A stretch of 50,852 nucleotides of DNA from Solirubrobacter phytolaccae (lineage in GTDB: Bacteria; Actinomycetota; Thermoleophilia; Solirubrobacterales; Solirubrobacteraceae), in contig NZ_JAPDDP010000054.1 in NCBI RefSeq assembly GCF_027587195.1, positions 1-50,852 of the forward strand, read 5' to 3'. Positions within the stretch are counted from its first letter, which is position 1. Each line of letters opens with the position of its first letter. The position numbers were made by a program, and so were the translations under genes. The notes beneath the pieces are model-generated. The model did not search any database, was not told the DNA's origin, and saw only the letters and a program-made list of their open reading frames with translations. Below are positions 1 through 50,852 of this stretch, piece by piece.

Positions 1-75
1 CGGGCGGCGCGTGGCGGCGGGCGGCGGGTGGCGGCAGGCGGCGGGTGGCGGCAGGCGGCGCGTGGCGGCGGGCGG
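1..75. repeat. 17-bp tandem repeat array
   Basis: Four consecutive 17-bp units occupy 8-24, 25-41, 42-58 and 59-75, preceded by a 7-base partial unit at the window edge, so the array may continue to the left. Two variants alternate: the outer units read CGCGTGGCGGCGGGCGG and the two inner ones CGGGTGGCGGCAGGCGG. Seventeen is not a multiple of three, so this is not a simple coding repeat. It sits just before a short possible gene at 100. Confidence 0.85.
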
Positions 76-99
76 AATAGGCGTGAGCCGGCGGGCGTC

Positions 100-237
100 A
101 TGTCCAGCATGACTCCCCGCACGCTCGCCATCCGCGCCCTCATCGCCGAGGGCGCCCTCCTCACCGGCCCCGCTCGCCCGGCCTCCGTCAACGACGCGCC
201 GCGGATCCGCGCCGCGCTCGCGCTGCCCAAGCGCTGA
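100..237 (+). CDS. possible 45-residue protein, unknown
   Basis: A short open frame runs from ATG at 100 to TGA at 235-237, directly abutting the stop of the convergent gene at 238. The product is mostly Ala, Arg and Leu with no recognisable domain; it reads like a small helical peptide. A start further upstream would run into the tandem repeat, so the ATG is preferred, but no clear ribosome-binding site is seen. In DNA of this base composition such a frame can arise by chance. It may also be the 3' end of a longer gene interrupted by the repeat. Weakly supported. Confidence 0.25.
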   Translation: MSSMTPRTLAIRALIAEGALLTGPARPASVNDAPRIRAALALPKR

Positions 238-1326
238 TCAGGGCTTCAGCTCCCCCGGGCGGACCTCGTCCCCGTTGATCACGTAGCCGTCGATGTTGTA
301 GGGCAGCATCACGTCCCGCGTACCCCGCTCCCGCGGGTAGCGGTAGTCGATCGCCATCGCGCTCTCGCCGTCGAGGATGAGCACGCCGTCGTCGACGATC
401 TTGTCGCGCACCTCCCCGGGACGGACCTCCAGCGGCACGAGCGTGCTCGGGAACGCGGCGACGACGACCGGCTCGGGTGACGCGGGCGTCGCGACCACGA
501 GCGGCGAGCCGACGTCCTCGACCGGCGTCCGGCAGCCGCTGTTCTCGACGCGACGGACGCGGACGAGCAGGCAGATCGCGTTCTTGCGCGGGACGAGCCA
601 CGCGTGGACGTCGGCGTCCTCGTCGGCGATCAGGTGGCGGGCGCCGGCGAACCCGGCCAGGCGGTCCAGCGCGTCCTCGGGCTCGGTCAGCCGCGGATAC
701 CACAGGCGCGGGTCCCGGATGTCGCGGAGCTTGCGCGTGACCGGGGTGCCGTCGGGCGCCTTCCAGCTCAGCTCGCCGGCACCGGGCGGCGCGGTGAACA
801 CCACCAGGTTCCTGGCGACGACGAACCCGGCGGGCTCGAAGCCCGACCACGTCCGCCGGATGGCCTGGATGCGGTTGGGGAACGCGGCGTAGACGCGCCC
901 GCCGACGATCTTGGCGAGGATCTTGTGGCCGCCGGCGAGCTCGGAGGCCGCGCCGCACTCGAAGAAGTCGGGGACGACCACGAGGCAGAGCTCCGGGCCG
1001 CGCAGCCGCAGGTACGCGTCGCGATAGGCGGTACCGGGCTGGCCCAGGGTGCGCACGCGGGCGTCCGGTAGCTGCAGCGCCGCCGGGTCCCGCTCGGTCG
1101 GCGCGCGGAAGCCGCCGAAGGTGTCCTCGACGCTGAGCGCGGGCCCGGGGGTGACGGCGGGCGTCTCCAGGTCGGGCAGGCGTGCGTCGCGCAGCACCCA
1201 CGGGAGCGCCAGCACCAGCGCGGCGAGCACGAGCACCGGCACGCCGGCGCGGCGCACACGACGGTGCCGGCGACGCTTGACCGCCGCGTCGACGAGCAGG
1301 GTCTGGAGCTGGGGGAGATCGGTCAT
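238..1326 (-). CDS. single-pass membrane protein coupled to ECF sigma factor
   Basis: A 362-residue protein whose ATG overlaps the stop of the preceding sigma-factor gene as ATGA, so the two are translated together. Residues 1-25 are basic (KRRRHRR), followed by one hydrophobic segment at about 27-45 and a large C-terminal part that would lie outside the cell. The N-in, C-out layout and the coupling to a sigma gene are those of membrane-bound anti-sigma factors or sigma-associated sensors. I see no zinc-finger (HxxxCxxC) anti-sigma motif in the short cytoplasmic part, so an anti-sigma role is inference from position only. Several cysteines (ELCLVVV, FFECGAA, AICLLV, NSGCR) could form disulfides outside. 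Confidence 0.8.
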   Translation of the reverse strand: MTDLPQLQTLLVDAAVKRRRHRRVRRAGVPVLVLAALVLALPWVLRDARLPDLETPAVTPGPALSVEDTFGGFRAPTERDPAALQLPDARVRTLGQPGTAYRDAYLRLRGPELCLVVVPDFFECGAASELAGGHKILAKIVGGRVYAAFPNRIQAIRRTWSGFEPAGFVVARNLVVFTAPPGAGELSWKAPDGTPVTRKLRDIRDPRLWYPRLTEPEDALDRLAGFAGARHLIADEDADVHAWLVPRKNAICLLVRVRRVENSGCRTPVEDVGSPLVVATPASPEPVVVAAFPSTLVPLEVRPGEVRDKIVDDGVLILDGESAMAIDYRYPRERGTRDVMLPYNIDGYVINGDEVRPGELKP

Positions 1327-1859
1327 GCGCGGTCCTCCACACGGCGCCGGAGCGCGCTGAGCCCGCGCGAGACGCGCTTGCGCACGACCGCCTCGGACGT
1401 GCGCAGCTCGCGGGCGATGTCCTCGTATTCGCGTTCGTCGACGATCCGGGCGCGGACGGCCTCCGCCTGGTCGGCGGGCAGGTAGGTCAGGGCGTGCTCC
1501 ATCAGCTGCCCCGCGTGGATGCGGTCCAGCGCGGCGAGCGTGTCGTCCTCGAGCACGAGCGGCGGCATCCCGAGCCGGGCGCGGGCACGCGACTCCACGC
1601 GCCGCTGCTCGGCGCTGCGGCGCAGCACGTTGCGGGCGATCCCGAACAGCCACGCGACCGCCGGCGCTCCGTCCTCACCCCGGTAGCGCTCGGCCCCGAG
1701 CAGCGCCGCCGCGAAGCACTCCGCGGACAGGTCCGCGGCGACTTCGGCGTCGTACACGCGCCGGTAGAAGAAGCGGAACACCGCCCGCTCGTGGCGCGCG
1801 TAGAACTCGCCGAACGACGCCGGTCCGCCCTTCAGCAGCTGCTCATCCGAGGTGGCCAT
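1323..1859 (-). CDS. ECF RNA polymerase sigma factor
   Basis: A 178-residue sigma-70 family protein of the extracytoplasmic-function class. Region 2 spans about residues 18-80 (FYARHERAVFRFFYRRV, then the AWLFGIARNVLRR part that contacts the -10 element). Region 4 spans about 122-175 with the helix-turn-helix EYEDIARELRTSEAVVRKRVSRGLSALRR. No region 1.1 or 3 is present, as is normal for ECF factors. An AGGGG ribosome-binding site lies 4 nt before the ATG. The gene is first in a two-gene unit with the membrane protein downstream, suggesting envelope-signal control. The target genes are unknown. Confidence 0.93.
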   Translation of the reverse strand: MATSDEQLLKGGPASFGEFYARHERAVFRFFYRRVYDAEVAADLSAECFAAALLGAERYRGEDGAPAVAWLFGIARNVLRRSAEQRRVESRARARLGMPPLVLEDDTLAALDRIHAGQLMEHALTYLPADQAEAVRARIVDEREYEDIARELRTSEAVVRKRVSRGLSALRRRVEDRA

Positions 1860-1907
1860 CTGACCCCTACGTACGGGAAGTCTCCGATTCTGTGACCATG
1901 CAATGTG

Positions 1908-2180
1908 ATGCCGTGCTTGATCGCCCTGTTCGCGCTGATCTCGCCCCGCCTGGCGCTGTTCTTCGTCTTGCTCTTCACGAGCTGGATCGACCGGGCGTTC
2001 GACGGCTGGATCGTGCCGATCCTGGGCTTCTTCCTGCTGCCGTGGACGACGCTCGCCTACGTCGTGATGTGGGACGTCGGCACGCGCGAGGTCTCAGGGT
2101 TCGAGTGGTTCATCGTCGGGCTGGCGTTTCTCGTCGACCTCGGGTCCTACTTCGGCGGCAAACGGGCCCGCCGCGACTAG
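1908..2180 (+). CDS. small membrane protein, unknown
   Basis: A 90-residue, strongly hydrophobic protein with three likely membrane spans (about 3-20, 30-52 and 64-82), a conserved-looking tryptophan/aspartate stretch (FTSWIDRAFDGW) between spans 1 and 2, and a basic end (GGKRARRD). A GTG one codon earlier is an alternative start. The length and pattern match small actinobacterial membrane proteins of unknown role. It is divergent from the sigma gene at 1859 with only 48 bp between them, and its last 87 bp overlap the 3' end of the convergent MFS gene. Function unknown. Confidence 0.7.
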   Translation: MPCLIALFALISPRLALFFVLLFTSWIDRAFDGWIVPILGFFLLPWTTLAYVVMWDVGTREVSGFEWFIVGLAFLVDLGSYFGGKRARRD

Positions 2181-3401
2181 GTCGGCCGGCGCGTTCTGGC
2201 GCCGGGACAGCGCGATGAACGGCAGCGCGAGCAGCTGGATGCCCGCGCTCATCAGGTACGTGGCCGCGTAGCCGTACGCGTCCGCCGCGCGGCCGAGCGC
2301 CGGCTGCGCCCAGACACCGCCGGCCGAGGTCATCATCGAGTCGAACGACAGGATCGTCGCGCGCTGGCGGGACGGGATCAGCCCGTTGATGTACGTCTGG
2401 CGGATCGGGGTCGAGGCCGCGAACAGCAGGCCCCAGGAGACGGTCAACCCGATCACGGCCCAGAAGTGCTCGAACAGGCCCATCAGCGCGAGCGTGGCCG
2501 CCCCGGCGGCGGCGATGAACGCCAGCGCCGACGTGCGCCGCGCGAACACGCGCCGGATCTGCGGCGCCGCGACACCGCCGAGGATCTGCGCGCCCGCCGC
2601 GATCGCGGCCGAGATGCCCGCCACCTGGTAGGCGTCCGGGTCCCCATAGAGCTCGAGCAGGTACGGCTGCAGCGCGTAGAAGCCGTAGATGCCGATCCCG
2701 CCGGTGAACAGCGCCTGCACCATCAGCCACTTCACGGCCGGCACCCGCCAGCCGTGCTCGATCGACGCGTTCCAGATCCCGCGGATCTCCGCCAGCGGCC
2801 GCTCCCGCCGCTCAGGGCGCGTGAAGCCGATGTCGTGCATGAGCCGCCACGCCACCACGAACATCACCGCCAGCACGACCGACCGGACCACGAACGGGAA
2901 GCCGAGGCTGATCCGCGCCGCCAGGAACCCGCCCGCCACGGCACCGCCGAGCATCGCGATGCCGCCGACGATCTGCCCGCGCCCGAACACCGTCTCGAGC
3001 GAGCCCTCGTAGCCCGTCGCGTCCAGCGCGTCGACCAGCCACGCCTCCACCGCGCCGGAGAAGAACGTGAAGCCGAGTCCCAGCCACAGCGACGCGAGCG
3101 CCCACGCCCAGAACGGCGCCTCGACCTCCCACAGGTAGACGTACAACAGCGTGGAGAGCGTCAGCGTGATCGTGCCGAGCAGGTACGACGCGCGCCGCCC
3201 GACGCCGTCCGCCACGATCCCGGTCGGCACCTCGAACAGCACCATCCCGGCGCTGAACAGCGCGTTGGCCGCGAACGCCTCCAGGTTCGAGAGCCCCGCG
3301 TCGAGCAGGAAGATCGTGTTGATGCCCCAGATGAACGACGCCGCGAGCGTGTTCCCGAGCATCAGCGCCAAGTACGTCCGCACCACCGCCCGCGAGTCCA
3401 T
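2094..3401 (-). CDS. MFS transporter
   Basis: A 435-residue integral membrane protein of the major facilitator superfamily. Twelve hydrophobic spans can be traced, starting with VVRTYLALMLGNTLAASFIWG. The loop between spans 2 and 3 carries the family signature as GIVADGVGRR (residues about 60-70). A long polar loop with FTRPERRERPLAEI separates the two six-helix halves. The ATG at 3401 is chosen because the frame upstream is low-complexity and overlaps the protease gene. A substrate cannot be read from the sequence; homologs of this shape are usually annotated as multidrug or unspecified exporters. The hydrophilic C-tail (DEKRQPDDEPLEP) overlaps the small membrane gene on the other strand. 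Confidence 0.88.
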   Translation of the reverse strand: MDSRAVVRTYLALMLGNTLAASFIWGINTIFLLDAGLSNLEAFAANALFSAGMVLFEVPTGIVADGVGRRASYLLGTITLTLSTLLYVYLWEVEAPFWAWALASLWLGLGFTFFSGAVEAWLVDALDATGYEGSLETVFGRGQIVGGIAMLGGAVAGGFLAARISLGFPFVVRSVVLAVMFVVAWRLMHDIGFTRPERRERPLAEIRGIWNASIEHGWRVPAVKWLMVQALFTGGIGIYGFYALQPYLLELYGDPDAYQVAGISAAIAAGAQILGGVAAPQIRRVFARRTSALAFIAAAGAATLALMGLFEHFWAVIGLTVSWGLLFAASTPIRQTYINGLIPSRQRATILSFDSMMTSAGGVWAQPALGRAADAYGYAATYLMSAGIQLLALPFIALSRRQNAPADLVAAGPFAAEVGPEVDEKRQPDDEPLEP

Positions 3402-3442
3402 GCCGACATGGTCGCGGGCGGGATGCGGGGCGTGCGCGGTGC

Positions 3443-4933
3443 CTAGCCGTAGGGCACCAGGCCGACCACGGCCTGGAAGCGGCCGATCGGCTCCGCGAGC
3501 GTGTACGGCACCGTGCCACACGCGAACGCCGGCGGCACGCTCACCCAGTTGCTGCCCGACACGACGCCGACCGCGGTGGCGTTCGCCAGCGTGACCGATC
3601 CGCCGCTGTCACCCGGCAGCGAGCAGAGGCCGTCGATCTGCACCATCGCCGAGACGGCGACGCCGCCGACGCTGGTCATGCCGGTGGCGCTGACCGACAC
3701 CGTGCCGCACGACGACTCCCAGTGACCGTGCTTGCAGACCCACTGGCCGGCCGGGACGTTGCCCCAGTTCGGCAGCGACCCGTTCCACGCGTAGTAGCCG
3801 GTCACCGGGTAGGAGGTGCCCGCCGCCCAGTTCCAGAAGCGGCCGTAGGGATAACCCATGAACCCGATGTTGGTCATGTGCAGCGCCATGCCGTCGCCGT
3901 ACGACGTCGAGCCGTAGTAGTTGCCCTCCATCGTGCCCATCGTCGCGAAGCCCGTGTACGGCAGGTTGCCGGCCGACCAGCCCCAGCCACTCGGGCCGTA
4001 GACGCCCATGCAATGGCCGGCAGTGAGGATGTACGGCACGTAGACCGTCGGCGGGCCACCGGTGAACCCGGTCGAGCACACGGCGCCCGCCGGGTTGTGC
4101 CAGTCATGGCCGCCGAGGATCGCGTTGCAGGTGCGGTCGTAGTCGTACCACGTGCGGTACTGGGTCAGCCCGCAGGTCTGCGCCGTCTTCGGCGCTAGCG
4201 TGTCCTTGCGCGTCACGACGACGGGGATCTCGCCCGCGCCCTCCGCGCGGAGCGCCGTCTCCGCCGTGCGCTCGGCCGAGGACGCCCGCTGCGGGCCCTT
4301 GCCGTTGGCGATCGTCACGAGGACCTTGCCCATGCTCACGTCGGCTCGGGCACCCTCTTCGCCGTAGGTCTTCGCGACGGCGGCCTGCACGGCGTCGGCC
4401 GCCTCGTACAGCGCCTCGACGGTGTAACCGGACACTGAGACCTCTGCGGATCCTTCGGTCAGGCCGATGTCCGCGAGCGCCGTCTCGACCGAGCCGCGGT
4501 CGCCGCTCTCCGCGACCTGGACCGCCCAGCGACCCGCCTCGTTGTCGTACCAGACGTCACCGAGCTTGGCATCGGTCCGCTCGCCGATCGCGTCCGGCAG
4601 CCCGAGCACCAGGCTCTGGTCGGTGAGCCGCCGGCGCGCCTCGCTTTCGCTGACGCTGAATCGCGCGCTGTACTCCTTGACCGCGACGGGGTCGAGCGTC
4701 TTGGCCGCCGCCGCGCGATCGGTGACCTTGCCGAGCTGATCCTCAGGGAGCAGTGGCTTGACCCCAGGCGGGAACGCCGCCGGCCTCGCCCCCTCGGGCG
4801 CCCCGGCGCCGACCAGCGGGGCCGGGGGCGGGTTCGGCTTGGTCTGCGCCGCCGCGCCGGTGGCGCCCGCCAACCCCGCGACCGCCAGCGCGGCGCCGGC
4901 GATTCCGCCCAGCATGAAGCGATACTTCGGCAT
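3443..4933 (-). CDS. secreted trypsin-like (S1) serine protease with propeptide
   Basis: A 496-residue precursor. Residues 1-30 form a signal peptide (MPKYRFMLGGIAGAALAVAG, cleavage near GAAAQ). Residues about 60-245 resemble the propeptide of streptogrisin/alpha-lytic-type proteases: YSARFSVSESEARRRLTDQ, then GDVWYDNEAGRWAVQV. The catalytic domain holds the triad His307 in TAGHC, Asp347 in SYGDGMAL and Ser443 in GDSGGS, with paired cysteines including those flanking the active-site His and Ser. A GAGGGGGAA ribosome-binding site fixes the ATG at 4933. The protein is exported, matured by propeptide removal and acts outside the cell on unknown substrates. The gene is divergent from the sigma gene at 5171, and an 8-bp-arm inverted repeat lies just upstream. 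Confidence 0.92.
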   Translation of the reverse strand: MPKYRFMLGGIAGAALAVAGLAGATGAAAQTKPNPPPAPLVGAGAPEGARPAAFPPGVKPLLPEDQLGKVTDRAAAAKTLDPVAVKEYSARFSVSESEARRRLTDQSLVLGLPDAIGERTDAKLGDVWYDNEAGRWAVQVAESGDRGSVETALADIGLTEGSAEVSVSGYTVEALYEAADAVQAAVAKTYGEEGARADVSMGKVLVTIANGKGPQRASSAERTAETALRAEGAGEIPVVVTRKDTLAPKTAQTCGLTQYRTWYDYDRTCNAILGGHDWHNPAGAVCSTGFTGGPPTVYVPYILTAGHCMGVYGPSGWGWSAGNLPYTGFATMGTMEGNYYGSTSYGDGMALHMTNIGFMGYPYGRFWNWAAGTSYPVTGYYAWNGSLPNWGNVPAGQWVCKHGHWESSCGTVSVSATGMTSVGGVAVSAMVQIDGLCSLPGDSGGSVTLANATAVGVVSGSNWVSVPPAFACGTVPYTLAEPIGRFQAVVGLVPYG

Positions 4934-4957
4934 TGAAGCATTCCCCCTCGTACTGAT

Positions 4958-4978
4958 AGAGATGCCCTGCGCATCTCT
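4958..4978. promoter_or_regulatory. inverted repeat upstream of the protease gene
   Basis: AGAGATGC (4958-4965) and GCATCTCT (4971-4978) are perfect 8-bp arms around CCTGC, 25 bp upstream of the protease ATG. It could be an operator or a 5' leader hairpin in the protease mRNA. No regulator can be assigned. Confidence 0.5.
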
Positions 4979-5158
4979 TGCATTCGTGGAGATCCGCGAG
5001 CCGCATTCGGCGTGACAGCGATGGTTCGCGCGCTGACCGGACTGTAGGGTCCGGACGCGCAAGGCACGATCGCGAAGTCGCTGCTAATTCATAAGGCTCT
5101 GCTGATCAAATGTAGATGTTGGTCACATGAACGACATTCGCGGGCCGGCAGGCGCACA

Positions 5159-5170
5159 TAGGGTCCGGGC
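5159..5170 (+). promoter_or_regulatory. -10-like box of leaderless ECF sigma gene
   Basis: TAGGGT at 5159-5164 is followed by 6 nt and then the ATG at 5171, the spacing expected for a transcript starting at the start codon. There is no ribosome-binding site. The same ten bases TAGGGTCCGG occur at 5045-5054 inside a CCGGAC/GTCCGG inverted repeat (5037-5054), which may be a second promoter or binding site. Confidence 0.55.
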
Positions 5171-5692
5171 ATGGCAGGCGGAAGTCGGTTGCAAGACCGC
5201 GAAGCGTTCGCCGCGGTGTATGTCCAGCACGCAGAGGTTCTGCGCCACTTCATCCTCCGGCGCTGCGGGAACGCAGAGGTCGCGATCGATCTCGTCTCGG
5301 AGACGTTCGCGAAGGCGCTCGAGCGCCGGCACCAGTTCCGCGGCTCGACCCCCGAGGAAGAGCGCGGGTGGCTGCTCGCGATCGCTCGCAGCGAGCTGCT
5401 GCAGCATTGGCGGCGCAACGCGTTGCACAGCGCCGCGTTGACGCGGCTCGGAGTGGACGCGCCGCCGCCGCAGGATCCGGCGATCGAACGTGTGGACGAG
5501 CTGGCGAGCCTGCCCCGCGCGGCCGAGGTGCTGGCCGCACTCCCCCCGGAGCAACGCCGTGCCGTCGAGCTGCGCGTCTGCGCCGACGCAGCCTACGAGG
5601 ACGTTGCCGAGACGCTCGGCGTGACGATCGAGACCGCCCGCACCCGGGTTTCGCGCGCGCTCCGGACGCTTGCGCTGGAGGTCGAGGCCTAG
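5171..5692 (+). CDS. ECF RNA polymerase sigma factor
   Basis: A 173-residue sigma-70 family protein. Region 2 lies at about residues 15-82 (YVQHAEVLRHFILRR, then the GWLLAIARSELLQHWRR segment) and region 4 at about 119-170 (LPPEQRRAVELRV, followed by the helix-turn-helix AAYEDVAETLGVTIETARTRVS). No anti-sigma gene is adjacent: the gene downstream is convergent and overlaps by 4 bp, and the divergent neighbour is a secreted protease. Control through transcription of the sigma gene itself is therefore possible. It appears to be leaderless. Target genes are unknown; the divergent protease is a candidate by position only. Confidence 0.92.
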   Translation: MAGGSRLQDREAFAAVYVQHAEVLRHFILRRCGNAEVAIDLVSETFAKALERRHQFRGSTPEEERGWLLAIARSELLQHWRRNALHSAALTRLGVDAPPPQDPAIERVDELASLPRAAEVLAALPPEQRRAVELRVCADAAYEDVAETLGVTIETARTRVSRALRTLALEVEA

Positions 5693-7287
5693 ATCGGGTC
5701 GAACGCCCGGGTCGCGCACTCGAAGCGCTCGCCCACGACCTCGACGCTCACGGCCGGCCCGTAGCGGGCCGTGAGCCAGGTCGCGGCGTCGGGACGCGTC
5801 GTCCAGACCCGGACGAGCGCCGACTGGCCCTCCACGCGGATGTCCTGGAGGAAGAAGCCGGCGCGGCCGTAGCCGTCGAGGAAGCCGCTGCCGACCTGGG
5901 CGTCGGCGCGGATCTGACGTTCGAGCGCTGCGAGCTGGGCGAACGTGAACTGCACGGGACGCGTCTGGAGTTGGCCCTTGAAGCGGGTCAGGCGCTTGAG
6001 CGCGCGGTCGTGGAGGGCGTGGTCCTTGGTGGTGCCGTAGACGATGTACGGCGCCGCCGGGAACTTGCCCTCGATCGTGTAGCTGCCGAACGCGTCCGCG
6101 TGCTGGTTGACGTACTTGTCCACGCGCGGGTCGGAGTCCTCGAGCCGGTCCTTGCGGTCCAGCCAGCGCTGCTCGGCGGCGGTGACGCGGCGTCCCTGGT
6201 CGAGCAGCTGCTGCGTGTACGCGGGGTCGGCGTTGAAGCCCTCGCGGGCGCGGTCCTCGACGGCCTGCTGGAGCTCGGTCGGCTCCGGCGGCTCCACGCA
6301 CGGCGGGTCGCCGGGGCTCGGGCCGGCCTGGATGAGCCGCTGCGTGGACCCGGCGTCGATCACCGCGCGGTCGCCCAACGGGGCGCTGAGCGGCACCTTG
6401 GCCGTCTTGATCACGAGGTCGGCCGTCCGGGGGCCGGTGGAGCTCCGCTCGACGACGCCGACCACGACGCGGTCCGGGTTCTGGACGACCTCGGTCTTCT
6501 CGAACTGCGCGCCGCCGCCCGACTCGTAGGTGACCGTGATCGAGAGCCCGTCCGGCGCGATCGAGAAGCTCGTGCTCGTGTGGCACCCGAGCACGGTCTC
6601 CTCGGTGCCGCGCACGATCGGCTTCACGCGGCTGTCGTAGCGCTTGGCGAAGTACGCCTTGGTGTCCTTGCGCTTGGTGACCAGCTCGACCTTGACCACG
6701 CCGCGGTCGGTGTCCGAGGACGTGCTCTGGAGATGGAAGCCCGCCTTGTCGAGCGCTTTCCAGTCGTCGTCGACGCGGCTCTGGACACGACGCAGCGCGC
6801 GCTCGCTGAACCGCACCCGCTTCGCGCGCAGGTGCTTCGGCATCGCGGCGACCTGCTTCAGGGCCGCGAGGTGGTGCTGGACGTCGCGGGTGAAGCGCAC
6901 GCGCAGGTACGGATCGCGCGGCCAGCCGTCCTCGACGGAGAGCCCGCCGTACACCTCACGGTGCTCGCGCACGTAGCGGTCGCCCTTGGCGCCGAGCGTG
7001 AGCCGGTCACGCAGCTTGAGGTACTCGTTCTCGCGGTCGGTGGCCGGGAAGTAGCTGACGTCGTACTCCCACGTTCCCTGCTCGTAGAGCTTGCGCACGT
7101 ACTCGAGGTCGTGCCGGAAGCCGAACTCGGCGCGGCTCGCCGCCCACGACTTGAGCTGCTCGAGCTCGCGCTGCTCCTCGGAGATGGGAGGCGGCGGCGC
7201 GTTCTGCCCGCGGCACACGGGCGCCTGGGCGGCGGCCGTGGCGCTGAGCGTCAACCAGAGGGCGAAGGCGAGGAGCACGGTTCGCAT
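5689..7287 (-). CDS. secreted protein with internal duplication, unknown function
   Basis: A 532-residue protein with a signal peptide (residues 1-21, cleavage at AAAQA). Two homologous units can be aligned by eye: residues about 51-221 and 345-513. The first begins SRAEFGFRHDLEYVRKLYEQG, closely matched by DRAREGFNADPAYTQQLLDQG in the second. Later matches are YLKLRDRL / WLDRKDRL and the final strand-rich part VVKVELVTKRKDTKAYF / SALVRVWTTRPDAATWL. Between them, residues about 225-320 form a separate domain with FSIAPDGLSITVTYESGGG and LSAPLGDRAVIDA. No catalytic motif is recognised. A TACGGT box 6 nt before the ATG suggests a leaderless mRNA. It is presumably exported. Confidence 0.85.
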   Translation of the reverse strand: MRTVLLAFALWLTLSATAAAQAPVCRGQNAPPPPISEEQRELEQLKSWAASRAEFGFRHDLEYVRKLYEQGTWEYDVSYFPATDRENEYLKLRDRLTLGAKGDRYVREHREVYGGLSVEDGWPRDPYLRVRFTRDVQHHLAALKQVAAMPKHLRAKRVRFSERALRRVQSRVDDDWKALDKAGFHLQSTSSDTDRGVVKVELVTKRKDTKAYFAKRYDSRVKPIVRGTEETVLGCHTSTSFSIAPDGLSITVTYESGGGAQFEKTEVVQNPDRVVVGVVERSSTGPRTADLVIKTAKVPLSAPLGDRAVIDAGSTQRLIQAGPSPGDPPCVEPPEPTELQQAVEDRAREGFNADPAYTQQLLDQGRRVTAAEQRWLDRKDRLEDSDPRVDKYVNQHADAFGSYTIEGKFPAAPYIVYGTTKDHALHDRALKRLTRFKGQLQTRPVQFTFAQLAALERQIRADAQVGSGFLDGYGRAGFFLQDIRVEGQSALVRVWTTRPDAATWLTARYGPAVSVEVVGERFECATRAFDPI

Positions 7288-7299
7288 GCGCTCACCGTA
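7288..7299 (-). promoter_or_regulatory. -10-like box of the gene starting at 7287
   Basis: On the minus strand TACGGT (7299-7294) lies 6 nt before the ATG at 7287. There is no ribosome-binding site in the gap, so a leaderless transcript is likely. Confidence 0.5.
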
Positions 7300-7317
7300 T
7301 GCCCGATCGCCCGGTAT

Positions 7318-7617
7318 CTAGGCGGTCTTGTCGCCGTAAGAGGCGAAGACCGCGGCGACCGCGACCACCAGGGCCTCGATCATCGCGCCGTAGAGCGCGA
7401 ACATCGTCATCCCGACGGTCACCTCGTCCGACGGGAAGACGAAGATCGGCACGACGCACCAGGTGAGGAAGAACGCGGCGCCGCACAGCGCGAGCGTGCG
7501 GCCGAGCCGGCCCCAGCGTCCACGGGCGCGCAGCAGCAACGGCAGCGCGGGCAGCACGACCAACCCGCCCAAAGACATGAGCACCACCAGGACGAGGGCG
7601 GTGGCGACGACCTCCAC
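7318..7617 (-). CDS. small membrane protein, paralog of the gene at 7618
   Basis: A 99-residue protein with three likely membrane spans (about 4-28, 42-60, 68-92) and an arginine-rich loop (RARGRWGRLGR) after the first. It starts with GTG immediately after the stop of the upstream gene (TGA-GTG, no gap), so the two are co-transcribed. Its middle, VVPIFVFPSDEVTVGMTMFALYGAMIEA, parallels SLPFFVAPDDALDVAVVVFGLYGFVAHA of the neighbour, so the pair arose by duplication. Function unknown. Confidence 0.7.
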   Translation of the reverse strand: MEVVATALVLVVLMSLGGLVVLPALPLLLRARGRWGRLGRTLALCGAAFFLTWCVVPIFVFPSDEVTVGMTMFALYGAMIEALVVAVAAVFASYGDKTA

Positions 7618-7899
7618 TCAGGACCTCACGCGACGGGCGGCTACGGCGATCACCGTGGCGACGCCCAGGCAGACGGCGTGCGCGACGAACCCGTACAGGC
7701 CGAAGACGACGACCGCGACGTCCAGCGCGTCGTCAGGAGCGACGAAGAACGGGAGCGAGATCGACAGCGCCAGGCACGCGAAGCCGAACCGCGCGATCCG
7801 CTGGGCCGGCGCGGGCGCCGTGCGCAGGGCGCGGCGCAGCGGGACGACGGACAGCACGCCGAGCGCGAGCAGAGCAAGAGCGATCAGGGCGCTTTCCAT
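7618..7899 (-). CDS. small membrane protein, paralog of the gene at 7318
   Basis: A 93-residue protein with three predicted spans (about 3-20, 36-52, 60-86) and a basic loop (RRALRTAPAPAQRIARFG) after span 1. The shared core P-F-V-x-P-x-D followed by x-F-x-LYG is found in the same place in the coupled downstream gene. The ATG at 7899 is preceded by GGCGGTGG, and a TACCGT box lies 9 nt upstream. A two-subunit small membrane complex is possible but unproven. Function unknown. Confidence 0.7.
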   Translation of the reverse strand: MESALIALALLALGVLSVVPLRRALRTAPAPAQRIARFGFACLALSISLPFFVAPDDALDVAVVVFGLYGFVAHAVCLGVATVIAVAARRVRS

Positions 7900-7919
7900 C
7901 CACCGCCAACGGTAGACCC

Positions 7920-7944
7920 CGTCCCGCCGCGGCGCAGCGGGACG
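7920..7944 (-). terminator. stem-loop after the sdh operon
   Basis: CGTCCCGC (7920-7927) pairs with GCGGGACG (7937-7944) around a 9-nt loop, 16 bp past the stop of the last sdh-operon gene. There is no T-run, so it would be an atypical terminator or a 3'-end stabiliser. Confidence 0.4.
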
Positions 7945-7959
7945 TTCGTCCAGCGACCG

Positions 7960-8298
7960 CTAGGCGGTCGGGCCTTCGCCGAACGGCGCGAGGCCCGGGT
8001 CGTCGCACACCGAGCTGACGGCCACGCGCAGCCACGAGTCCACCCGCGGCTGGATCCGCTCGAGCGAATCCAGGTCCCGGGCGAGGTCGAGGGCCTTGTC
8101 CGCCGCTTCGTCGCCGCGGCCCTCCGGCACCGCCTCGTCGACCCCGCGCAGCGCCCGTTCGAGCTCGATGCGCAGGGAGTCGATCCGCGTCTCGACCCGG
8201 CGGGCCGTGTACGCGTATCCCTCGACGCGCTTCAAGTGGCGCTGTTCGGTGGTGGCTGGAACCGAGCTGATCAGGCGAGCGATCTGAGCGTGATTCAC
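7960..8298 (-). CDS. unknown protein, last gene of the sdh operon
   Basis: A 112-residue hydrophilic, largely helical protein whose GTG start overlaps the sdhB stop (4-bp overlap), so it is translationally coupled to succinate dehydrogenase. Charged heptad-like stretches ([34 protein letters not shown] and [17 protein letters not shown]) suggest coiled coil. There is no signal peptide, membrane span or metal-binding cysteine pattern, and it does not resemble SdhD, SdhE or SdhF as I know them. An accessory or assembly role is only a guess from its position. Confidence 0.7.
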
Positions 8299-9029
8299 CG
8301 TCGAGCCTTCCGGAAGTCGCGGTTCAGCATGGCGATGAAGTCGATCGAGATCTCCTTGGGGCACGCCGCCGAGCACTCTCGGTGGTTCGTGCACGACCCG
8401 AAGTAGTTCTCCATCTCCTCCACCATGCCGATCGTACGCCGCTGACGTTCCGGTTGGCCCTGTGGGAGCAGGTTCAGATGTGCGAGCTTGGCTGCGGTGA
8501 AGAGCTGGCCGGCGCCATTCGGGCAGGCGGCGACGCAGGCACCACAGCCGATGCACTGCGCCGCGTCCATCGCGCGGTCGGAATCTTCCTTGGGGACGAG
8601 GGTCAGGTTCGCGTCCGGCGCGGAGCCCGTCGGGACGGTGATGAAGCCGCCGGCCTCGATGATCCGGTCGAACGCCGACCGGTTGACCACGAGGTCCTTC
8701 ACGAGCGGGAAGCCGGCGCTGCGGAACGGCTCGACGACGATCGTGTCGCCGTCGTTGTAGAGCCGCATGTGCAGCTGGCAGGTGGCCGTGCCGCGCTGCG
8801 GGCCGTGCGCCTGGCCGTCGATCATCACGCCGCAGGAGCCGCAGATGCCCTCGCGGCAGTCCGAGTCGAACGCGACCGGCTCGCGACCCTCGGCGACGAG
8901 CTGCTCGTTGAGCACGTCCAGCAGCTCGAGGAAGGACATCTCCTCGGTGACGTCGGCGATGTCGTAGGTCTCGAAGTCGCCCGGCTCGTCCGGGCCGGCC
9001 TGGCGCCAGACCTTGAGGTGCACGTTCAT
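8295..9029 (-). CDS. sdhB: succinate dehydrogenase/fumarate reductase iron-sulfur subunit
   Basis: A 244-residue iron-sulfur subunit that passes electrons from the flavoprotein to the membrane quinone site. The [2Fe-2S] ligands are Cys58, Cys63, Cys66 and Cys84 (CREGICGSC and TATC). The second domain has Cys159, 162, 165 and 169 ([12 protein letters not shown]) and Cys213, 219, 223 ([13 protein letters not shown]), which together hold the [4Fe-4S] and [3Fe-4S] clusters. The ATG at 9029 overlaps the sdhA stop (ATGA) and the stop overlaps the next gene, so stoichiometric translation is likely. Frame upstream of the ATG is sdhA sequence in another frame. Acts at the inner face of the membrane in the TCA cycle. 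Confidence 0.96.
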
Positions 9030-10945
9030 GCGTAGCTCCGCTGCGTCGGACGCACGTACTGGAAAGTCAGGTCCTCTTTGTGCAGCTTCGGCTCGGCGCC
9101 CGTGTACTCCCAAGCTGACACGTAGGAGAAGTTCTCGTCGTCGCGGAGCGCCTCGCCGTCCGGCGTCTGGTGCTCCTCGCGGAAGTGCCCGCCGCACGAC
9201 TCCTCGCGCTGCAGCGCGTCGCGGCACATGAGCTGGGCGAGCTCGAAGAAGTCGTCCACGCGGCCGGCCTTCTCGAGCGACTGGTTGAGCGTGTCCTCGT
9301 CGCCGAGCACCTTCACGCCCGTCTTGAAGCGCTGGTGCAGCTCACCGATCTCCTGCAGCGCCGACTCCAGGCCGGCGGCGTTGCGGGCCATGCCGCACGC
9401 GCTCCACATGATCTTGCCGAGCTCGCGGTGGAACCAGTCGACGGAGTGCTCGCCGTCGGAGTTCAGGTACGTCTGCGTCTGCGCGCGGACGCTCGCTTCG
9501 GCTTCCTTGAAGGCCTCGTGCTCGGTCGTCGGCTGCGGCTTGCCGAGCAGCGGCGCCAGGTAGTCGCCGATCGTCACCGGGAGGACGAAGTAGCCGTCCG
9601 CCAGGCCCTGCATCAGCGCGCTCGCGCCCAGGCGGTTCGCGCCGTGGTCGGAGAAGTTCGCCTCGCCGATCGCGTACAGGCCCTCGACCGTGGTCATCAG
9701 GTTGTAGTCGACCCACAGGCCTCCCATCGTGTAATGGGGGGCGGGGTAGATGCGCATCGGCACGCGGTACGGGTCCTCGCCCGTGATCCGCTCGTACATC
9801 TGGAAGAGGTTGCCGTAGCGGGCGCGGATGACGTCGTCGCCGAGGCGCTTGATCGCGTCCGTGAAGTCCAGGTAGACGCCGTTGCGGCGCGCGCCGACGC
9901 CGAGGTCCTGGTCGATCATCGCCTTCGCGTTGCGGGAGGCGACGTCACGCGGGACGAGGTTGCCGAACGCGGGGTAGCGGCGCTCGAGGAAGTAGTCGCG
10001 CTCGTCCTCGGGGATCTGGTCCGGCGCGCGGTCGTCGCCCGGCTTCTTCGGCACCCAGATCCGGCCGTCGTTGCGCAGCGACTCGCTCATCAGCGTGAGC
10101 TTGGACTGCGTGTCGTCGGACTGCGGGATGCAGGTCGGGTGGATCTGCGTGAAGCACGGGTTCGCGAACGCCGCGCCGCGCTTGTGCGCCCGCCAGATCG
10201 CGGTGGCGTTCGAGGCCTTCGCGTTCGTGGACAGGTAGAAGACGTTGGAGTAGCCGCCCGTCGCGAGCACGACCGCGTGCGCGGCCTCGCTGCGGATCTC
10301 GCCCGTCAGCAGGTCGCGGACGACGACGCCGATCGCGCGTCCGTCCTCGTCCGTGACGACGTCCAGCATCTCCGTGCGGACGTTGAGCTTGACCTTGCCG
10401 GCGGCGACCTGGCGCATCAGGGCCTGATAGGCGCCGAGCAGCAGCTGCTGGCCGGTCTGGCCGCGCGCGTAGAACGTGCGGGAGACCTGCGCGCCGCCGA
10501 ACGAGCGGTTGTCGAGCAGGCCGCCGTACTCGCGCGCGAAGGGCACGCCCTGGGCGGTCGCCTGGTCGATGATCTCGTTCGAGACCTGCGCGAGCCGGTA
10601 CACGTTGCCCTCGCGGGCGCGGAAGTCGCCGCCCTTGACGGTGTCGTAGAAGAGCCGGAAGATCGAGTCGCCGTCGTTGCGGTAGTCCTTGGCGGCGTTG
10701 ATGCCGCCCTGGGCGGCGATCGAGTGCGCGCGGCGCGGCGTGTCGTGGAACGTGTAGACCACGACCTCGTAGCCGAGCTCGGCCAGCGTCGCGGCGGCGC
10801 TGCCGCCCGCGAGGCCCGTGCCGACGACGATCACCTTGAAGCGCCGCTTGTTGGACGCGTTCACGAGGCGGACGTTGAAGCGGTGGTCGTCCCACGCCTT
10901 CTCGATCGCGCCGTGCGGGACCAGGGACTCGAGCGTGAGACTCAA
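9026..10945 (-). CDS. sdhA: succinate dehydrogenase/fumarate reductase flavoprotein subunit
   Basis: A 639-residue flavoprotein that oxidises succinate to fumarate. The FAD-binding GTGLAGG motif is at residues 42-48 and the His of [11 protein letters not shown] (residue 74) is the covalent FAD attachment site. The substrate-domain motif HPTCIPQS and the C-terminal FAD part [14 protein letters not shown] are also present. The length fits the B-type (Bacteroides/actinobacterial) enzymes better than E. coli SdhA. I place the start at TTG 10945, which overlaps the sdhC stop and has GGAG 7 nt upstream; no ATG exists near the proper N-terminus. An annotation beginning upstream would wrongly absorb sdhC sequence. 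Confidence 0.95.
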
Positions 10946-11622
10946 TTGACCACTCCGAACATCACGGCGAGCGGGAAGGAGACGTTGCCGAGGACGACCA
11001 CGCCCGCGAAGGCGATCGAGAACGTCCGGCGCCAGGTGCCGTACCAGCCCATGCTCTGGAACAGGCTCCACGCGCCGTGGTACAGGTGCACGCCGAGCGC
11101 CAGGTTCGCGATCACGTAGGCGATCGCGACCGGGATGCGCTCGAACGAGGCGATGACGTTGTGGTAGACGTCGCCGCTGACGAAGTCCGGGTTCGTCGTG
11201 CCCCACGTCAGGTCCAGCAGGTGCCAGACGACGAAGAGGACGACGATGATGCCCGTCCAGCGCATCGTGCGCGACGCGAAGTCGGCGGCCACGTAGTCGC
11301 GCTTGGAGACGTACTGGACCGGCCGTGCGCGGCGGTTCATGACCGTCAGCGAGTACGCCGCGTAGATGTGGACGAACACCGCGGCCAGCAGCACGAACCG
11401 CAGGCCCCACAGCAGCCACTCACGCGGGAGCGCCGGCTCGCCGATCTCGCGCAGCCACTCGGCGTACTTGTTGAGGGATTCGGCCCCGAAGTAGATCTTC
11501 AGGTTGCCGACCATGTGCAGCAGCACATAGCCCATCAGCACCAGGCCGCTGATGGCCATCGCATATTTCTTGCCGACGGCCGTGGCGAATAGCGACGGCC
11601 GCGTTCGCATCGCGGCGCTCAT
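10942..11622 (-). CDS. sdhC: succinate dehydrogenase cytochrome b subunit, B type
   Basis: A 226-residue membrane anchor with five predicted spans, which marks a single-anchor B-type complex (no separate sdhD). Histidines suited to the two b hemes lie in [26 protein letters not shown] and GVHLYHGAW. It carries the quinone site and fixes SdhAB to the inner face of the membrane. First gene of the operon sdhC-sdhA-sdhB-(112 aa). A second ATG four codons in is possible. On the minus strand TAGGAT lies 12 nt before the ATG as a likely -10 box, with the perfect palindrome GGGGTACCCC further upstream. Confidence 0.94.
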
Positions 11623-11650
11623 GAACGAACAGCGATCCTAGCCACCCCTA

Positions 11651-11660
11651 TGGGGTACCC
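11651..11660. promoter_or_regulatory. GGGGTACCCC palindrome in the sdh promoter region
   Basis: A perfect 10-bp palindrome sits about 30 bp upstream of sdhC, just behind the likely -10 box, within CTATGGGGTACCCCTAAGG. Its position suits an operator; no regulator is adjacent. Confidence 0.35.
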
Positions 11661-11727
11661 CTAAGGACAATCGTCACAAAGGTGCGATTTGGGCGCTCCC
11701 TTGCGGTTTTCGGCGTCAGCCACCGGA

Positions 11728-11757
11728 CCGGGAGGCGGCTTGCGCGCCGCCTCCCGG
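11728..11757. terminator. 12-bp perfect stem-loop
   Basis: CCGGGAGGCGGC (11728-11739) pairs perfectly with GCCGCCTCCCGG (11746-11757) around TTGCGC. It lies 11 bp past the stop of the minus-strand deacetylase gene and upstream of the sdh promoter. There is no T-run on either side, so it is a G+C-rich terminator-like hairpin. Confidence 0.6.
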
Positions 11758-11767
11758 TGGCCCCCCA

Positions 11768-14700
11768 CTACGGCTGCGTGGTTGACAGCGTGAACGTGAG
11801 CGTCTTGGCGTAGGTGCCCGTGCGGAGCGGGTCACTGGCCTTGACGAGCTGCGAGAACTCCAGGTCGACGCGGTCATTGGAGACCGGGCCGTTCCACACG
11901 AGGAGGTTCAGCAGCGACCCGACGTTGTTGAACGCCGTGCCGGTGTTGGCGGCGTTGCGGGCCCGGGCCTGGAGCGGCTCAGGGAGGACGAACGCCCCGT
12001 TCACCAGCCGGCCCGGGTTCGCTCCCGGATCGGACACGCTCAGGAGCGCGTCGCCCGCCGTGGAGGTCACCGTGGCCTTCGTGGCGGCCAGGTAGGTCCG
12101 CGTGACGCCGGGCGTGAACGCGCCGAACGGCGCCGGCCCGTCGAGTGCGAGCGACAGCGTGGCCGGCACGGTGCCGCCGACGGTCCCGTCGCCCGAGCTC
12201 GCCTTGATCGGCACGTCGAACGCCTGCACCTCGTTCTGCGCGTTGACGAACGAGACGAGCAGCGAGGCGCCGCTGCTGAGCTGGGCGGCCGTCGCCCCGG
12301 TCAGCGTGAGCGACTGCGTGCCGGCGGTGACCGGGACCGTGCGCGAGGCCTTGATCGCGCCCATCATGTCCGGCGCCCACGGCGGCGTCGAGCCGTCGGC
12401 GGCGCCGCACGCGGAGAGCCCGTAGTCCGGCGCGGGGTCCGTCGCCGGGTTGCAGCTCGTGTTCCACACCCGCGTGTAGCTCTTGTTGCCGCTGATCGGA
12501 TCGACGGCGTACAGGAACAGCCGGGCGGTGCCGGCCGCGCCCGCGGTGACGTTGAGGTTCACCGTGGTGCCACTCACCGTCGCCCCGTTGATCTTCAGCC
12601 CGCGCGCCTCGGGTGCCGGCTCACGGCCGGAGAGCGGGACGCCGTTGCGCGCCGACTGCGCGATCGTCTGCGGTGAGGCCGCCGAGTCCAGGTTCGGATG
12701 CGACACGTTCGGCGTGCGCGGCGTCGTCGGGAAGCTCGCCGGCGGCGTGTAGCCCGGCATCGTCGCGCGGCCCCACTTGTACGGATCCGACTGCACCGAG
12801 CCGAACGTCGACCACGCCAGGCGCGTGCTCATGTCGATGTGGCGCAGCACGGTCGAGCCGGTGCCCGGTGTGTTGTCGTCGTTGTCGTACGGCGTGATGT
12901 TGAGCCCGAAGCCGCTCGGGTCGACCGCCGCCGGCAGGACCGCCATCGGGATCTTGACCTCGAGGTTGTACCCGCCGCCCGCGTACGCGTGCGAGGTGCC
13001 GACGTCGTTGGTGCCGACCCACTTGGCGGTGGACGCGACCCGCACGCCGGGGGCGTTCGGGGCGTCGTCGACGGTCGCCGCGAGCGGGCCCGTCGAGAAG
13101 CCCTGGTGGTTGTCGGCGTCGCGCGCCCAGCACGGGCCGTTCGCCCCGTTGCCGTTCGTGTTGGACGGGTCGTTGGTGAACGGGAAGATCCCGAGCTTGA
13201 ACGTGTTCGCCGTGTCCTTGAGGACCTGCGAGGCGGTCCCGCGCGGGTCGATGATGATCTCGACCGAGTCCGCGAGCCAGTGCGCGACGCACTCCTCGGG
13301 CTTGACGGCGTAGCTCTGGAAGTCGTCCTGGACCCGGATGAAGAAGTACAGGTCGTCGCCGGAGCGGGTGACCTTCGCGTACGTCTTGTTGGCGCCGGAC
13401 GTGCCGCAGTCGACGCCGAGCGGATCGCAGTTGCGGGTGGAGCCGTTGGGCTCCCACTTGCGGCCGATCTCCAGCGACTCGCCGCTGTACTCGCCGGCGG
13501 CCTCGGTGCCGTCGAGCGTGGGTGCGCCGGTCGCGCCCGGGACGGAGGTCTTGGGCACGATGCCCAAGGTCAGGTCCTCGAAGCCGGATCCGCCGCCGCT
13601 GTAGCTCGTGGTGATGCGGACGCTCACGTTGCCGCTCTGCGCGTCGGCGGCGTTGGCCGTCGTCGGCAGTGTGGCGTTGGTGTAGGAGTTCGAGACCTGG
13701 AAGTTGACCGTGGTCTCGGCGCCGGGCGCGATGCTCGGGTACGGCTTGGAGGTCGCGTCGGCGGTGACGTTGGCCGGCAGCGTCAGGGCGACCGTGCCGC
13801 TCTGGGGCGCGTCGGACCAGTTGTGGACGACGACCGGCAGCGTGAACGTCTCACCCACGGCGGTCGTCTGGACGGCGCCGGAACGGCCGAGCCGGCGCGC
13901 GAGCGGGGCCGTGTTCTCGACCCACTGGTCGTACTCGGCCCAGTTGCCCCAGCGCTGGAAGCGGCCCTCGACGGGCGAGACCACGCGCACGAGCTGGTCC
14001 GTGTAGCCCTTCGCGGCGCCCGCGGTCCAGGTGGCGGAGACCTTGTAGTTGGCGTTGACGGGCGCGGTCGCGCTCGGCGTCACCGTGAACGTGACGGTCT
14101 GCTCGGTGGTGCCGACGGCGGGCGTCGGCTTGGTCGCGGTGTCGACCGTCCACCCGGCGGGCACGTTCAGCGTCGCCGTGCCGGCGGGGATCGTCCCCGA
14201 CGGCGCCTTCACGTGCAGGGTGGCCTGGAACGGCGCGCCGGGCACGTTGTAGAACTTCGAGAACGTCAGGTACTCGAGCGTGCCGAGCGGGAGTCCGCCC
14301 GGGTCGGGCTTGACGGCGCCGTAGAGGATCGCGTCGTCCTTGCCGGCCGCGGAGTTGAGCGAGCCGTCCGGGTTCACGTTGGGCTGGAACGGGACGACGT
14401 TGCCGGTCTGGCCGAAGCGCGAGCAGCCCGTCGGCTGGACGGTGTTCCACATCACGCGGCTCTGCGTCGGGTAGGCGCGCGCACCCTCCTGGGCGACCTG
14501 CGCCCACGTCTTCGGCGTGCCCATCGGCTGGCCCTGGACGTTGCCGGGCGGCCACAGGTACGGCGAGGCGTAGCCCGTCCACACGCCCGCGACGTTGTCG
14601 AGGTTGGGCGTGGTCGCGGTGCCGGGGGTGAAGCCCGTGGTGCAGTCGGCGGTGGTGGTGGTGCCGCCCGTGCCGCCCGCGTTCCCGCCCGAGAAGACCT

Positions 14701-15292
14701 TCTTGACCTGCCAGGTGGAGAGCGCGTTCGGTCCCGTCAGCTGCTCCGGGAACATCGCCGGATCGGCCGCGGCCTTCATGCCCTCCCAGATGTACCGGCC
14801 GGCCTGCTGGTGGTTGCCGTGGCCGGCGTTCAGGGTGGGGGTGAAGCCGATGTAGACGTCGGGCTGGGTCATGCGGATGATCCGCGTGACCCGCCGCAGC
14901 GTCTCCGTGCCCCAGAAGTACTGGGTCAGCGGCGCGCTCTGGTTGTAGAAGAAGTCGACCGAGTCGATGTTGAAGATGTCGATCGTGCCGCTGCGGTAGT
15001 GCGCGACGCGGTCCTCGTTCTCCCGCCGCAGGCCGAGCTCCGGGCCGATCTCGGTGCCGGTGGCGTTGCCGCCGCCCTCACCGCGCGTGACCATGATGAT
15101 CCCGCAGCGCACGTCGTACCGCTCATGCCACACGCCGCACGGGCCGATGATGCTCGTGTCGTCATCGGGGTGGGCCCACTCGCCCATGACGTTGATCTTC
15201 ACCGCGCTGGACGCGGTGTAGGGCGCGGCGGTGGCCGCCGGGGCCGCCCAGAGCCCGATAGCTATGGCCAACAACACGCCAAAACGCCTCAC
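11768..15292 (-). CDS. secreted PIG-L/LmbE-type deacetylase with CBM9-like and C-terminal modules
   Basis: A precursor of about 1174 residues. A signal peptide (VRRFGVLLAIAIGLW...ATAA) leads into a PIG-L fold: metal ligands in AHPDDD (His41) and GHGNH (His158, His161). This family removes N-acetyl groups from GlcNAc-containing substrates. Next come beta-sandwich NEW3-like segments (PANVTADATSKPYPSIAPGAETTVNF), then a CBM9/DOMON-like sugar-binding domain (about residues 590-800, GAPTLDGTEAAGEYSG ... ADSVEIIIDPRG). Residues about 1039-1174 form a module shared with the DUF1080 protein at 26240. GTG 15292 is chosen over GTG 15325 because GGGAG lies just before it. A secreted glycan deacetylase is inferred; the exact substrate is unknown. 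Confidence 0.88.
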   Translation of the reverse strand: MRRFGVLLAIAIGLWAAPAATAAPYTASSAVKINVMGEWAHPDDDTSIIGPCGVWHERYDVRCGIIMVTRGEGGGNATGTEIGPELGLRRENEDRVAHYRSGTIDIFNIDSVDFFYNQSAPLTQYFWGTETLRRVTRIIRMTQPDVYIGFTPTLNAGHGNHQQAGRYIWEGMKAAADPAMFPEQLTGPNALSTWQVKKVFSGGNAGGTGGTTTTADCTTGFTPGTATTPNLDNVAGVWTGYASPYLWPPGNVQGQPMGTPKTWAQVAQEGARAYPTQSRVMWNTVQPTGCSRFGQTGNVVPFQPNVNPDGSLNSAAGKDDAILYGAVKPDPGGLPLGTLEYLTFSKFYNVPGAPFQATLHVKAPSGTIPAGTATLNVPAGWTVDTATKPTPAVGTTEQTVTFTVTPSATAPVNANYKVSATWTAGAAKGYTDQLVRVVSPVEGRFQRWGNWAEYDQWVENTAPLARRLGRSGAVQTTAVGETFTLPVVVHNWSDAPQSGTVALTLPANVTADATSKPYPSIAPGAETTVNFQVSNSYTNATLPTTANAADAQSGNVSVRITTSYSGGGSGFEDLTLGIVPKTSVPGATGAPTLDGTEAAGEYSGESLEIGRKWEPNGSTRNCDPLGVDCGTSGANKTYAKVTRSGDDLYFFIRVQDDFQSYAVKPEECVAHWLADSVEIIIDPRGTASQVLKDTANTFKLGIFPFTNDPSNTNGNGANGPCWARDADNHQGFSTGPLAATVDDAPNAPGVRVASTAKWVGTNDVGTSHAYAGGGYNLEVKIPMAVLPAAVDPSGFGLNITPYDNDDNTPGTGSTVLRHIDMSTRLAWSTFGSVQSDPYKWGRATMPGYTPPASFPTTPRTPNVSHPNLDSAASPQTIAQSARNGVPLSGREPAPEARGLKINGATVSGTTVNLNVTAGAAGTARLFLYAVDPISGNKSYTRVWNTSCNPATDPAPDYGLSACGAADGSTPPWAPDMMGAIKASRTVPVTAGTQSLTLTGATAAQLSSGASLLVSFVNAQNEVQAFDVPIKASSGDGTVGGTVPATLSLALDGPAPFGAFTPGVTRTYLAATKATVTSTAGDALLSVSDPGANPGRLVNGAFVLPEPLQARARNAANTGTAFNNVGSLLNLLVWNGPVSNDRVDLEFSQLVKASDPLRTGTYAKTLTFTLSTTQP

Positions 15293-15336
15293 GTCGACTC
15301 TCCCTCTCTCACGGAGTGCCCTCACACTCGCACCCC

Positions 15337-15368
15337 TTCGAACGACATCGAACAGAGCTGCCGTTCGA
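15337..15368. promoter_or_regulatory. three GTTCGA half-sites between divergent genes
   Basis: TTCGAAC (15337-15343), TCGAAC (15348-15353) and GTTCGA (15363-15368) lie in the gap between the deacetylase gene and the gene at 15408. The last two form an inverted pair 9 bp apart. GTTCGAA recurs at 16082-16088 before the deoR gene. Function inferred only from arrangement. Confidence 0.3.
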
Positions 15369-15393
15369 CGATATTCCTGTTGTCAAGTCCAGC

Positions 15394-15407
15394 TACCCTC
15401 GGAATTC
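15394..15407 (+). promoter_or_regulatory. -10-like box of the gene at 15408
   Basis: TACCCT (15394-15399) lies 8 nt before the GTG at 15408. A GGAA in the gap could be a weak ribosome-binding site, so leaderless and short-leader starts are both possible. Confidence 0.35.
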
Positions 15408-16073
15408 GTGCGCTTCCTCCTCGGATTCCTCGTCCTCGCGTCGCTGGCGCTCCCCGCGAGCGCGCAGGCCGCGCCGCTGCTGACCGTCGACCTGGCGCGT
15501 GAGTCGGTGCGCTACGGCGGCGCGCACCGCGTGGAGGGGACGCTTACCGACGCCACCGTGCCGCTGGCCAACCAGGAGGTCATCCTCGAGGGCCGGCGCT
15601 ACCCGTACGAGGGCTCCTATCGCGTGATCGAACGCGGCACGACCGACGCCGAGGGCAGGTTCCGCTTCGACGCCGAGCTGGACCGCAACCACCGCCTGCG
15701 CGTCGTCGCGCCGGCGCAGACGCTCACCTCCCAGCGGCTGCAGGCCTACACGTTGCCGGGGTTCGAGCTCTCCTTCCGCGCCATCTCGCCCGGCGTCGTC
15801 CGGCTCTACCAGCGCTACACCGTGCCCAAGAACGTGCGGCTCAGCGCTCCGACGCTCTTCTACCTGGGCAAGCGCGGCGCCTCGAAGGCCTCGCTCCGTC
15901 GCACGGGTGAGCTCAAGCGCGTGAAGGCGGGCCGCTACACGTCGCAGGTGACGGTCACGCTGCCGTCGGGCTGGAACGGTGCGTTCCGCTACGCGTCGTG
16001 CTTCCGGGCCTCCACGGGCTCCGGCATGGGCGACCCGAACCAAAGCTGCCCCAAGCTCAGGCTCCAGTTCTAG
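15408..16073 (+). CDS. secreted protein with Ig-like fold, unknown function
   Basis: A 221-residue protein with a signal peptide (residues 1-23, VRFLLGFLVLASLALPASAQA). Residues about 28-110 look like a carboxypeptidase-regulatory/CNA-B-like beta-sandwich: VRYGGAHRVEGTLTD, NQEVILEGRRYPYEGSY, TTDAEGRFRFDAELDRNHRLRV. The remainder is strand-rich, with two cysteines near the end (YASCFRAS, NQSCPKL) probably in a disulfide. It is divergent from the secreted deacetylase and directly upstream of the sugar operon, so it may belong to the same envelope or glycan function, but nothing in it shows catalysis. Confidence 0.75.
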   Translation: MRFLLGFLVLASLALPASAQAAPLLTVDLARESVRYGGAHRVEGTLTDATVPLANQEVILEGRRYPYEGSYRVIERGTTDAEGRFRFDAELDRNHRLRVVAPAQTLTSQRLQAYTLPGFELSFRAISPGVVRLYQRYTVPKNVRLSAPTLFYLGKRGASKASLRRTGELKRVKAGRYTSQVTVTLPSGWNGAFRYASCFRASTGSGMGDPNQSCPKLRLQF

Positions 16074-16094
16074 CTTCCGTCGTTCGAAGCTGAT

Positions 16095-16114
16095 ACAAGT
16101 CCGTCCGGTCTTGT
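16095..16114. promoter_or_regulatory. probable DeoR operator
   Basis: The 20-bp sequence fits ACAAGnCCGnnCGGnCTTGT, a near-perfect inverted repeat (16 of 20 positions symmetric). It sits between the stop at 16073 and the deoR start, directly before a TAGTGT -10-like box (16119-16124), a typical place for a repressor. A related sequence lies at 26198-26217 before the DUF1080 gene. Confidence 0.6.
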
Positions 16115-16133
16115 TCACTAGTGTTGCTCGCCG

Positions 16134-16889
16134 ATGACGCTCCTCCCGGCACAGCGCCGGAACGAGATCCTGCGCGCCGTCCGTGACGGACAGGCGCACG
16201 TCGGCCACCTCGCCGAGGTGTTCGGCGTGTCGGAGATGACGGTGCGCCGCGATCTGCACCGGCTGGCGCGCGACGGCAAGCTCGAGCGTGTGCACGGCGG
16301 CGCGGTGCACACCGCGGGCCAGGAGCCGGGCTTCTCGCAGATCGAGGTCGAGCGCTTCGACGTGAAGGACCGGCTCGGGGCCGCGGCCGCCGCACTCGTC
16401 GAGGACGGCCAGACGGTGATGATCGACATCGGCACCTCGACGCTCCAGATGGCGCGTCACCTGCACGGCAAGCAGATCACGGTCGTCACGACCAACCTCG
16501 CGATCGTCGAGGAGCTCTTGCCGGACCCGGGGATCGAGCTCGTGCTGCCGGGCGGGATCGTCCGCCGCAACTACCGCTCGCTGGTCGGCGTGCTGGCGGA
16601 GGACTCCTTGCGGCAGCTCAAGTCCGACATCGCCTTCCTCGGGACGAGCGGCGTGGACGGCGAGATGGGCGTGTGGGACACCACGATGGTCGAGGTGCCG
16701 ATCAAGCGGCTGATGATCGGCGGCACCGACTGCGCGGTGCTGATCGCGGACGTCGCGAAGTTCGCGATGACCGGGATGGTGCGGGTATGCGGGCCGGAGT
16801 CGCTGGACCATGTCGTGACGGACGCGCCGTTGCCGGCCTCGGTGCGCTCGGTCGTGGATGCGAACGGAATCGAGGTGACGATCGCATGA
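16134..16889 (+). CDS. DeoR/GlpR-family transcriptional regulator
   Basis: A 251-residue regulator. The N-terminal winged helix (residues about 6-57) contains the family signature helix-turn-helix VGHLAEVFGVSEMTVRRDLHRLARDGKLERVHGGA. Residues about 75-235 are the DeoR C-terminal sugar-phosphate-binding domain, with the DIGTST loop and the LPGGIVRRNYRSLVG stretch. Such proteins usually repress a catabolic operon until a phosphosugar binds. First gene of the operon; its stop overlaps the GH4 start (ATGA). Self-control through the inverted repeat at 16095-16114 is likely. Confidence 0.93.
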   Translation: MTLLPAQRRNEILRAVRDGQAHVGHLAEVFGVSEMTVRRDLHRLARDGKLERVHGGAVHTAGQEPGFSQIEVERFDVKDRLGAAAAALVEDGQTVMIDIGTSTLQMARHLHGKQITVVTTNLAIVEELLPDPGIELVLPGGIVRRNYRSLVGVLAEDSLRQLKSDIAFLGTSGVDGEMGVWDTTMVEVPIKRLMIGGTDCAVLIADVAKFAMTGMVRVCGPESLDHVVTDAPLPASVRSVVDANGIEVTIA

Positions 16890-18226
16890 AGCTCACGATC
16901 GTCGGCGGGGGCGGCTTCCGGGTGCCGCTGGTGTACGGCGCGCTGCTGGACCGCAAGGAACGGCTGGGGCTGAGCGAGGTCGTGCTCTACGACATCGACG
17001 ACACGCGCCAGGACCGGATCGGGCACGTGCTGGACGGGCTCGCGGAGGAGAAGGGCACCACGCTGCCGTTCCGCACGACCACGGACCTCGTGGACGCGGT
17101 GCAGGGCGCGGACTTCGTGTTCTCCGCGATCCGCGTCGGCCAGCTCGAGGGCCGCGTGATCGACGAGGACGTGCCGCTCGGGATGGGCGTGCTCGGCCAG
17201 GAGACGACCGGGCCGGGCGGCATCTGCTTCGCGCTGCGGACGATCCCGGTGATGACCACGCTCGCCGAGACGATGGCCGCGCACGCGCCCAACGCGTGGC
17301 TGATCAACTTCACGAACCCGGCGGGCATGGTCACCGAGGCCCTGCAGCGCGTGCTCGGGGACAAGGTCGTCGGCATCTGCGACTCGCCGTCGGGCATGTG
17401 CCGGCGCGTCGCCGCGGTCATGGGCAAGGACCCCAAGGCGCTGTGGTTCGACTACTTCGGCCTCAACCACCTCGGCTGGCTCAAGGACGTGCGCGACGGC
17501 ACGGGCGCGCCGCTGCTGGACGAGCTGCTCGCCGACGAGACGGCGCTCGCGAAGTTCGAGGAGGGCCGGCTGTTCGGCGGCGACTGGCTGCGGACGCTCG
17601 CGATGCTCCCGAACGAGTACCTCTACTACTTCTACTACGCAGCGGACACGGTCAACGCGATCCGCGGCGGAGGCTCGCGCGGCGCGTTCCTGCTCCAGCA
17701 GCAGCGCGAGTTCTACGCGCGCAACGGGGCGAATCCCGAAGCCGCGCTGGCCGACTGGCGCGCCACCCGGCACGACCGCGAGCGCACCTACATGGCCGAG
17801 GCGCGCAGCGCGGCGGGCCAGGACGGCGAGCACGACATCGAGGAGAACTCGGGCTACGAGAGCGAGGCGATGGCCGTCGTGGACGCGATCGTCAACAACA
17901 CGCGCGAGGTGCTCATCCTCAACACCGCGAACCGGAGTGCGCTGCCGTTCCTGGACGAGCGCGCCGTGGTCGAGGTGCCGTGCATCGTCGGGCGCAGCGG
18001 GCCGGTCCCGGTCGCGGTCGGCGAGGTCCCCGCGCACGCGGCTTCCCTCATCTCGACCATGAAGGACGTCGAGCGCACGACGATCGAGGCGGCGCTGACC
18101 GGCTCCGAGCAGCTCGCGATCAAGGCGCTCGCGCTGCACCCGCTCGTGCCGTCGGTAAACACGGCGCGCGAGATCTTCGACGGGTACCGCCGTCGGCTGC
18201 CCGAGCTGGCGGAGACGTTCGCCTGA
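16886..18226 (+). CDS. GH4 family NAD-dependent (phospho)glycosidase
   Basis: A 446-residue glycoside hydrolase family 4 enzyme. The Rossmann fold begins at residue 2 (LTIVGGGGFRVP). Family landmarks are INFTNPAG (140-147), the metal-binding cysteine in GICDSPSG (Cys165) and the metal-binding His in GLNHLGW (His195). GH4 enzymes cleave by oxidation-elimination at C3 with NAD+ and a divalent metal. The four residues from the cysteine usually track substrate class; CDSP is closer to the CDMP/CNVP type of 6-phospho-glycosidases than to CHSV alpha-galactosidases, so a 6-phospho-beta-glucosidase-like activity is the best guess. No PTS genes accompany it; a kinase and an ABC importer do. Confidence 0.9.
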   Translation: MKLTIVGGGGFRVPLVYGALLDRKERLGLSEVVLYDIDDTRQDRIGHVLDGLAEEKGTTLPFRTTTDLVDAVQGADFVFSAIRVGQLEGRVIDEDVPLGMGVLGQETTGPGGICFALRTIPVMTTLAETMAAHAPNAWLINFTNPAGMVTEALQRVLGDKVVGICDSPSGMCRRVAAVMGKDPKALWFDYFGLNHLGWLKDVRDGTGAPLLDELLADETALAKFEEGRLFGGDWLRTLAMLPNEYLYYFYYAADTVNAIRGGGSRGAFLLQQQREFYARNGANPEAALADWRATRHDRERTYMAEARSAAGQDGEHDIEENSGYESEAMAVVDAIVNNTREVLILNTANRSALPFLDERAVVEVPCIVGRSGPVPVAVGEVPAHAASLISTMKDVERTTIEAALTGSEQLAIKALALHPLVPSVNTAREIFDGYRRRLPELAETFA

Positions 18227-19134
18227 TGAGCGTCGATCTCGCCTGCGCCGAGCCCGCGTTCCTGGACCTGACGATGGTCGGGCTGGACCGGATCCCCAAG
18301 CCCGGGGAGGAGCGCCTCGCGCAGGACTTCCTGCGCTCGCCGGGCGGCGGCGCGATCACCGCCGTCGGCGCCGCGCGGCTCGGCCTCTCCAGCTCGCTTA
18401 CCAGCCCGCTCGGCGACGACGCCGTCGGGATGCTGCTGCGCACGCTGCTCGCCGACGAGGGCGTGCGCTGGGACGGGCGGCTCGTGGAGCGCACGCCGGT
18501 CACGGTGATCATGCCGACCGACGGCGACCGGGCGATGGCGACCTTTGACCCGGGGGAGAGCGTGACCGCCACGGAGCTCGGTGCTGTCGAGCCCCGCGCG
18601 GTCGTGCTGTCGATCCCCCGTTTGCCCCTCGCGCCGGCGGGCGCACGCACCTACGTCTCGGTTGGTGACCTGGACGCGCGTGCGCTCGCCGGTCGGGAGC
18701 TCCCCGCGGAGCTCTCGACCGCGCGGGCACTGCTGGTGAACGAGCGCGAGGCGCTGCTGCTCAGTGGCGCGCCGGACGCGCAGACCGCGGCGGCGCAGCT
18801 CGCGCGGGCGGCGCCGCTCGCGATCGTGACTTTGGGCCCGGAAGGCGCACTTGCCGCCGGGGCGGAGGGGACGGTCCACGTCGAAGGCGTGGCCGTCGAG
18901 GCAGTGGACACGACGGGCGCCGGCGACCTGTTCGCCGCCGCCTACGTGTGGGCCGACCATTGGGGTGCGGCGCTCGAGCAGCGCCTGCGCTGGGCGGTCC
19001 TGTATGCATCACTGTCGGTTCGGGTCGCCACTGCGGTAGCGGGGGCGGTGACGTTGAGGGCGCTCTTGGAGGAGGGCGCGGGATACGGGCTGACGTCGCC
19101 AGTGCGACAGCCAGCGATGAAGGAGGATCAGTGA
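18226..19134 (+). CDS. PfkB/ribokinase-family sugar kinase
   Basis: A 302-residue carbohydrate kinase overlapping the GH4 stop by one base (TGATG). The glycine-rich substrate motif is SPGGGA (residues 38-43) and the ATP/anion-hole signature with the catalytic base is DTTGAGDLF (228-236, Asp234). The middle holds VNEREALLL, the usual NxxE element, at about 171-179. It would phosphorylate an imported sugar or a sugar released by the GH4 enzyme. The exact substrate is not readable. Alternative starts are unlikely because of the tight coupling. The stop overlaps the binding-protein gene by 4 bp. Confidence 0.9.
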   Translation: MSVDLACAEPAFLDLTMVGLDRIPKPGEERLAQDFLRSPGGGAITAVGAARLGLSSSLTSPLGDDAVGMLLRTLLADEGVRWDGRLVERTPVTVIMPTDGDRAMATFDPGESVTATELGAVEPRAVVLSIPRLPLAPAGARTYVSVGDLDARALAGRELPAELSTARALLVNEREALLLSGAPDAQTAAAQLARAAPLAIVTLGPEGALAAGAEGTVHVEGVAVEAVDTTGAGDLFAAAYVWADHWGAALEQRLRWAVLYASLSVRVATAVAGAVTLRALLEEGAGYGLTSPVRQPAMKEDQ

Positions 19135-20477
19135 AGGCGAAGAGTGTGCTGGCTGCGTTTGCTCTGTCGGCGCTCGTCGCCGGCTGCGGCGCGGCGCCCG
19201 GTGGCGACAGCAACGAGGACAAGCCCGCCTCGACCCCGGCCGCGACGGCCGAGGCCAAACCCGACATCGCCAAGGCCGGCGACGTGACGCTCAAGGTCTG
19301 GGACCAGAACGTCCGCGGCGGGCAGAACGCGGAGATCGAGGAGCTCAACAAGCAGTTCGAGGCCAAGTACCCGAACGTGAAGATCGACCGCACGAAGAAG
19401 TCCTTCGAGGACCTGCTGAAGACGGTCAAGCTCGCGGCTTCAGGCGCGGACGCGCCCGACGTGGTGCAGGCCAACCAGGGCCGCGGCGTGATGGGTGAGA
19501 TGGTCAAGGCCCAGCTGCTGCGTCCCGTGACCGACTACGCGAAGGTCTACGACTGGGAGTCGCGCTACTCCTCGACGCTCCTGGACCTGAACAAGTTCTC
19601 CGCCGACGGCGCGGAGTTCGGCTCCGGTGATCTGTACGGGCTCTCCCAGATGGGCGAGATCGTGGGCGTCTTCTACAACAAGGAGAAGGTCGCCACGCCG
19701 CCGACGACGTTGACCGAGTTCGAGGCGTCGTTGCAGCAGGTCAAGGACGGCGGCGACACGCCGATCATGTTCGGCAACCTCGAGAAGTGGCCCGGCATCC
19801 ACAACTTCGAGAGCGTGCTCGGCCAGACGGCCGACAAGCAGGCGATCCGCGACTTCGTGTTCGCCCGCGACGGCGCCTCGTTCGACAACCCGGAGTTCCA
19901 GGCCGGCGCGACGAAGATCAAGGAGTGGGTCGACAAGGGCTACTTCAACAAGAACTTCAACGGCACGGACTACGACCCGGCGTGGCAGTCGTTCGCGAAG
20001 GGGAAGTCGGCGTACCTGATCGCGGGCACGTGGGTGACCGCGGACCTGGCCGACCAGATGGGCGACAACGTCGGCTTCATGCTGATGCCGGGCGCCGACG
20101 CCAACGCGCCGGTCTCGCTCGGCGGTGAGGACCTGCCGTTCACGATCACGACGGCTTCCAAGGTCCCGGACGTCGCTTCCGCCTACATCGACTTCCTCAC
20201 GGACGCGAACGCCGCCAAGGTGCTCGTGGACACGAACAACCTGCCGGCCATGAAGGGCGCGCCCGCGCCTGCCGGGGGCGTGTCGGTGGACGTGGCCAAC
20301 GCGTGGCAGAAGCTCAACGACGCCGACGGCGTGATCCCGTACCTGGACTACACGACGCCGACGTTCTACGACGACATCAGCGGCGCCATCCAGGAGCTGC
20401 TGGCGGGCAAGCAGTCGCCGACGGAGTTCACCGCCGGCGTGCAGAGCGCGTTCGACAAGTGGTCGGAGTCGCGCTGA
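19131..20477 (+). CDS. ABC sugar transporter substrate-binding lipoprotein (CUT1)
   Basis: A 448-residue extracellular solute-binding protein, family 1. The lipoprotein signal ends in the lipobox LVAGC with Cys19 as the lipidated residue, followed by a Pro/Ala/Asp-rich linker (residues 20-55). The mature part shows TLKVWDQNVRGGQNAEIEELNKQF and later YLIAGTWVTADL, typical of maltose/oligosaccharide-type binding proteins. GTG 19131 is set by a strong AAGGAGG site 4 nt upstream and overlaps the kinase stop. It binds the sugar outside the membrane and hands it to the two permeases that follow. Confidence 0.94.
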   Translation: MKAKSVLAAFALSALVAGCGAAPGGDSNEDKPASTPAATAEAKPDIAKAGDVTLKVWDQNVRGGQNAEIEELNKQFEAKYPNVKIDRTKKSFEDLLKTVKLAASGADAPDVVQANQGRGVMGEMVKAQLLRPVTDYAKVYDWESRYSSTLLDLNKFSADGAEFGSGDLYGLSQMGEIVGVFYNKEKVATPPTTLTEFEASLQQVKDGGDTPIMFGNLEKWPGIHNFESVLGQTADKQAIRDFVFARDGASFDNPEFQAGATKIKEWVDKGYFNKNFNGTDYDPAWQSFAKGKSAYLIAGTWVTADLADQMGDNVGFMLMPGADANAPVSLGGEDLPFTITTASKVPDVASAYIDFLTDANAAKVLVDTNNLPAMKGAPAPAGGVSVDVANAWQKLNDADGVIPYLDYTTPTFYDDISGAIQELLAGKQSPTEFTAGVQSAFDKWSESR

Positions 20478-20478
20478 C

Positions 20479-21408
20479 GTGGGTGTAGCGGCCGCGCCAC
20501 TGGAAGCGGCCGCCCGTGAGGGTTCGCCGGGCGAACGTCCGCCCGGCGAGCCGCGTCTCGTCGGCTACCTGTACGTGCTGCCGGCGTTCGCGGTGTTCGC
20601 CGTGTTCGTGCTGGTGCCGCTGGTGCACGCGGCGTGGATCTCGCTGTGGGACTGGAACGGGCTGCCGAACTCGCCCGCCACCTGGGCCGGGATCGGCAAC
20701 TACACGGACGTCTTCACCGACGAGCAGCTGCGCAGCGCGTTCGTGCACGCGCTCATCCTGCTGGTCTTCTACGCCGTGCTGCCGATCCTGATCGGCCTGC
20801 TGCTGGCGGGCGTGATGGCGCGGGCGCGCGTGCGCGGGCTGGCGCTGTTCCGGACGATCCTGTTCCTGCCGCAGGTGATCGCGATGGTCGTCGTCGCGAC
20901 GATGTGGAAGATGATCTACGACCCCGAGAACGGCGCGCTCAACCGCTTCCTCGGCTGGTTCGGGATCGAGGGCAAGTCGTGGCTGGGAGACTTCTCGCTG
21001 GCGCTGCCGTCGGTCGGGCTGATCGGCACGTGGGTGTACTTCGGCCTGGCGATGGTGCTGCTCACGGCGGGCGTGCAGAAGATCCCGCCGTCGCTGTACG
21101 ACGCGGCGCGCGTGGACGGCGCCGGGCCGTTCCGCGAGTTCCTGGCGGTGACGCTGCCGGGGCTGCGCGGGGAGATCGCGGTCGCGCTCACGCTGACGAC
21201 GATCTACGCGCTGCGCAACTTCGACCTCGTCTACATCACCACGCAGGGCGGCCCCGGCGACTCGACGACCGTGCCCGCCTTCCAGGTCTTCTCGCGCGCG
21301 TTCCAGGGCAGCCAGGTCGGCTCGGCCGCCGCCGTCGGCATCACCCTGACGTTCGTGATCTTCCTGATCTCGTTCGCGATCAACCGCGTCGCGGAGCGGT
21401 CGACATGA
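20479..21408 (+). CDS. ABC sugar permease, MalF type
   Basis: A 309-residue membrane protein with six expected spans; the first is VGYLYVLPAFAVFAVFVLVPLVHAAW. The EAA loop that docks the ATPase is YDAARVDGAGPFREFLAVTLPGLRGEI near residue 210. Forms the translocation channel with the next gene's product. GTG 20479 is one base past the binding-protein stop. A proline/glycine-rich cytoplasmic N-terminus (residues 1-26) precedes span 1. Confidence 0.94.
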   Translation: MGVAAAPLEAAAREGSPGERPPGEPRLVGYLYVLPAFAVFAVFVLVPLVHAAWISLWDWNGLPNSPATWAGIGNYTDVFTDEQLRSAFVHALILLVFYAVLPILIGLLLAGVMARARVRGLALFRTILFLPQVIAMVVVATMWKMIYDPENGALNRFLGWFGIEGKSWLGDFSLALPSVGLIGTWVYFGLAMVLLTAGVQKIPPSLYDAARVDGAGPFREFLAVTLPGLRGEIAVALTLTTIYALRNFDLVYITTQGGPGDSTTVPAFQVFSRAFQGSQVGSAAAVGITLTFVIFLISFAINRVAERST

Positions 21409-22226
21409 CTTCGCGCGCGGAGCAGTCGCTCGGCTACGTGATCCTCGGCGTGTTCTCGCTGATCGCGCTGCTGCCGGTCGCCGGGATCGTCTTCACGGCG
21501 CTGCAGGACCCGGACGGCTTCGCAGCCTTCGGCTCGATCGACGGCCTGCACTTCTCGAACTTCACGACCGCCTGGGATGAGGCGAACTTCGGCACCTACC
21601 TGAAGAACAGCGTCTTCGTGACCGTGGTCGTCGTGTCGGTCTCGAGCGTGCTGTCGATCCTCGCCGGCTACGCGTTCGGGCTCATGCGCTTCCGCGGCTC
21701 GACCGTCCTGTTCTACGTGTTCCTGCTCGGGCTGATGGTCCCGATGGAGGCGATCATCGTGCCGCTGTACTACGAGATGCGCGACAACTGGAAGCTCCAG
21801 AACACCTACTGGTCGATCATCCTGCCGCAGATCGCGACGTCGGTCGCGTTCGGGACGTTCTGGATGCGCACGTACTTCCGGTCCGTGCCGCGGTCGTTGG
21901 TCGAAGCCGCACGGCTCGACGGCGCCTCCTCGTGGTTCACCCTGTGGCGCGTGCTGCTGCCGCTCGCCAAGCCCGCCGTGCTGACCATGGGCGTGCTGCT
22001 GTTCATGTGGACCTGGAACGAGTTCCTGCTCGTGCTCGTGATGATCACGGACGACTCCAAGCTGACGGCGCCGCTCGGTCTGAGCGTGTTCCAGGGGCGC
22101 AACACGTCGGACCTGACGCTGATGGCGGCGGGCTCGGTGATCGTGGCGCTGCCGGTCGTGATCGTGTACGTCTTCCTCCAGCGGCACTTCATCCGCGGGA
22201 TGCTCTCAGGGGCGGTGAAGGGCTGA
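21405..22226 (+). CDS. ABC sugar permease, MalG type
   Basis: A 273-residue, six-span inner-membrane permease. The EAA motif VEAARLDGASSWFTLWRVLLPLAKPAV lies at about residues 166-192. The ATG overlaps the stop of the first permease (ATGA). The C-terminal signature VFLQRHFIRGMLSGAVKG is typical of MalG-like CUT1 subunits. It pairs with the preceding permease. Confidence 0.95.
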   Translation: MTSRAEQSLGYVILGVFSLIALLPVAGIVFTALQDPDGFAAFGSIDGLHFSNFTTAWDEANFGTYLKNSVFVTVVVVSVSSVLSILAGYAFGLMRFRGSTVLFYVFLLGLMVPMEAIIVPLYYEMRDNWKLQNTYWSIILPQIATSVAFGTFWMRTYFRSVPRSLVEAARLDGASSWFTLWRVLLPLAKPAVLTMGVLLFMWTWNEFLLVLVMITDDSKLTAPLGLSVFQGRNTSDLTLMAAGSVIVALPVVIVYVFLQRHFIRGMLSGAVKG

Positions 22227-23236
<1,010 letters not shown>

Positions 23237-23240
<4 letters not shown>

Positions 23241-23755
23241 TCGTCTACGCCATGAGCGTCTCGACCGATGGCTACATCAAGGACGCCGAAGGCGGCTTCG
23301 ACTTCGCGGAGACGTCCGACGAGGTGTTCCGCTGGTGGATCGACTTCCAGCGGCGGTCGGTGCTCGACCTCTACGGCCGCGCGATCTACGAGGACATGCG
23401 CTATTGGGAGACCCTGGCCGACGACGCAACGGATGCTCACCGCGACTTCGCCGACGCCTGGCAGAAGACGCCGAAGATCGTGGTCTCGACGACGCTCGAG
23501 TCGGTCGAGCCGTACGCGCGGCTGGTCCGCGAGCCGGCGCACGTCCCGTCCGCCGAGGGCATGGTGACGATCGAGGGCGCTTCCCTCGCCGCGTCGATGA
23601 TCGACCGCATCGACGAGTTCTGGCCCGTCGTCTACCCGACCACGGTGGGCGGCGGCACGCCGTTCTTCCCGGCGGGCGTGCGGCTCAACCTGAAGCTCGT
23701 GGAGACCAGGCGCTTCGACTCAGGTGCGGTCCTGCTGCGCTATCAGCGCGCGTAG
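23237..23755 (+). CDS. RibD C-terminal/dihydrofolate reductase-like protein
   Basis: A 172-residue protein of the DHFR/RibD-C superfamily common in actinobacteria: an N-terminal strand VYAMSVSTDGYIKD, a helix with YGRAIYEDMRYWE, and the NADPH-binding end PVVYPTTVGGGTPFFP. True folate or riboflavin activity is not indicated, and most relatives have no known substrate. GTG 23237 overlaps the ATPase stop as GTGA, so it is translated as the last gene of the sugar operon. Whether a reductase step belongs to the sugar pathway is unknown. Its 3' end overlaps the convergent nucleotidyltransferase by 36 bp. Confidence 0.85.
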
Positions 23756-24397
23756 GTTCGCCGCCGCGTAGTCGAGGTCGATGCCGGTGTAGTCGTCGGG
23801 CAGGCCGCCGAGGTAGACCGCACGGGCCTTCGCGATCGCCACGTGGGGGAAGCGCGCGTGGGCCCACGCGGCGGCGTCGCCCTTCGGCGCGATCGCGCCG
23901 GTCACGAGCGAGTAGTAGATCCGGCAGAGCGCGAGGATCGCGTTCGTCGGCTCCTCGTGCAGGCCTTCCAGGATCGGCTCGACGCTCGCGAGCATCGCGG
24001 CGCGCAGCCGGTCGGGCGGGATCGCGGCGAGCAGGGTGCCGGGCGGCGGCCCGGCCAGCGCGTGGTCGGCGAGCAGCACCTTGTGGATGAGGATCGCGAG
24101 GTCGGGGTCCTTCCCGCTCGCCCACGTGTCGGGCAACCACGCGCCCCACTGGAAGTCCACGTACGTCGGCGCCTGGTGGTGCGCGACGAGCGTCACCTCG
24201 ACGGCCCGGCCCTGGATCGCCCGCAGGCCGTCGAACAGGCGCTGCTTCTCGTCGTCGGTCGTGCGCCGTTTGAGCACGGCGAGCACGTCGAGGTCGCTGC
24301 GCGGCGCCAGCCCGCCGTGGACGGCCGAGCCGAACAGGTAGACGCCGAGCGGGTCGAGCTCGGCGAGCAGCTTCAGAACGGGTTCGAGCTCGTGCAC
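23720..24397 (-). CDS. AadA-like nucleotidyltransferase
   Basis: A 225-residue protein with the nucleotidyltransferase signature GSAVHGGLAPRSDLDVLAVL (residues 23-42): Gly-Ser plus the metal-binding Asp35 and Asp37. The C-terminal half (about 110-225) is the helical DUF4111-type domain found in ANT(3'')/aminoglycoside adenylyltransferases (NAILALCRIYYSLVTGAIAPKGDAAAWA). It may adenylylate an aminoglycoside, but chromosomal relatives often have no proven resistance role. GTG start at 24397; no mobile element adjoins it. Confidence 0.85.
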   Translation of the reverse strand: MHELEPVLKLLAELDPLGVYLFGSAVHGGLAPRSDLDVLAVLKRRTTDDEKQRLFDGLRAIQGRAVEVTLVAHHQAPTYVDFQWGAWLPDTWASGKDPDLAILIHKVLLADHALAGPPPGTLLAAIPPDRLRAAMLASVEPILEGLHEEPTNAILALCRIYYSLVTGAIAPKGDAAAWAHARFPHVAIAKARAVYLGGLPDDYTGIDLDYAAANLRALIAQQDRT

Positions 24398-24401
24398 GAC
24401 C

Positions 24402-24415
24402 TAGAGTCTGTCGGG
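24402..24415 (+). promoter_or_regulatory. -10-like box of the gene at 24416
   Basis: TAGAGT (24402-24407) lies 8 nt before the ATG at 24416, with no ribosome-binding site between, so the mRNA is probably leaderless. Confidence 0.45.
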
Positions 24416-25084
24416 ATGCCTCGTCAACTGGCGGAGATCATGGCCGAGTACGCCGAGCACGAGGCGTCGCGCTTCTCCGCGCCCGACGCGGTGTGGGAGC
24501 CGACGGTGTTCACGCGCGACGACGCCGGGCACGTGCGGGCGCACGAGTTCCGCGAGCCCGACGACGACTCGGCGACGCGCCGGGTGCAGGGCATCGTGGT
24601 GGACTCGCGGGCGGCGGTGACGGGGCTGCTCCTGATGGTCTTCCGGCCCGAGCAGCTGCTGGTCACCACCACTGACGGCGCAACGCACATCGCCGCGAAG
24701 GCGCCGGTCGTGCGCGCGCTGGACGGGCCGCCCCAGCTGGCGGACTGGGAAGAGGTCACGCCCGGCGACGAGGTCGCGACGTTCGCGATCAACCTGCTGC
24801 GGAGCGCGCTCGGGCAGGACACGCTCTCCCAGCGCGCGGGTGCGCTCGAGGAGCTGTCGATGATCCGGCGCGCGCTCGACGGGTTCATCCGGCGCGTCGA
24901 CGCCGACGGCCACCTGCGGCTGCACTACGAGGACGAGGTCGTGCTGGAGGCGGATCGGCTCGCGCTCGTGGAGCTCGCGCGCGACGCGCTGGACCTCGCG
25001 GTCTCCCGCGGGCGCGTGGACAAGCAGATCGACGACGGCTTCACGCTCAAGCGGGTTCCGACCCCGCCGGCGGACCTGATCTGA
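24416..25084 (+). CDS. conserved-looking protein, unknown function
   Basis: A 222-residue soluble, acidic protein. Residues about 1-110 are strand-rich (WEPTVFTRDDAGHVRAHEF, then GIVVDSRAAVTGLLLMVFRPEQLLVTTTDG), and about 115-222 mostly helical (DEVATFAINLLRSALGQ, ALEELSMIRRALDGFIRRVDADGHLRLHYEDE). No signal peptide, membrane span or catalytic motif. Its first codons are set by the -10-like box; frame upstream overlaps the nucleotidyltransferase on the other strand. The 3' end overlaps the Lrp gene by 38 bp. Function unknown. Confidence 0.7.
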   Translation: MPRQLAEIMAEYAEHEASRFSAPDAVWEPTVFTRDDAGHVRAHEFREPDDDSATRRVQGIVVDSRAAVTGLLLMVFRPEQLLVTTTDGATHIAAKAPVVRALDGPPQLADWEEVTPGDEVATFAINLLRSALGQDTLSQRAGALEELSMIRRALDGFIRRVDADGHLRLHYEDEVVLEADRLALVELARDALDLAVSRGRVDKQIDDGFTLKRVPTPPADLI

Positions 25085-25490
25085 GGACGATCGTCGTCTC
25101 GGTGTCGGCCGCGCCGTGGCGCAGCCGCAGGGTCCGCAGCAGCATGTCCAGCTCGGCGGTGTCGCGGCACGCCACGCGCAGCTGGTAGTCCGGCGCGCCG
25201 GTGAGGTGGAGCACCTCGATCACGGGGTGCAGCTGGGAGGCCTCGATCGCGAACTGGTCGGAGTCGACGCCGGGGGAGAGCGTGATGCCGACGAGCGCCT
25301 CCAGGTTGCGCCCGCCCGCGGCGGGGTCGATCAGCGCGGTGAAGCCGAGGATCACGCCGGCCTGGCGCAGCCGGCGGACGCGGTCGGCGGCGGCGTTCGC
25401 GCTCAAACCCACCGCGGCTCCGAGCTCCCGCCACGACAAACGCCCATCTTCCCGGAGCAGCCTGAGGATCTCGCTGTCGGTCGGGTCCAT
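25047..25490 (-). CDS. Lrp/AsnC-family regulator
   Basis: A 147-residue regulator. The N-terminal helix-turn-helix is ILRLLREDGRLSWRELGAAVGLSANAAADRVRRLRQAGVI (residues about 8-47); the remainder is the amino-acid-binding RAM/ACT-like domain (VGITLSPGVDSDQF, IEVLHLTGAPDYQLRVACRD). Such proteins form octamers and respond to amino acids. It is divergent from a LysE-type exporter with 70 bp between, the classic arrangement for a regulator controlling the adjacent exporter. A GACAAT box 7 nt before the ATG may be the -10 element. Confidence 0.92.
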   Translation of the reverse strand: MDPTDSEILRLLREDGRLSWRELGAAVGLSANAAADRVRRLRQAGVILGFTALIDPAAGGRNLEALVGITLSPGVDSDQFAIEASQLHPVIEVLHLTGAPDYQLRVACRDTAELDMLLRTLRLRHGAADTETTIVLRSGPPAGSEPA

Positions 25491-25560
25491 GGCTGCGATT
25501 GTCTCAGTCTTTGGCCGCGACAGCTTGTCTTTCGCGGCGGGCGGCGCAAGAACATGCGGC

Positions 25561-26157
25561 ATGGATGCGTTGCTCGCCGGACTGCTTGCCGGACTCGCCA
25601 TCGCCATGCAGGTGGGCGCGGTCAGCCTGCTGCTGATCGAGGCGTCGGTCGTCGCCGGGCCGCGCAAGGGGCTGGCGGCGGGCATGGGCGTGGCGACGGT
25701 CGACTTCGCCTACGCGATCATCGCCGGGTTGGCGGGCGGCGCCGCGGGCGCGGTGCTGGCCGGGCACGAGGGCGAGATCAAGCTGGTCGCGGCGATCGTG
25801 CTCGGCGTGATCGCGGTGCACGGGCTCGCCGGGCTCTGGCGCGATCCCGAGGTGCGCGAGGTCGAGGCGGGCGGGAGCGTGCGCGCCCACTACGCGCGCT
25901 TCCTCGCGATCACGGCGGTCAACCCACTGACGATCGTGTCGTTCGCGGCGGTCGCGGCGGCGATGTCGCTCGACGGCTGGCGGGAGACCGTCGCCTTCGT
26001 GGCCGGCGTGGGGGTGGCGAGCGCGGGCTGGCACCTCGTGTTGACACTTGCCGCCGGTCACGCGGGACGCTGGGTCACGCCGGCGATCCGGCGCTCGCTC
26101 GCGATCGGTGGGCGCGTGCTCGTCCTCGCGATCGCCCTCCACCTGGCGGTCAGCTGA
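25561..26157 (+). CDS. LysE-family amino acid exporter
   Basis: A 198-residue membrane protein of the LysE/RhtB superfamily with six predicted spans. The first span and its loop (GLLAGLAIAMQVGAVSLLLIEASVVAGPRKGLAAGMGVATVDFAYA) hold the typical G-x-x-x-Q-V-G-A and P-R-x-G-x-x-A-G-x-G features. The loop with NPLTIVSFAAV in span 4 is also diagnostic. Exports an amino acid or small metabolite. Control by the divergent Lrp/AsnC regulator is inferred. Confidence 0.88.
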   Translation: MDALLAGLLAGLAIAMQVGAVSLLLIEASVVAGPRKGLAAGMGVATVDFAYAIIAGLAGGAAGAVLAGHEGEIKLVAAIVLGVIAVHGLAGLWRDPEVREVEAGGSVRAHYARFLAITAVNPLTIVSFAAVAAAMSLDGWRETVAFVAGVGVASAGWHLVLTLAAGHAGRWVTPAIRRSLAIGGRVLVLAIALHLAVS

Positions 26158-26197
26158 CTTACCGACAGAAGCGGCAGGAATTGCTCGCCGATCAGGT

Positions 26198-26217
26198 ATA
26201 AGTCGGTCTGTCCTTTG
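26198..26217. promoter_or_regulatory. operator-like sequence related to the deoR site
   Basis: These 20 bases match the site at 16095-16114 at 13 positions and share the AAGT-C-GTC core and spacing, 23 bp before the DUF1080 gene. It is less symmetric than the deoR site. A separate direct repeat GACAGAAG(C/T)GG flanks it at 26164-26174 and 26217-26227. Confidence 0.4.
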
Positions 26218-26239
26218 ACAGAAGTGGAGGGGGAGAGAG

Positions 26240-28090
26240 ATGCAGCGCAAGTTGGTCGCCTGCGTGACGGGTTTGTTCGCCCTGGCGGCGGCACCTGCCG
26301 CGCACGCGCAGTACACGGCACCCGCGCCTGATCCCGGGTTCCGATACATCTTCGACGGAACCGCGACCGGCGCGGATTCGTCGTTCGACAAGTGGGCGTT
26401 CGCCGCGGGCACGGCTGCGCAGTCGCGCCCGGCGTCCCAGGGCGGTCAGGGCCAGGCAACGCTGAACACCGCCACCGGCGCCATCGACGTCGGCGCCTCG
26501 CCGTTCGGTGCCTACTGGTACCCGGTCAAGGCCTTCGGCGACGCCACGTTCCGCATCCAGTACACGGTGCAGGACACGCCGACGTCCACGCCCAACGGCG
26601 GCGTGATGATCCGCACGCCGGAGATCCGCTACACGGGCGCCAACACCACCGAGGTGCTGGCCCAGAAGCCGACCGGCTTCAACTTCGACGTCTGCCCGGG
26701 CGCGATCCCGCTGTGCGGGCTGACGGCGCCGGCGCCGTCGACCACCTACAAGTGGCCGGGTTCGACGCCGAACCTGCCGCCGGCCTTCGAGTACACGGGC
26801 GGCTACTGCGCGCGTCAGACCGCCGCGGGCGTCTACAACGTCAACGGCCTCAACGGCCAGCCGCTGACGGTCAACGGCAACGCCAACAACCACCAGCACT
26901 GGACGCAGGTCGCGTGCGGCCACGAGGTGCAGATCAACGAGTCGCTGACCGGTGGCGGGCCGCAGCCGTCGACGGACCCGATCAAGACGGGCTCGATCTA
27001 CAACTTCCGCAACCTCAACGCCAAGCAGTCGGGTACCGCCAAGCGCCTCGTGAAGGGCGTCTGGCACGAGATGGAGATCCGCACCATCGGCCAGCAGTAC
27101 ACGGTCCTGGTCGACGGCCAGATCATCAACCAGTTCGACAACTCGATCCCGAAGACGGCCTCACGCGCGGGTGACCCGCCGACGATGGCGCGCCAGCTCG
27201 CCGCGGGCTACCTCGGCCTGCAGACGCACGGCGGCAACGACCGCATCTCCTACCGCGAGATGCAGGTCAAGGAGTTCGCCGCGGCGGACCTCCCGGTCAA
27301 CACCACGGCCCCGTCCGTGTCGGGCACCGGCTTCCAGGGCCAGGCGCTGCGCTGCAACCACGGCGCGTGGAACGCCGCCGCCGGCAGCACGCGCTGGGTC
27401 ACGTGGTACGCGGCCAACAAGATCCCGGAGAACCACCCGCGCTTCCGTGCGCCGAACCAGCTCGACTACAACAACACCACCACCCCGGCCGAGACTGAGC
27501 ACGGCACGTCCGCGCTGACGTGGCTGGACGCGCAGATCGTCGGCACCGGCGACACCTACACGCCCACCGCGGCCGAGGTCGGCAAGTCGGTCTACTGCCA
27601 GGTCAGCGTCGACAACGCGGGCGCGACCGTGTTCAAGACCGCGCTCGCGCCGGAGATCATCACGGCGACCAACGTCGACGTGCCGGTCGGCGGCTCCGTG
27701 TCGGCGACGCTCGCCCTGTCCCTCGGCGCGCCGGCCACGTTCGCCGCGTTCACCCCGGGCGTGACGAAGAACTACGACGCCGACGCCGCCGTGACCGTCA
27801 CCTCGACGGCCGGCAACGCGACCCTGTCCGTGGCCGACCCGGGCGCGAACCCGGGCCACCTCGTCAACGGCGCGTTCTCGCTCCCGCAGGCGCTGCAGGC
27901 GCGCGGTTCGGCGTCCGGCGCGTTCGCCGATCTCGGTGCGAGCCCGCTCGTCGTGCGCACCTACACCGGCCCCGTGTCCGGCGACACCACCCCGGTCACC
28001 TACCGCCAGCGCATCGCGTCCACCGACGCCCTGCGCACCGGCACCTACAGCAAGACGCTGACGCTCACGCTCGCGACAACGGAGCCGTAG
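26240..28090 (+). CDS. secreted DUF1080 (3-keto-disaccharide hydrolase-like) protein
   Basis: A 616-residue precursor with a signal peptide (1-23, AAPAAHAQ). Residues about 30-355 form a concanavalin-like DUF1080 domain: FRYIFDGTATGADSSFDKW, NGGVMIRTPEI, VKGVWHEMEIRTIGQQYTVLVDGQIINQF, NDRISYREMQVKEF. Relatives hydrolyse 3-keto-glycosides or bind glycans. An Ig-like domain follows (about 360-475, with LRCNHGAW and TYTPTAAEVGKSVYCQVSVDN). Residues 484-616 match the C-terminal module of the deacetylase at 11768. A GGAGGGGGAGAGAG ribosome-binding site sets the ATG. Shared module and operator link it to the sugar region. Confidence 0.88.
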   Translation: MQRKLVACVTGLFALAAAPAAHAQYTAPAPDPGFRYIFDGTATGADSSFDKWAFAAGTAAQSRPASQGGQGQATLNTATGAIDVGASPFGAYWYPVKAFGDATFRIQYTVQDTPTSTPNGGVMIRTPEIRYTGANTTEVLAQKPTGFNFDVCPGAIPLCGLTAPAPSTTYKWPGSTPNLPPAFEYTGGYCARQTAAGVYNVNGLNGQPLTVNGNANNHQHWTQVACGHEVQINESLTGGGPQPSTDPIKTGSIYNFRNLNAKQSGTAKRLVKGVWHEMEIRTIGQQYTVLVDGQIINQFDNSIPKTASRAGDPPTMARQLAAGYLGLQTHGGNDRISYREMQVKEFAAADLPVNTTAPSVSGTGFQGQALRCNHGAWNAAAGSTRWVTWYAANKIPENHPRFRAPNQLDYNNTTTPAETEHGTSALTWLDAQIVGTGDTYTPTAAEVGKSVYCQVSVDNAGATVFKTALAPEIITATNVDVPVGGSVSATLALSLGAPATFAAFTPGVTKNYDADAAVTVTSTAGNATLSVADPGANPGHLVNGAFSLPQALQARGSASGAFADLGASPLVVRTYTGPVSGDTTPVTYRQRIASTDALRTGTYSKTLTLTLATTEP

Positions 28091-29036
28091 CCGACGCCAG
28101 CCCGCGGGCGGCCACGGCATGGGTGGCCGCCCGCAGCTGCGTCTCCTTGAACCGCAGGACCTCGAAGCCGTCTGCCCGCCAGGCGGCTTCTTTGCGTTCG
28201 TCCTCCTTCTGCGTGCGTTCCCGGTCGTGGCCGGGGCCGTCGAGCTCGATCGCGAGTTGGAGCTCGGGCCAGTGGAAGTCGACCTCGTGGCCGGCGAGGT
28301 GCGTGTTGACCTTGGGCTCCGGCAGGTTCGCTCTGTCGAAGCCGATCAGGAAGCGCAGCTCGTCACGGCTCTTGGTCCCGGCGCTGCCACTTTCGTGGAG
28401 CGCGATGGCCTGCTCGAGCCGCTTGAGGTGACGGCGCCCGTTCGCACGAGCCATGGCTTCGCGGGTGGCCGGGATCGAGAGGCGCTTGCGCCAGTCGGCC
28501 TCGTGCAGGAGGTTGGCGAGCTCCCACTTGGTCAGCTCGTCCGTGAGGTCCACGGCCGTGCGGGCGAAGGTGGTGACGGGGATGCCTTTGAAGACGGTGA
28601 CGTCGCGAGGGTCGAGGTTGCGGCAGCGGTGGAGCCGCGCGTTCGTGCGGACGCGGCGTTCGCGAGGGACAACGACATCAATGAGGGAGACGCGGTATCT
28701 CCAAGCGCCGTAGAGCTTCGCGGCGGCGAAATACCCCAACGCGGCGCCTTCTCCGGCCTTGAACACCTCGGCGAGCCACGTCCCCTCCTCGGAGAGCGCC
28801 GTGTGCCCGACCGCGTACACCCCTCGGCCGACTCGATGCAGCCTGCCGGCCCGCACCCGCCGCACGATCGCCGCGCTGTCCAAGCCCGCCTGACTCAGCT
28901 GCGCGGTCGTCACGATCCCGTATTGCCGCGCGGCAATCCGCGCGATTTCGCCATCCGGACCGGGGGGTGGTCCACCAAACCTTCGTTTTTCGAACCTTTT
29001 ATCGACCACCCCTGGATCATCAGGGCGGACAGGCAC
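28065..29036 (-). CDS. AbiEi-like antitoxin domain plus DUF559 endonuclease-like domain
   Basis: A 323-residue protein. Residues about 28-75 are the winged-helix AbiEi_4-type domain (AARQYGIVTTAQLSQAGLDSAAIVRRVRAGRLHRVGRGVYAVG). The C-terminal 100 residues look like DUF559, a Vsr/restriction-endonuclease fold (DELRFLIG, VDFHWPELQLAIELDGPGHD, DGFEVLRF). This fusion is common in actinobacteria and usually stands alone. No AbiEii-type toxin gene adjoins it, so a type IV toxin-antitoxin function is doubtful. GTG 29036 is tentative; the first 25 codons span a 9-bp-arm inverted repeat. The 3' end overlaps the DUF1080 gene by 26 bp. Confidence 0.8.
   Translation of the reverse strand: MPVRPDDPGVVDKRFEKRRFGGPPPGPDGEIARIAARQYGIVTTAQLSQAGLDSAAIVRRVRAGRLHRVGRGVYAVGHTALSEEGTWLAEVFKAGEGAALGYFAAAKLYGAWRYRVSLIDVVVPRERRVRTNARLHRCRNLDPRDVTVFKGIPVTTFARTAVDLTDELTKWELANLLHEADWRKRLSIPATREAMARANGRRHLKRLEQAIALHESGSAGTKSRDELRFLIGFDRANLPEPKVNTHLAGHEVDFHWPELQLAIELDGPGHDRERTQKEDERKEAAWRADGFEVLRFKETQLRAATHAVAARGLASATAPLSRA
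28964..29012. promoter_or_regulatory. inverted repeat at the start of the AbiEi-like gene
   Basis: GGGGTGGTC (28964-28972) and GACCACCCC (29004-29012) are perfect 9-bp arms 31 bp apart, with a smaller TTCG/CGAA hairpin between. If the true start of the AbiEi-like gene is further downstream, this would be its control region. Confidence 0.35.
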
Positions 29037-29070
29037 GCGGATCTACACGCGTTTGTGACAAAACTGTGCC

Positions 29071-30153
29071 ATGGACGTGCTGATTGACGCCGACACGGTT
29101 CGGTCTCCCGAGCTCAGGCACGAGGTGCCCGCCGCGATTCTTGATCCGTTCCTGTACGGGGAGCGGGAGGGGAACGCGTTCGCGGCGGTCTCGGCGCTGG
29201 ATGCGGCGAACATCGCGAAGGCGCGGCCGGAGCTCCGGCAGGTCGACGTGATGAGCGAGCTCGGGTTGATGGAGCTGATCGCGGGCGGGATGGGGCGGGC
29301 GGAGGCGCTGCTCGAGGTGCGGGCTCGGGCGTGTGAGGTGTGGGGGATCACGGAGGCCGCGGTGCCGCCGACGTTCCCGCTCGCCACGGCGCGTTATCTC
29401 GAGGCGCGCGGGATCACGCTGCACGTCGACGGCGAGCGGTTCGCCGCGCGGCGGCGCCGCAAGAACGCGGCCGAGCTCGAGGGGATCAAGCGCGCCACGC
29501 GCGCGGCCGAGCACGGCCTGCGAGCCGCTCGCGAGGCACTGCGGGAAGGGCTCACGTGTGAGGAGCTGCGCACGATCGTGCGACAAGCCGTCGAGCCGCA
29601 CGCCGCGCTCGGGGAGTTCACGGTGGCGACCGGGCCGGACACCGCGACTGGGCACGGGTCCAGCAGCGGGCCGATCAGCGCCGGACAGCCGGTGATCGTC
29701 GACCTGTGGCCACAGGATCGTGCGACCGCGACGTTCAGCGACATCGCGCGCACGTTCGTGGTCCGCGAGCCGGACCCGGAGATCGCGCGCTGGCACGGGC
29801 TGGTCCAAGCGGTGCTCGAGGACGCGCTCGAGCAGGTCAGGCCGGGCATCGAGGGCAAGCAGCTCTACGCCCGCGCGTGTGATCGGTTCGAGGCCGAGGG
29901 GTTCCACACGCAGCGCAAGCCCGGCAAGCAGCTGATGGAGGGCTTCCCGACCGCGCTCGGGCATGGCGTCGGGCTCGAGGTGCACGAGGACCCGGGCCTC
30001 GGCCGCTCAGGCACGGAGCTCCTGCCCGGTGACGTCATCACGCTCGAGCCGTTCCTGTGCCGGCCCGGCTTCGGCGGCGTGCAGATCGAGGAGATCGTGC
30101 TCGTCACCGAGAACGGCGCGGAGCTGCTCAGCGACCACCCAAGGTCGCTGTGA
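29071..30153 (+). CDS. M24 family metallopeptidase (Xaa-Pro aminopeptidase-like)
   Basis: A 360-residue pita-bread peptidase. The dinuclear metal ligands are Asp211 and Asp224 (VDLWPQD and FSDIART), His298 (ALGHGVGLEVHEDP), Glu326 (TLEPFL) and Glu340 (VQIEEIV). The Asp-Asp spacing is two residues longer than in classical aminopeptidase P, a variant seen in bacterial Xaa-Pro peptidases. Residues 1-125 form a creatinase-type N-terminal domain, so it is not a methionine aminopeptidase. Cytoplasmic peptide turnover is likely. The 3' end overlaps the dehydrogenase gene by 26 bp. Confidence 0.88.
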   Translation: MDVLIDADTVRSPELRHEVPAAILDPFLYGEREGNAFAAVSALDAANIAKARPELRQVDVMSELGLMELIAGGMGRAEALLEVRARACEVWGITEAAVPPTFPLATARYLEARGITLHVDGERFAARRRRKNAAELEGIKRATRAAEHGLRAAREALREGLTCEELRTIVRQAVEPHAALGEFTVATGPDTATGHGSSSGPISAGQPVIVDLWPQDRATATFSDIARTFVVREPDPEIARWHGLVQAVLEDALEQVRPGIEGKQLYARACDRFEAEGFHTQRKPGKQLMEGFPTALGHGVGLEVHEDPGLGRSGTELLPGDVITLEPFLCRPGFGGVQIEEIVLVTENGAELLSDHPRSL

Positions 30154-31348
30154 GGATCGACGCGAGGTCGTCCGCGCCGACCTCGCGCGGCGCCACCGCG
30201 AGCAGCCGCTGCTGCGCCAAGGCGCCCTCGACCAGCTCGGGGACGTCGCTCTCGTCGTAGCCCAGCTCGCGCAACGACGGCACGCCCAGGTCGTCCATCA
30301 ACGACCGCAGCGCTTCCGGGAGCGACCCGCCGCCGAGCAGCGAAGCGGCCCGCGCATGGCGCTCCGGCGACGCCGACTCGGTGAACGCGAACGCGGCCGG
30401 CGCGGTGACGATCACCGAGAGCCCGTGCGGCACGAACGGATGCTCAGACGGGTATCCGGGCGGCGTCCACGCGTGCTTCAGGCCCGCGATCGGATACGCG
30501 CACGCGTGCGGGATGTGCACGCCCGCGCTCCCGAAGCCGACGCCCGCCATGGATGCCGCGAGCATCATCGCGCCGCGCGCCTCGAGGTCGTCAGCGTCAG
30601 CCACCGCGCGACGCAGGAACCGCCCGCCGTACTCCAACGCCTTCGCCGACCACACGTCCGCGACCGGGTTGGAGCCCTGGTACGGCGGCCGCTCACCCGG
30701 CGACGCCGGCCGATCGCGCGAGGTGTAGGGCCGCGCCGTGTACGACTCCGCCGCGTGGCACACCACGTCCAACCCGGCCGACGCGACCACTTCGGCGGGC
30801 AGCGTGGAAGCGAGCTCCGGATCGACGATCGCCTGCGACGGCCGCAGGTAGCGGTGCGAGATGCCGGTCTTCACGCGCCGCTCGGGGATGTCGAGCACGG
30901 CCACGGTCGTCGCCTCGGACCCGGTCCCGCACGTGGTCGGGATCGCGAGGTGCGGCAGCAGAGGACCGGGCACCGCGGCCCCGCCGCCGATCGGCGGGTT
31001 CACGTAGTCCATCACCGGCGCCGGGTGGCTGGCGATCAGGTTCGCCACCTTCGCGGTGTCGATCGCCGAGCCGCCGCCCAACGATACGAAGCCGTCGACC
31101 TCCGCCTCCACGGCGAAGTCGGCGGCGGCCTGCAGGGACTCCAGCGTCGGCTCGACCCGCACGCCGTCGTAGATCAGCAACTCCACATCGAGCGCCTCGA
31201 TCACCCGGTCCAGCCACGGCACGCCCGGATCGGCGATCAGCAGCGCCCGGGTCACACCCAGGCGCTGCAGCTCCCAGCCGGCGTCGTCGACCGCGCCGGG
31301 GCCGAACTTGATCGGCGTTGCTTCGAGCGTGAAGACGGACTCATGCAT
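30128..31348 (-). CDS. hydroxyacid-oxoacid transhydrogenase-like iron alcohol dehydrogenase
   Basis: A 406-residue group III iron-dependent alcohol dehydrogenase. The NAD-binding loop is GGGSAIDTAK; the metal domain includes PTTCGTGSEAT, HACAYPIAGL and HPFVPHGLSVIVTAP. The features DYVNPPIGGGAAVPGP and KTGISHRYLRPSQAIVDPEL match the ADHFE1/HOT subgroup, which couples 4-hydroxybutyrate oxidation to 2-oxoglutarate reduction, better than simple alcohol dehydrogenases. The loop RDRPASPGERPPYQGSNP is also characteristic. Activity is inferred from family. Confidence 0.87.
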   Translation of the reverse strand: MHESVFTLEATPIKFGPGAVDDAGWELQRLGVTRALLIADPGVPWLDRVIEALDVELLIYDGVRVEPTLESLQAAADFAVEAEVDGFVSLGGGSAIDTAKVANLIASHPAPVMDYVNPPIGGGAAVPGPLLPHLAIPTTCGTGSEATTVAVLDIPERRVKTGISHRYLRPSQAIVDPELASTLPAEVVASAGLDVVCHAAESYTARPYTSRDRPASPGERPPYQGSNPVADVWSAKALEYGGRFLRRAVADADDLEARGAMMLAASMAGVGFGSAGVHIPHACAYPIAGLKHAWTPPGYPSEHPFVPHGLSVIVTAPAAFAFTESASPERHARAASLLGGGSLPEALRSLMDDLGVPSLRELGYDESDVPELVEGALAQQRLLAVAPREVGADDLASILTATLGGR

Positions 31349-31367
31349 CGAGTCCGTCCATACCCGG

Positions 31368-32120
31368 CTAGCGAATGGTGAAGCTCGTGCGCACGTTGGT
31401 GCTCTTCGAGCCCTGCTTGACCGTCGCGGTCACGGTGTACTTGCCCTTCTTCATCCCGCGCGTCGCGCCGAGGTTCAGGCCGATGAGCTTGCCCGGCAGC
31501 GCGGAGATCGCGGCGGCGTTGCCCGACTTGGAAGCGGGGCCGCTGATCCGGTACGTGCCGCTGATCGGATCGAGCGAGTTGCCGAGGTTGCGCACCGGCA
31601 GGATCACGCTGCCGGAGCGGACCTGGGCCGCACCCGTGCGGAAGTTGTAGGCCTTCTTCGCCGGGTTCAGGCGCAGCTTCGAGATCAGCCGGTAGTTCGG
31701 GATGATCCCCTTGCGGCCCTTGGTGTTCGTGGGCTTGCCGAGGATGTCGACGGCCGCGTAGAGCGAGCTCTGCCGGCGCACCATGCGGAAGCTGATCGGC
31801 CGCTTGACACCCGCGCCGATGTTGAACGTGCGGGTTGTGGCTCGCACGTACCGCGTCAGGTTCGAGCGCGGATCAGCGACGACCGTGCCGTTGAGCTGCT
31901 GCTTCCAGCCCCGCACGGTGACGGTCACGCGCAGCGTCTCTTTGGTGGTGTTGTTGAGCGTGAGCGAGCCCACGGTGCCGAGCTTCGCGCGGTTCTCGAG
32001 TGAAGCCGGCGTGACCGACAGACCACCCGACTGAGCGTGCGCCGCACCCGCAGAACCAAGCACGCCAACGCAGGCGACGACCATCGGCACGGCAATACGC
32101 CGCGTCTTCACAGACAACAT
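31368..32120 (-). CDS. secreted Ig-like protein, unknown function
   Basis: A 250-residue protein with a signal peptide (about 1-30, VPMVVACVGVLGSAGAAHAQ). The mature part begins GLSVTPASLENRAKLGTVGSLTLNNTTKETLRVTVTVR, the kind of strand order seen in DUF916/bacterial Ig-like domains, and continues as repeated beta strands with many Lys/Arg and few acidic residues, ending without an anchor. ATG 32120 is preferred over GTG 32132 because GGAGGG lies 5 nt upstream of it. Probably a wall- or matrix-associated protein. Confidence 0.78.
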   Translation of the reverse strand: MLSVKTRRIAVPMVVACVGVLGSAGAAHAQSGGLSVTPASLENRAKLGTVGSLTLNNTTKETLRVTVTVRGWKQQLNGTVVADPRSNLTRYVRATTRTFNIGAGVKRPISFRMVRRQSSLYAAVDILGKPTNTKGRKGIIPNYRLISKLRLNPAKKAYNFRTGAAQVRSGSVILPVRNLGNSLDPISGTYRISGPASKSGNAAAISALPGKLIGLNLGATRGMKKGKYTVTATVKQGSKSTNVRTSFTIR

Positions 32121-32254
32121 CAGACCCTCCACAGAGATTGACCCGCGCGCTCGTCCTCATCGAAGCGCAGCCGCAGTGTCTCCCTGCTCCCTAAGCGGGT
32201 CCTGAAGGATCACGTAAGGGAACCTTCAGGTTCGCGCGAGCCTGTACGAACGGA

Positions 32255-32267
32255 TACCTTCGCGGGC
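32255..32267 (+). promoter_or_regulatory. -10-like box of the DUF1697 gene
   Basis: TACCTT (32255-32260) lies 7 nt before the GTG at 32268, and no ribosome-binding site is present. Leaderless transcription is likely. Confidence 0.5.
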
Positions 32268-32771
32268 GTGCCCCGCAACATCGCGCTCCTCCGCGGTATC
32301 AACCTCGGCGCCAAGCGCCGCGTCGCCATGGCCGATTTGCGGGCACTTCTCGAAGAGCTCGGCTACACGGACGTGCGCACGGTGCTCGCGAGCGGAAACG
32401 CGATCTTCACCGGGCGAACCTCCCGCAGCAAGCTGGAGAAGGCGCTCCAAGACCGCTTCGACATGAAGATCGACGTCGTCCTGCGCACGATGGACGAGCT
32501 GCAGGCCGTGATCGACGCCGACCCGTTCACCGACGCGGTCGACAACCCCACGCGCTACTTCGTCGTCTTCCTCGATCGCGAGCCGGACCTCGAGGCGCTC
32601 GAAGGCCAGGACTTCGCGCCCGATCGGTTCGTCGCCCGGGGCACCGAGATCTACGCGTGGTGCCCCGAAGGGATGCAGGACTCACGCCTGATGAAGGCCC
32701 TGGGCAAGCCGGGGCTCGCCGGCACCGCGACCGTGCGCAACTGGGCGACGGTCAACAAGCTGCTCGACTGA
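32268..32771 (+). CDS. DUF1697 family protein
   Basis: A 167-residue cytoplasmic protein of the DUF1697 family, recognised from the start IALLRGINLGAKRRVAMADLRALLEELGYTDVRTVLASGNAIF and the end GLAGTATVRNWATVNKLL. The family is widespread and has no assigned activity. Its final 90 bp are read on the opposite strand as the end of the HTH/Clp-N gene. The strongly conserved C-terminus here indicates that this gene's frame is the constrained one in the overlap. Confidence 0.9.
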   Translation: MPRNIALLRGINLGAKRRVAMADLRALLEELGYTDVRTVLASGNAIFTGRTSRSKLEKALQDRFDMKIDVVLRTMDELQAVIDADPFTDAVDNPTRYFVVFLDREPDLEALEGQDFAPDRFVARGTEIYAWCPEGMQDSRLMKALGKPGLAGTATVRNWATVNKLLD

Positions 32772-33317
32772 GCCGGCGCCGAAGCGGTCCAGCAGCCGCC
32801 GGGCGCCGGCGTCGGCGAGCGTCGCCTGCACGAGCTGCTCGACCCCGAGCTCGCCCGAGTTGCGGACGAGCCGCGCGTGGAGCGTCGGGTGCAGGCCGGC
32901 GGGGGCGGGCGCGTTCATCACGGGCGGGGTGAAGCTGCGGCGGGCCGCTTCGATGTCGAGCGCCAACGCGCCAGCTCGCGCGAGCGCCAGGGCGAGGTGC
33001 TCGCCGTCGATGCTGCGTGAGCCGTGCCGCGCCGCCTCCTCGCGCGCGCGTACGAGCGCGGCGCGGGCGTCATCCGACAGCCGGGGCGGCGAGGTGAGCT
33101 CGCGGTACCGGCGGTGCGCCGCCTGCCGGGAGATCCCGAGCGGCCGCGCGATCTGGGTGTACGTCTGCCCTTCCTGGAGGGCGCGCGCGACCAGGTGGCG
33201 CTCGAGGACGTCCAGCTCGCCGCGGAGCGCGGTCAAAGCCCGCAGACTGGCGGTGGGGTCCGCCGTCAACGTCTTCTCGAGCAACGCCAGCGTCTTTTGG
33301 GGGTTGTATGAGGCCAT
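32682..33317 (-). CDS. HTH protein with Clp N-terminal-like repeat
   Basis: A 211-residue protein combining a helix-turn-helix (residues about 50-74, GQTYTQIARPLGISRQAAHRRYREL) with a Clp-R/Clp-N-like helical repeat (about 80-185, DDARAALVRAREEAARHGSRSIDGEHLALALARAG). Clp-N domains normally recruit substrates or adaptors to ClpA/C; joined to a DNA-binding domain, the protein may be a regulator that senses protein quality or is a Clp target. That is inference. The last 30 residues overlap the DUF1697 gene. It is divergent from the sigma/zinc-finger fusion at 33407. Confidence 0.75.
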   Translation of the reverse strand: MASYNPQKTLALLEKTLTADPTASLRALTALRGELDVLERHLVARALQEGQTYTQIARPLGISRQAAHRRYRELTSPPRLSDDARAALVRAREEAARHGSRSIDGEHLALALARAGALALDIEAARRSFTPPVMNAPAPAGLHPTLHARLVRNSGELGVEQLVQATLADAGARRLLDRFGAGSVEQLVDRRPVAHGRGAGEPRLAQGLHQA

Positions 33318-33406
33318 TTGTCTCGTCAACGCGCGACGACGAATAAGGTCGGGTTGGAATTCGATCCCGACCTTTCGGGGCACAGGACGTTCAGGATGTG
33401 TGGGCC

Positions 33407-35032
33407 ATGACCGCCGTACCGACAACGCTGCGTCTTCGCCGCGAGAGCACCTTGCGCTCGCGGGCCGCGCGTGGGGACTCGGCGGCGTTCGCGGCGGTCT
33501 ACGAGCGCCATCACCAGGCGCTCTATCGCTACTGCCGGTCGATCCTGCGCCACGAGGAGGACGCGCAGGACGCGCTGCAGAGCACGATGACGCGCGCGTT
33601 CGCCGCGCTGCAGGACGAGCAGCGCGACTTCGAGCTGCGGCCGTGGCTGTTCCGGATCGCCCACAACGAGGCGATCTCGATCCTGCGCAAGCGGCGCTCG
33701 ACCACCGAGCTGGACGACGTCCCGATGCTGTCGGAGATCGAGGACCGCGTGAGCGAGCGCGAGGAGCTGCGGCTGCTGGCGATGGACCTCGCCGATCTGC
33801 CGGACAAGCAGCGGGCGGCGCTCGTGCTGCGCGAGCTCAACGGGCTCTCGCACGCCGAGATCGCGGTCGTGCTCGAGACCTCGGCGGCGAACGTCAAGCA
33901 GACGATCTACGAAGCCCGCAGCGCGCTCTTCAGCGCGCGGGAGGGGCGTGAGATGCCCTGCGACGACGTCCGCCGGATGCTCTCGGACGGCGACGGCCGC
34001 GTGCTGCGCGGCCGCGGCGTGCGCGCGCACCTGCGGACGTGCGCGGGCTGCCGGCGCTTCCAGGCCGACATCGACCAGCGCTCCAAGCGCCTCGCCATGC
34101 TCGCCCCGCCGCTGCCGACGGCGGGTGCCGCCGCGCTGCTCGCCCAGATCATCGGCGGCGGTGGCGCGGCGAAGCTGCTCGCGTGCGTGGCGATCGCCGG
34201 CGGCGGCGCGACCGTGGCCGCCGTCGACTTCTACAAGCCGCCGCCGCGCGCGACCGCGCAGGAGCAGCCGGACAAGCGCGAGCCGCGGCGGGAGCGTCCG
34301 GCCGCCGCGACGCCCACGCCGGTCCCCGCGCTCACCCCGGCGCCGACCGCGACGCCCGGGGCGGTGCTCGCCAGCACGAAGGAGAAACCGGCGACGCGCA
34401 AGCGCGACAAGCCGGCGAAGGAGCGCAAGCCGAAGAAGCGTCGCGACACGACGACGGCGCCCGCCGCGCAGTCGCCGGCGGCCGCGACCCCCGAGGCCGA
34501 GCGTGAGCGGCCGACGAGCACGCCCGAGCCGCGCAAGAAGGTGAAGCCCGACAAGCCGGAGAAGCCGGCCAAGGTCAAGCCGGACAAGGCCGCGGACAAG
34601 GGCACGCCGGACGCGGTCAAGCCGGAAAAGCAGGCCAAGCCCGAGAAGCAGGCCAAGCCGGAACCGCCCGGGCAGGCCAAGAAGGACGAGCAGCCGGCGG
34701 CTGGTGCCGTCCCCGCGGAGCCGCCCGGGCAGGCGAAGAAGGACGAGAAGCCGGCGAAGGACGCCAAGCCGGAGTCGCGCGGGCAGGCCAAGGCGAACGA
34801 GCGGCCGGCGAAGGAACGCCCGGTTCGCGGCGAGCGCAAGCGGCCGGACCGAGGCGGTTCGCACCGGCCCGACAAGCCACAGAAGCACCGCTCGGTCGAG
34901 CCGTCGCCGACCCCGCAGGCGACCCCGGCGCCGACCCCCGAGGCGCCGGACAAGGGCAAGCAGGACCGGTGGCGCGATCGCGATCGTGACCACGGCGGGC
35001 GCGGCCGCTGGCGCGACGACGAAGACGGGTAA
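33407..35032 (+). CDS. ECF sigma factor fused to zinc finger, membrane span and Lys/Pro-rich tail
   Basis: A 541-residue fusion. Residues 27-97 are sigma region 2 (AVYERHHQALYRYCRSIL ... PWLFRIAHNEAISILRKRR) and 125-178 region 4 (LPDKQRAALVLRELNGLSHAEIAVVLETS). An anti-sigma-type zinc finger follows: Cys185 and His208-x3-Cys212-x2-Cys215 (HLRTCAGC). A hydrophobic stretch (about 240-272) would cross the membrane and a 265-residue tail rich in Lys, Pro and Ala with repeated PPGQAKKDE would lie outside. The layout resembles membrane-tethered ECF groups with built-in anti-sigma domains. ATG 33407 (AGGA 10 nt before) is preferred to GTG 33398. Confidence 0.88.
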   Translation: MTAVPTTLRLRRESTLRSRAARGDSAAFAAVYERHHQALYRYCRSILRHEEDAQDALQSTMTRAFAALQDEQRDFELRPWLFRIAHNEAISILRKRRSTTELDDVPMLSEIEDRVSEREELRLLAMDLADLPDKQRAALVLRELNGLSHAEIAVVLETSAANVKQTIYEARSALFSAREGREMPCDDVRRMLSDGDGRVLRGRGVRAHLRTCAGCRRFQADIDQRSKRLAMLAPPLPTAGAAALLAQIIGGGGAAKLLACVAIAGGGATVAAVDFYKPPPRATAQEQPDKREPRRERPAAATPTPVPALTPAPTATPGAVLASTKEKPATRKRDKPAKERKPKKRRDTTTAPAAQSPAAATPEAERERPTSTPEPRKKVKPDKPEKPAKVKPDKAADKGTPDAVKPEKQAKPEKQAKPEPPGQAKKDEQPAAGAVPAEPPGQAKKDEKPAKDAKPESRGQAKANERPAKERPVRGERKRPDRGGSHRPDKPQKHRSVEPSPTPQATPAPTPEAPDKGKQDRWRDRDRDHGGRGRWRDDEDG

Positions 35033-35043
35033 CGTCCTGGCCC
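35030..35043 (+). promoter_or_regulatory. -10-like box of the cupin gene
   Basis: TAACGT (35030-35035) overlaps the stop of the sigma-fusion gene and lies 8 nt before the ATG at 35044. Leaderless start likely, separate from any read-through. Confidence 0.4.
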
Positions 35044-35436
35044 ATGGAGGTCATCCGTCCCCGCCAGCACGCGACGCAGCGTGGCCGCCCCGACTGGTTC
35101 ACCGGGGAGGTGTGGATCGACCCGATCTCCACCGGCCCGCACGTGAAGCTGCTGACCGTCCACTTCGCGCCCGGGGCGCGGACCGCCTGGCACACACATC
35201 CGTTCGGCCAGACGATCCACGTGACGCAGGGCTCCGGCCTCGCGCAGACGCGCGGGGGGAACGTGGAGCCCATCCGGGCCGGCGATACCGTGCACTTCGA
35301 GGCCGGGGAAGACCACTGGCACGGCGCCGATTCAGAGAACTTCATGACCCACTTGGCGATGCAGGAGATCGCCGACGACGGGTCAGACGCGGTCTGGGGT
35401 GAGCCCGTCTCGGACGCGGAGTACCTGCAGGACTGA
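35044..35436 (+). CDS. cupin-domain protein
   Basis: A 130-residue single-domain cupin. Motif 1 is AWHTHPFGQTIHVTQGSG (His at 50 and 52, Gln, His), and motif 2 GDTVHFEAGEDHWHGA supplies the last His, so a divalent metal site is likely. Small cupins of this shape are metal-dependent dioxygenases, isomerases or simple stress proteins; no choice can be made. Its 3' end overlaps the DHA2 exporter gene by 54 bp on the opposite strand. Confidence 0.88.
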   Translation: MEVIRPRQHATQRGRPDWFTGEVWIDPISTGPHVKLLTVHFAPGARTAWHTHPFGQTIHVTQGSGLAQTRGGNVEPIRAGDTVHFEAGEDHWHGADSENFMTHLAMQEIADDGSDAVWGEPVSDAEYLQD

Positions 35437-36834
35437 GGGGCGCGTCAGCCACACGGCGACGACGGTCGCGACGCCCAGCACGCCGGCGCCGATCACGAAC
35501 GCCAGGTGGTAGCCGGCGAGCAGGTCCTCAGGTGCGGTCGACGCGCCGGTGCGCCCGGCGGCGAGCGTCGCCAGCACGGCGAGCCCGATCGCGCCGCCGA
35601 CCTGCACGGTCGTGTTGATCAGGCCGGACGCGAGCCCCGTGTCCTCGGGCGCGACGCCGGACATCGCGAGCGTCATCATCGCCGGCGTCGAGAGCCCGGC
35701 GCCGAGGCCGATCAGGATCGTCGCGGGCAGCACGTCCACGACGAAGTTCCCGTCCACCGGCACGCGCGCGAACAGCAGCAGCCCGGCGAGCACGAACAGC
35801 AGGCTCGGGGCGAGGATCGTACGCGGGGCGAAGCGCTGCGAGAGCTTGAGCGAGGTGACGCCCATCACGAGCGTGGACGGCAGGAACGCCAGGCCGACGG
35901 CCAGCGGGTCGTAGCCGAGGACCAGCTGCAGGTAGAGGGCGCCGAGGAAGAACAGGCTGAACATGCCAACGACCATCAGCGCCATGACGACGTTGGCACC
36001 GCTGACGTCGCGCGAGCGGAACAGGCGCAGCGGCATCAGCGGCGTGGCGATGCGCGTCTGGCGGACGAGGAACGCGGCGAGCGCCGTCGCGGCGACGGCG
36101 GCCAGGACGAGCGTGCGGGTCGCGAGCCAGCCGTGCTCGGTGACGCCGAGGATCGTGTAGACGCCGAGCATCACACCGCCCGTGAGGAGCGCCGCGCCCG
36201 GCAGGTCGGCGCCGCCGCGCAGCCCGAGGCCCGGCTTGGACGGGACCAGTCGCAGCGCGAGCACGCCCGTGATCACGCCGATCGGCGCGTTGATGAAGAA
36301 GATCCAGTGCCAGTCCAGCGCGTCGGTGAGTACGCCACCGGCCAGCAGGCCGATCGACCCGCCGGCGGAGGCGACGAAGCCGTAGACGCCCAGCGCCTTG
36401 GCCTGCTCGCGCGGGCTCGGGAACATCGTCACGATCATCCCGAGGACGACCGCGGACGTGAGCGCGCCGCCCGCGCCCTGGATGAAACGCGCGGCGATCA
36501 GCATGCCCTGCGTCTGCGCGAGCGCGCACGCGACTGAAGCGACCGTGAAGAGCGCGAGCCCCGCGAGGAAGACGTTGCGCTGGCCGAGCAGATCACCCGC
36601 GCGGCCGGCCAACAGCAGCAGCCCGCCGAAGGCGATCAGATACGCGTTGACGACCCACGCGAGCGCGCTCGCCGAGAACCCGAGGTCGTCCTGGATGGAG
36701 GGGAGGGCGACGTTCACGATCGTGGCGTCGAGGACGATCATGAGCGTGCCGGCGCAGAGCACGTACAGCGCGGCCCAGCGTGTGCGTTCCGGGGAGGTCA
36801 TGCCGTTAGGACGACCTCCCACCGCCGAACTCAT
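35383..36834 (-). CDS. DHA2-type (14-span) MFS exporter
   Basis: A 483-residue drug/proton antiporter-like transporter of the EmrB/QacA group. Span 1 holds the DHA2 signature LDATIVNVALPSIQDDLG; motif A is GRAGDLLGQRNVF and motif C lies in GFVASAGGSIGLLAGGVLTDALDWHWIFFINAPIG. Fourteen hydrophobic segments fit the length. Expels an unknown compound. Start 36834 is used; ATG 36801 is the alternative. A likely -10 box, TAAGAT (36862-36857 on the minus strand), overlaps the palindrome at 36860-36880, so the exporter is probably repressed by a regulator binding there. Confidence 0.92.
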   Translation of the reverse strand: MSSAVGGRPNGMTSPERTRWAALYVLCAGTLMIVLDATIVNVALPSIQDDLGFSASALAWVVNAYLIAFGGLLLLAGRAGDLLGQRNVFLAGLALFTVASVACALAQTQGMLIAARFIQGAGGALTSAVVLGMIVTMFPSPREQAKALGVYGFVASAGGSIGLLAGGVLTDALDWHWIFFINAPIGVITGVLALRLVPSKPGLGLRGGADLPGAALLTGGVMLGVYTILGVTEHGWLATRTLVLAAVAATALAAFLVRQTRIATPLMPLRLFRSRDVSGANVVMALMVVGMFSLFFLGALYLQLVLGYDPLAVGLAFLPSTLVMGVTSLKLSQRFAPRTILAPSLLFVLAGLLLFARVPVDGNFVVDVLPATILIGLGAGLSTPAMMTLAMSGVAPEDTGLASGLINTTVQVGGAIGLAVLATLAAGRTGASTAPEDLLAGYHLAFVIGAGVLGVATVVAVWLTRPSVLQVLRVRDGLTPDRV

Positions 36835-36859
36835 CGCCCGACGTCCGATTCGTTCAATC

Positions 36860-36880
36860 TTAAACGTCCTGGACGTTTAA
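36860..36880. promoter_or_regulatory. 21-bp perfect palindrome, operator between divergent genes
   Basis: TTAAACGTCC (36860-36869) and GGACGTTTAA (36871-36880) flank a single T. The left arm overlaps the minus-strand -10 TAAGAT of the exporter, and the right arm the plus-strand TAACTT (36878-36883), which is 7 nt before the ATG at 36891. One dimer bound here could block both promoters. No regulator gene is adjacent. Confidence 0.75.
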
Positions 36881-36890
36881 CTTTGAGGGC

Positions 36891-37142
36891 ATGGCTGATG
36901 TGCTGACGACCATCCCGAACGTCGGTCCCAAGGTCGCCGCGCGGTTGCGGCGGCTTGGGGTCGAACGCGTCGAGGACCTGCGCGGGGCCGACCCCGAGGA
37001 GCTCTTCGAGCGGACCTGCGCGATGGAGGGCCGGCAGGAGGACCCGTGCCTGCTGGACACGTACCACGCCGCGGTCGACTACGCCACGACCGGCGAGGCG
37101 CGCCCGTGGTGGGAGTACTCGCGCGAGCGACTCGCGCGATAA
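36891..37142 (+). CDS. Cdd1-like helix-hairpin-helix protein
   Basis: An 83-residue protein with a DNA-binding-type helix-hairpin-helix at residues 4-34 (LTTIPNVGPKVAARLRRLGVERVEDLRGADPEELF) and the C-terminal signature QEDPCLLDTYHAAVDYA ... PWWEYSRER. This matches the pathogenicity-locus (Cdd1) family, small proteins of unknown role. The gene is leaderless by its -10 spacing and shares the palindromic operator with the divergent exporter, so both probably respond to the same signal. Confidence 0.88.
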   Translation: MADVLTTIPNVGPKVAARLRRLGVERVEDLRGADPEELFERTCAMEGRQEDPCLLDTYHAAVDYATTGEARPWWEYSRERLAR

Positions 37143-37205
37143 GACGGTTCTCATCGCCGTCTTAGGTCCAGCCCAGGCGGGCACGCGAGCCTTCGGCGGG
37201 TGAGC

Positions 37206-37424
37206 ATGCGCCCGCTGACGATCGTCCTGTGCGCGCTGGCGCTCGCGCTGGGCACTGCTGCCGTCGTCGCGCTGCTCGTCCGGCCGCCCGATCCCCCCGC
37301 CGTGCAGGCGATCGAGCTGCTGCCCGGCGCGGCCACCGCCACGCCGACGCCGACGACGTTCGCTCCGCCCGAGGACGACGACGGCCCGGACGACGACGAT
37401 CCGTTCGACGACGATGAGCAGTAG
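37206..37424 (+). CDS. small membrane-anchored acidic protein
   Basis: A 72-residue protein: one hydrophobic span (about 4-25, LTIVLCALALALGTAAVVALLV), a Pro/Thr/Ala linker and a very acidic end with 15 Asp/Glu among the last 22 residues. The acidic tail would lie outside the membrane and could bind cations. Its stop overlaps the histidine-kinase start by 11 bp, so the two are translated together and probably act together, for example as an accessory to the sensor. GTG 37200 is an alternative start. Confidence 0.7.
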   Translation: MRPLTIVLCALALALGTAAVVALLVRPPDPPAVQAIELLPGAATATPTPTTFAPPEDDDGPDDDDPFDDDEQ

Positions 37425-38724
37425 GACGCGGATCGTCCTGTCGATCGCGGTGCTGTTCGCGTTCGCGACGGCCGTGTCGACGCTGGCGCTGCGCCAGGTG
37501 CTGCTCGCGCGGGTGGACGCGCGCATCCAGGCGGCGCTCGCGCAGGAGGTGCGTGAGCTGCAGCGCTTCGCCGCCGAGGTGCGCACGAGCGACGTGCGGA
37601 CGCTCTTCGACCAGTTCCTCGCGCGGGACGTGCCGGACGAGGCCGAGGCGTCGTTCACGTTCGTGGGCGAGCAGCCGTACCGCTCCAACGCGGACCTCGG
37701 GACTTCCACGCAGCTGATCGACGGCGTGCGTGAGCTGAGCGACGTCGACGGCGTCGAGCGCGGCGACATCGACAACGACTACCGCTACGTCGCCGTGCCG
37801 GTCAACCTGCGCGGGCAGCGGCGCGGCACGTTCGTGGTCACCGCCGACCTCGGGCACGAGCGCGCCGAGGTGGCCGAGGCCGTGCGCGTCGCGGGTGGGA
37901 TCGGGTTCGGCATGGTGGTGCTCGTGTCGGTGCTCGCCTACGTCGCCGTCGGGCGGATCCTGTCGCCGCTGCGCGAGCTGGGCGGGACCGCGCGCGCGAT
38001 CCAGTCCACGGACGACCTCACGCGCCGGATCGACGTGCGCGGCAACGACGACATCGCCGAGCTCGGGCACCTGTTCAACGCGATGCTCGACCGGCTGGAG
38101 GCGGCGTTCGCGCTCCAGCGCGAGTTCGTGTCCGACGCCGGGCACGAGCTGCGCACGCCGATCACGATCATCCGCGGGCACCTCGAGCTGCTCGACCGCG
38201 ACCCGGAGACCTACCGGATCGTGTCCGACGAGCTGGACCGGATGAGCCGCTTCGTGGAGGACCTGCTGACGTTGGCCAAGTCCGAGCGGCCGGACTTCCT
38301 CATGCTGTCCGAGTTGGACCTGGACCTGTTGACGGAGGAGCTGATGGCGAAGGCGAAGCGGCTCGGGCCGCGCGAGTGGCGGCTGGAGGCGACCGGCGCG
38401 GGGCTGCTGCGCGGCGACCGCCAACGGCTCACGCAGGCGGTCATGAACCTCGCGCACAACGCCGTCCAGCACACGGCCGAGGGCGACACGATCGTGCTCG
38501 GCACGTCCCACGAGGGCGACCTCGCGCGGATCTGGTTGGCGGACACCGGACCGGGCGTGCCCGCCGCGGACCAGGAGCGCATCTTCGAGCGCTCGGTCGG
38601 GGACGGCACCGGCCTCGGCCTGGCGATCGTCCGCACGATCGCGACCGCGCACGGCGGACGTGTGGAGCTCGACAGCGAGGAGGGGAAGGGGGCGCGGTTC
38701 ACGATCGTGCTCCCGGCGTCATGA
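37414..38724 (+). CDS. two-component sensor histidine kinase
   Basis: A 436-residue kinase of the OmpR-partner type. Span 1 is at residues 8-27 and span 2 at about 159-180, enclosing an extracytoplasmic sensor region of about 130 residues without a recognised fold. HAMP follows (181-233), then the dimerisation domain with the phosphorylated His244 in SDAGHELRTPI, the N box NLAHNAVQHT, G1 LADTGPGV and G2 GTGLGLAIV. Autophosphorylates and passes phosphate to the regulator encoded next (ATGA overlap). Coupling to the acidic membrane protein upstream suggests a shared signal. Confidence 0.95.
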   Translation: MSSRTRIVLSIAVLFAFATAVSTLALRQVLLARVDARIQAALAQEVRELQRFAAEVRTSDVRTLFDQFLARDVPDEAEASFTFVGEQPYRSNADLGTSTQLIDGVRELSDVDGVERGDIDNDYRYVAVPVNLRGQRRGTFVVTADLGHERAEVAEAVRVAGGIGFGMVVLVSVLAYVAVGRILSPLRELGGTARAIQSTDDLTRRIDVRGNDDIAELGHLFNAMLDRLEAAFALQREFVSDAGHELRTPITIIRGHLELLDRDPETYRIVSDELDRMSRFVEDLLTLAKSERPDFLMLSELDLDLLTEELMAKAKRLGPREWRLEATGAGLLRGDRQRLTQAVMNLAHNAVQHTAEGDTIVLGTSHEGDLARIWLADTGPGVPAADQERIFERSVGDGTGLGLAIVRTIATAHGGRVELDSEEGKGARFTIVLPAS

Positions 38725-39395
38725 GCAGCCGGATCCTGATCGCCGAGGACGAGCGCAACCTCGTCGCGTTCCTCGAGAAGGGCCTGCGAGCGGCCGGCTA
38801 CGTGACGATCGCGGTGGGTGACGGACCGAGCGCGATCGCGTTGGCGCGCGACGAGGACTTCGAGCTGCTGATCCTCGACCTCGGCCTGCCGGGCCTCGAC
38901 GGGACGGACGTGCTGCGGACGCTGCGCGCGGCGGGCCGGCGGTTGCCCGTGCTGATCCTGTCGGCGCGCGACGACGTGCGCGACAAGGTGGCCGGGCTGC
39001 AGCTCGGGGCCGACGACTACCTGACGAAGCCGTTCGAGTTCGACGAGCTGCTGGCCCGCGTGCAGGTGCGGCTGCGGGCGGCGGACGCGGCGGGGGCGGA
39101 CGAGCCGATGACGCTGCGTGCCGGCGAGGTGGCGCTCGACCTGCGGACGCGGCGGGCGAGCGTGGACAGCGGCGAGCCGATCGAGCTGAGCGCGCGCGAG
39201 TTCGCGCTGCTCGAGTTGTTCCTGCGCCACCCGGACCAGGTGCTCTCGCGTGAGCAGCTGCTGGCCCGGGTGTGGGGCTACGACTTCGACCCCGGCTCGA
39301 ACGTGGTCGAGGTCTACGTGGGCTACCTGCGGCGCAAGCTCGGTGCCGCGCACATCACGACGGTGCGCGGCATGGGCTACCGCTTCGTGCCGTAG
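38721..39395 (+). CDS. OmpR/PhoB-type response regulator
   Basis: A 224-residue regulator. The receiver domain has Asp53 as the phosphorylation site (LLILDLGLPGLDG), acidic pocket residues in AEDE (8-11), Ser81 and Lys103 (YLTKPF). The C-terminal winged helix (about 128-224) ends in GSNVVEVYVGYLRRKLGAAHITTVRGMGYRFVP. Start overlaps the kinase stop. Probable targets include its own operon and the neighbouring PepSY gene, but no binding site was identified. Confidence 0.95.
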   Translation: MSSRILIAEDERNLVAFLEKGLRAAGYVTIAVGDGPSAIALARDEDFELLILDLGLPGLDGTDVLRTLRAAGRRLPVLILSARDDVRDKVAGLQLGADDYLTKPFEFDELLARVQVRLRAADAAGADEPMTLRAGEVALDLRTRRASVDSGEPIELSAREFALLELFLRHPDQVLSREQLLARVWGYDFDPGSNVVEVYVGYLRRKLGAAHITTVRGMGYRFVP

Positions 39396-39396
39396 C

Positions 39397-39861
39397 TCAG
39401 TCGTCGTCGTTGTCGACGCGCAGGACCTTGCCCGTGCGCGCGTCGACGTCCACGTCGGTGTCGTTCGCGAAGCCGATCTGCCAGACGAGCTGGCCGTCGT
39501 CGGCGTCGAGGTCGGCGTCGGTGAGCTGCGTGTTGCCGGCGCGCGGGGCGGCGGCGCGCAGGGCGGCGACGAGCGACGTGCGGGCCTGGGCGACGTCGGC
39601 GTCGCGGTCGTCGCGGCGCGTCTTGGTGACCTTGCTTCCGTTGAGGGTCACGAGCTTCTGCGTGCCGTCGGCGAACGTGACCTCCCAGTGGCCCCGCTCG
39701 CGGTCGAGCTCGTACGGCTTGGCGGAGGTGCCCTTCGACGCGGTCTGCACGGCGCGGACGGCGTCGGACGAGGAGGCGGCGGTCGCGCCGGTCACGGCGA
39801 ACACGGTTCCGGCGGAGACGGCGGCGGCGGTGGTCAGTGCGGCAATCGAGCGCTTCTTCAT
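39397..39861 (-). CDS. secreted PepSY-domain protein
   Basis: A 154-residue precursor with a signal peptide (1-29, MKKRSIAALTTAAAVSAGTVFAVTGATA). Two PepSY-like units can be seen: YELDRERGHWEVTFADGTQKLVTLNGSKV and LVWQIGFANDTDVDVDARTGKVLRVDNDDD. PepSY proteins sit in the envelope and are often encoded beside two-component systems. It ends one base from the response regulator, convergent with it. ATG 39861 is preferred to GTG 39870 because GAGG lies upstream at usable distance. The terminal Asp cluster echoes the acidic protein at 37206. Confidence 0.85.
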   Translation of the reverse strand: MKKRSIAALTTAAAVSAGTVFAVTGATAASSSDAVRAVQTASKGTSAKPYELDRERGHWEVTFADGTQKLVTLNGSKVTKTRRDDRDADVAQARTSLVAALRAAAPRAGNTQLTDADLDADDGQLVWQIGFANDTDVDVDARTGKVLRVDNDDD

Positions 39862-39991
39862 GACGTTCACCCTCGCGCTCGGCGCTAAGACCGCCCTGTG
39901 ATGAACATGAGAGCCGGCTTATCGGTTGCAAGCACTCGCGCTTGGCGCCGACGCAGTCGGCTGCCGCGTTCGAGGGCCTACAACTTTAGGC

Positions 39992-40822
39992 ATGAGCCTC
40001 GTCATCACGGGCGCGTCCGGTCAGATCGGCCGACTCGTCACCGCCGAACTGCTGAAGACCGTCGACGCGTCCGAGCTGATCCTGCTCACGCGCACGCCGG
40101 AGAACCTCGACGTGCCCGGTGCTCAGGTGCGCGCGTTCGACTTCCACGACGCGTCGCCCGAGGCGTTCGCGGGCGCCGAGCGGGTGCTCCTCATCAGCGG
40201 GAGCGAGATCGGCACGCGCGTGCCGGGGCACAAGGCCGCGGTCGACGCGGCGGTCGCGGCCGGCGCGCAGTTCATCGCTTACACGTCGATCCCGAACCCG
40301 TCCGACAACAACCCGATCTTCGTCGCCGGCGAGCACCGCGCGACCGAGGAGCACATCCGCGCGAGCGGTGTGCGCTGGGCGTTCCTGCGCAACAACATCT
40401 ACGCCGAGATGCAGGCGACCGCGCTGCAGGCCGCGCTCGCCACCGGCAAGCACGTCACCAACGGCGGCCCGGTCTCGTTCGTCGCGCGCGCCGACTGCGC
40501 ACGGGCGGCGGCCGCGGTGCTGGCCGGCGGCGACCACGACGGGCGCGAGTACGACATCACGGGCAGCGAGCTGTTCGGCCCGGACGAGCTGGCGGCGCTC
40601 TTCTCCGAGCTCGGCGGCAAGCCGGTCGAGGCCGTCCAGGTCAGCGACGCGGACTACGCCGCCGGCCTGGTCGAGCACGCCGGCCTCCCGCAGCCGGTCG
40701 CGGACGTGATCGCGACCTTCGGCACCGGCGCCCGGCTCGGCTACTCCGCGGTCATCTCGCCCGCCGTGCGCGAGCTCACGGGCCGCGACCCGGAGCCGGC
40801 CGGTCGCGTCCTGGGAAGCTAA
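39992..40822 (+). CDS. NmrA/SDR-type NAD(P)H quinone oxidoreductase-like protein
   Basis: A 276-residue atypical short-chain dehydrogenase. The dinucleotide-binding motif is GASGQIG (residues 7-13). The sequence AYTSIPNPSDNNPIFVAGEHRATEEHIRASGVRWAFLRNNIYAE matches the QorB/NmrA-like group, in which the SDR Tyr-Lys pair is absent. Relatives reduce quinones or act as redox sensors. A TACAAC box 7 nt before the ATG suggests a leaderless start. It converges on the TetR gene, and both stop codons lie inside a 21-bp palindrome. Confidence 0.88.
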   Translation: MSLVITGASGQIGRLVTAELLKTVDASELILLTRTPENLDVPGAQVRAFDFHDASPEAFAGAERVLLISGSEIGTRVPGHKAAVDAAVAAGAQFIAYTSIPNPSDNNPIFVAGEHRATEEHIRASGVRWAFLRNNIYAEMQATALQAALATGKHVTNGGPVSFVARADCARAAAAVLAGGDHDGREYDITGSELFGPDELAALFSELGGKPVEAVQVSDADYAAGLVEHAGLPQPVADVIATFGTGARLGYSAVISPAVRELTGRDPEPAGRVLGS

Positions 40823-40839
40823 AGCCCCAGGGCCTTTAG
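40819..40839. terminator. palindrome covering two convergent stop codons
   Basis: CTAAAG (40819-40824) and CTTTAG (40834-40839) are outer arms of a near-perfect 21-bp palindrome with CCC/GGG inside. It holds the TAA of the oxidoreductase gene and the TAA of the tetR gene. Probably a shared bidirectional terminator, though the loop would be small. Confidence 0.4.
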
Positions 40840-41402
40840 AAAAGTCGGTCGAGGTAGGCGTCCAGCGCCTCGACCACCTGCTTCGCCGAGCCGTCGCCGT
40901 AGATGAGCGGCTCGGCGAGGCCCGCGTTGAGCGCGAGCAGGGTCGTCGCCTCGCGCTCGGCGTTCGCGACGCCCGCCTGCTGGAGCATGTCGACGAAGAT
41001 CGTCTGCAGCTCGACCAGGTCCTTGCGCAGCTCGGCGCCGAGCTCCGCGTTCCAGGTCGCGCGGGCCGCGAAGGCGACGCTGACGCGGTAGCCGGCGGCG
41101 CGGCGCTCGTCGAGCGGGAGCAGCTCGAGCAGGATCTCGCGGATCGCCTCCTTCCACGACGTCGCGCCCTCCGCACGCGCCTCGGCGCGGTCGCCCAGTT
41201 CCTTGCCGACCGTCCGGTAGGCGTGCCGGAGCATGTCGTCCTTGGTCTTGAAGTAGTGCTGGACGGTGCCGATCGAGACGCCCGCGCGGTCGGCCACGGT
41301 GCGGACCGTTGCCGCCTCCAGCCCGGCCTCGGCGACCACGTCGAGCAGCACCTCGGTGAGGCGCGCGCGGCGTTCGTCGTGGTCGACCGGAGCAGGTGTC
41401 AT
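40836..41402 (-). CDS. TetR-family repressor
   Basis: A 188-residue regulator. The helix-turn-helix is TVRTVADRAGVSIGTVQHYFKTKDDML (residues about 32-58); the C-terminal ligand domain includes YRVSVAFAARATWNAELGAEL and resembles the BetI/TetR_C group. The start at 41402 is set by the -10-like TACCAT (41416-41411 on the minus strand) 8 nt upstream. The palindrome CATACAGGTGTATG at 41400-41413 covers the start codon and the -10 box, so autorepression and control of the divergent membrane gene are likely. Confidence 0.93.
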   Translation of the reverse strand: MTPAPVDHDERRARLTEVLLDVVAEAGLEAATVRTVADRAGVSIGTVQHYFKTKDDMLRHAYRTVGKELGDRAEARAEGATSWKEAIREILLELLPLDERRAAGYRVSVAFAARATWNAELGAELRKDLVELQTIFVDMLQQAGVANAEREATTLLALNAGLAEPLIYGDGSAKQVVEALDAYLDRLF

Positions 41403-41426
41403 ACAGGTGTATGGTACGCTGGCGTC
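41400..41426. promoter_or_regulatory. TetR operator and two overlapping divergent promoters
   Basis: CATACA (41400-41405) and TGTATG (41408-41413) form a perfect inverted repeat. The -10-like boxes of the two divergent genes, TACCAT (minus, 41416-41411) and TACGCT (plus, 41415-41420), overlap by two bases. Only 24 bp separate the two start codons. Confidence 0.7.
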
Positions 41427-42020
41427 ATGCCCGCGAAGTTCAGCGTCGAGTATGAGGGGCGGACCGTCGAGGTCATCCCGGACGCGCTGTGGGAGCGGGA
41501 CCGCGTGCGTCTGGTCGTGGACGGCGAGACGGTCGCGGAGCGCAAGGCGAACGGCAAGCGGACCGTGCTCGAGGGCGACGGCTTCGAGGTGCGGGCCGTG
41601 ATGCCGTTCTGGGGCGGCAGCGTCTCGCGCGCCTCGCTCGTGCCCGAGGGCAGCGAGGACGAGTACGAGCTCGATCCCGAGCCGGGAACCCGCGCCGCAC
41701 GCCAAGCCGACTGGGGACGCCGCCACCCGGGCCTGTACGCCTCGCGCTACGTGCTCACGGGCGTCGCGCAGGTCGCGGCGGCGATCATCGGGATCACGTT
41801 CGCGCTCAGGCTGCTGCCCTCGATCGACCTGCCGAGCATCCCGCTGCCGTCGATCGACCTGCCGGACCTCCCGCTCCCGTCCTTCCAGATCGACCTCGAG
41901 CTGCCGGGCTGGGTGCAGGCGGTGCTCGACTCCAAGCCGTACTGGGTGCCGATCGTGGTCGGGCTCGTGCTCGCCTCGCGCGAGCTGCAGCGGCGCAAGA
42001 AGGTCAAGCGTCCCCACTAG
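41427..42020 (+). CDS. membrane protein with Pro-rich repeat linker, unknown function
   Basis: A 197-residue protein. Residues 1-95 are soluble and strand-rich (KFSVEYEGRTVEVIPDALWERDRVRLVVDGETVAERKANGKRTV). Two hydrophobic spans follow at about 111-130 and 173-188. Between them is an imperfect repeat of Leu-Pro-Ser-Ile units (PSIDLPSIPLPSIDLPDLPL, then PSFQIDLELPG). A basic C-terminus (RRKKVKRPH) favours both ends in the cytoplasm with the Pro-rich loop outside. It is divergent from and probably repressed by the TetR protein. Leaderless start (TACGCT, 6 nt). Function unknown. Confidence 0.75.
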   Translation: MPAKFSVEYEGRTVEVIPDALWERDRVRLVVDGETVAERKANGKRTVLEGDGFEVRAVMPFWGGSVSRASLVPEGSEDEYELDPEPGTRAARQADWGRRHPGLYASRYVLTGVAQVAAAIIGITFALRLLPSIDLPSIPLPSIDLPDLPLPSFQIDLELPGWVQAVLDSKPYWVPIVVGLVLASRELQRRKKVKRPH

Positions 42021-42030
42021 CCTTCTGCGC
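42018..42030 (+). promoter_or_regulatory. -10-like box of the hydrolase gene
   Basis: TAGCCT (42018-42023) overlaps the preceding stop codon and lies 7 nt before GTG 42031. Leaderless start likely, in spite of only 10 bp between genes. Confidence 0.45.
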
Positions 42031-42606
42031 GTGCTCGAGATCGACACGCCTCACGGCCCCGCCCACGCCCACCCGCACCTCGTCGACGGCGCGTCGACCG
42101 TGCTCGTGCTCGGCCACGGCGCGGGCGGCGGCGTCGGCGCGCCCGACTTGGTGACCGCGACGAAGACCGCCAACGAGGCCGGCGTCTCGGTCTACCTGAT
42201 CGAGCAGCCCTACCGCGTCGCCGGCCGCAAGTCGCCGGCACCCGCGCCCCAGCTGGACGCCGCGTGGACGGCCGTCTGCGCGGGCCTGCCGATCGACGGG
42301 CGCCGGTTGCTCGTCGGCGGTCGCTCGAGCGGCGCGCGCGTGGCCTGCCGGACGGCGGGCGCGGTCGGCGCCGCGGGCGTGCTCTGCCTCGCGTTCCCGC
42401 TCCACCCACCCGGGAAGCCCGAGAAGACGCGGCTGCCCGAGCTCGAAGGCGTCGAGGTGCCGGTGCTGATCGTCCAGGGCGAGAGCGACCCGTTCGGGAT
42501 GCCGCCGGAGGCGCCGGGCCGCACGATCGTCCGGCTGCGCGGGAACCACAGCCTGCGCAGCGATGTCAACGGGCTGCGCGACGCAGTCCGCTCGTTCTTG
42601 CCCTAG
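42031..42606 (+). CDS. alpha/beta hydrolase (KANL3/Tex30-like)
   Basis: A 191-residue small alpha/beta hydrolase. The oxyanion-side motif is GHGAGGG (28-34), the nucleophile Ser99 lies in GGRSSGAR (G-x-S-x-G), with Asp153 in GESDPFG and His173 in GNHSL completing a triad. Its short length and missing cap fit the KANL3/Tex30 group of hydrolases. Substrate unknown. It follows the membrane protein closely but has its own -10-like box. Its stop overlaps the convergent gene by 4 bp. Confidence 0.88.
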   Translation: MLEIDTPHGPAHAHPHLVDGASTVLVLGHGAGGGVGAPDLVTATKTANEAGVSVYLIEQPYRVAGRKSPAPAPQLDAAWTAVCAGLPIDGRRLLVGGRSSGARVACRTAGAVGAAGVLCLAFPLHPPGKPEKTRLPELEGVEVPVLIVQGESDPFGMPPEAPGRTIVRLRGNHSLRSDVNGLRDAVRSFLP

Positions 42607-43010
42607 ATCGCGGGGACGATCGCGACGTCGACGAGCCGCGCGCAGGTCGCGCGTGCGCGGGCCGGCGCGAGCATCAGCTCGTCCAGCACACCGCGGAGCG
42701 TGCGGGCCGCGAGCGTGGGGGAGAGCCGCGCCGGGCGGACCGACACCGCGCACACCATGCGGACGTACGCCGTGCCGCGCTGGTGCGCGACGGGCTCGAC
42801 CGCGAATGAGTCAAGGTGGTAGCCCTCGGTGTCCAGGCTCGCGTGCTCGTGGCGGTGCTCGAGGTCGCCGAGCAGCTCGGCGGCCCAGTCGGTGTCCCGC
42901 CGTTGCGCGCACAGGCAGTCGACCGCCCATACGCCGACGACCTCCGCGCGCCGTACCAGGCGATCCTGCAGTTCCGTGGCGGGGCGTGAGGGTGTTGCGG
43001 TCGCGGCCAT
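42603..43010 (-). CDS. unknown protein, 135 residues
   Basis: A soluble protein whose N-terminal half is helical (TELQDRLVRRAEVVGVWAVDCLCAQRRDTDWAAELLGDLEHRHEHA) and C-terminal half alternates strand and helix (VRMVCAVSVRPARLSPTLAARTLRGVLDELMLAPARARA). Two cysteines in CLC and one near the end are the only possible ligand residues. AGGAGA lies 7 nt before the ATG. I do not recognise the family; no operon partner. Confidence 0.65.
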   Translation of the reverse strand: MAATATPSRPATELQDRLVRRAEVVGVWAVDCLCAQRRDTDWAAELLGDLEHRHEHASLDTEGYHLDSFAVEPVAHQRGTAYVRMVCAVSVRPARLSPTLAARTLRGVLDELMLAPARARATCARLVDVAIVPAI

Positions 43011-43067
43011 GGGCTCTCTCCTGAAACCAGACTCTCCGCCAGCCGCTCTTCCCGTCTGTCAGGCGGT

Positions 43068-43580
43068 TTACACGTTAAGTCGGTACAGCACGTGGTCGCC
43101 GAAGTGCTTGTACGGGGCGGTCTTCTCGTAACGGAACCCGAGCTTCTCCATGACGCGCCGCGATGCACCGTTCTCCGGGAGCGTGAACGCGACGATGTCC
43201 TCGAGCCGCAGGTGTTCGGCTGCGACCTGGATCGAGAGGTTCCCGAGCTCGGTCGCGAAGCCCTCGCCCCAGCGGTCCGGCGCGGTCGTCCAGCCCACCT
43301 CGACCTCGGGCCGCCCGTCGAACTCGGTGCGCCGCACACCCCCGCGCGCGAGCGGCTGGCCGGTGGCGGTCTCGAAGAACATCCACGAGCTGAAGCCATC
43401 CCGCGCCCACTCGCGCTCGTTGCCGGCGAGCATCTGCGCGACCACCTCGCGGCTCATCACACCGCCCATCGTCGCGCCGACGCGTGGGTCCCCGAAGATC
43501 GGCGCGAGCGCGTCCAGATGCCGAGCACCGGCGGCCTCGCCGCGCATCCGCGCTGTGGTGACGACCTCGGGCGCACGCAC
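43068..43580 (-). CDS. GNAT-family N-acetyltransferase
   Basis: A 170-residue acetyltransferase of the RimJ/RimL-like type. The acetyl-CoA region is WGEGFATELGNLSIQVAAEHLRLEDIVAFTLPENGASRRVMEKLGFRYE (about residues 95-150), with the usual final strand HVLYRL. The beta-1 strand VVTTARMRGEAAG needs a start upstream of the ATG inside it, so GTG 43580 is used; no ribosome-binding site is clear and the exact start is uncertain. Acetylates an unknown amine. It is divergent from the gene at 43617 with 36 bp between. Confidence 0.88.
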   Translation of the reverse strand: MRAPEVVTTARMRGEAAGARHLDALAPIFGDPRVGATMGGVMSREVVAQMLAGNEREWARDGFSSWMFFETATGQPLARGGVRRTEFDGRPEVEVGWTTAPDRWGEGFATELGNLSIQVAAEHLRLEDIVAFTLPENGASRRVMEKLGFRYEKTAPYKHFGDHVLYRLNV

Positions 43581-43604
43581 TGGACGCAGTGTGACGCGAG
43601 CGGA

Positions 43605-43616
43605 TAGCGTCGCTTG
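43605..43616 (+). promoter_or_regulatory. -10-like box of the gene at 43617
   Basis: TAGCGT (43605-43610) is 6 nt before GTG 43617. This spacing favours GTG 43617 over TTG 43614 and suggests a leaderless mRNA. Confidence 0.5.
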
Positions 43617-45074
43617 GTGCGCAACCTGATTCGGGCCCTTCGCGGCAAGCCGGTCGAGCTCTCGCCCAAGCAGCAGGAGAAGCTGGCGAAGGCGCAGGCG
43701 CGCGCCGACGCGCAGATCGCCGCGGCCGAGGCGGCGGGCCGCAAGGCGCAGGAGGAGTACGCGGCGTTCGCGGCCGCGCAGGGCCTGCCGGCGCAGAACG
43801 TGACCGCGCCGACCAGCCTGCGCGACGTCGTCGAGCGCGCCAAGGACGCGTTCGGTGAGCTGTTCGACGACCGGCGCGACGTGATCGATCCGGGGCCCGG
43901 GGCGGACTTCAACCGCCCGCCCGCGGAGCTCGAGGACCCGTCCGAGCGAGCGCAGGTGGTCATGCGCGAGCACGCCGCGCGCGACGGCGCCCGCGCGCCG
44001 TACACCGCTGATCGCCTCCCGGCGGTCGCGTTCACGTGCGTCGCCGCGACGGGCAGCACGCAGCTCCAGGCGATCGCCGACGCGCTCACGCAGGCCAACC
44101 CGGCCGGGGTCTACGGCGTCTATCGCGTGCCCGACCGCTTCGACCACAAGCGCCTGAAGGAACGTGACGCGTACGTCGAATGGGAGATCGTCCACACGCC
44201 CGGCGCGCTGACCCAGGCGCCGACGACCGTCGCCACCAGCGCGCTGAGCCGCGCCGCGCACCTCGTCCAGCGCTCGCCGGGCGACCCGTCCGTGCTCGAC
44301 GAGGACGTGATGGGCGCCGCGCTCTCCGGCCGCCCGCCCGACGACTGCTTCGGCCTCACGCGCTTCCTCACCCTGCGCGGCACCGACACCGAGGGCCAGG
44401 TGAGCTGGGACGCGCACATCGAGGGCGTGCTGGCGATCACGCGCACCGGCCTCAGCGACGCGTTCGTCGAGGCCGCCCCGCACGCGACGCTCGCCCCGAG
44501 CCCGTTCCACCTCGAGATCCTCGACTGGGAGTCGGTGGCCGCGTGGGTCGCGCCGTGGCGCTGGGGCCCGCCGCGCACGCCCTCGCCGCTCCCGCATCTG
44601 CCGAGCAGCCCGCAGGAGCTGCTGACCGCGTACCTCGAGGTCGTCGGCGTGCACAGCGCCGACTGCTACGGCGTCCAGATCACGCGCGGTCGCGAGGGCG
44701 ACGTCGCCGACCTCTCGCTCGCGAGCATCCGCAAGAACTTCCGGCGCCCCGAGCTGCCGTGCGCGGACGGCGAGCGGCGCGTGCGCTTCCAGACGGCCGA
44801 GCAGGTCGTGCTCGCCTACCGCGACCGGCCCGAGTACGCGGCCGGTCGCGAGCGCTGGGCGGCCTACCAGCGTGACGTGCTGCGCGCCCGGCTCGACCAC
44901 CTGACGGGCGTGCGGCCGCCGATCGTCGTCGACGACCACCCGCGACAGTCGTTCGCCGCGGAAGTCCTCGACTTCGTCAACCCGCTCGACGCCTTCAGCA
45001 CGTTCCCGCAGCTCTTCAACCGCAACCAGCGGCCGAGCCTCGGCCCGTACTGCGGCGAGCTGCCCGAGACCTAA
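43617..45074 (+). CDS. unknown protein, 485 residues
   Basis: A soluble protein. Residues about 15-52 are a charged Ala-rich helix (SPKQQEKLAKAQARADAQIAAAEAAGRKAQEEYAAFAA), probably coiled coil. The rest alternates strands and helices, with tryptophan-rich EILDWESVAAWVAPWRWGPPRTPSPLPHLPSSP near residue 300 and SADCYGVQITRGREGDVADLSL near 350. No signal peptide, span or known catalytic motif. I do not recognise the family. Its stop overlaps the convergent propeller-like gene by 4 bp. Confidence 0.72.
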   Translation: MRNLIRALRGKPVELSPKQQEKLAKAQARADAQIAAAEAAGRKAQEEYAAFAAAQGLPAQNVTAPTSLRDVVERAKDAFGELFDDRRDVIDPGPGADFNRPPAELEDPSERAQVVMREHAARDGARAPYTADRLPAVAFTCVAATGSTQLQAIADALTQANPAGVYGVYRVPDRFDHKRLKERDAYVEWEIVHTPGALTQAPTTVATSALSRAAHLVQRSPGDPSVLDEDVMGAALSGRPPDDCFGLTRFLTLRGTDTEGQVSWDAHIEGVLAITRTGLSDAFVEAAPHATLAPSPFHLEILDWESVAAWVAPWRWGPPRTPSPLPHLPSSPQELLTAYLEVVGVHSADCYGVQITRGREGDVADLSLASIRKNFRRPELPCADGERRVRFQTAEQVVLAYRDRPEYAAGRERWAAYQRDVLRARLDHLTGVRPPIVVDDHPRQSFAAEVLDFVNPLDAFSTFPQLFNRNQRPSLGPYCGELPET

Positions 45075-47017
45075 CGCACTCCGACGACGGTCCGGCCCTG
45101 GCCGACGATGAAGCCGACCGTCCGCACGGTCACGAACTTCGCGTCGGCGCCGGCGCGCAGCGTCACGCTGAAGCGGCGCCGCTTGTTGACCTCCACGGTC
45201 CGCAGCGCCAGCGGCGCTTCGCCCCTGGCGCGCGTCTTTGTGGCGGTGACGAAGATCGGCTCCTCGGCTTCGTGAACCGTCCCCTTGAGCCGCCAGGTGA
45301 CCCGGATCGCGTCGCCGCGCCGCACCGCGCGCACGTCCTGGACCTCCGCGATCGGCAGCTCGCCCCGACGGGCGTAGCGCACGCTGGTGGTGCGGACCCG
45401 GGCGCTCTTGGCCTCAGGCCCGCGATAGAGGACGGTCATCGGCACCGGCCGGAGCTGCCGGCGGGCGAGCACGGCCGCCTGCGGGAACTTCAGCACGCGC
45501 CGCCCGGCGCGCTCGAGCGTGAGCTCCTCGTTGAAGTCCGTCGCGAGCTCGCCGAGCGTCGCCCGCACGACGCACGGGCCGCCGCAGGACACGGGAATTC
45601 GCAAGGGCTCCTTCGGCCCGAGCCGCCGCGACAGCGGCGCCCCGACCGTGACGCGCGGAGGCGCCGGATCACGCCGCTCGACGACGCCTTCGGCCGCGAG
45701 GTGGAGCGAGGTGACGTTGGAACCGTCCTCGTTGGGCTCGGTCCAGGCGAGCGCGGCGGTGCCGTCGGTGAGCGTCGCGGCGAAGACCTGACCGGCTCCG
45801 TTGATCACGGGTGCGCTGGGCTGGAGCGTCGCCGGGCCGCCGGCGAGCGGCGTGGAGACCAGCGCCGGCGTGGCCAGCGCGCTCTGCCACGCGAGCGCGG
45901 CACGGCCGCCGGCGGTGAGCTGCAGTCGCCCGGGCGCTTCGTTGAAGAGGAACGGCTCGACGCCGAACAACGCCGACACGAACGCGGGCGTGTACAGGAA
46001 CGGGTCGTTGCCGGGCGGGAAGAGGCCGTTGCCCTGCGCACTCGACGACGCCCAGGGAGCGCCGGCGGCGGGTCGCGCCACGAACTGCACGGTCCCGCGC
46101 AGGTACCCCGTCCAGGCCACCGACGCCTCGCCGCTCGGCCCGATCGCGACTGCCGGTCCGACGCCGATCGGGTCGGACGCCTCACCGATCGCGGCGGGCG
46201 GCCCGAACGCGCCGCCCGGCGGACGTTCCGCGACCTGGATGGATCTGCCGTCGTGGGCGACGACGAGCGCACGGCCGTCGGGCGCGACGGCGAGGAGCGG
46301 CTTGGCCGCCGCGCTCGCGGTCGCGACCTGGGAGGGTGCGCCGAACGGCACGCCCGGCGCGGCGGTGGCGACGGAGACAGGCGCCGTGCGCCGCGCCCCG
46401 TCGCCCTCGATGCGCGTCGTGAGCACCAGCGCCTCGCCGGTCGTCGCTGCGAGCGCGCCGCTCACGTGCTCGAGCCGCGGCGCTTGCGCGCCGATCGTCT
46501 CGGGCGCCGCGAACGGCGCGCCCGGCGTACGCCGCAGGGCGCGGAAGCGGTACCCGTTGGCCTTCCCGCCGACGATCGTGTCCTCGCGCCAGGTGATCAG
46601 CACGTCGCCGCGGTCGGACACCGCCGCGCCGATGCCGCTGATCCCCCAGTCCTTCTCGGCCGGCAGCGGCACCGGCGCGCTCCAGGCGCCGCCGGGGTCG
46701 CGGACGGACACGCTGTGGTTGTCCAGGGTGTCGCGCCCGACGATCACGCCCGCGCCGCTCGCCCGGGTGGCGACGGCCTCGCAGTCGAACCACTCGTTGC
46801 TGAGCTTGACCGTGCCGATCGGCTTCAGTCCCTCGCGTGTCGCCTGGAGGAACCGCACGCCGGTCCGCACCGAGGCGGAGAGCTCGCCGGGAGTGCCGGT
46901 CGCGCCGAGGCAGCCCTCGTCGTCGACGACCTTGACCGGCTCCACCTGGCCGAGCGCGGCCGAGGCCGTCGCGGGCGCGGCGGCCAGGAACGCGAACACG
47001 AGCAGCGCGGTGCGCAT
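45071..47017 (-). CDS. secreted beta-propeller-like protein, second tandem paralog
   Basis: A 648-residue precursor with a signal peptide (1-20, MRTALLVFAFLAAAPATASA). Residues about 30-440 repeat blades of the type DRGDVLITW, APDGRALVVAHDGR, VAERPPGGAFGPPAAIGEASD, GEASVAWTGYL, which suggests a beta-propeller. Residues about 470-648 are Ig-like beta sandwiches (VGAPLSRRLGPKEPLRIPVSCGGPCVVRA, with a CxxxC disulfide, then DVRAVRRGDAIRVTWRLKG). The ATG overlaps the end of the upstream paralog (TGATG). A conventional gene caller may miss this start because the frame is open upstream. Confidence 0.85.
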   Translation of the reverse strand: MRTALLVFAFLAAAPATASAALGQVEPVKVVDDEGCLGATGTPGELSASVRTGVRFLQATREGLKPIGTVKLSNEWFDCEAVATRASGAGVIVGRDTLDNHSVSVRDPGGAWSAPVPLPAEKDWGISGIGAAVSDRGDVLITWREDTIVGGKANGYRFRALRRTPGAPFAAPETIGAQAPRLEHVSGALAATTGEALVLTTRIEGDGARRTAPVSVATAAPGVPFGAPSQVATASAAAKPLLAVAPDGRALVVAHDGRSIQVAERPPGGAFGPPAAIGEASDPIGVGPAVAIGPSGEASVAWTGYLRGTVQFVARPAAGAPWASSSAQGNGLFPPGNDPFLYTPAFVSALFGVEPFLFNEAPGRLQLTAGGRAALAWQSALATPALVSTPLAGGPATLQPSAPVINGAGQVFAATLTDGTAALAWTEPNEDGSNVTSLHLAAEGVVERRDPAPPRVTVGAPLSRRLGPKEPLRIPVSCGGPCVVRATLGELATDFNEELTLERAGRRVLKFPQAAVLARRQLRPVPMTVLYRGPEAKSARVRTTSVRYARRGELPIAEVQDVRAVRRGDAIRVTWRLKGTVHEAEEPIFVTATKTRARGEAPLALRTVEVNKRRRFSVTLRAGADAKFVTVRTVGFIVGQGRTVVGVR

Positions 47018-48979
47018 CAGCGGACCTTGACGGTCTCGCGTAGCGGCAGACCGACCTCCGGGAGCGAGCGGAGCGTCACGTAGCTCAGGCCCTTGGCGTC
47101 GTCCAGCGTCACGGTGAACGACTTCGTGCGCTTCTCCGCGAACTCCAGCCGGCCGGTGGACGGGTTGCCATGGTCGTTGCGCTTGGTGCTGGCGGACACG
47201 ACGAACACCGCGAATCGCGGCGGGTTCGTGATGCGCCAGCTGACCCGGATCGAGTCGCCCTTGCGGACGGCCTTCAGGCCCACCATGCGCGGCTCCGGCC
47301 TGGGCGAGCGCGTGACGCGCACGGTGAACGTCTCGGTCTTGGTCTCGAGGCCGCCCGTCGCGCCGTAGCGGACGCGCACGCGCACCTGCTTGGCGCCCCG
47401 GGGCACGGAGCGGCGTCAGGCCCGCGTCGATGCTGAGCTCGCTCTCGCCGGAGCGGTAGAGGACCATCACGCCTTCGCTGGCGATGCTGCCCAGGACTTC
47501 CGCGCGGACCGTGCACGCCGCGCTGCAGCTGACCGGCAGGCGCAGGGAGTCGTCGTGGTCGAGCACGCGCCGGGTCGGCGCGCCGAAGCGCACGCGCGGG
47601 GTCGGGCCGGGCGCGGGCCGCGTGGCGCTCTCCGCCGCGAGGTGCAGCGTGAGCCGGCTCTCGTTCACGTTGCTGACCCAGGTGAGCGCGGGGGAGCCGT
47701 CGGCGAGCACGAGCGGCTGCGCGAGCGTCGGGACGTCCAGCTCACCGCCGGCCCCGGCGGTGGCCGGCGCCGCGCCCGTCAGCGGGACGGTGGCCAGGCG
47801 CGCGACCGAGCGCTCAGCCCCACTGGCCTCGTTGGCGAAGCCCAGCAGCGCGCGACCGTCCGCGGTGAGGATCAGCGAGCTGTCGGACATCACGCCCGGC
47901 GTCAAGAAGCTGAGCCCGCCGCCGGCGATCTCGAGGAACGCGGGTGAGAACCAGAACGGGTCGAAGCCCTTCGGGAGCCGCTCGGCCTTGGCGACGGTCA
48001 CCGGCGGCCGGAACCCGCCCAGGCCCGGTCGCGTCGCGATCCGGACCTCGCCGAAGCCGCCGGCCCACGCGATCGCGGCGGCGCCGCTGTCGTGCAGGCG
48101 CGCGATCGCGGTCCCTCCGGACGGGTCGGTGATGCCGGCCAGCTTGACGGGCGCGCCGAAGGCCCCGCCAGGGGCACGCTCGGCGAACATCACGGCGCTG
48201 CCGGTGGTGAAGGCGAGCAGCGCGCGGCCGTCGGCGGCGACCGACAGGCTCGTGAACGCGCTGCGGTCCAGGGTGGTGACGACCGTGGGCGCGCCGACGG
48301 TGCCGTCCGGCGCGACGATCGCCGTGCTCGCCGTGGCGGTGACCGGGCCCTTCGCGGAGGCGTCGAGGGCGGTCCACGACAGGATGCCCTCGCCGGCGTT
48401 GCTGACCGCGACGTCGAGCGTCCGCGAGAAGGAGAAGCCCGACAGCGTCTGAACCACCTTGGCGGGCCCGAAGCCCTGCCCGGGCGCCCGTTGCGCGACG
48501 CGGATCCGCGTACCGGGCTCGGGGCTCATCCGCTCCTCGACCCAGGCGACGATGACGTCGCCGCGGTCGGACACGGCGGCGGTCACGGTCTGCGGAGTCC
48601 ACCCTTCACGGGCGGCGACGGTGAGCGGCGCGCTCCACGCGCCGCCGGGGTCACGCACGACGGCGACCACGCTGTCGCCATTGAACTGCGTGCCGGCGAT
48701 CACGCCCGCGCCCGACGGGCGCGCCTCGATCGTGCTGCAGTCGAAGCCCTCACCCGCCTTGACCTCGCCGGCAGCGACGAAGCCCGTCCGCGTCGCCTGC
48801 AGGAAGCGGGCGCCGGACTTGCTGCCGATCGCCACCTCCCCGGGCAGGCCCGTGGCGTTGAGGCAGCTCGGCTCGCCGACGAAGTCGTAGGCGGGAGCTT
48901 CCGTGAACGACGCCTCGGCGCTCGCGGGCACGAGCAGCAGAGCGGCGGAGATGAGCAGGGAGAGGCGACGTCGGTCCAT
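47017..48979 (-). CDS. secreted beta-propeller-like protein, first paralog, with apparent frameshift
   Basis: The same architecture as the gene downstream: signal peptide (1-23), propeller-like repeats (DRGDVIVAWVEER, AADGRALLAFTTG, FAERAPGGAFGAPVKLAGI) and a C-terminal Ig-like part. Near 47386-47410 the matching frame changes: LSIDAGLTPLR is followed in another frame by PRGAKQVRVRVRYGATGGLETKTETFTVRV and the paralog-like AVRKGDSIRVSWRI, ending at TGA 47017-47019. Removing one base in or next to the CCCCGGGG run gives an uninterrupted 653-residue protein. Either a sequencing error, a recent mutation or a programmed shift. Uncorrected, the frame runs on into the next gene as one 1302-codon reading frame. 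Confidence 0.75.
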
Positions 48980-49030
48980 GACGGCGCGGAGCTTAGATGA
49001 GAAATCCCTTAGCGCGGGTGGAACATCCGC

Positions 49031-49339
49031 TTATGAGTCGGCGCTCAGGAAGCGGATCGTCTCCGCCTGCACCGGATCCATCCACAGCTCCCACCGACCC
49101 GACGCCGACTGGCGCTCGTCGTGGAAGTGGTACGGGCGACGCCCGCCGAAATCCCGGGTGCGGACCGTGAACACGCCGCCGAGCACGGAGGCGATCCGCC
49201 GCCGCGGCCAGCCCATCGCGTCCTCGATCTGCGGGAACGGCCGCGGCTGGTCGGGCGTGCGCGCGAGCTCCTGCAGCAGCGCGCGCATCAGGTCGCTGCA
49301 GCGGTCGTGGAAGGCCGCGATCTCGCCCGGCTCGTCCAT
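49031..49339 (-). CDS. unknown small protein (DUF6416-like)
   Basis: A 102-residue soluble protein with LARTPDQPRPFPQIEDAMGWPRRRIASVLGGVFTV, a winged-helix-like segment, followed by RRPYHFHDERQSASGRWELWMDPVQAETI. The pattern resembles a small actinobacterial family of unknown function that I associate with DUF6416. ATG 49339 has GGAGG 7 nt upstream and is preferred over ATG 49366, which would overlap the upstream gene by 8 bp. Co-directional with the gene at 49359, so probably co-transcribed. Confidence 0.7.
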   Translation of the reverse strand: MDEPGEIAAFHDRCSDLMRALLQELARTPDQPRPFPQIEDAMGWPRRRIASVLGGVFTVRTRDFGGRRPYHFHDERQSASGRWELWMDPVQAETIRFLSADS

Positions 49340-49358
49340 GGCGTTGCCTCCGACGTGC

Positions 49359-49775
49359 TCACGCATCGTCGATCGGGCGGCCCAGGAAGGCCTCGATCGC
49401 GAGGAACGTCGCCTTGTGCGCGAGCGGCCCGAGGCGCAGCGCGGCGCCGTCGTCGGTGGTGCGGACGCTCACCGCGAGGTGCACCCGCTCGAGCCGCACG
49501 GCCTGCTGCTCGGCACGCGCCCTTCCCGTCTCGCCGTGGTAGTGCGCGTCGATCCCGAACCGCCCGCCCTCGACCGGCCAGATGCTCAGCTGATCCGGCG
49601 CCCAGGTCGGGCCGGTCTCGGCGGGGAGCGCCATGAACGGCACCAGGTCCTTGCGCGCGTCCCGCTCGCCGATGTTGCGCCGCGCGGACCACGCGCGGTC
49701 GTCCGCGTCGGGCCTGGGTGGCCGCGTCGGCACGATCTCCTTGCTGGGCTCTTCCTTGTCCTTGCGGCGGCGCAC
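49359..49775 (-). CDS. unknown protein, 138 residues
   Basis: A soluble protein with a charged N-terminus (RRRKDKEEPSKEIVPTRPPRPDADDRAWSARRN), a central part FMALPAETGPTWAPDQLSIWPVEGGRFGIDAHYHGE and a strand-helix end VRLERVHLAVSVRTTDDGAALRLGPLAHKATFLAIEAFLGRP. No recognised motif. GTG start. It lies 20 bp upstream of the smaller gene at 49339, so the two likely form an operon. Confidence 0.65.
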   Translation of the reverse strand: MRRRKDKEEPSKEIVPTRPPRPDADDRAWSARRNIGERDARKDLVPFMALPAETGPTWAPDQLSIWPVEGGRFGIDAHYHGETGRARAEQQAVRLERVHLAVSVRTTDDGAALRLGPLAHKATFLAIEAFLGRPIDDA

Positions 49776-49861
49776 GGTGACTCAATGATGGCGTGTGAGA
49801 GGCGAAACGCCGGACGGCGCGAATCGCGTGCCTGCACCTCCCGGCACGAAAGAAGGCCTCA

Positions 49862-50794
49862 ATGCACCTGGCGCACGCGCGTGAGCAGTACGTCCGCTGG
49901 CTCCTCGTCACCCGCGATCTCTCGCCGCACACCATCCGCGCCTACGACGGCGACCTCGCCGCGTTCGAGCGCTGCGTCGGCGGTCTGCGGCGGGTGGAGA
50001 CGATCGACCGCGACGTCCTCGTCGGCTTCATCGAGGACCAGCGCGCGACGGGGCTCTCGAGCACGTCGCTCCGACGCCGCGCCTGCGGCCTGCGCGGCTT
50101 CTGCGCCTGGCTGCTCGCCCGCGGACTACTGGCCACCGACCCCTGGACGGGCGTCACGGTGGCGGTGGGACGGTCGCGAAAGCTGCCCCGGCTCGTCGCC
50201 ACCTCCGACCTCGACCGCCTGCTGCGCTCCCTGCGCGAGGTCGCCGCGGTCGACGAGGCGGGGCTGCTGATCCGTCCCCACGACGCCACCACGCTGCTCG
50301 CCGTCGCGCTCATGCTCGCCACCGGCATGCGCGTCAACGAGGTCGTCGGCCTCCAGTGCACGGACATCGACCTGCCCGGCCGCACGCTGCGCATCGTCGG
50401 CAAGGGCCGCCGCGAACGCCAGGTCTTCCTCACCAACGACTGGATGCAGACGCTGGTCCGCGACTACCTCCGCACCCGCACCGCGCTCGGCGTCACGCAT
50501 GCACCCCTGCTCTTCAACCGCCGCCTCGAACCACTCTCACCGGCCGCGATGCGCGGCCGCCTCGCCGTCGCCGCCCGCGAAGCCGGCCTGCGCGCCCGCG
50601 TCACGCCCCACATGCTCCGCCACACCGCCGCCACCCAGCTGATCGAGGCGGGCGTGGACATCCGCTACATCCAGCGCCTCCTCGGCCACGCGAGCCTCTC
50701 GACGACCGAGATCTACACGCACGTCTCCGACCGCGCGCTGCGCGACGTGGTCTCGGCCGCGGACGTGCTGGGGAGAAGCCTGCAGCCGCGATAA
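49862..50794 (+). CDS. tyrosine recombinase, XerC/XerD type
   Basis: A 310-residue site-specific recombinase. The N-terminal core-binding (SAM-like) domain is residues 1-90 (YVRWLLVTRDLSPHTIRAYDGDLAAFERC). The catalytic domain has Arg157 (GMRVNEV), Lys181 (VGKGRRER), His250 and Arg253 (HMLRHTAA), His276 (LLGHASLSTT) and the nucleophile Tyr285 (IYTHV). Length fits XerC/D/H/A more than a phage integrase. No tRNA, excisionase or phage genes adjoin. A dif-like inverted repeat overlaps the stop codon, which may be its own target site. Confidence 0.92.
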   Translation: MHLAHAREQYVRWLLVTRDLSPHTIRAYDGDLAAFERCVGGLRRVETIDRDVLVGFIEDQRATGLSSTSLRRRACGLRGFCAWLLARGLLATDPWTGVTVAVGRSRKLPRLVATSDLDRLLRSLREVAAVDEAGLLIRPHDATTLLAVALMLATGMRVNEVVGLQCTDIDLPGRTLRIVGKGRRERQVFLTNDWMQTLVRDYLRTRTALGVTHAPLLFNRRLEPLSPAAMRGRLAVAAREAGLRARVTPHMLRHTAATQLIEAGVDIRYIQRLLGHASLSTTEIYTHVSDRALRDVVSAADVLGRSLQPR

Positions 50795-50809
50795 CTAGGA
50801 ATTATCGCG
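50787..50809. other. dif-like inverted repeat at the recombinase stop codon
   Basis: CGCGATAA (50787-50794) and TTATCGCG (50802-50809) are perfect arms around a 7-bp spacer (CTAGGAA), with ATAA and TTAT facing the spacer as in Xer/dif core sites. The left arm contains the TAA stop of the recombinase gene. A transcription terminator is the alternative; no T-run follows. Confidence 0.5.
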
Positions 50810-50852
50810 TGTCGGTCCTTGCGTCGCCCGCCGACTGCCGGCGCCTCCAGGC

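What the first reader, a model, noticed from the sequence alone, without database searches (positions are those of the whole stretch)
11771..28087. A shared C-terminal module of about 135 residues in two secreted glycan proteins
The last 136 residues of the deacetylase (11771-12178) and the last 133 of the DUF1080 protein (27689-28087) align almost without gaps, with the blocks FTPGVT, VTSTAG, DPGANPG, LVNGAF and LRTGTY-KTLT. The rest of the two proteins is unrelated. This points to a portable surface-retention, sorting or glycan-binding module that I cannot match to a named domain.
Basis: seen in the sequence. Interest (0 to 1): 0.6.

Follow-up and report, generated by a model that had tools for sequence, protein, structure and literature searches.

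The report
Shared C-terminal tag on secreted enzymes
Two neighbouring secreted enzymes of a Solirubrobacter end in the same unnamed protein domain, which ends 145 different, mostly predicted-exported proteins of this one genome and probably ties them to the cell surface through a partner protein, much as the WxL domain is thought to do in lactobacilli and enterococci.

Summary
The last ~135 residues of the PIG-L/CBM9 protein (11771-12184, -) and of the DUF1080 protein (27683-28087, +) are one domain. It occurs in 145 proteins of this 7.7 Mb Solirubrobacter genome, once each, always C-terminal, and all 145 end in Pro directly before the stop. No Pfam or NCBIfam model names it. All seven genus genomes searched have 69 or more matches; other genomes of the class have none or 1-3. 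Hosts are diverse, many of them hydrolases. AlphaFold2 gives a confident beta-sandwich. Outside the genus 10 of 11 copies lie within 4 kb of a gene of one protein family; other members of that family sit beside Pfam WxL domains, and 4 of 4 such members tested pass Pfam's WxLIP cut-off. Five members are in this genome, one in the window (31368-32132, -). In six of six Solirubrobacter genomes looked at, a small module-only protein lies near two of them. Best explanation: a WxL-like C-terminal surface-anchoring domain with a WxLIP-like partner, greatly expanded. Homology to WxL itself is not established (no WxL motif in 145 copies; profile comparison not significant), and surface binding is untested. 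New variant of a known kind.

The parts
11771..12184 (-). C-terminal module of the PIG-L/CBM9 protein (138 aa, ends ...LRTGTYAKTLTFTLSTTQP-stop)
   Evidence: alignment; genome family
12185..15325 (-). host part: signal-peptide-like start, PIG-L deacetylase domain, CBM9-like domain
27683..28087 (+). C-terminal module of the DUF1080/3-keto-disaccharide hydrolase protein (135 aa, ends ...LRTGTYSKTLTLTLATTEP-stop); AlphaFold2 mean pLDDT 94.6
26240..27682 (+). host part: signal-peptide-like start and 3-keto-disaccharide hydrolase domain (PF06439)
31368..32132 (-). WxLIP-like partner-family gene, 254 aa, signal-peptide-like start by eye, no C-terminal transmembrane helix by eye; 3.3 kb from and convergent with the module gene at 26240-28090. 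In relative G002 a partner gene lies 3.3 kb from the closest match (88%) of that module

Best explanation
The module is a C-terminal, non-covalent cell-surface anchoring domain that works like WxL. SHOWN by sequence: it is a single C-terminal domain on 145 mostly exported-type proteins of one genome; its end is fixed at a Pro before the stop within the genus; it is predicted with confidence to fold as a beta-sandwich; it is homologous to small secreted module-only proteins; and it is genetically tied to a family of proteins homologous to WxL-interacting proteins (WxLIP, DUF916/DUF3324). INFERRED: the host is exported through its signal peptide; the module folds outside the cell; the WxLIP-like protein, with the small module-only protein, binds it and holds the enzyme at the cell wall. 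By analogy with the published WxL-WxLIP model (PMC10599100, AlphaFold2: a WxLIP hairpin strand completes the WxL sandwich), a partner strand may complete the module's sheet; this last step is a guess.
For: C-terminal with Pro-stop in 145 of 145, one per protein; Pro in 77 of 78 named loci of other Solirubrobacter, 66 distinct (loci were found partly by a pattern near the end, the exception looks frameshifted); Pro in 7 of the 11 copies outside the genus. Varied exported-type hosts. Partner: all 10 module genomes of 299 sampled in the class are among the 29 with the partner family (Fisher 1.5e-11, relatedness ignored). 10 of 11 copies outside the genus lie within 4 kb of a partner gene, same strand; of 30 partner hits outside the genus 8 lie by a module and 11 others by a Pfam WxL domain over cut-off, none by both. 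4 of 4 WxL-adjacent partners tested pass WxLIP_PGBD. Nine Solirubrobacter partners, none a seed, match six WxL-adjacent ones: hhalign probability 96.8, score 75.7 against at most 24.6 in 30 column shuffles. Small module-only gene near two partner genes in 6 of 6 Solirubrobacter genomes looked at, recalling cscA/cscB/cscC (PMC1534035, passages). The small relatives outside the genus carry W-T-L where the module has A-x-L and match it at E 1e-15, reciprocally.
Against: Direct module-WxL homology is not established: hhalign probability about 2%; 0 of 145 modules has a W-x-L motif; PF13731 finds no module in this genome. A class WxL profile gives over 5 bits to 21 of 145 modules against 4 of 435 shuffles, but the reverse is at shuffle level: 2 of 29 WxL against 1 of 290 (module profile) or 5 of 290 (combined), with higher-scoring shuffles. 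The four small W-T-L relatives end about four residues earlier and lack the terminal Pro. Three of the eight module-adjacent partners outside the genus were seeds of the partner profile, chosen because they lay there. 11 of 30 partner hits lie near neither domain. Solirubrobacter partners are below Pfam's WxLIP cut-offs, and four of the five in this genome lack a transmembrane helix, so what holds them is unknown. With 145 modules and five partner genes, nearly all module genes of this genome stand apart from a partner gene. No binding or localisation data.
Confidence: 0.6

Rival explanations
1. The module is a substrate- or glycan-binding domain (CBM-like) that keeps exported enzymes near polymers, without a protein partner.
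For: Many hosts act on or bind carbohydrates (CBM_6 15, ThuA 16, 3-keto-disaccharide hydrolase 8, rhamnosidase 7 of 143 hosts scanned); beta-sandwich fold; Trp present in 105 of 145 modules.
Against: Also on peptidases (M14 13, S15 at least 6) and amidases (at least 5) with no obvious common substrate; always one copy and always exactly C-terminal; none of the five invariant positions is Trp; the link with the WxLIP-like family stays unexplained.
Confidence: 0.17
2. The module is a sorting signal read by a dedicated exporter or processing enzyme (as in T9SS or PEP-CTERM systems) and removed or cross-linked during export.
For: Strict C-terminal position and invariant terminal Pro in the genus; many hosts per genome.
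Against: A folded domain of about 120 aa; no hydrophobic helix or basic tail seen in the ends read; the lineage is monoderm (recalled). No search for a dedicated exporter or processing enzyme was made; one sortase was found.
Confidence: 0.12
3. The domain is a fold-stabilising or mainly selfish cassette, spread by recombination between genes, with no common anchoring role.
For: The module's best match is the same host in only 11 of 58 host counterparts, and stop-codon use differs from other genes, as if 3' ends were exchanged between genes.
Against: Sequence after the stop is at near-random identity (0.30) and codons of several invariant residues vary, so selection on the protein is likely; the terminal Pro holds at pairwise identities down to 26%; the partner link stays unexplained.
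Confidence: 0.07

Closest known systems
WxL domain (Pfam PF13731), large form WxL2 of CscC proteins
   Same: C-terminal; WxL2 is about 130-140 aa on large multidomain proteins; a small domain-only form and a clustered DUF916/WxLIP partner exist (PMC1534035, PMC9772566, passages). 26 of 29 WxL proteins of this class that I extracted also end in Pro (one fragment of 30 loci left out), and two end LLWTLSTGP-stop against the module's LTFTLSTTTP-stop.
   Different: No W-x-L motif; profile similarity not significant; 145 copies, against at most 21 CscB+CscC genes per genome in the 2006 table of PMC1534035 (16 genomes; later counts not looked up).
WxL-interacting protein, WxLIP (DUF916 + DUF3324 + TM helix; PF06030, PF11797)
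   Same: The partner family is homologous over about 200 columns and includes Pfam-positive WxLIPs beside WxL domains.
   Different: The Solirubrobacter partners tested are below Pfam cut-offs and four of five in this genome lack the transmembrane helix (by eye).
Chaperone-usher pilins (CsuA/B) and TasA-like fibre proteins
   Same: Best fold matches: CsuA/B 7zl4_B Z 9.1, 3.0 A over 125 aa; TLP-1a 9ikj_A Z 7.9, 3.7 A over 132 aa.
   Different: Sequence identity 14% and 17%; best Foldseek E 2e-3; middling Z; no usher or chaperone was searched for; fold alone shows no function.

Membership tests
WxL domain (PF13731) | Pfam WxL profile over its cut-off | tested here: not met
WxL domain (PF13731) | two W-x-L motifs (PMC9772566, passages) | tested here: not met
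   0 of 145 modules; typical residues there are A-x-L and F-T-L; W-T-L stands at the first site in 4 of 4 small relatives
WxL domain (PF13731) | C-terminal position | tested here: met
   145 of 145
WxL domain (PF13731) | gene cluster of small domain-only protein, large protein and DUF916/WxLIP protein | tested here: inconclusive
   small + WxLIP-like genes together in 6 of 6 Solirubrobacter genomes looked at; module + WxLIP-like genes together in 7 of 7 other module genomes; but the large proteins of Solirubrobacter are mostly dispersed, and three of the seven others show only small proteins there
WxL domain (PF13731) | profile-profile homology | tested here: inconclusive
   hhalign probability about 2%; one-way weak excess
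WxL domain (PF13731) | binds peptidoglycan | not testable with these tools
   needs a binding assay
WxLIP (partner genes) | Pfam WxLIP_PGBD/HBD over cut-off | tested here: not met
   five of five partners of this genome sub-threshold; 4 of 4 WxL-adjacent relatives tested pass WxLIP_PGBD
WxLIP (partner genes) | profile homology to accepted WxLIP | tested here: met
   hhalign probability 96.8 over 199 columns, shuffle control
WxLIP (partner genes) | C-terminal transmembrane helix | tested here: not met
   seen by eye in G031, G081, G012 and one of five in this genome (C136); absent in the other four incl. the window gene
Chaperone-usher pilin / TasA fold | same fold | tested here: inconclusive
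   Z up to 9.1
LPXTG/sortase substrates | LPXTG, hydrophobic helix, basic tail at the C-terminus | tested here: not met
   module ends read; one sortase in the genome

The most novel reading that the evidence does not exclude
Solirubrobacter displays about 145 enzymes through a donor-strand-type anchoring system: each carries an incomplete pilin-fold C-terminal domain whose missing strand is supplied by a WxLIP-like protein, with the fixed C-terminal Pro as part of the recognised end. It would be a monoderm counterpart of chaperone-subunit pairing, used to build an enzyme-coated surface or fibres.
Probability: 0.25. Interest if true: 0.85.

Novelty: new variant of a known kind. Interest (0 to 1): 0.7.

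Why it matters
An unnamed domain marks 145 proteins of one soil actinobacterium, and if it is an anchor it lets one read from sequence which enzymes of this genus are held at the surface. It would extend WxL-type anchoring, reported almost entirely from Lactobacillales and Bacillales (PMC10599100, passage), to a soil lineage at a scale far above the at most 21 genes per genome in the 2006 WxL table (PMC1534035), and it names a testable partner. It could be a fusion tag for enzyme display.

Tried and rejected
Assignment to WxL: PF13731 scan, hhalign with class WxL domains (28 sequences, full and trimmed), and profile searches in both directions gave no significant match; so it is not filed as WxL. 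Pfam P_T4SS_TraN, SpaA_2 and SlpA_C matches are one member each with E 0.002-0.005; TraN is below its cut-off; rejected. Fold of the window partner: single-sequence AlphaFold2, mean pLDDT 51, too poor to search with. No solved structure matched module or partner by sequence (one E 0.74 ribosomal match rejected). The top-50 Foldseek and VIA lists name no WxL entry; that is no evidence of absence. Literature: 'Solirubrobacter' with 'WxL' (no paper), with 'C-terminal domain' + 'cell surface' (one paper), with 'genome' + 'secreted' + 'signal peptide' (three papers), and WxL searches; of these papers I saw passages of PMC10599100, PMC9772566 and PMC1534035 and only listings of the rest, so I cannot say that none describes this domain. 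Stop-codon bias after the module was read first as cassette exchange; avoidance of read-through past a fixed C-terminus fits as well, so it is left open; the first count took some overlapping stretches twice and was redone. An extended search for signal peptides in the 15 hosts that failed found one in 13, but without a control, so the count used is 130 of 145.
Full report
OBSERVATION. The last 140 residues of the two proteins align with score 366 against 38.8 +/- 7.2 in 1000 shuffles. Hosts are a PIG-L + CBM9-like protein and a 3-keto-disaccharide hydrolase (DUF1080) protein. The module passes no cut-off in Pfam or NCBIfam, in the two proteins or in 82 representatives.

EXTENT. The window is one contig of a 7.74 Mb genome in 169 contigs. 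The module query gives 148 matches there (150 of 192 first-look candidates were scored). After fetching the places, 145 are full modules; three rows were dropped (part of a counted copy, a spurious frame, a 62-aa remnant). The stop follows directly in 145 of 145 and the last residue is Pro in 145 of 145. Each host has one module (144 single; one gives two profile hits, read as one copy with an insertion). Modules are 116-146 aa, median pairwise identity 59%, range 26-91%. Alignment A1 of 82 has five invariant positions: Y31, Q109, G120, Y122, P135.

WHO CARRIES IT. Named relatives found are all Solirubrobacter: taibaiensis, soli, deserti, sp. CPCC 204708, 'Ca. pratensis' (best 80 of 254 kept). 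77 of 78 loci (66 distinct modules) end in Pro, the exception looks frameshifted; one of the two search patterns lies near the end, so this set is biased to conserved ends. All 7 genus genomes, own included, have 69-102 matches, 102 being the scoring limit; G002 alone gives 108, of which 107 reach residue 135 or 136 of the 136-residue query. In the rest of the family 3 of 18 genomes, and 1 of 16 from other families of the order, have 1-2. In a class sample 10 of 299 have it: 3 of the genus and 7 others with 1-3 copies (14 candidates scored per genome). In a phylum sample 4 of 396 have it, all in the family (10 candidates scored per genome). Of the 11 copies outside the genus, 7 end in Pro and 4, the small W-T-L proteins, do not.

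HOSTS. A home-made signal-peptide rule finds 130 of 145 within 110 codons of the open frame's start, against 17 of 143 for internal stretches; extended without a control it finds 13 of the other 15. Pfam on 143 hosts (two module-only proteins left out), E <= 1e-6: ThuA 16, CBM_6 15, GSDH 14, M14 peptidase 13, 3-keto-disaccharide hydrolase 8, rhamnosidase 7, S15 peptidase at least 6, amidase at least 5 (only the top 25 families of each third are listed).

SELECTION. The final Pro uses CCG 123, CCC 15, CCA 5, CCT 2; three stop codons follow; the 60 nt after the stop share 0.30 identity against 0.74 for the last 60 nt of the module (3000 pairs). So the fixed end is not simply recent copying. In 58 hosts with a clear counterpart in this genome, the module's best match is that same host in 11. 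66% of modules have their nearest neighbour in the same species against 50% (maximum 62%) for shuffled labels, on an uneven sample. Exchange between genes is likely, or resolution is low.

STRUCTURE. AlphaFold2 on the window module, with 66 other sequences aligned: mean pLDDT 94.6, pTM 0.84, all beta. Best PDB matches are archaic chaperone-usher pilins (Z 9.1, 3.0 A, 125 aa) and TasA-like proteins (Z 7.9). These are middling scores and show a fold type only.

THE PARTNER. The most distant copies are four small secreted proteins with W-T-L at the site where the module has A-x-L, matching the module at E 1e-15 and reciprocally. Beside them lie genes of a second family. A profile of four such neighbours (A6: three beside module copies, one beside the WxL-like gene of this genome) finds five in this genome, among them window 31368-32132 (-). 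Four of these five have a module within 3.4 kb (two flank the small one at 119 and 219 bp, one at 79 bp on the other strand, the window one at 3320 bp); roughly 13% of the genome is that close to a module. Outside the genus 10 of 11 module copies lie within 4 kb of a partner gene on the same strand. Of 30 partner hits there, 8 lie by a module (three were seeds), 11 others by a WxL domain over Pfam's cut-off, 11 by neither. The 10 module genomes are all among the 29 partner genomes of 299 (Fisher 1.5e-11, relatedness not corrected). 4 of 4 WxL-adjacent partners tested pass WxLIP_PGBD; the five of this genome do not. Nine Solirubrobacter partners, no seed among them, match six WxL-adjacent partners (four of them the Pfam-positive ones) at probability 96.8, score 75.7, against at most 24.6 in 30 column shuffles. 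In 6 of 6 Solirubrobacter genomes looked at (the seventh was not) a small module-only protein lies near two partner genes; in one of the six the first partner is about 1 kb away.

READING. The arrangement recalls the WxL clusters: CscA with DUF916, small CscB, large CscC with a 130-140 aa C-terminal WxL2 domain (PMC1534035, passages). WxLIP is proposed to bind WxL and hold it on peptidoglycan, with a hairpin strand completing the WxL sandwich in AlphaFold2 (PMC10599100, passages). I therefore propose the same job here. The module is not shown to be a WxL domain: no motif in 145, hhalign about 2%, a weak signal in one direction and none in the other. It may work like WxL; membership is not met.

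LIMITS. No binding or localisation evidence. Genome samples are partial and scoring caps apply. Nearly all module genes of this genome stand apart from a partner gene, as expected for a shared anchor but also for no link. The partner's two-domain beta build is inferred from its homology to WxLIP; its own model was poor.

Noticed in passing
G000, 132 module genes against 67 other genes of the same loci: Module genes end in TAG 92, TAA 25, TGA 15 of 132; other genes TGA 36, TAG 21, TAA 10 of 67 (Fisher 3e-10 for TGA; genes chosen by length and codon composition). Either exchanged 3' ends or avoidance of leaky TGA.
   Followed up: partly
L133 (G000:C136:94635-97985): A WxL-like 213-aa protein (PF13731 21.8 bits, cut-off 25) with a WxLIP-like membrane protein beside it, next to a module gene: both systems may coexist.
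   Followed up: partly
L140:2165-3262 region (G023): A further small module-like protein ending ...TAAPQTP-stop between a module gene and its partner, judged by eye and not found by the profile: the family may be wider than counted.
   Followed up: no
L140, L141 (G023, G014): In two sister genera the module ends proteins that look HtaA-like (judged by eye from memory, no family search).
   Followed up: no
L176 (S. taibaiensis JAPDDQ010000017.1): The only one of 78 named loci whose module lacks the terminal Pro; its end reads as frameshifted.
   Followed up: no
class genomes with PF13731: WxL domains over the cut-off occur in 23 of 299 sampled genomes of this class, in 11 of them beside a WxLIP-like gene, although PMC10599100 (passage) places WxL almost entirely in Lactobacillales and Bacillales.
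   Followed up: partly
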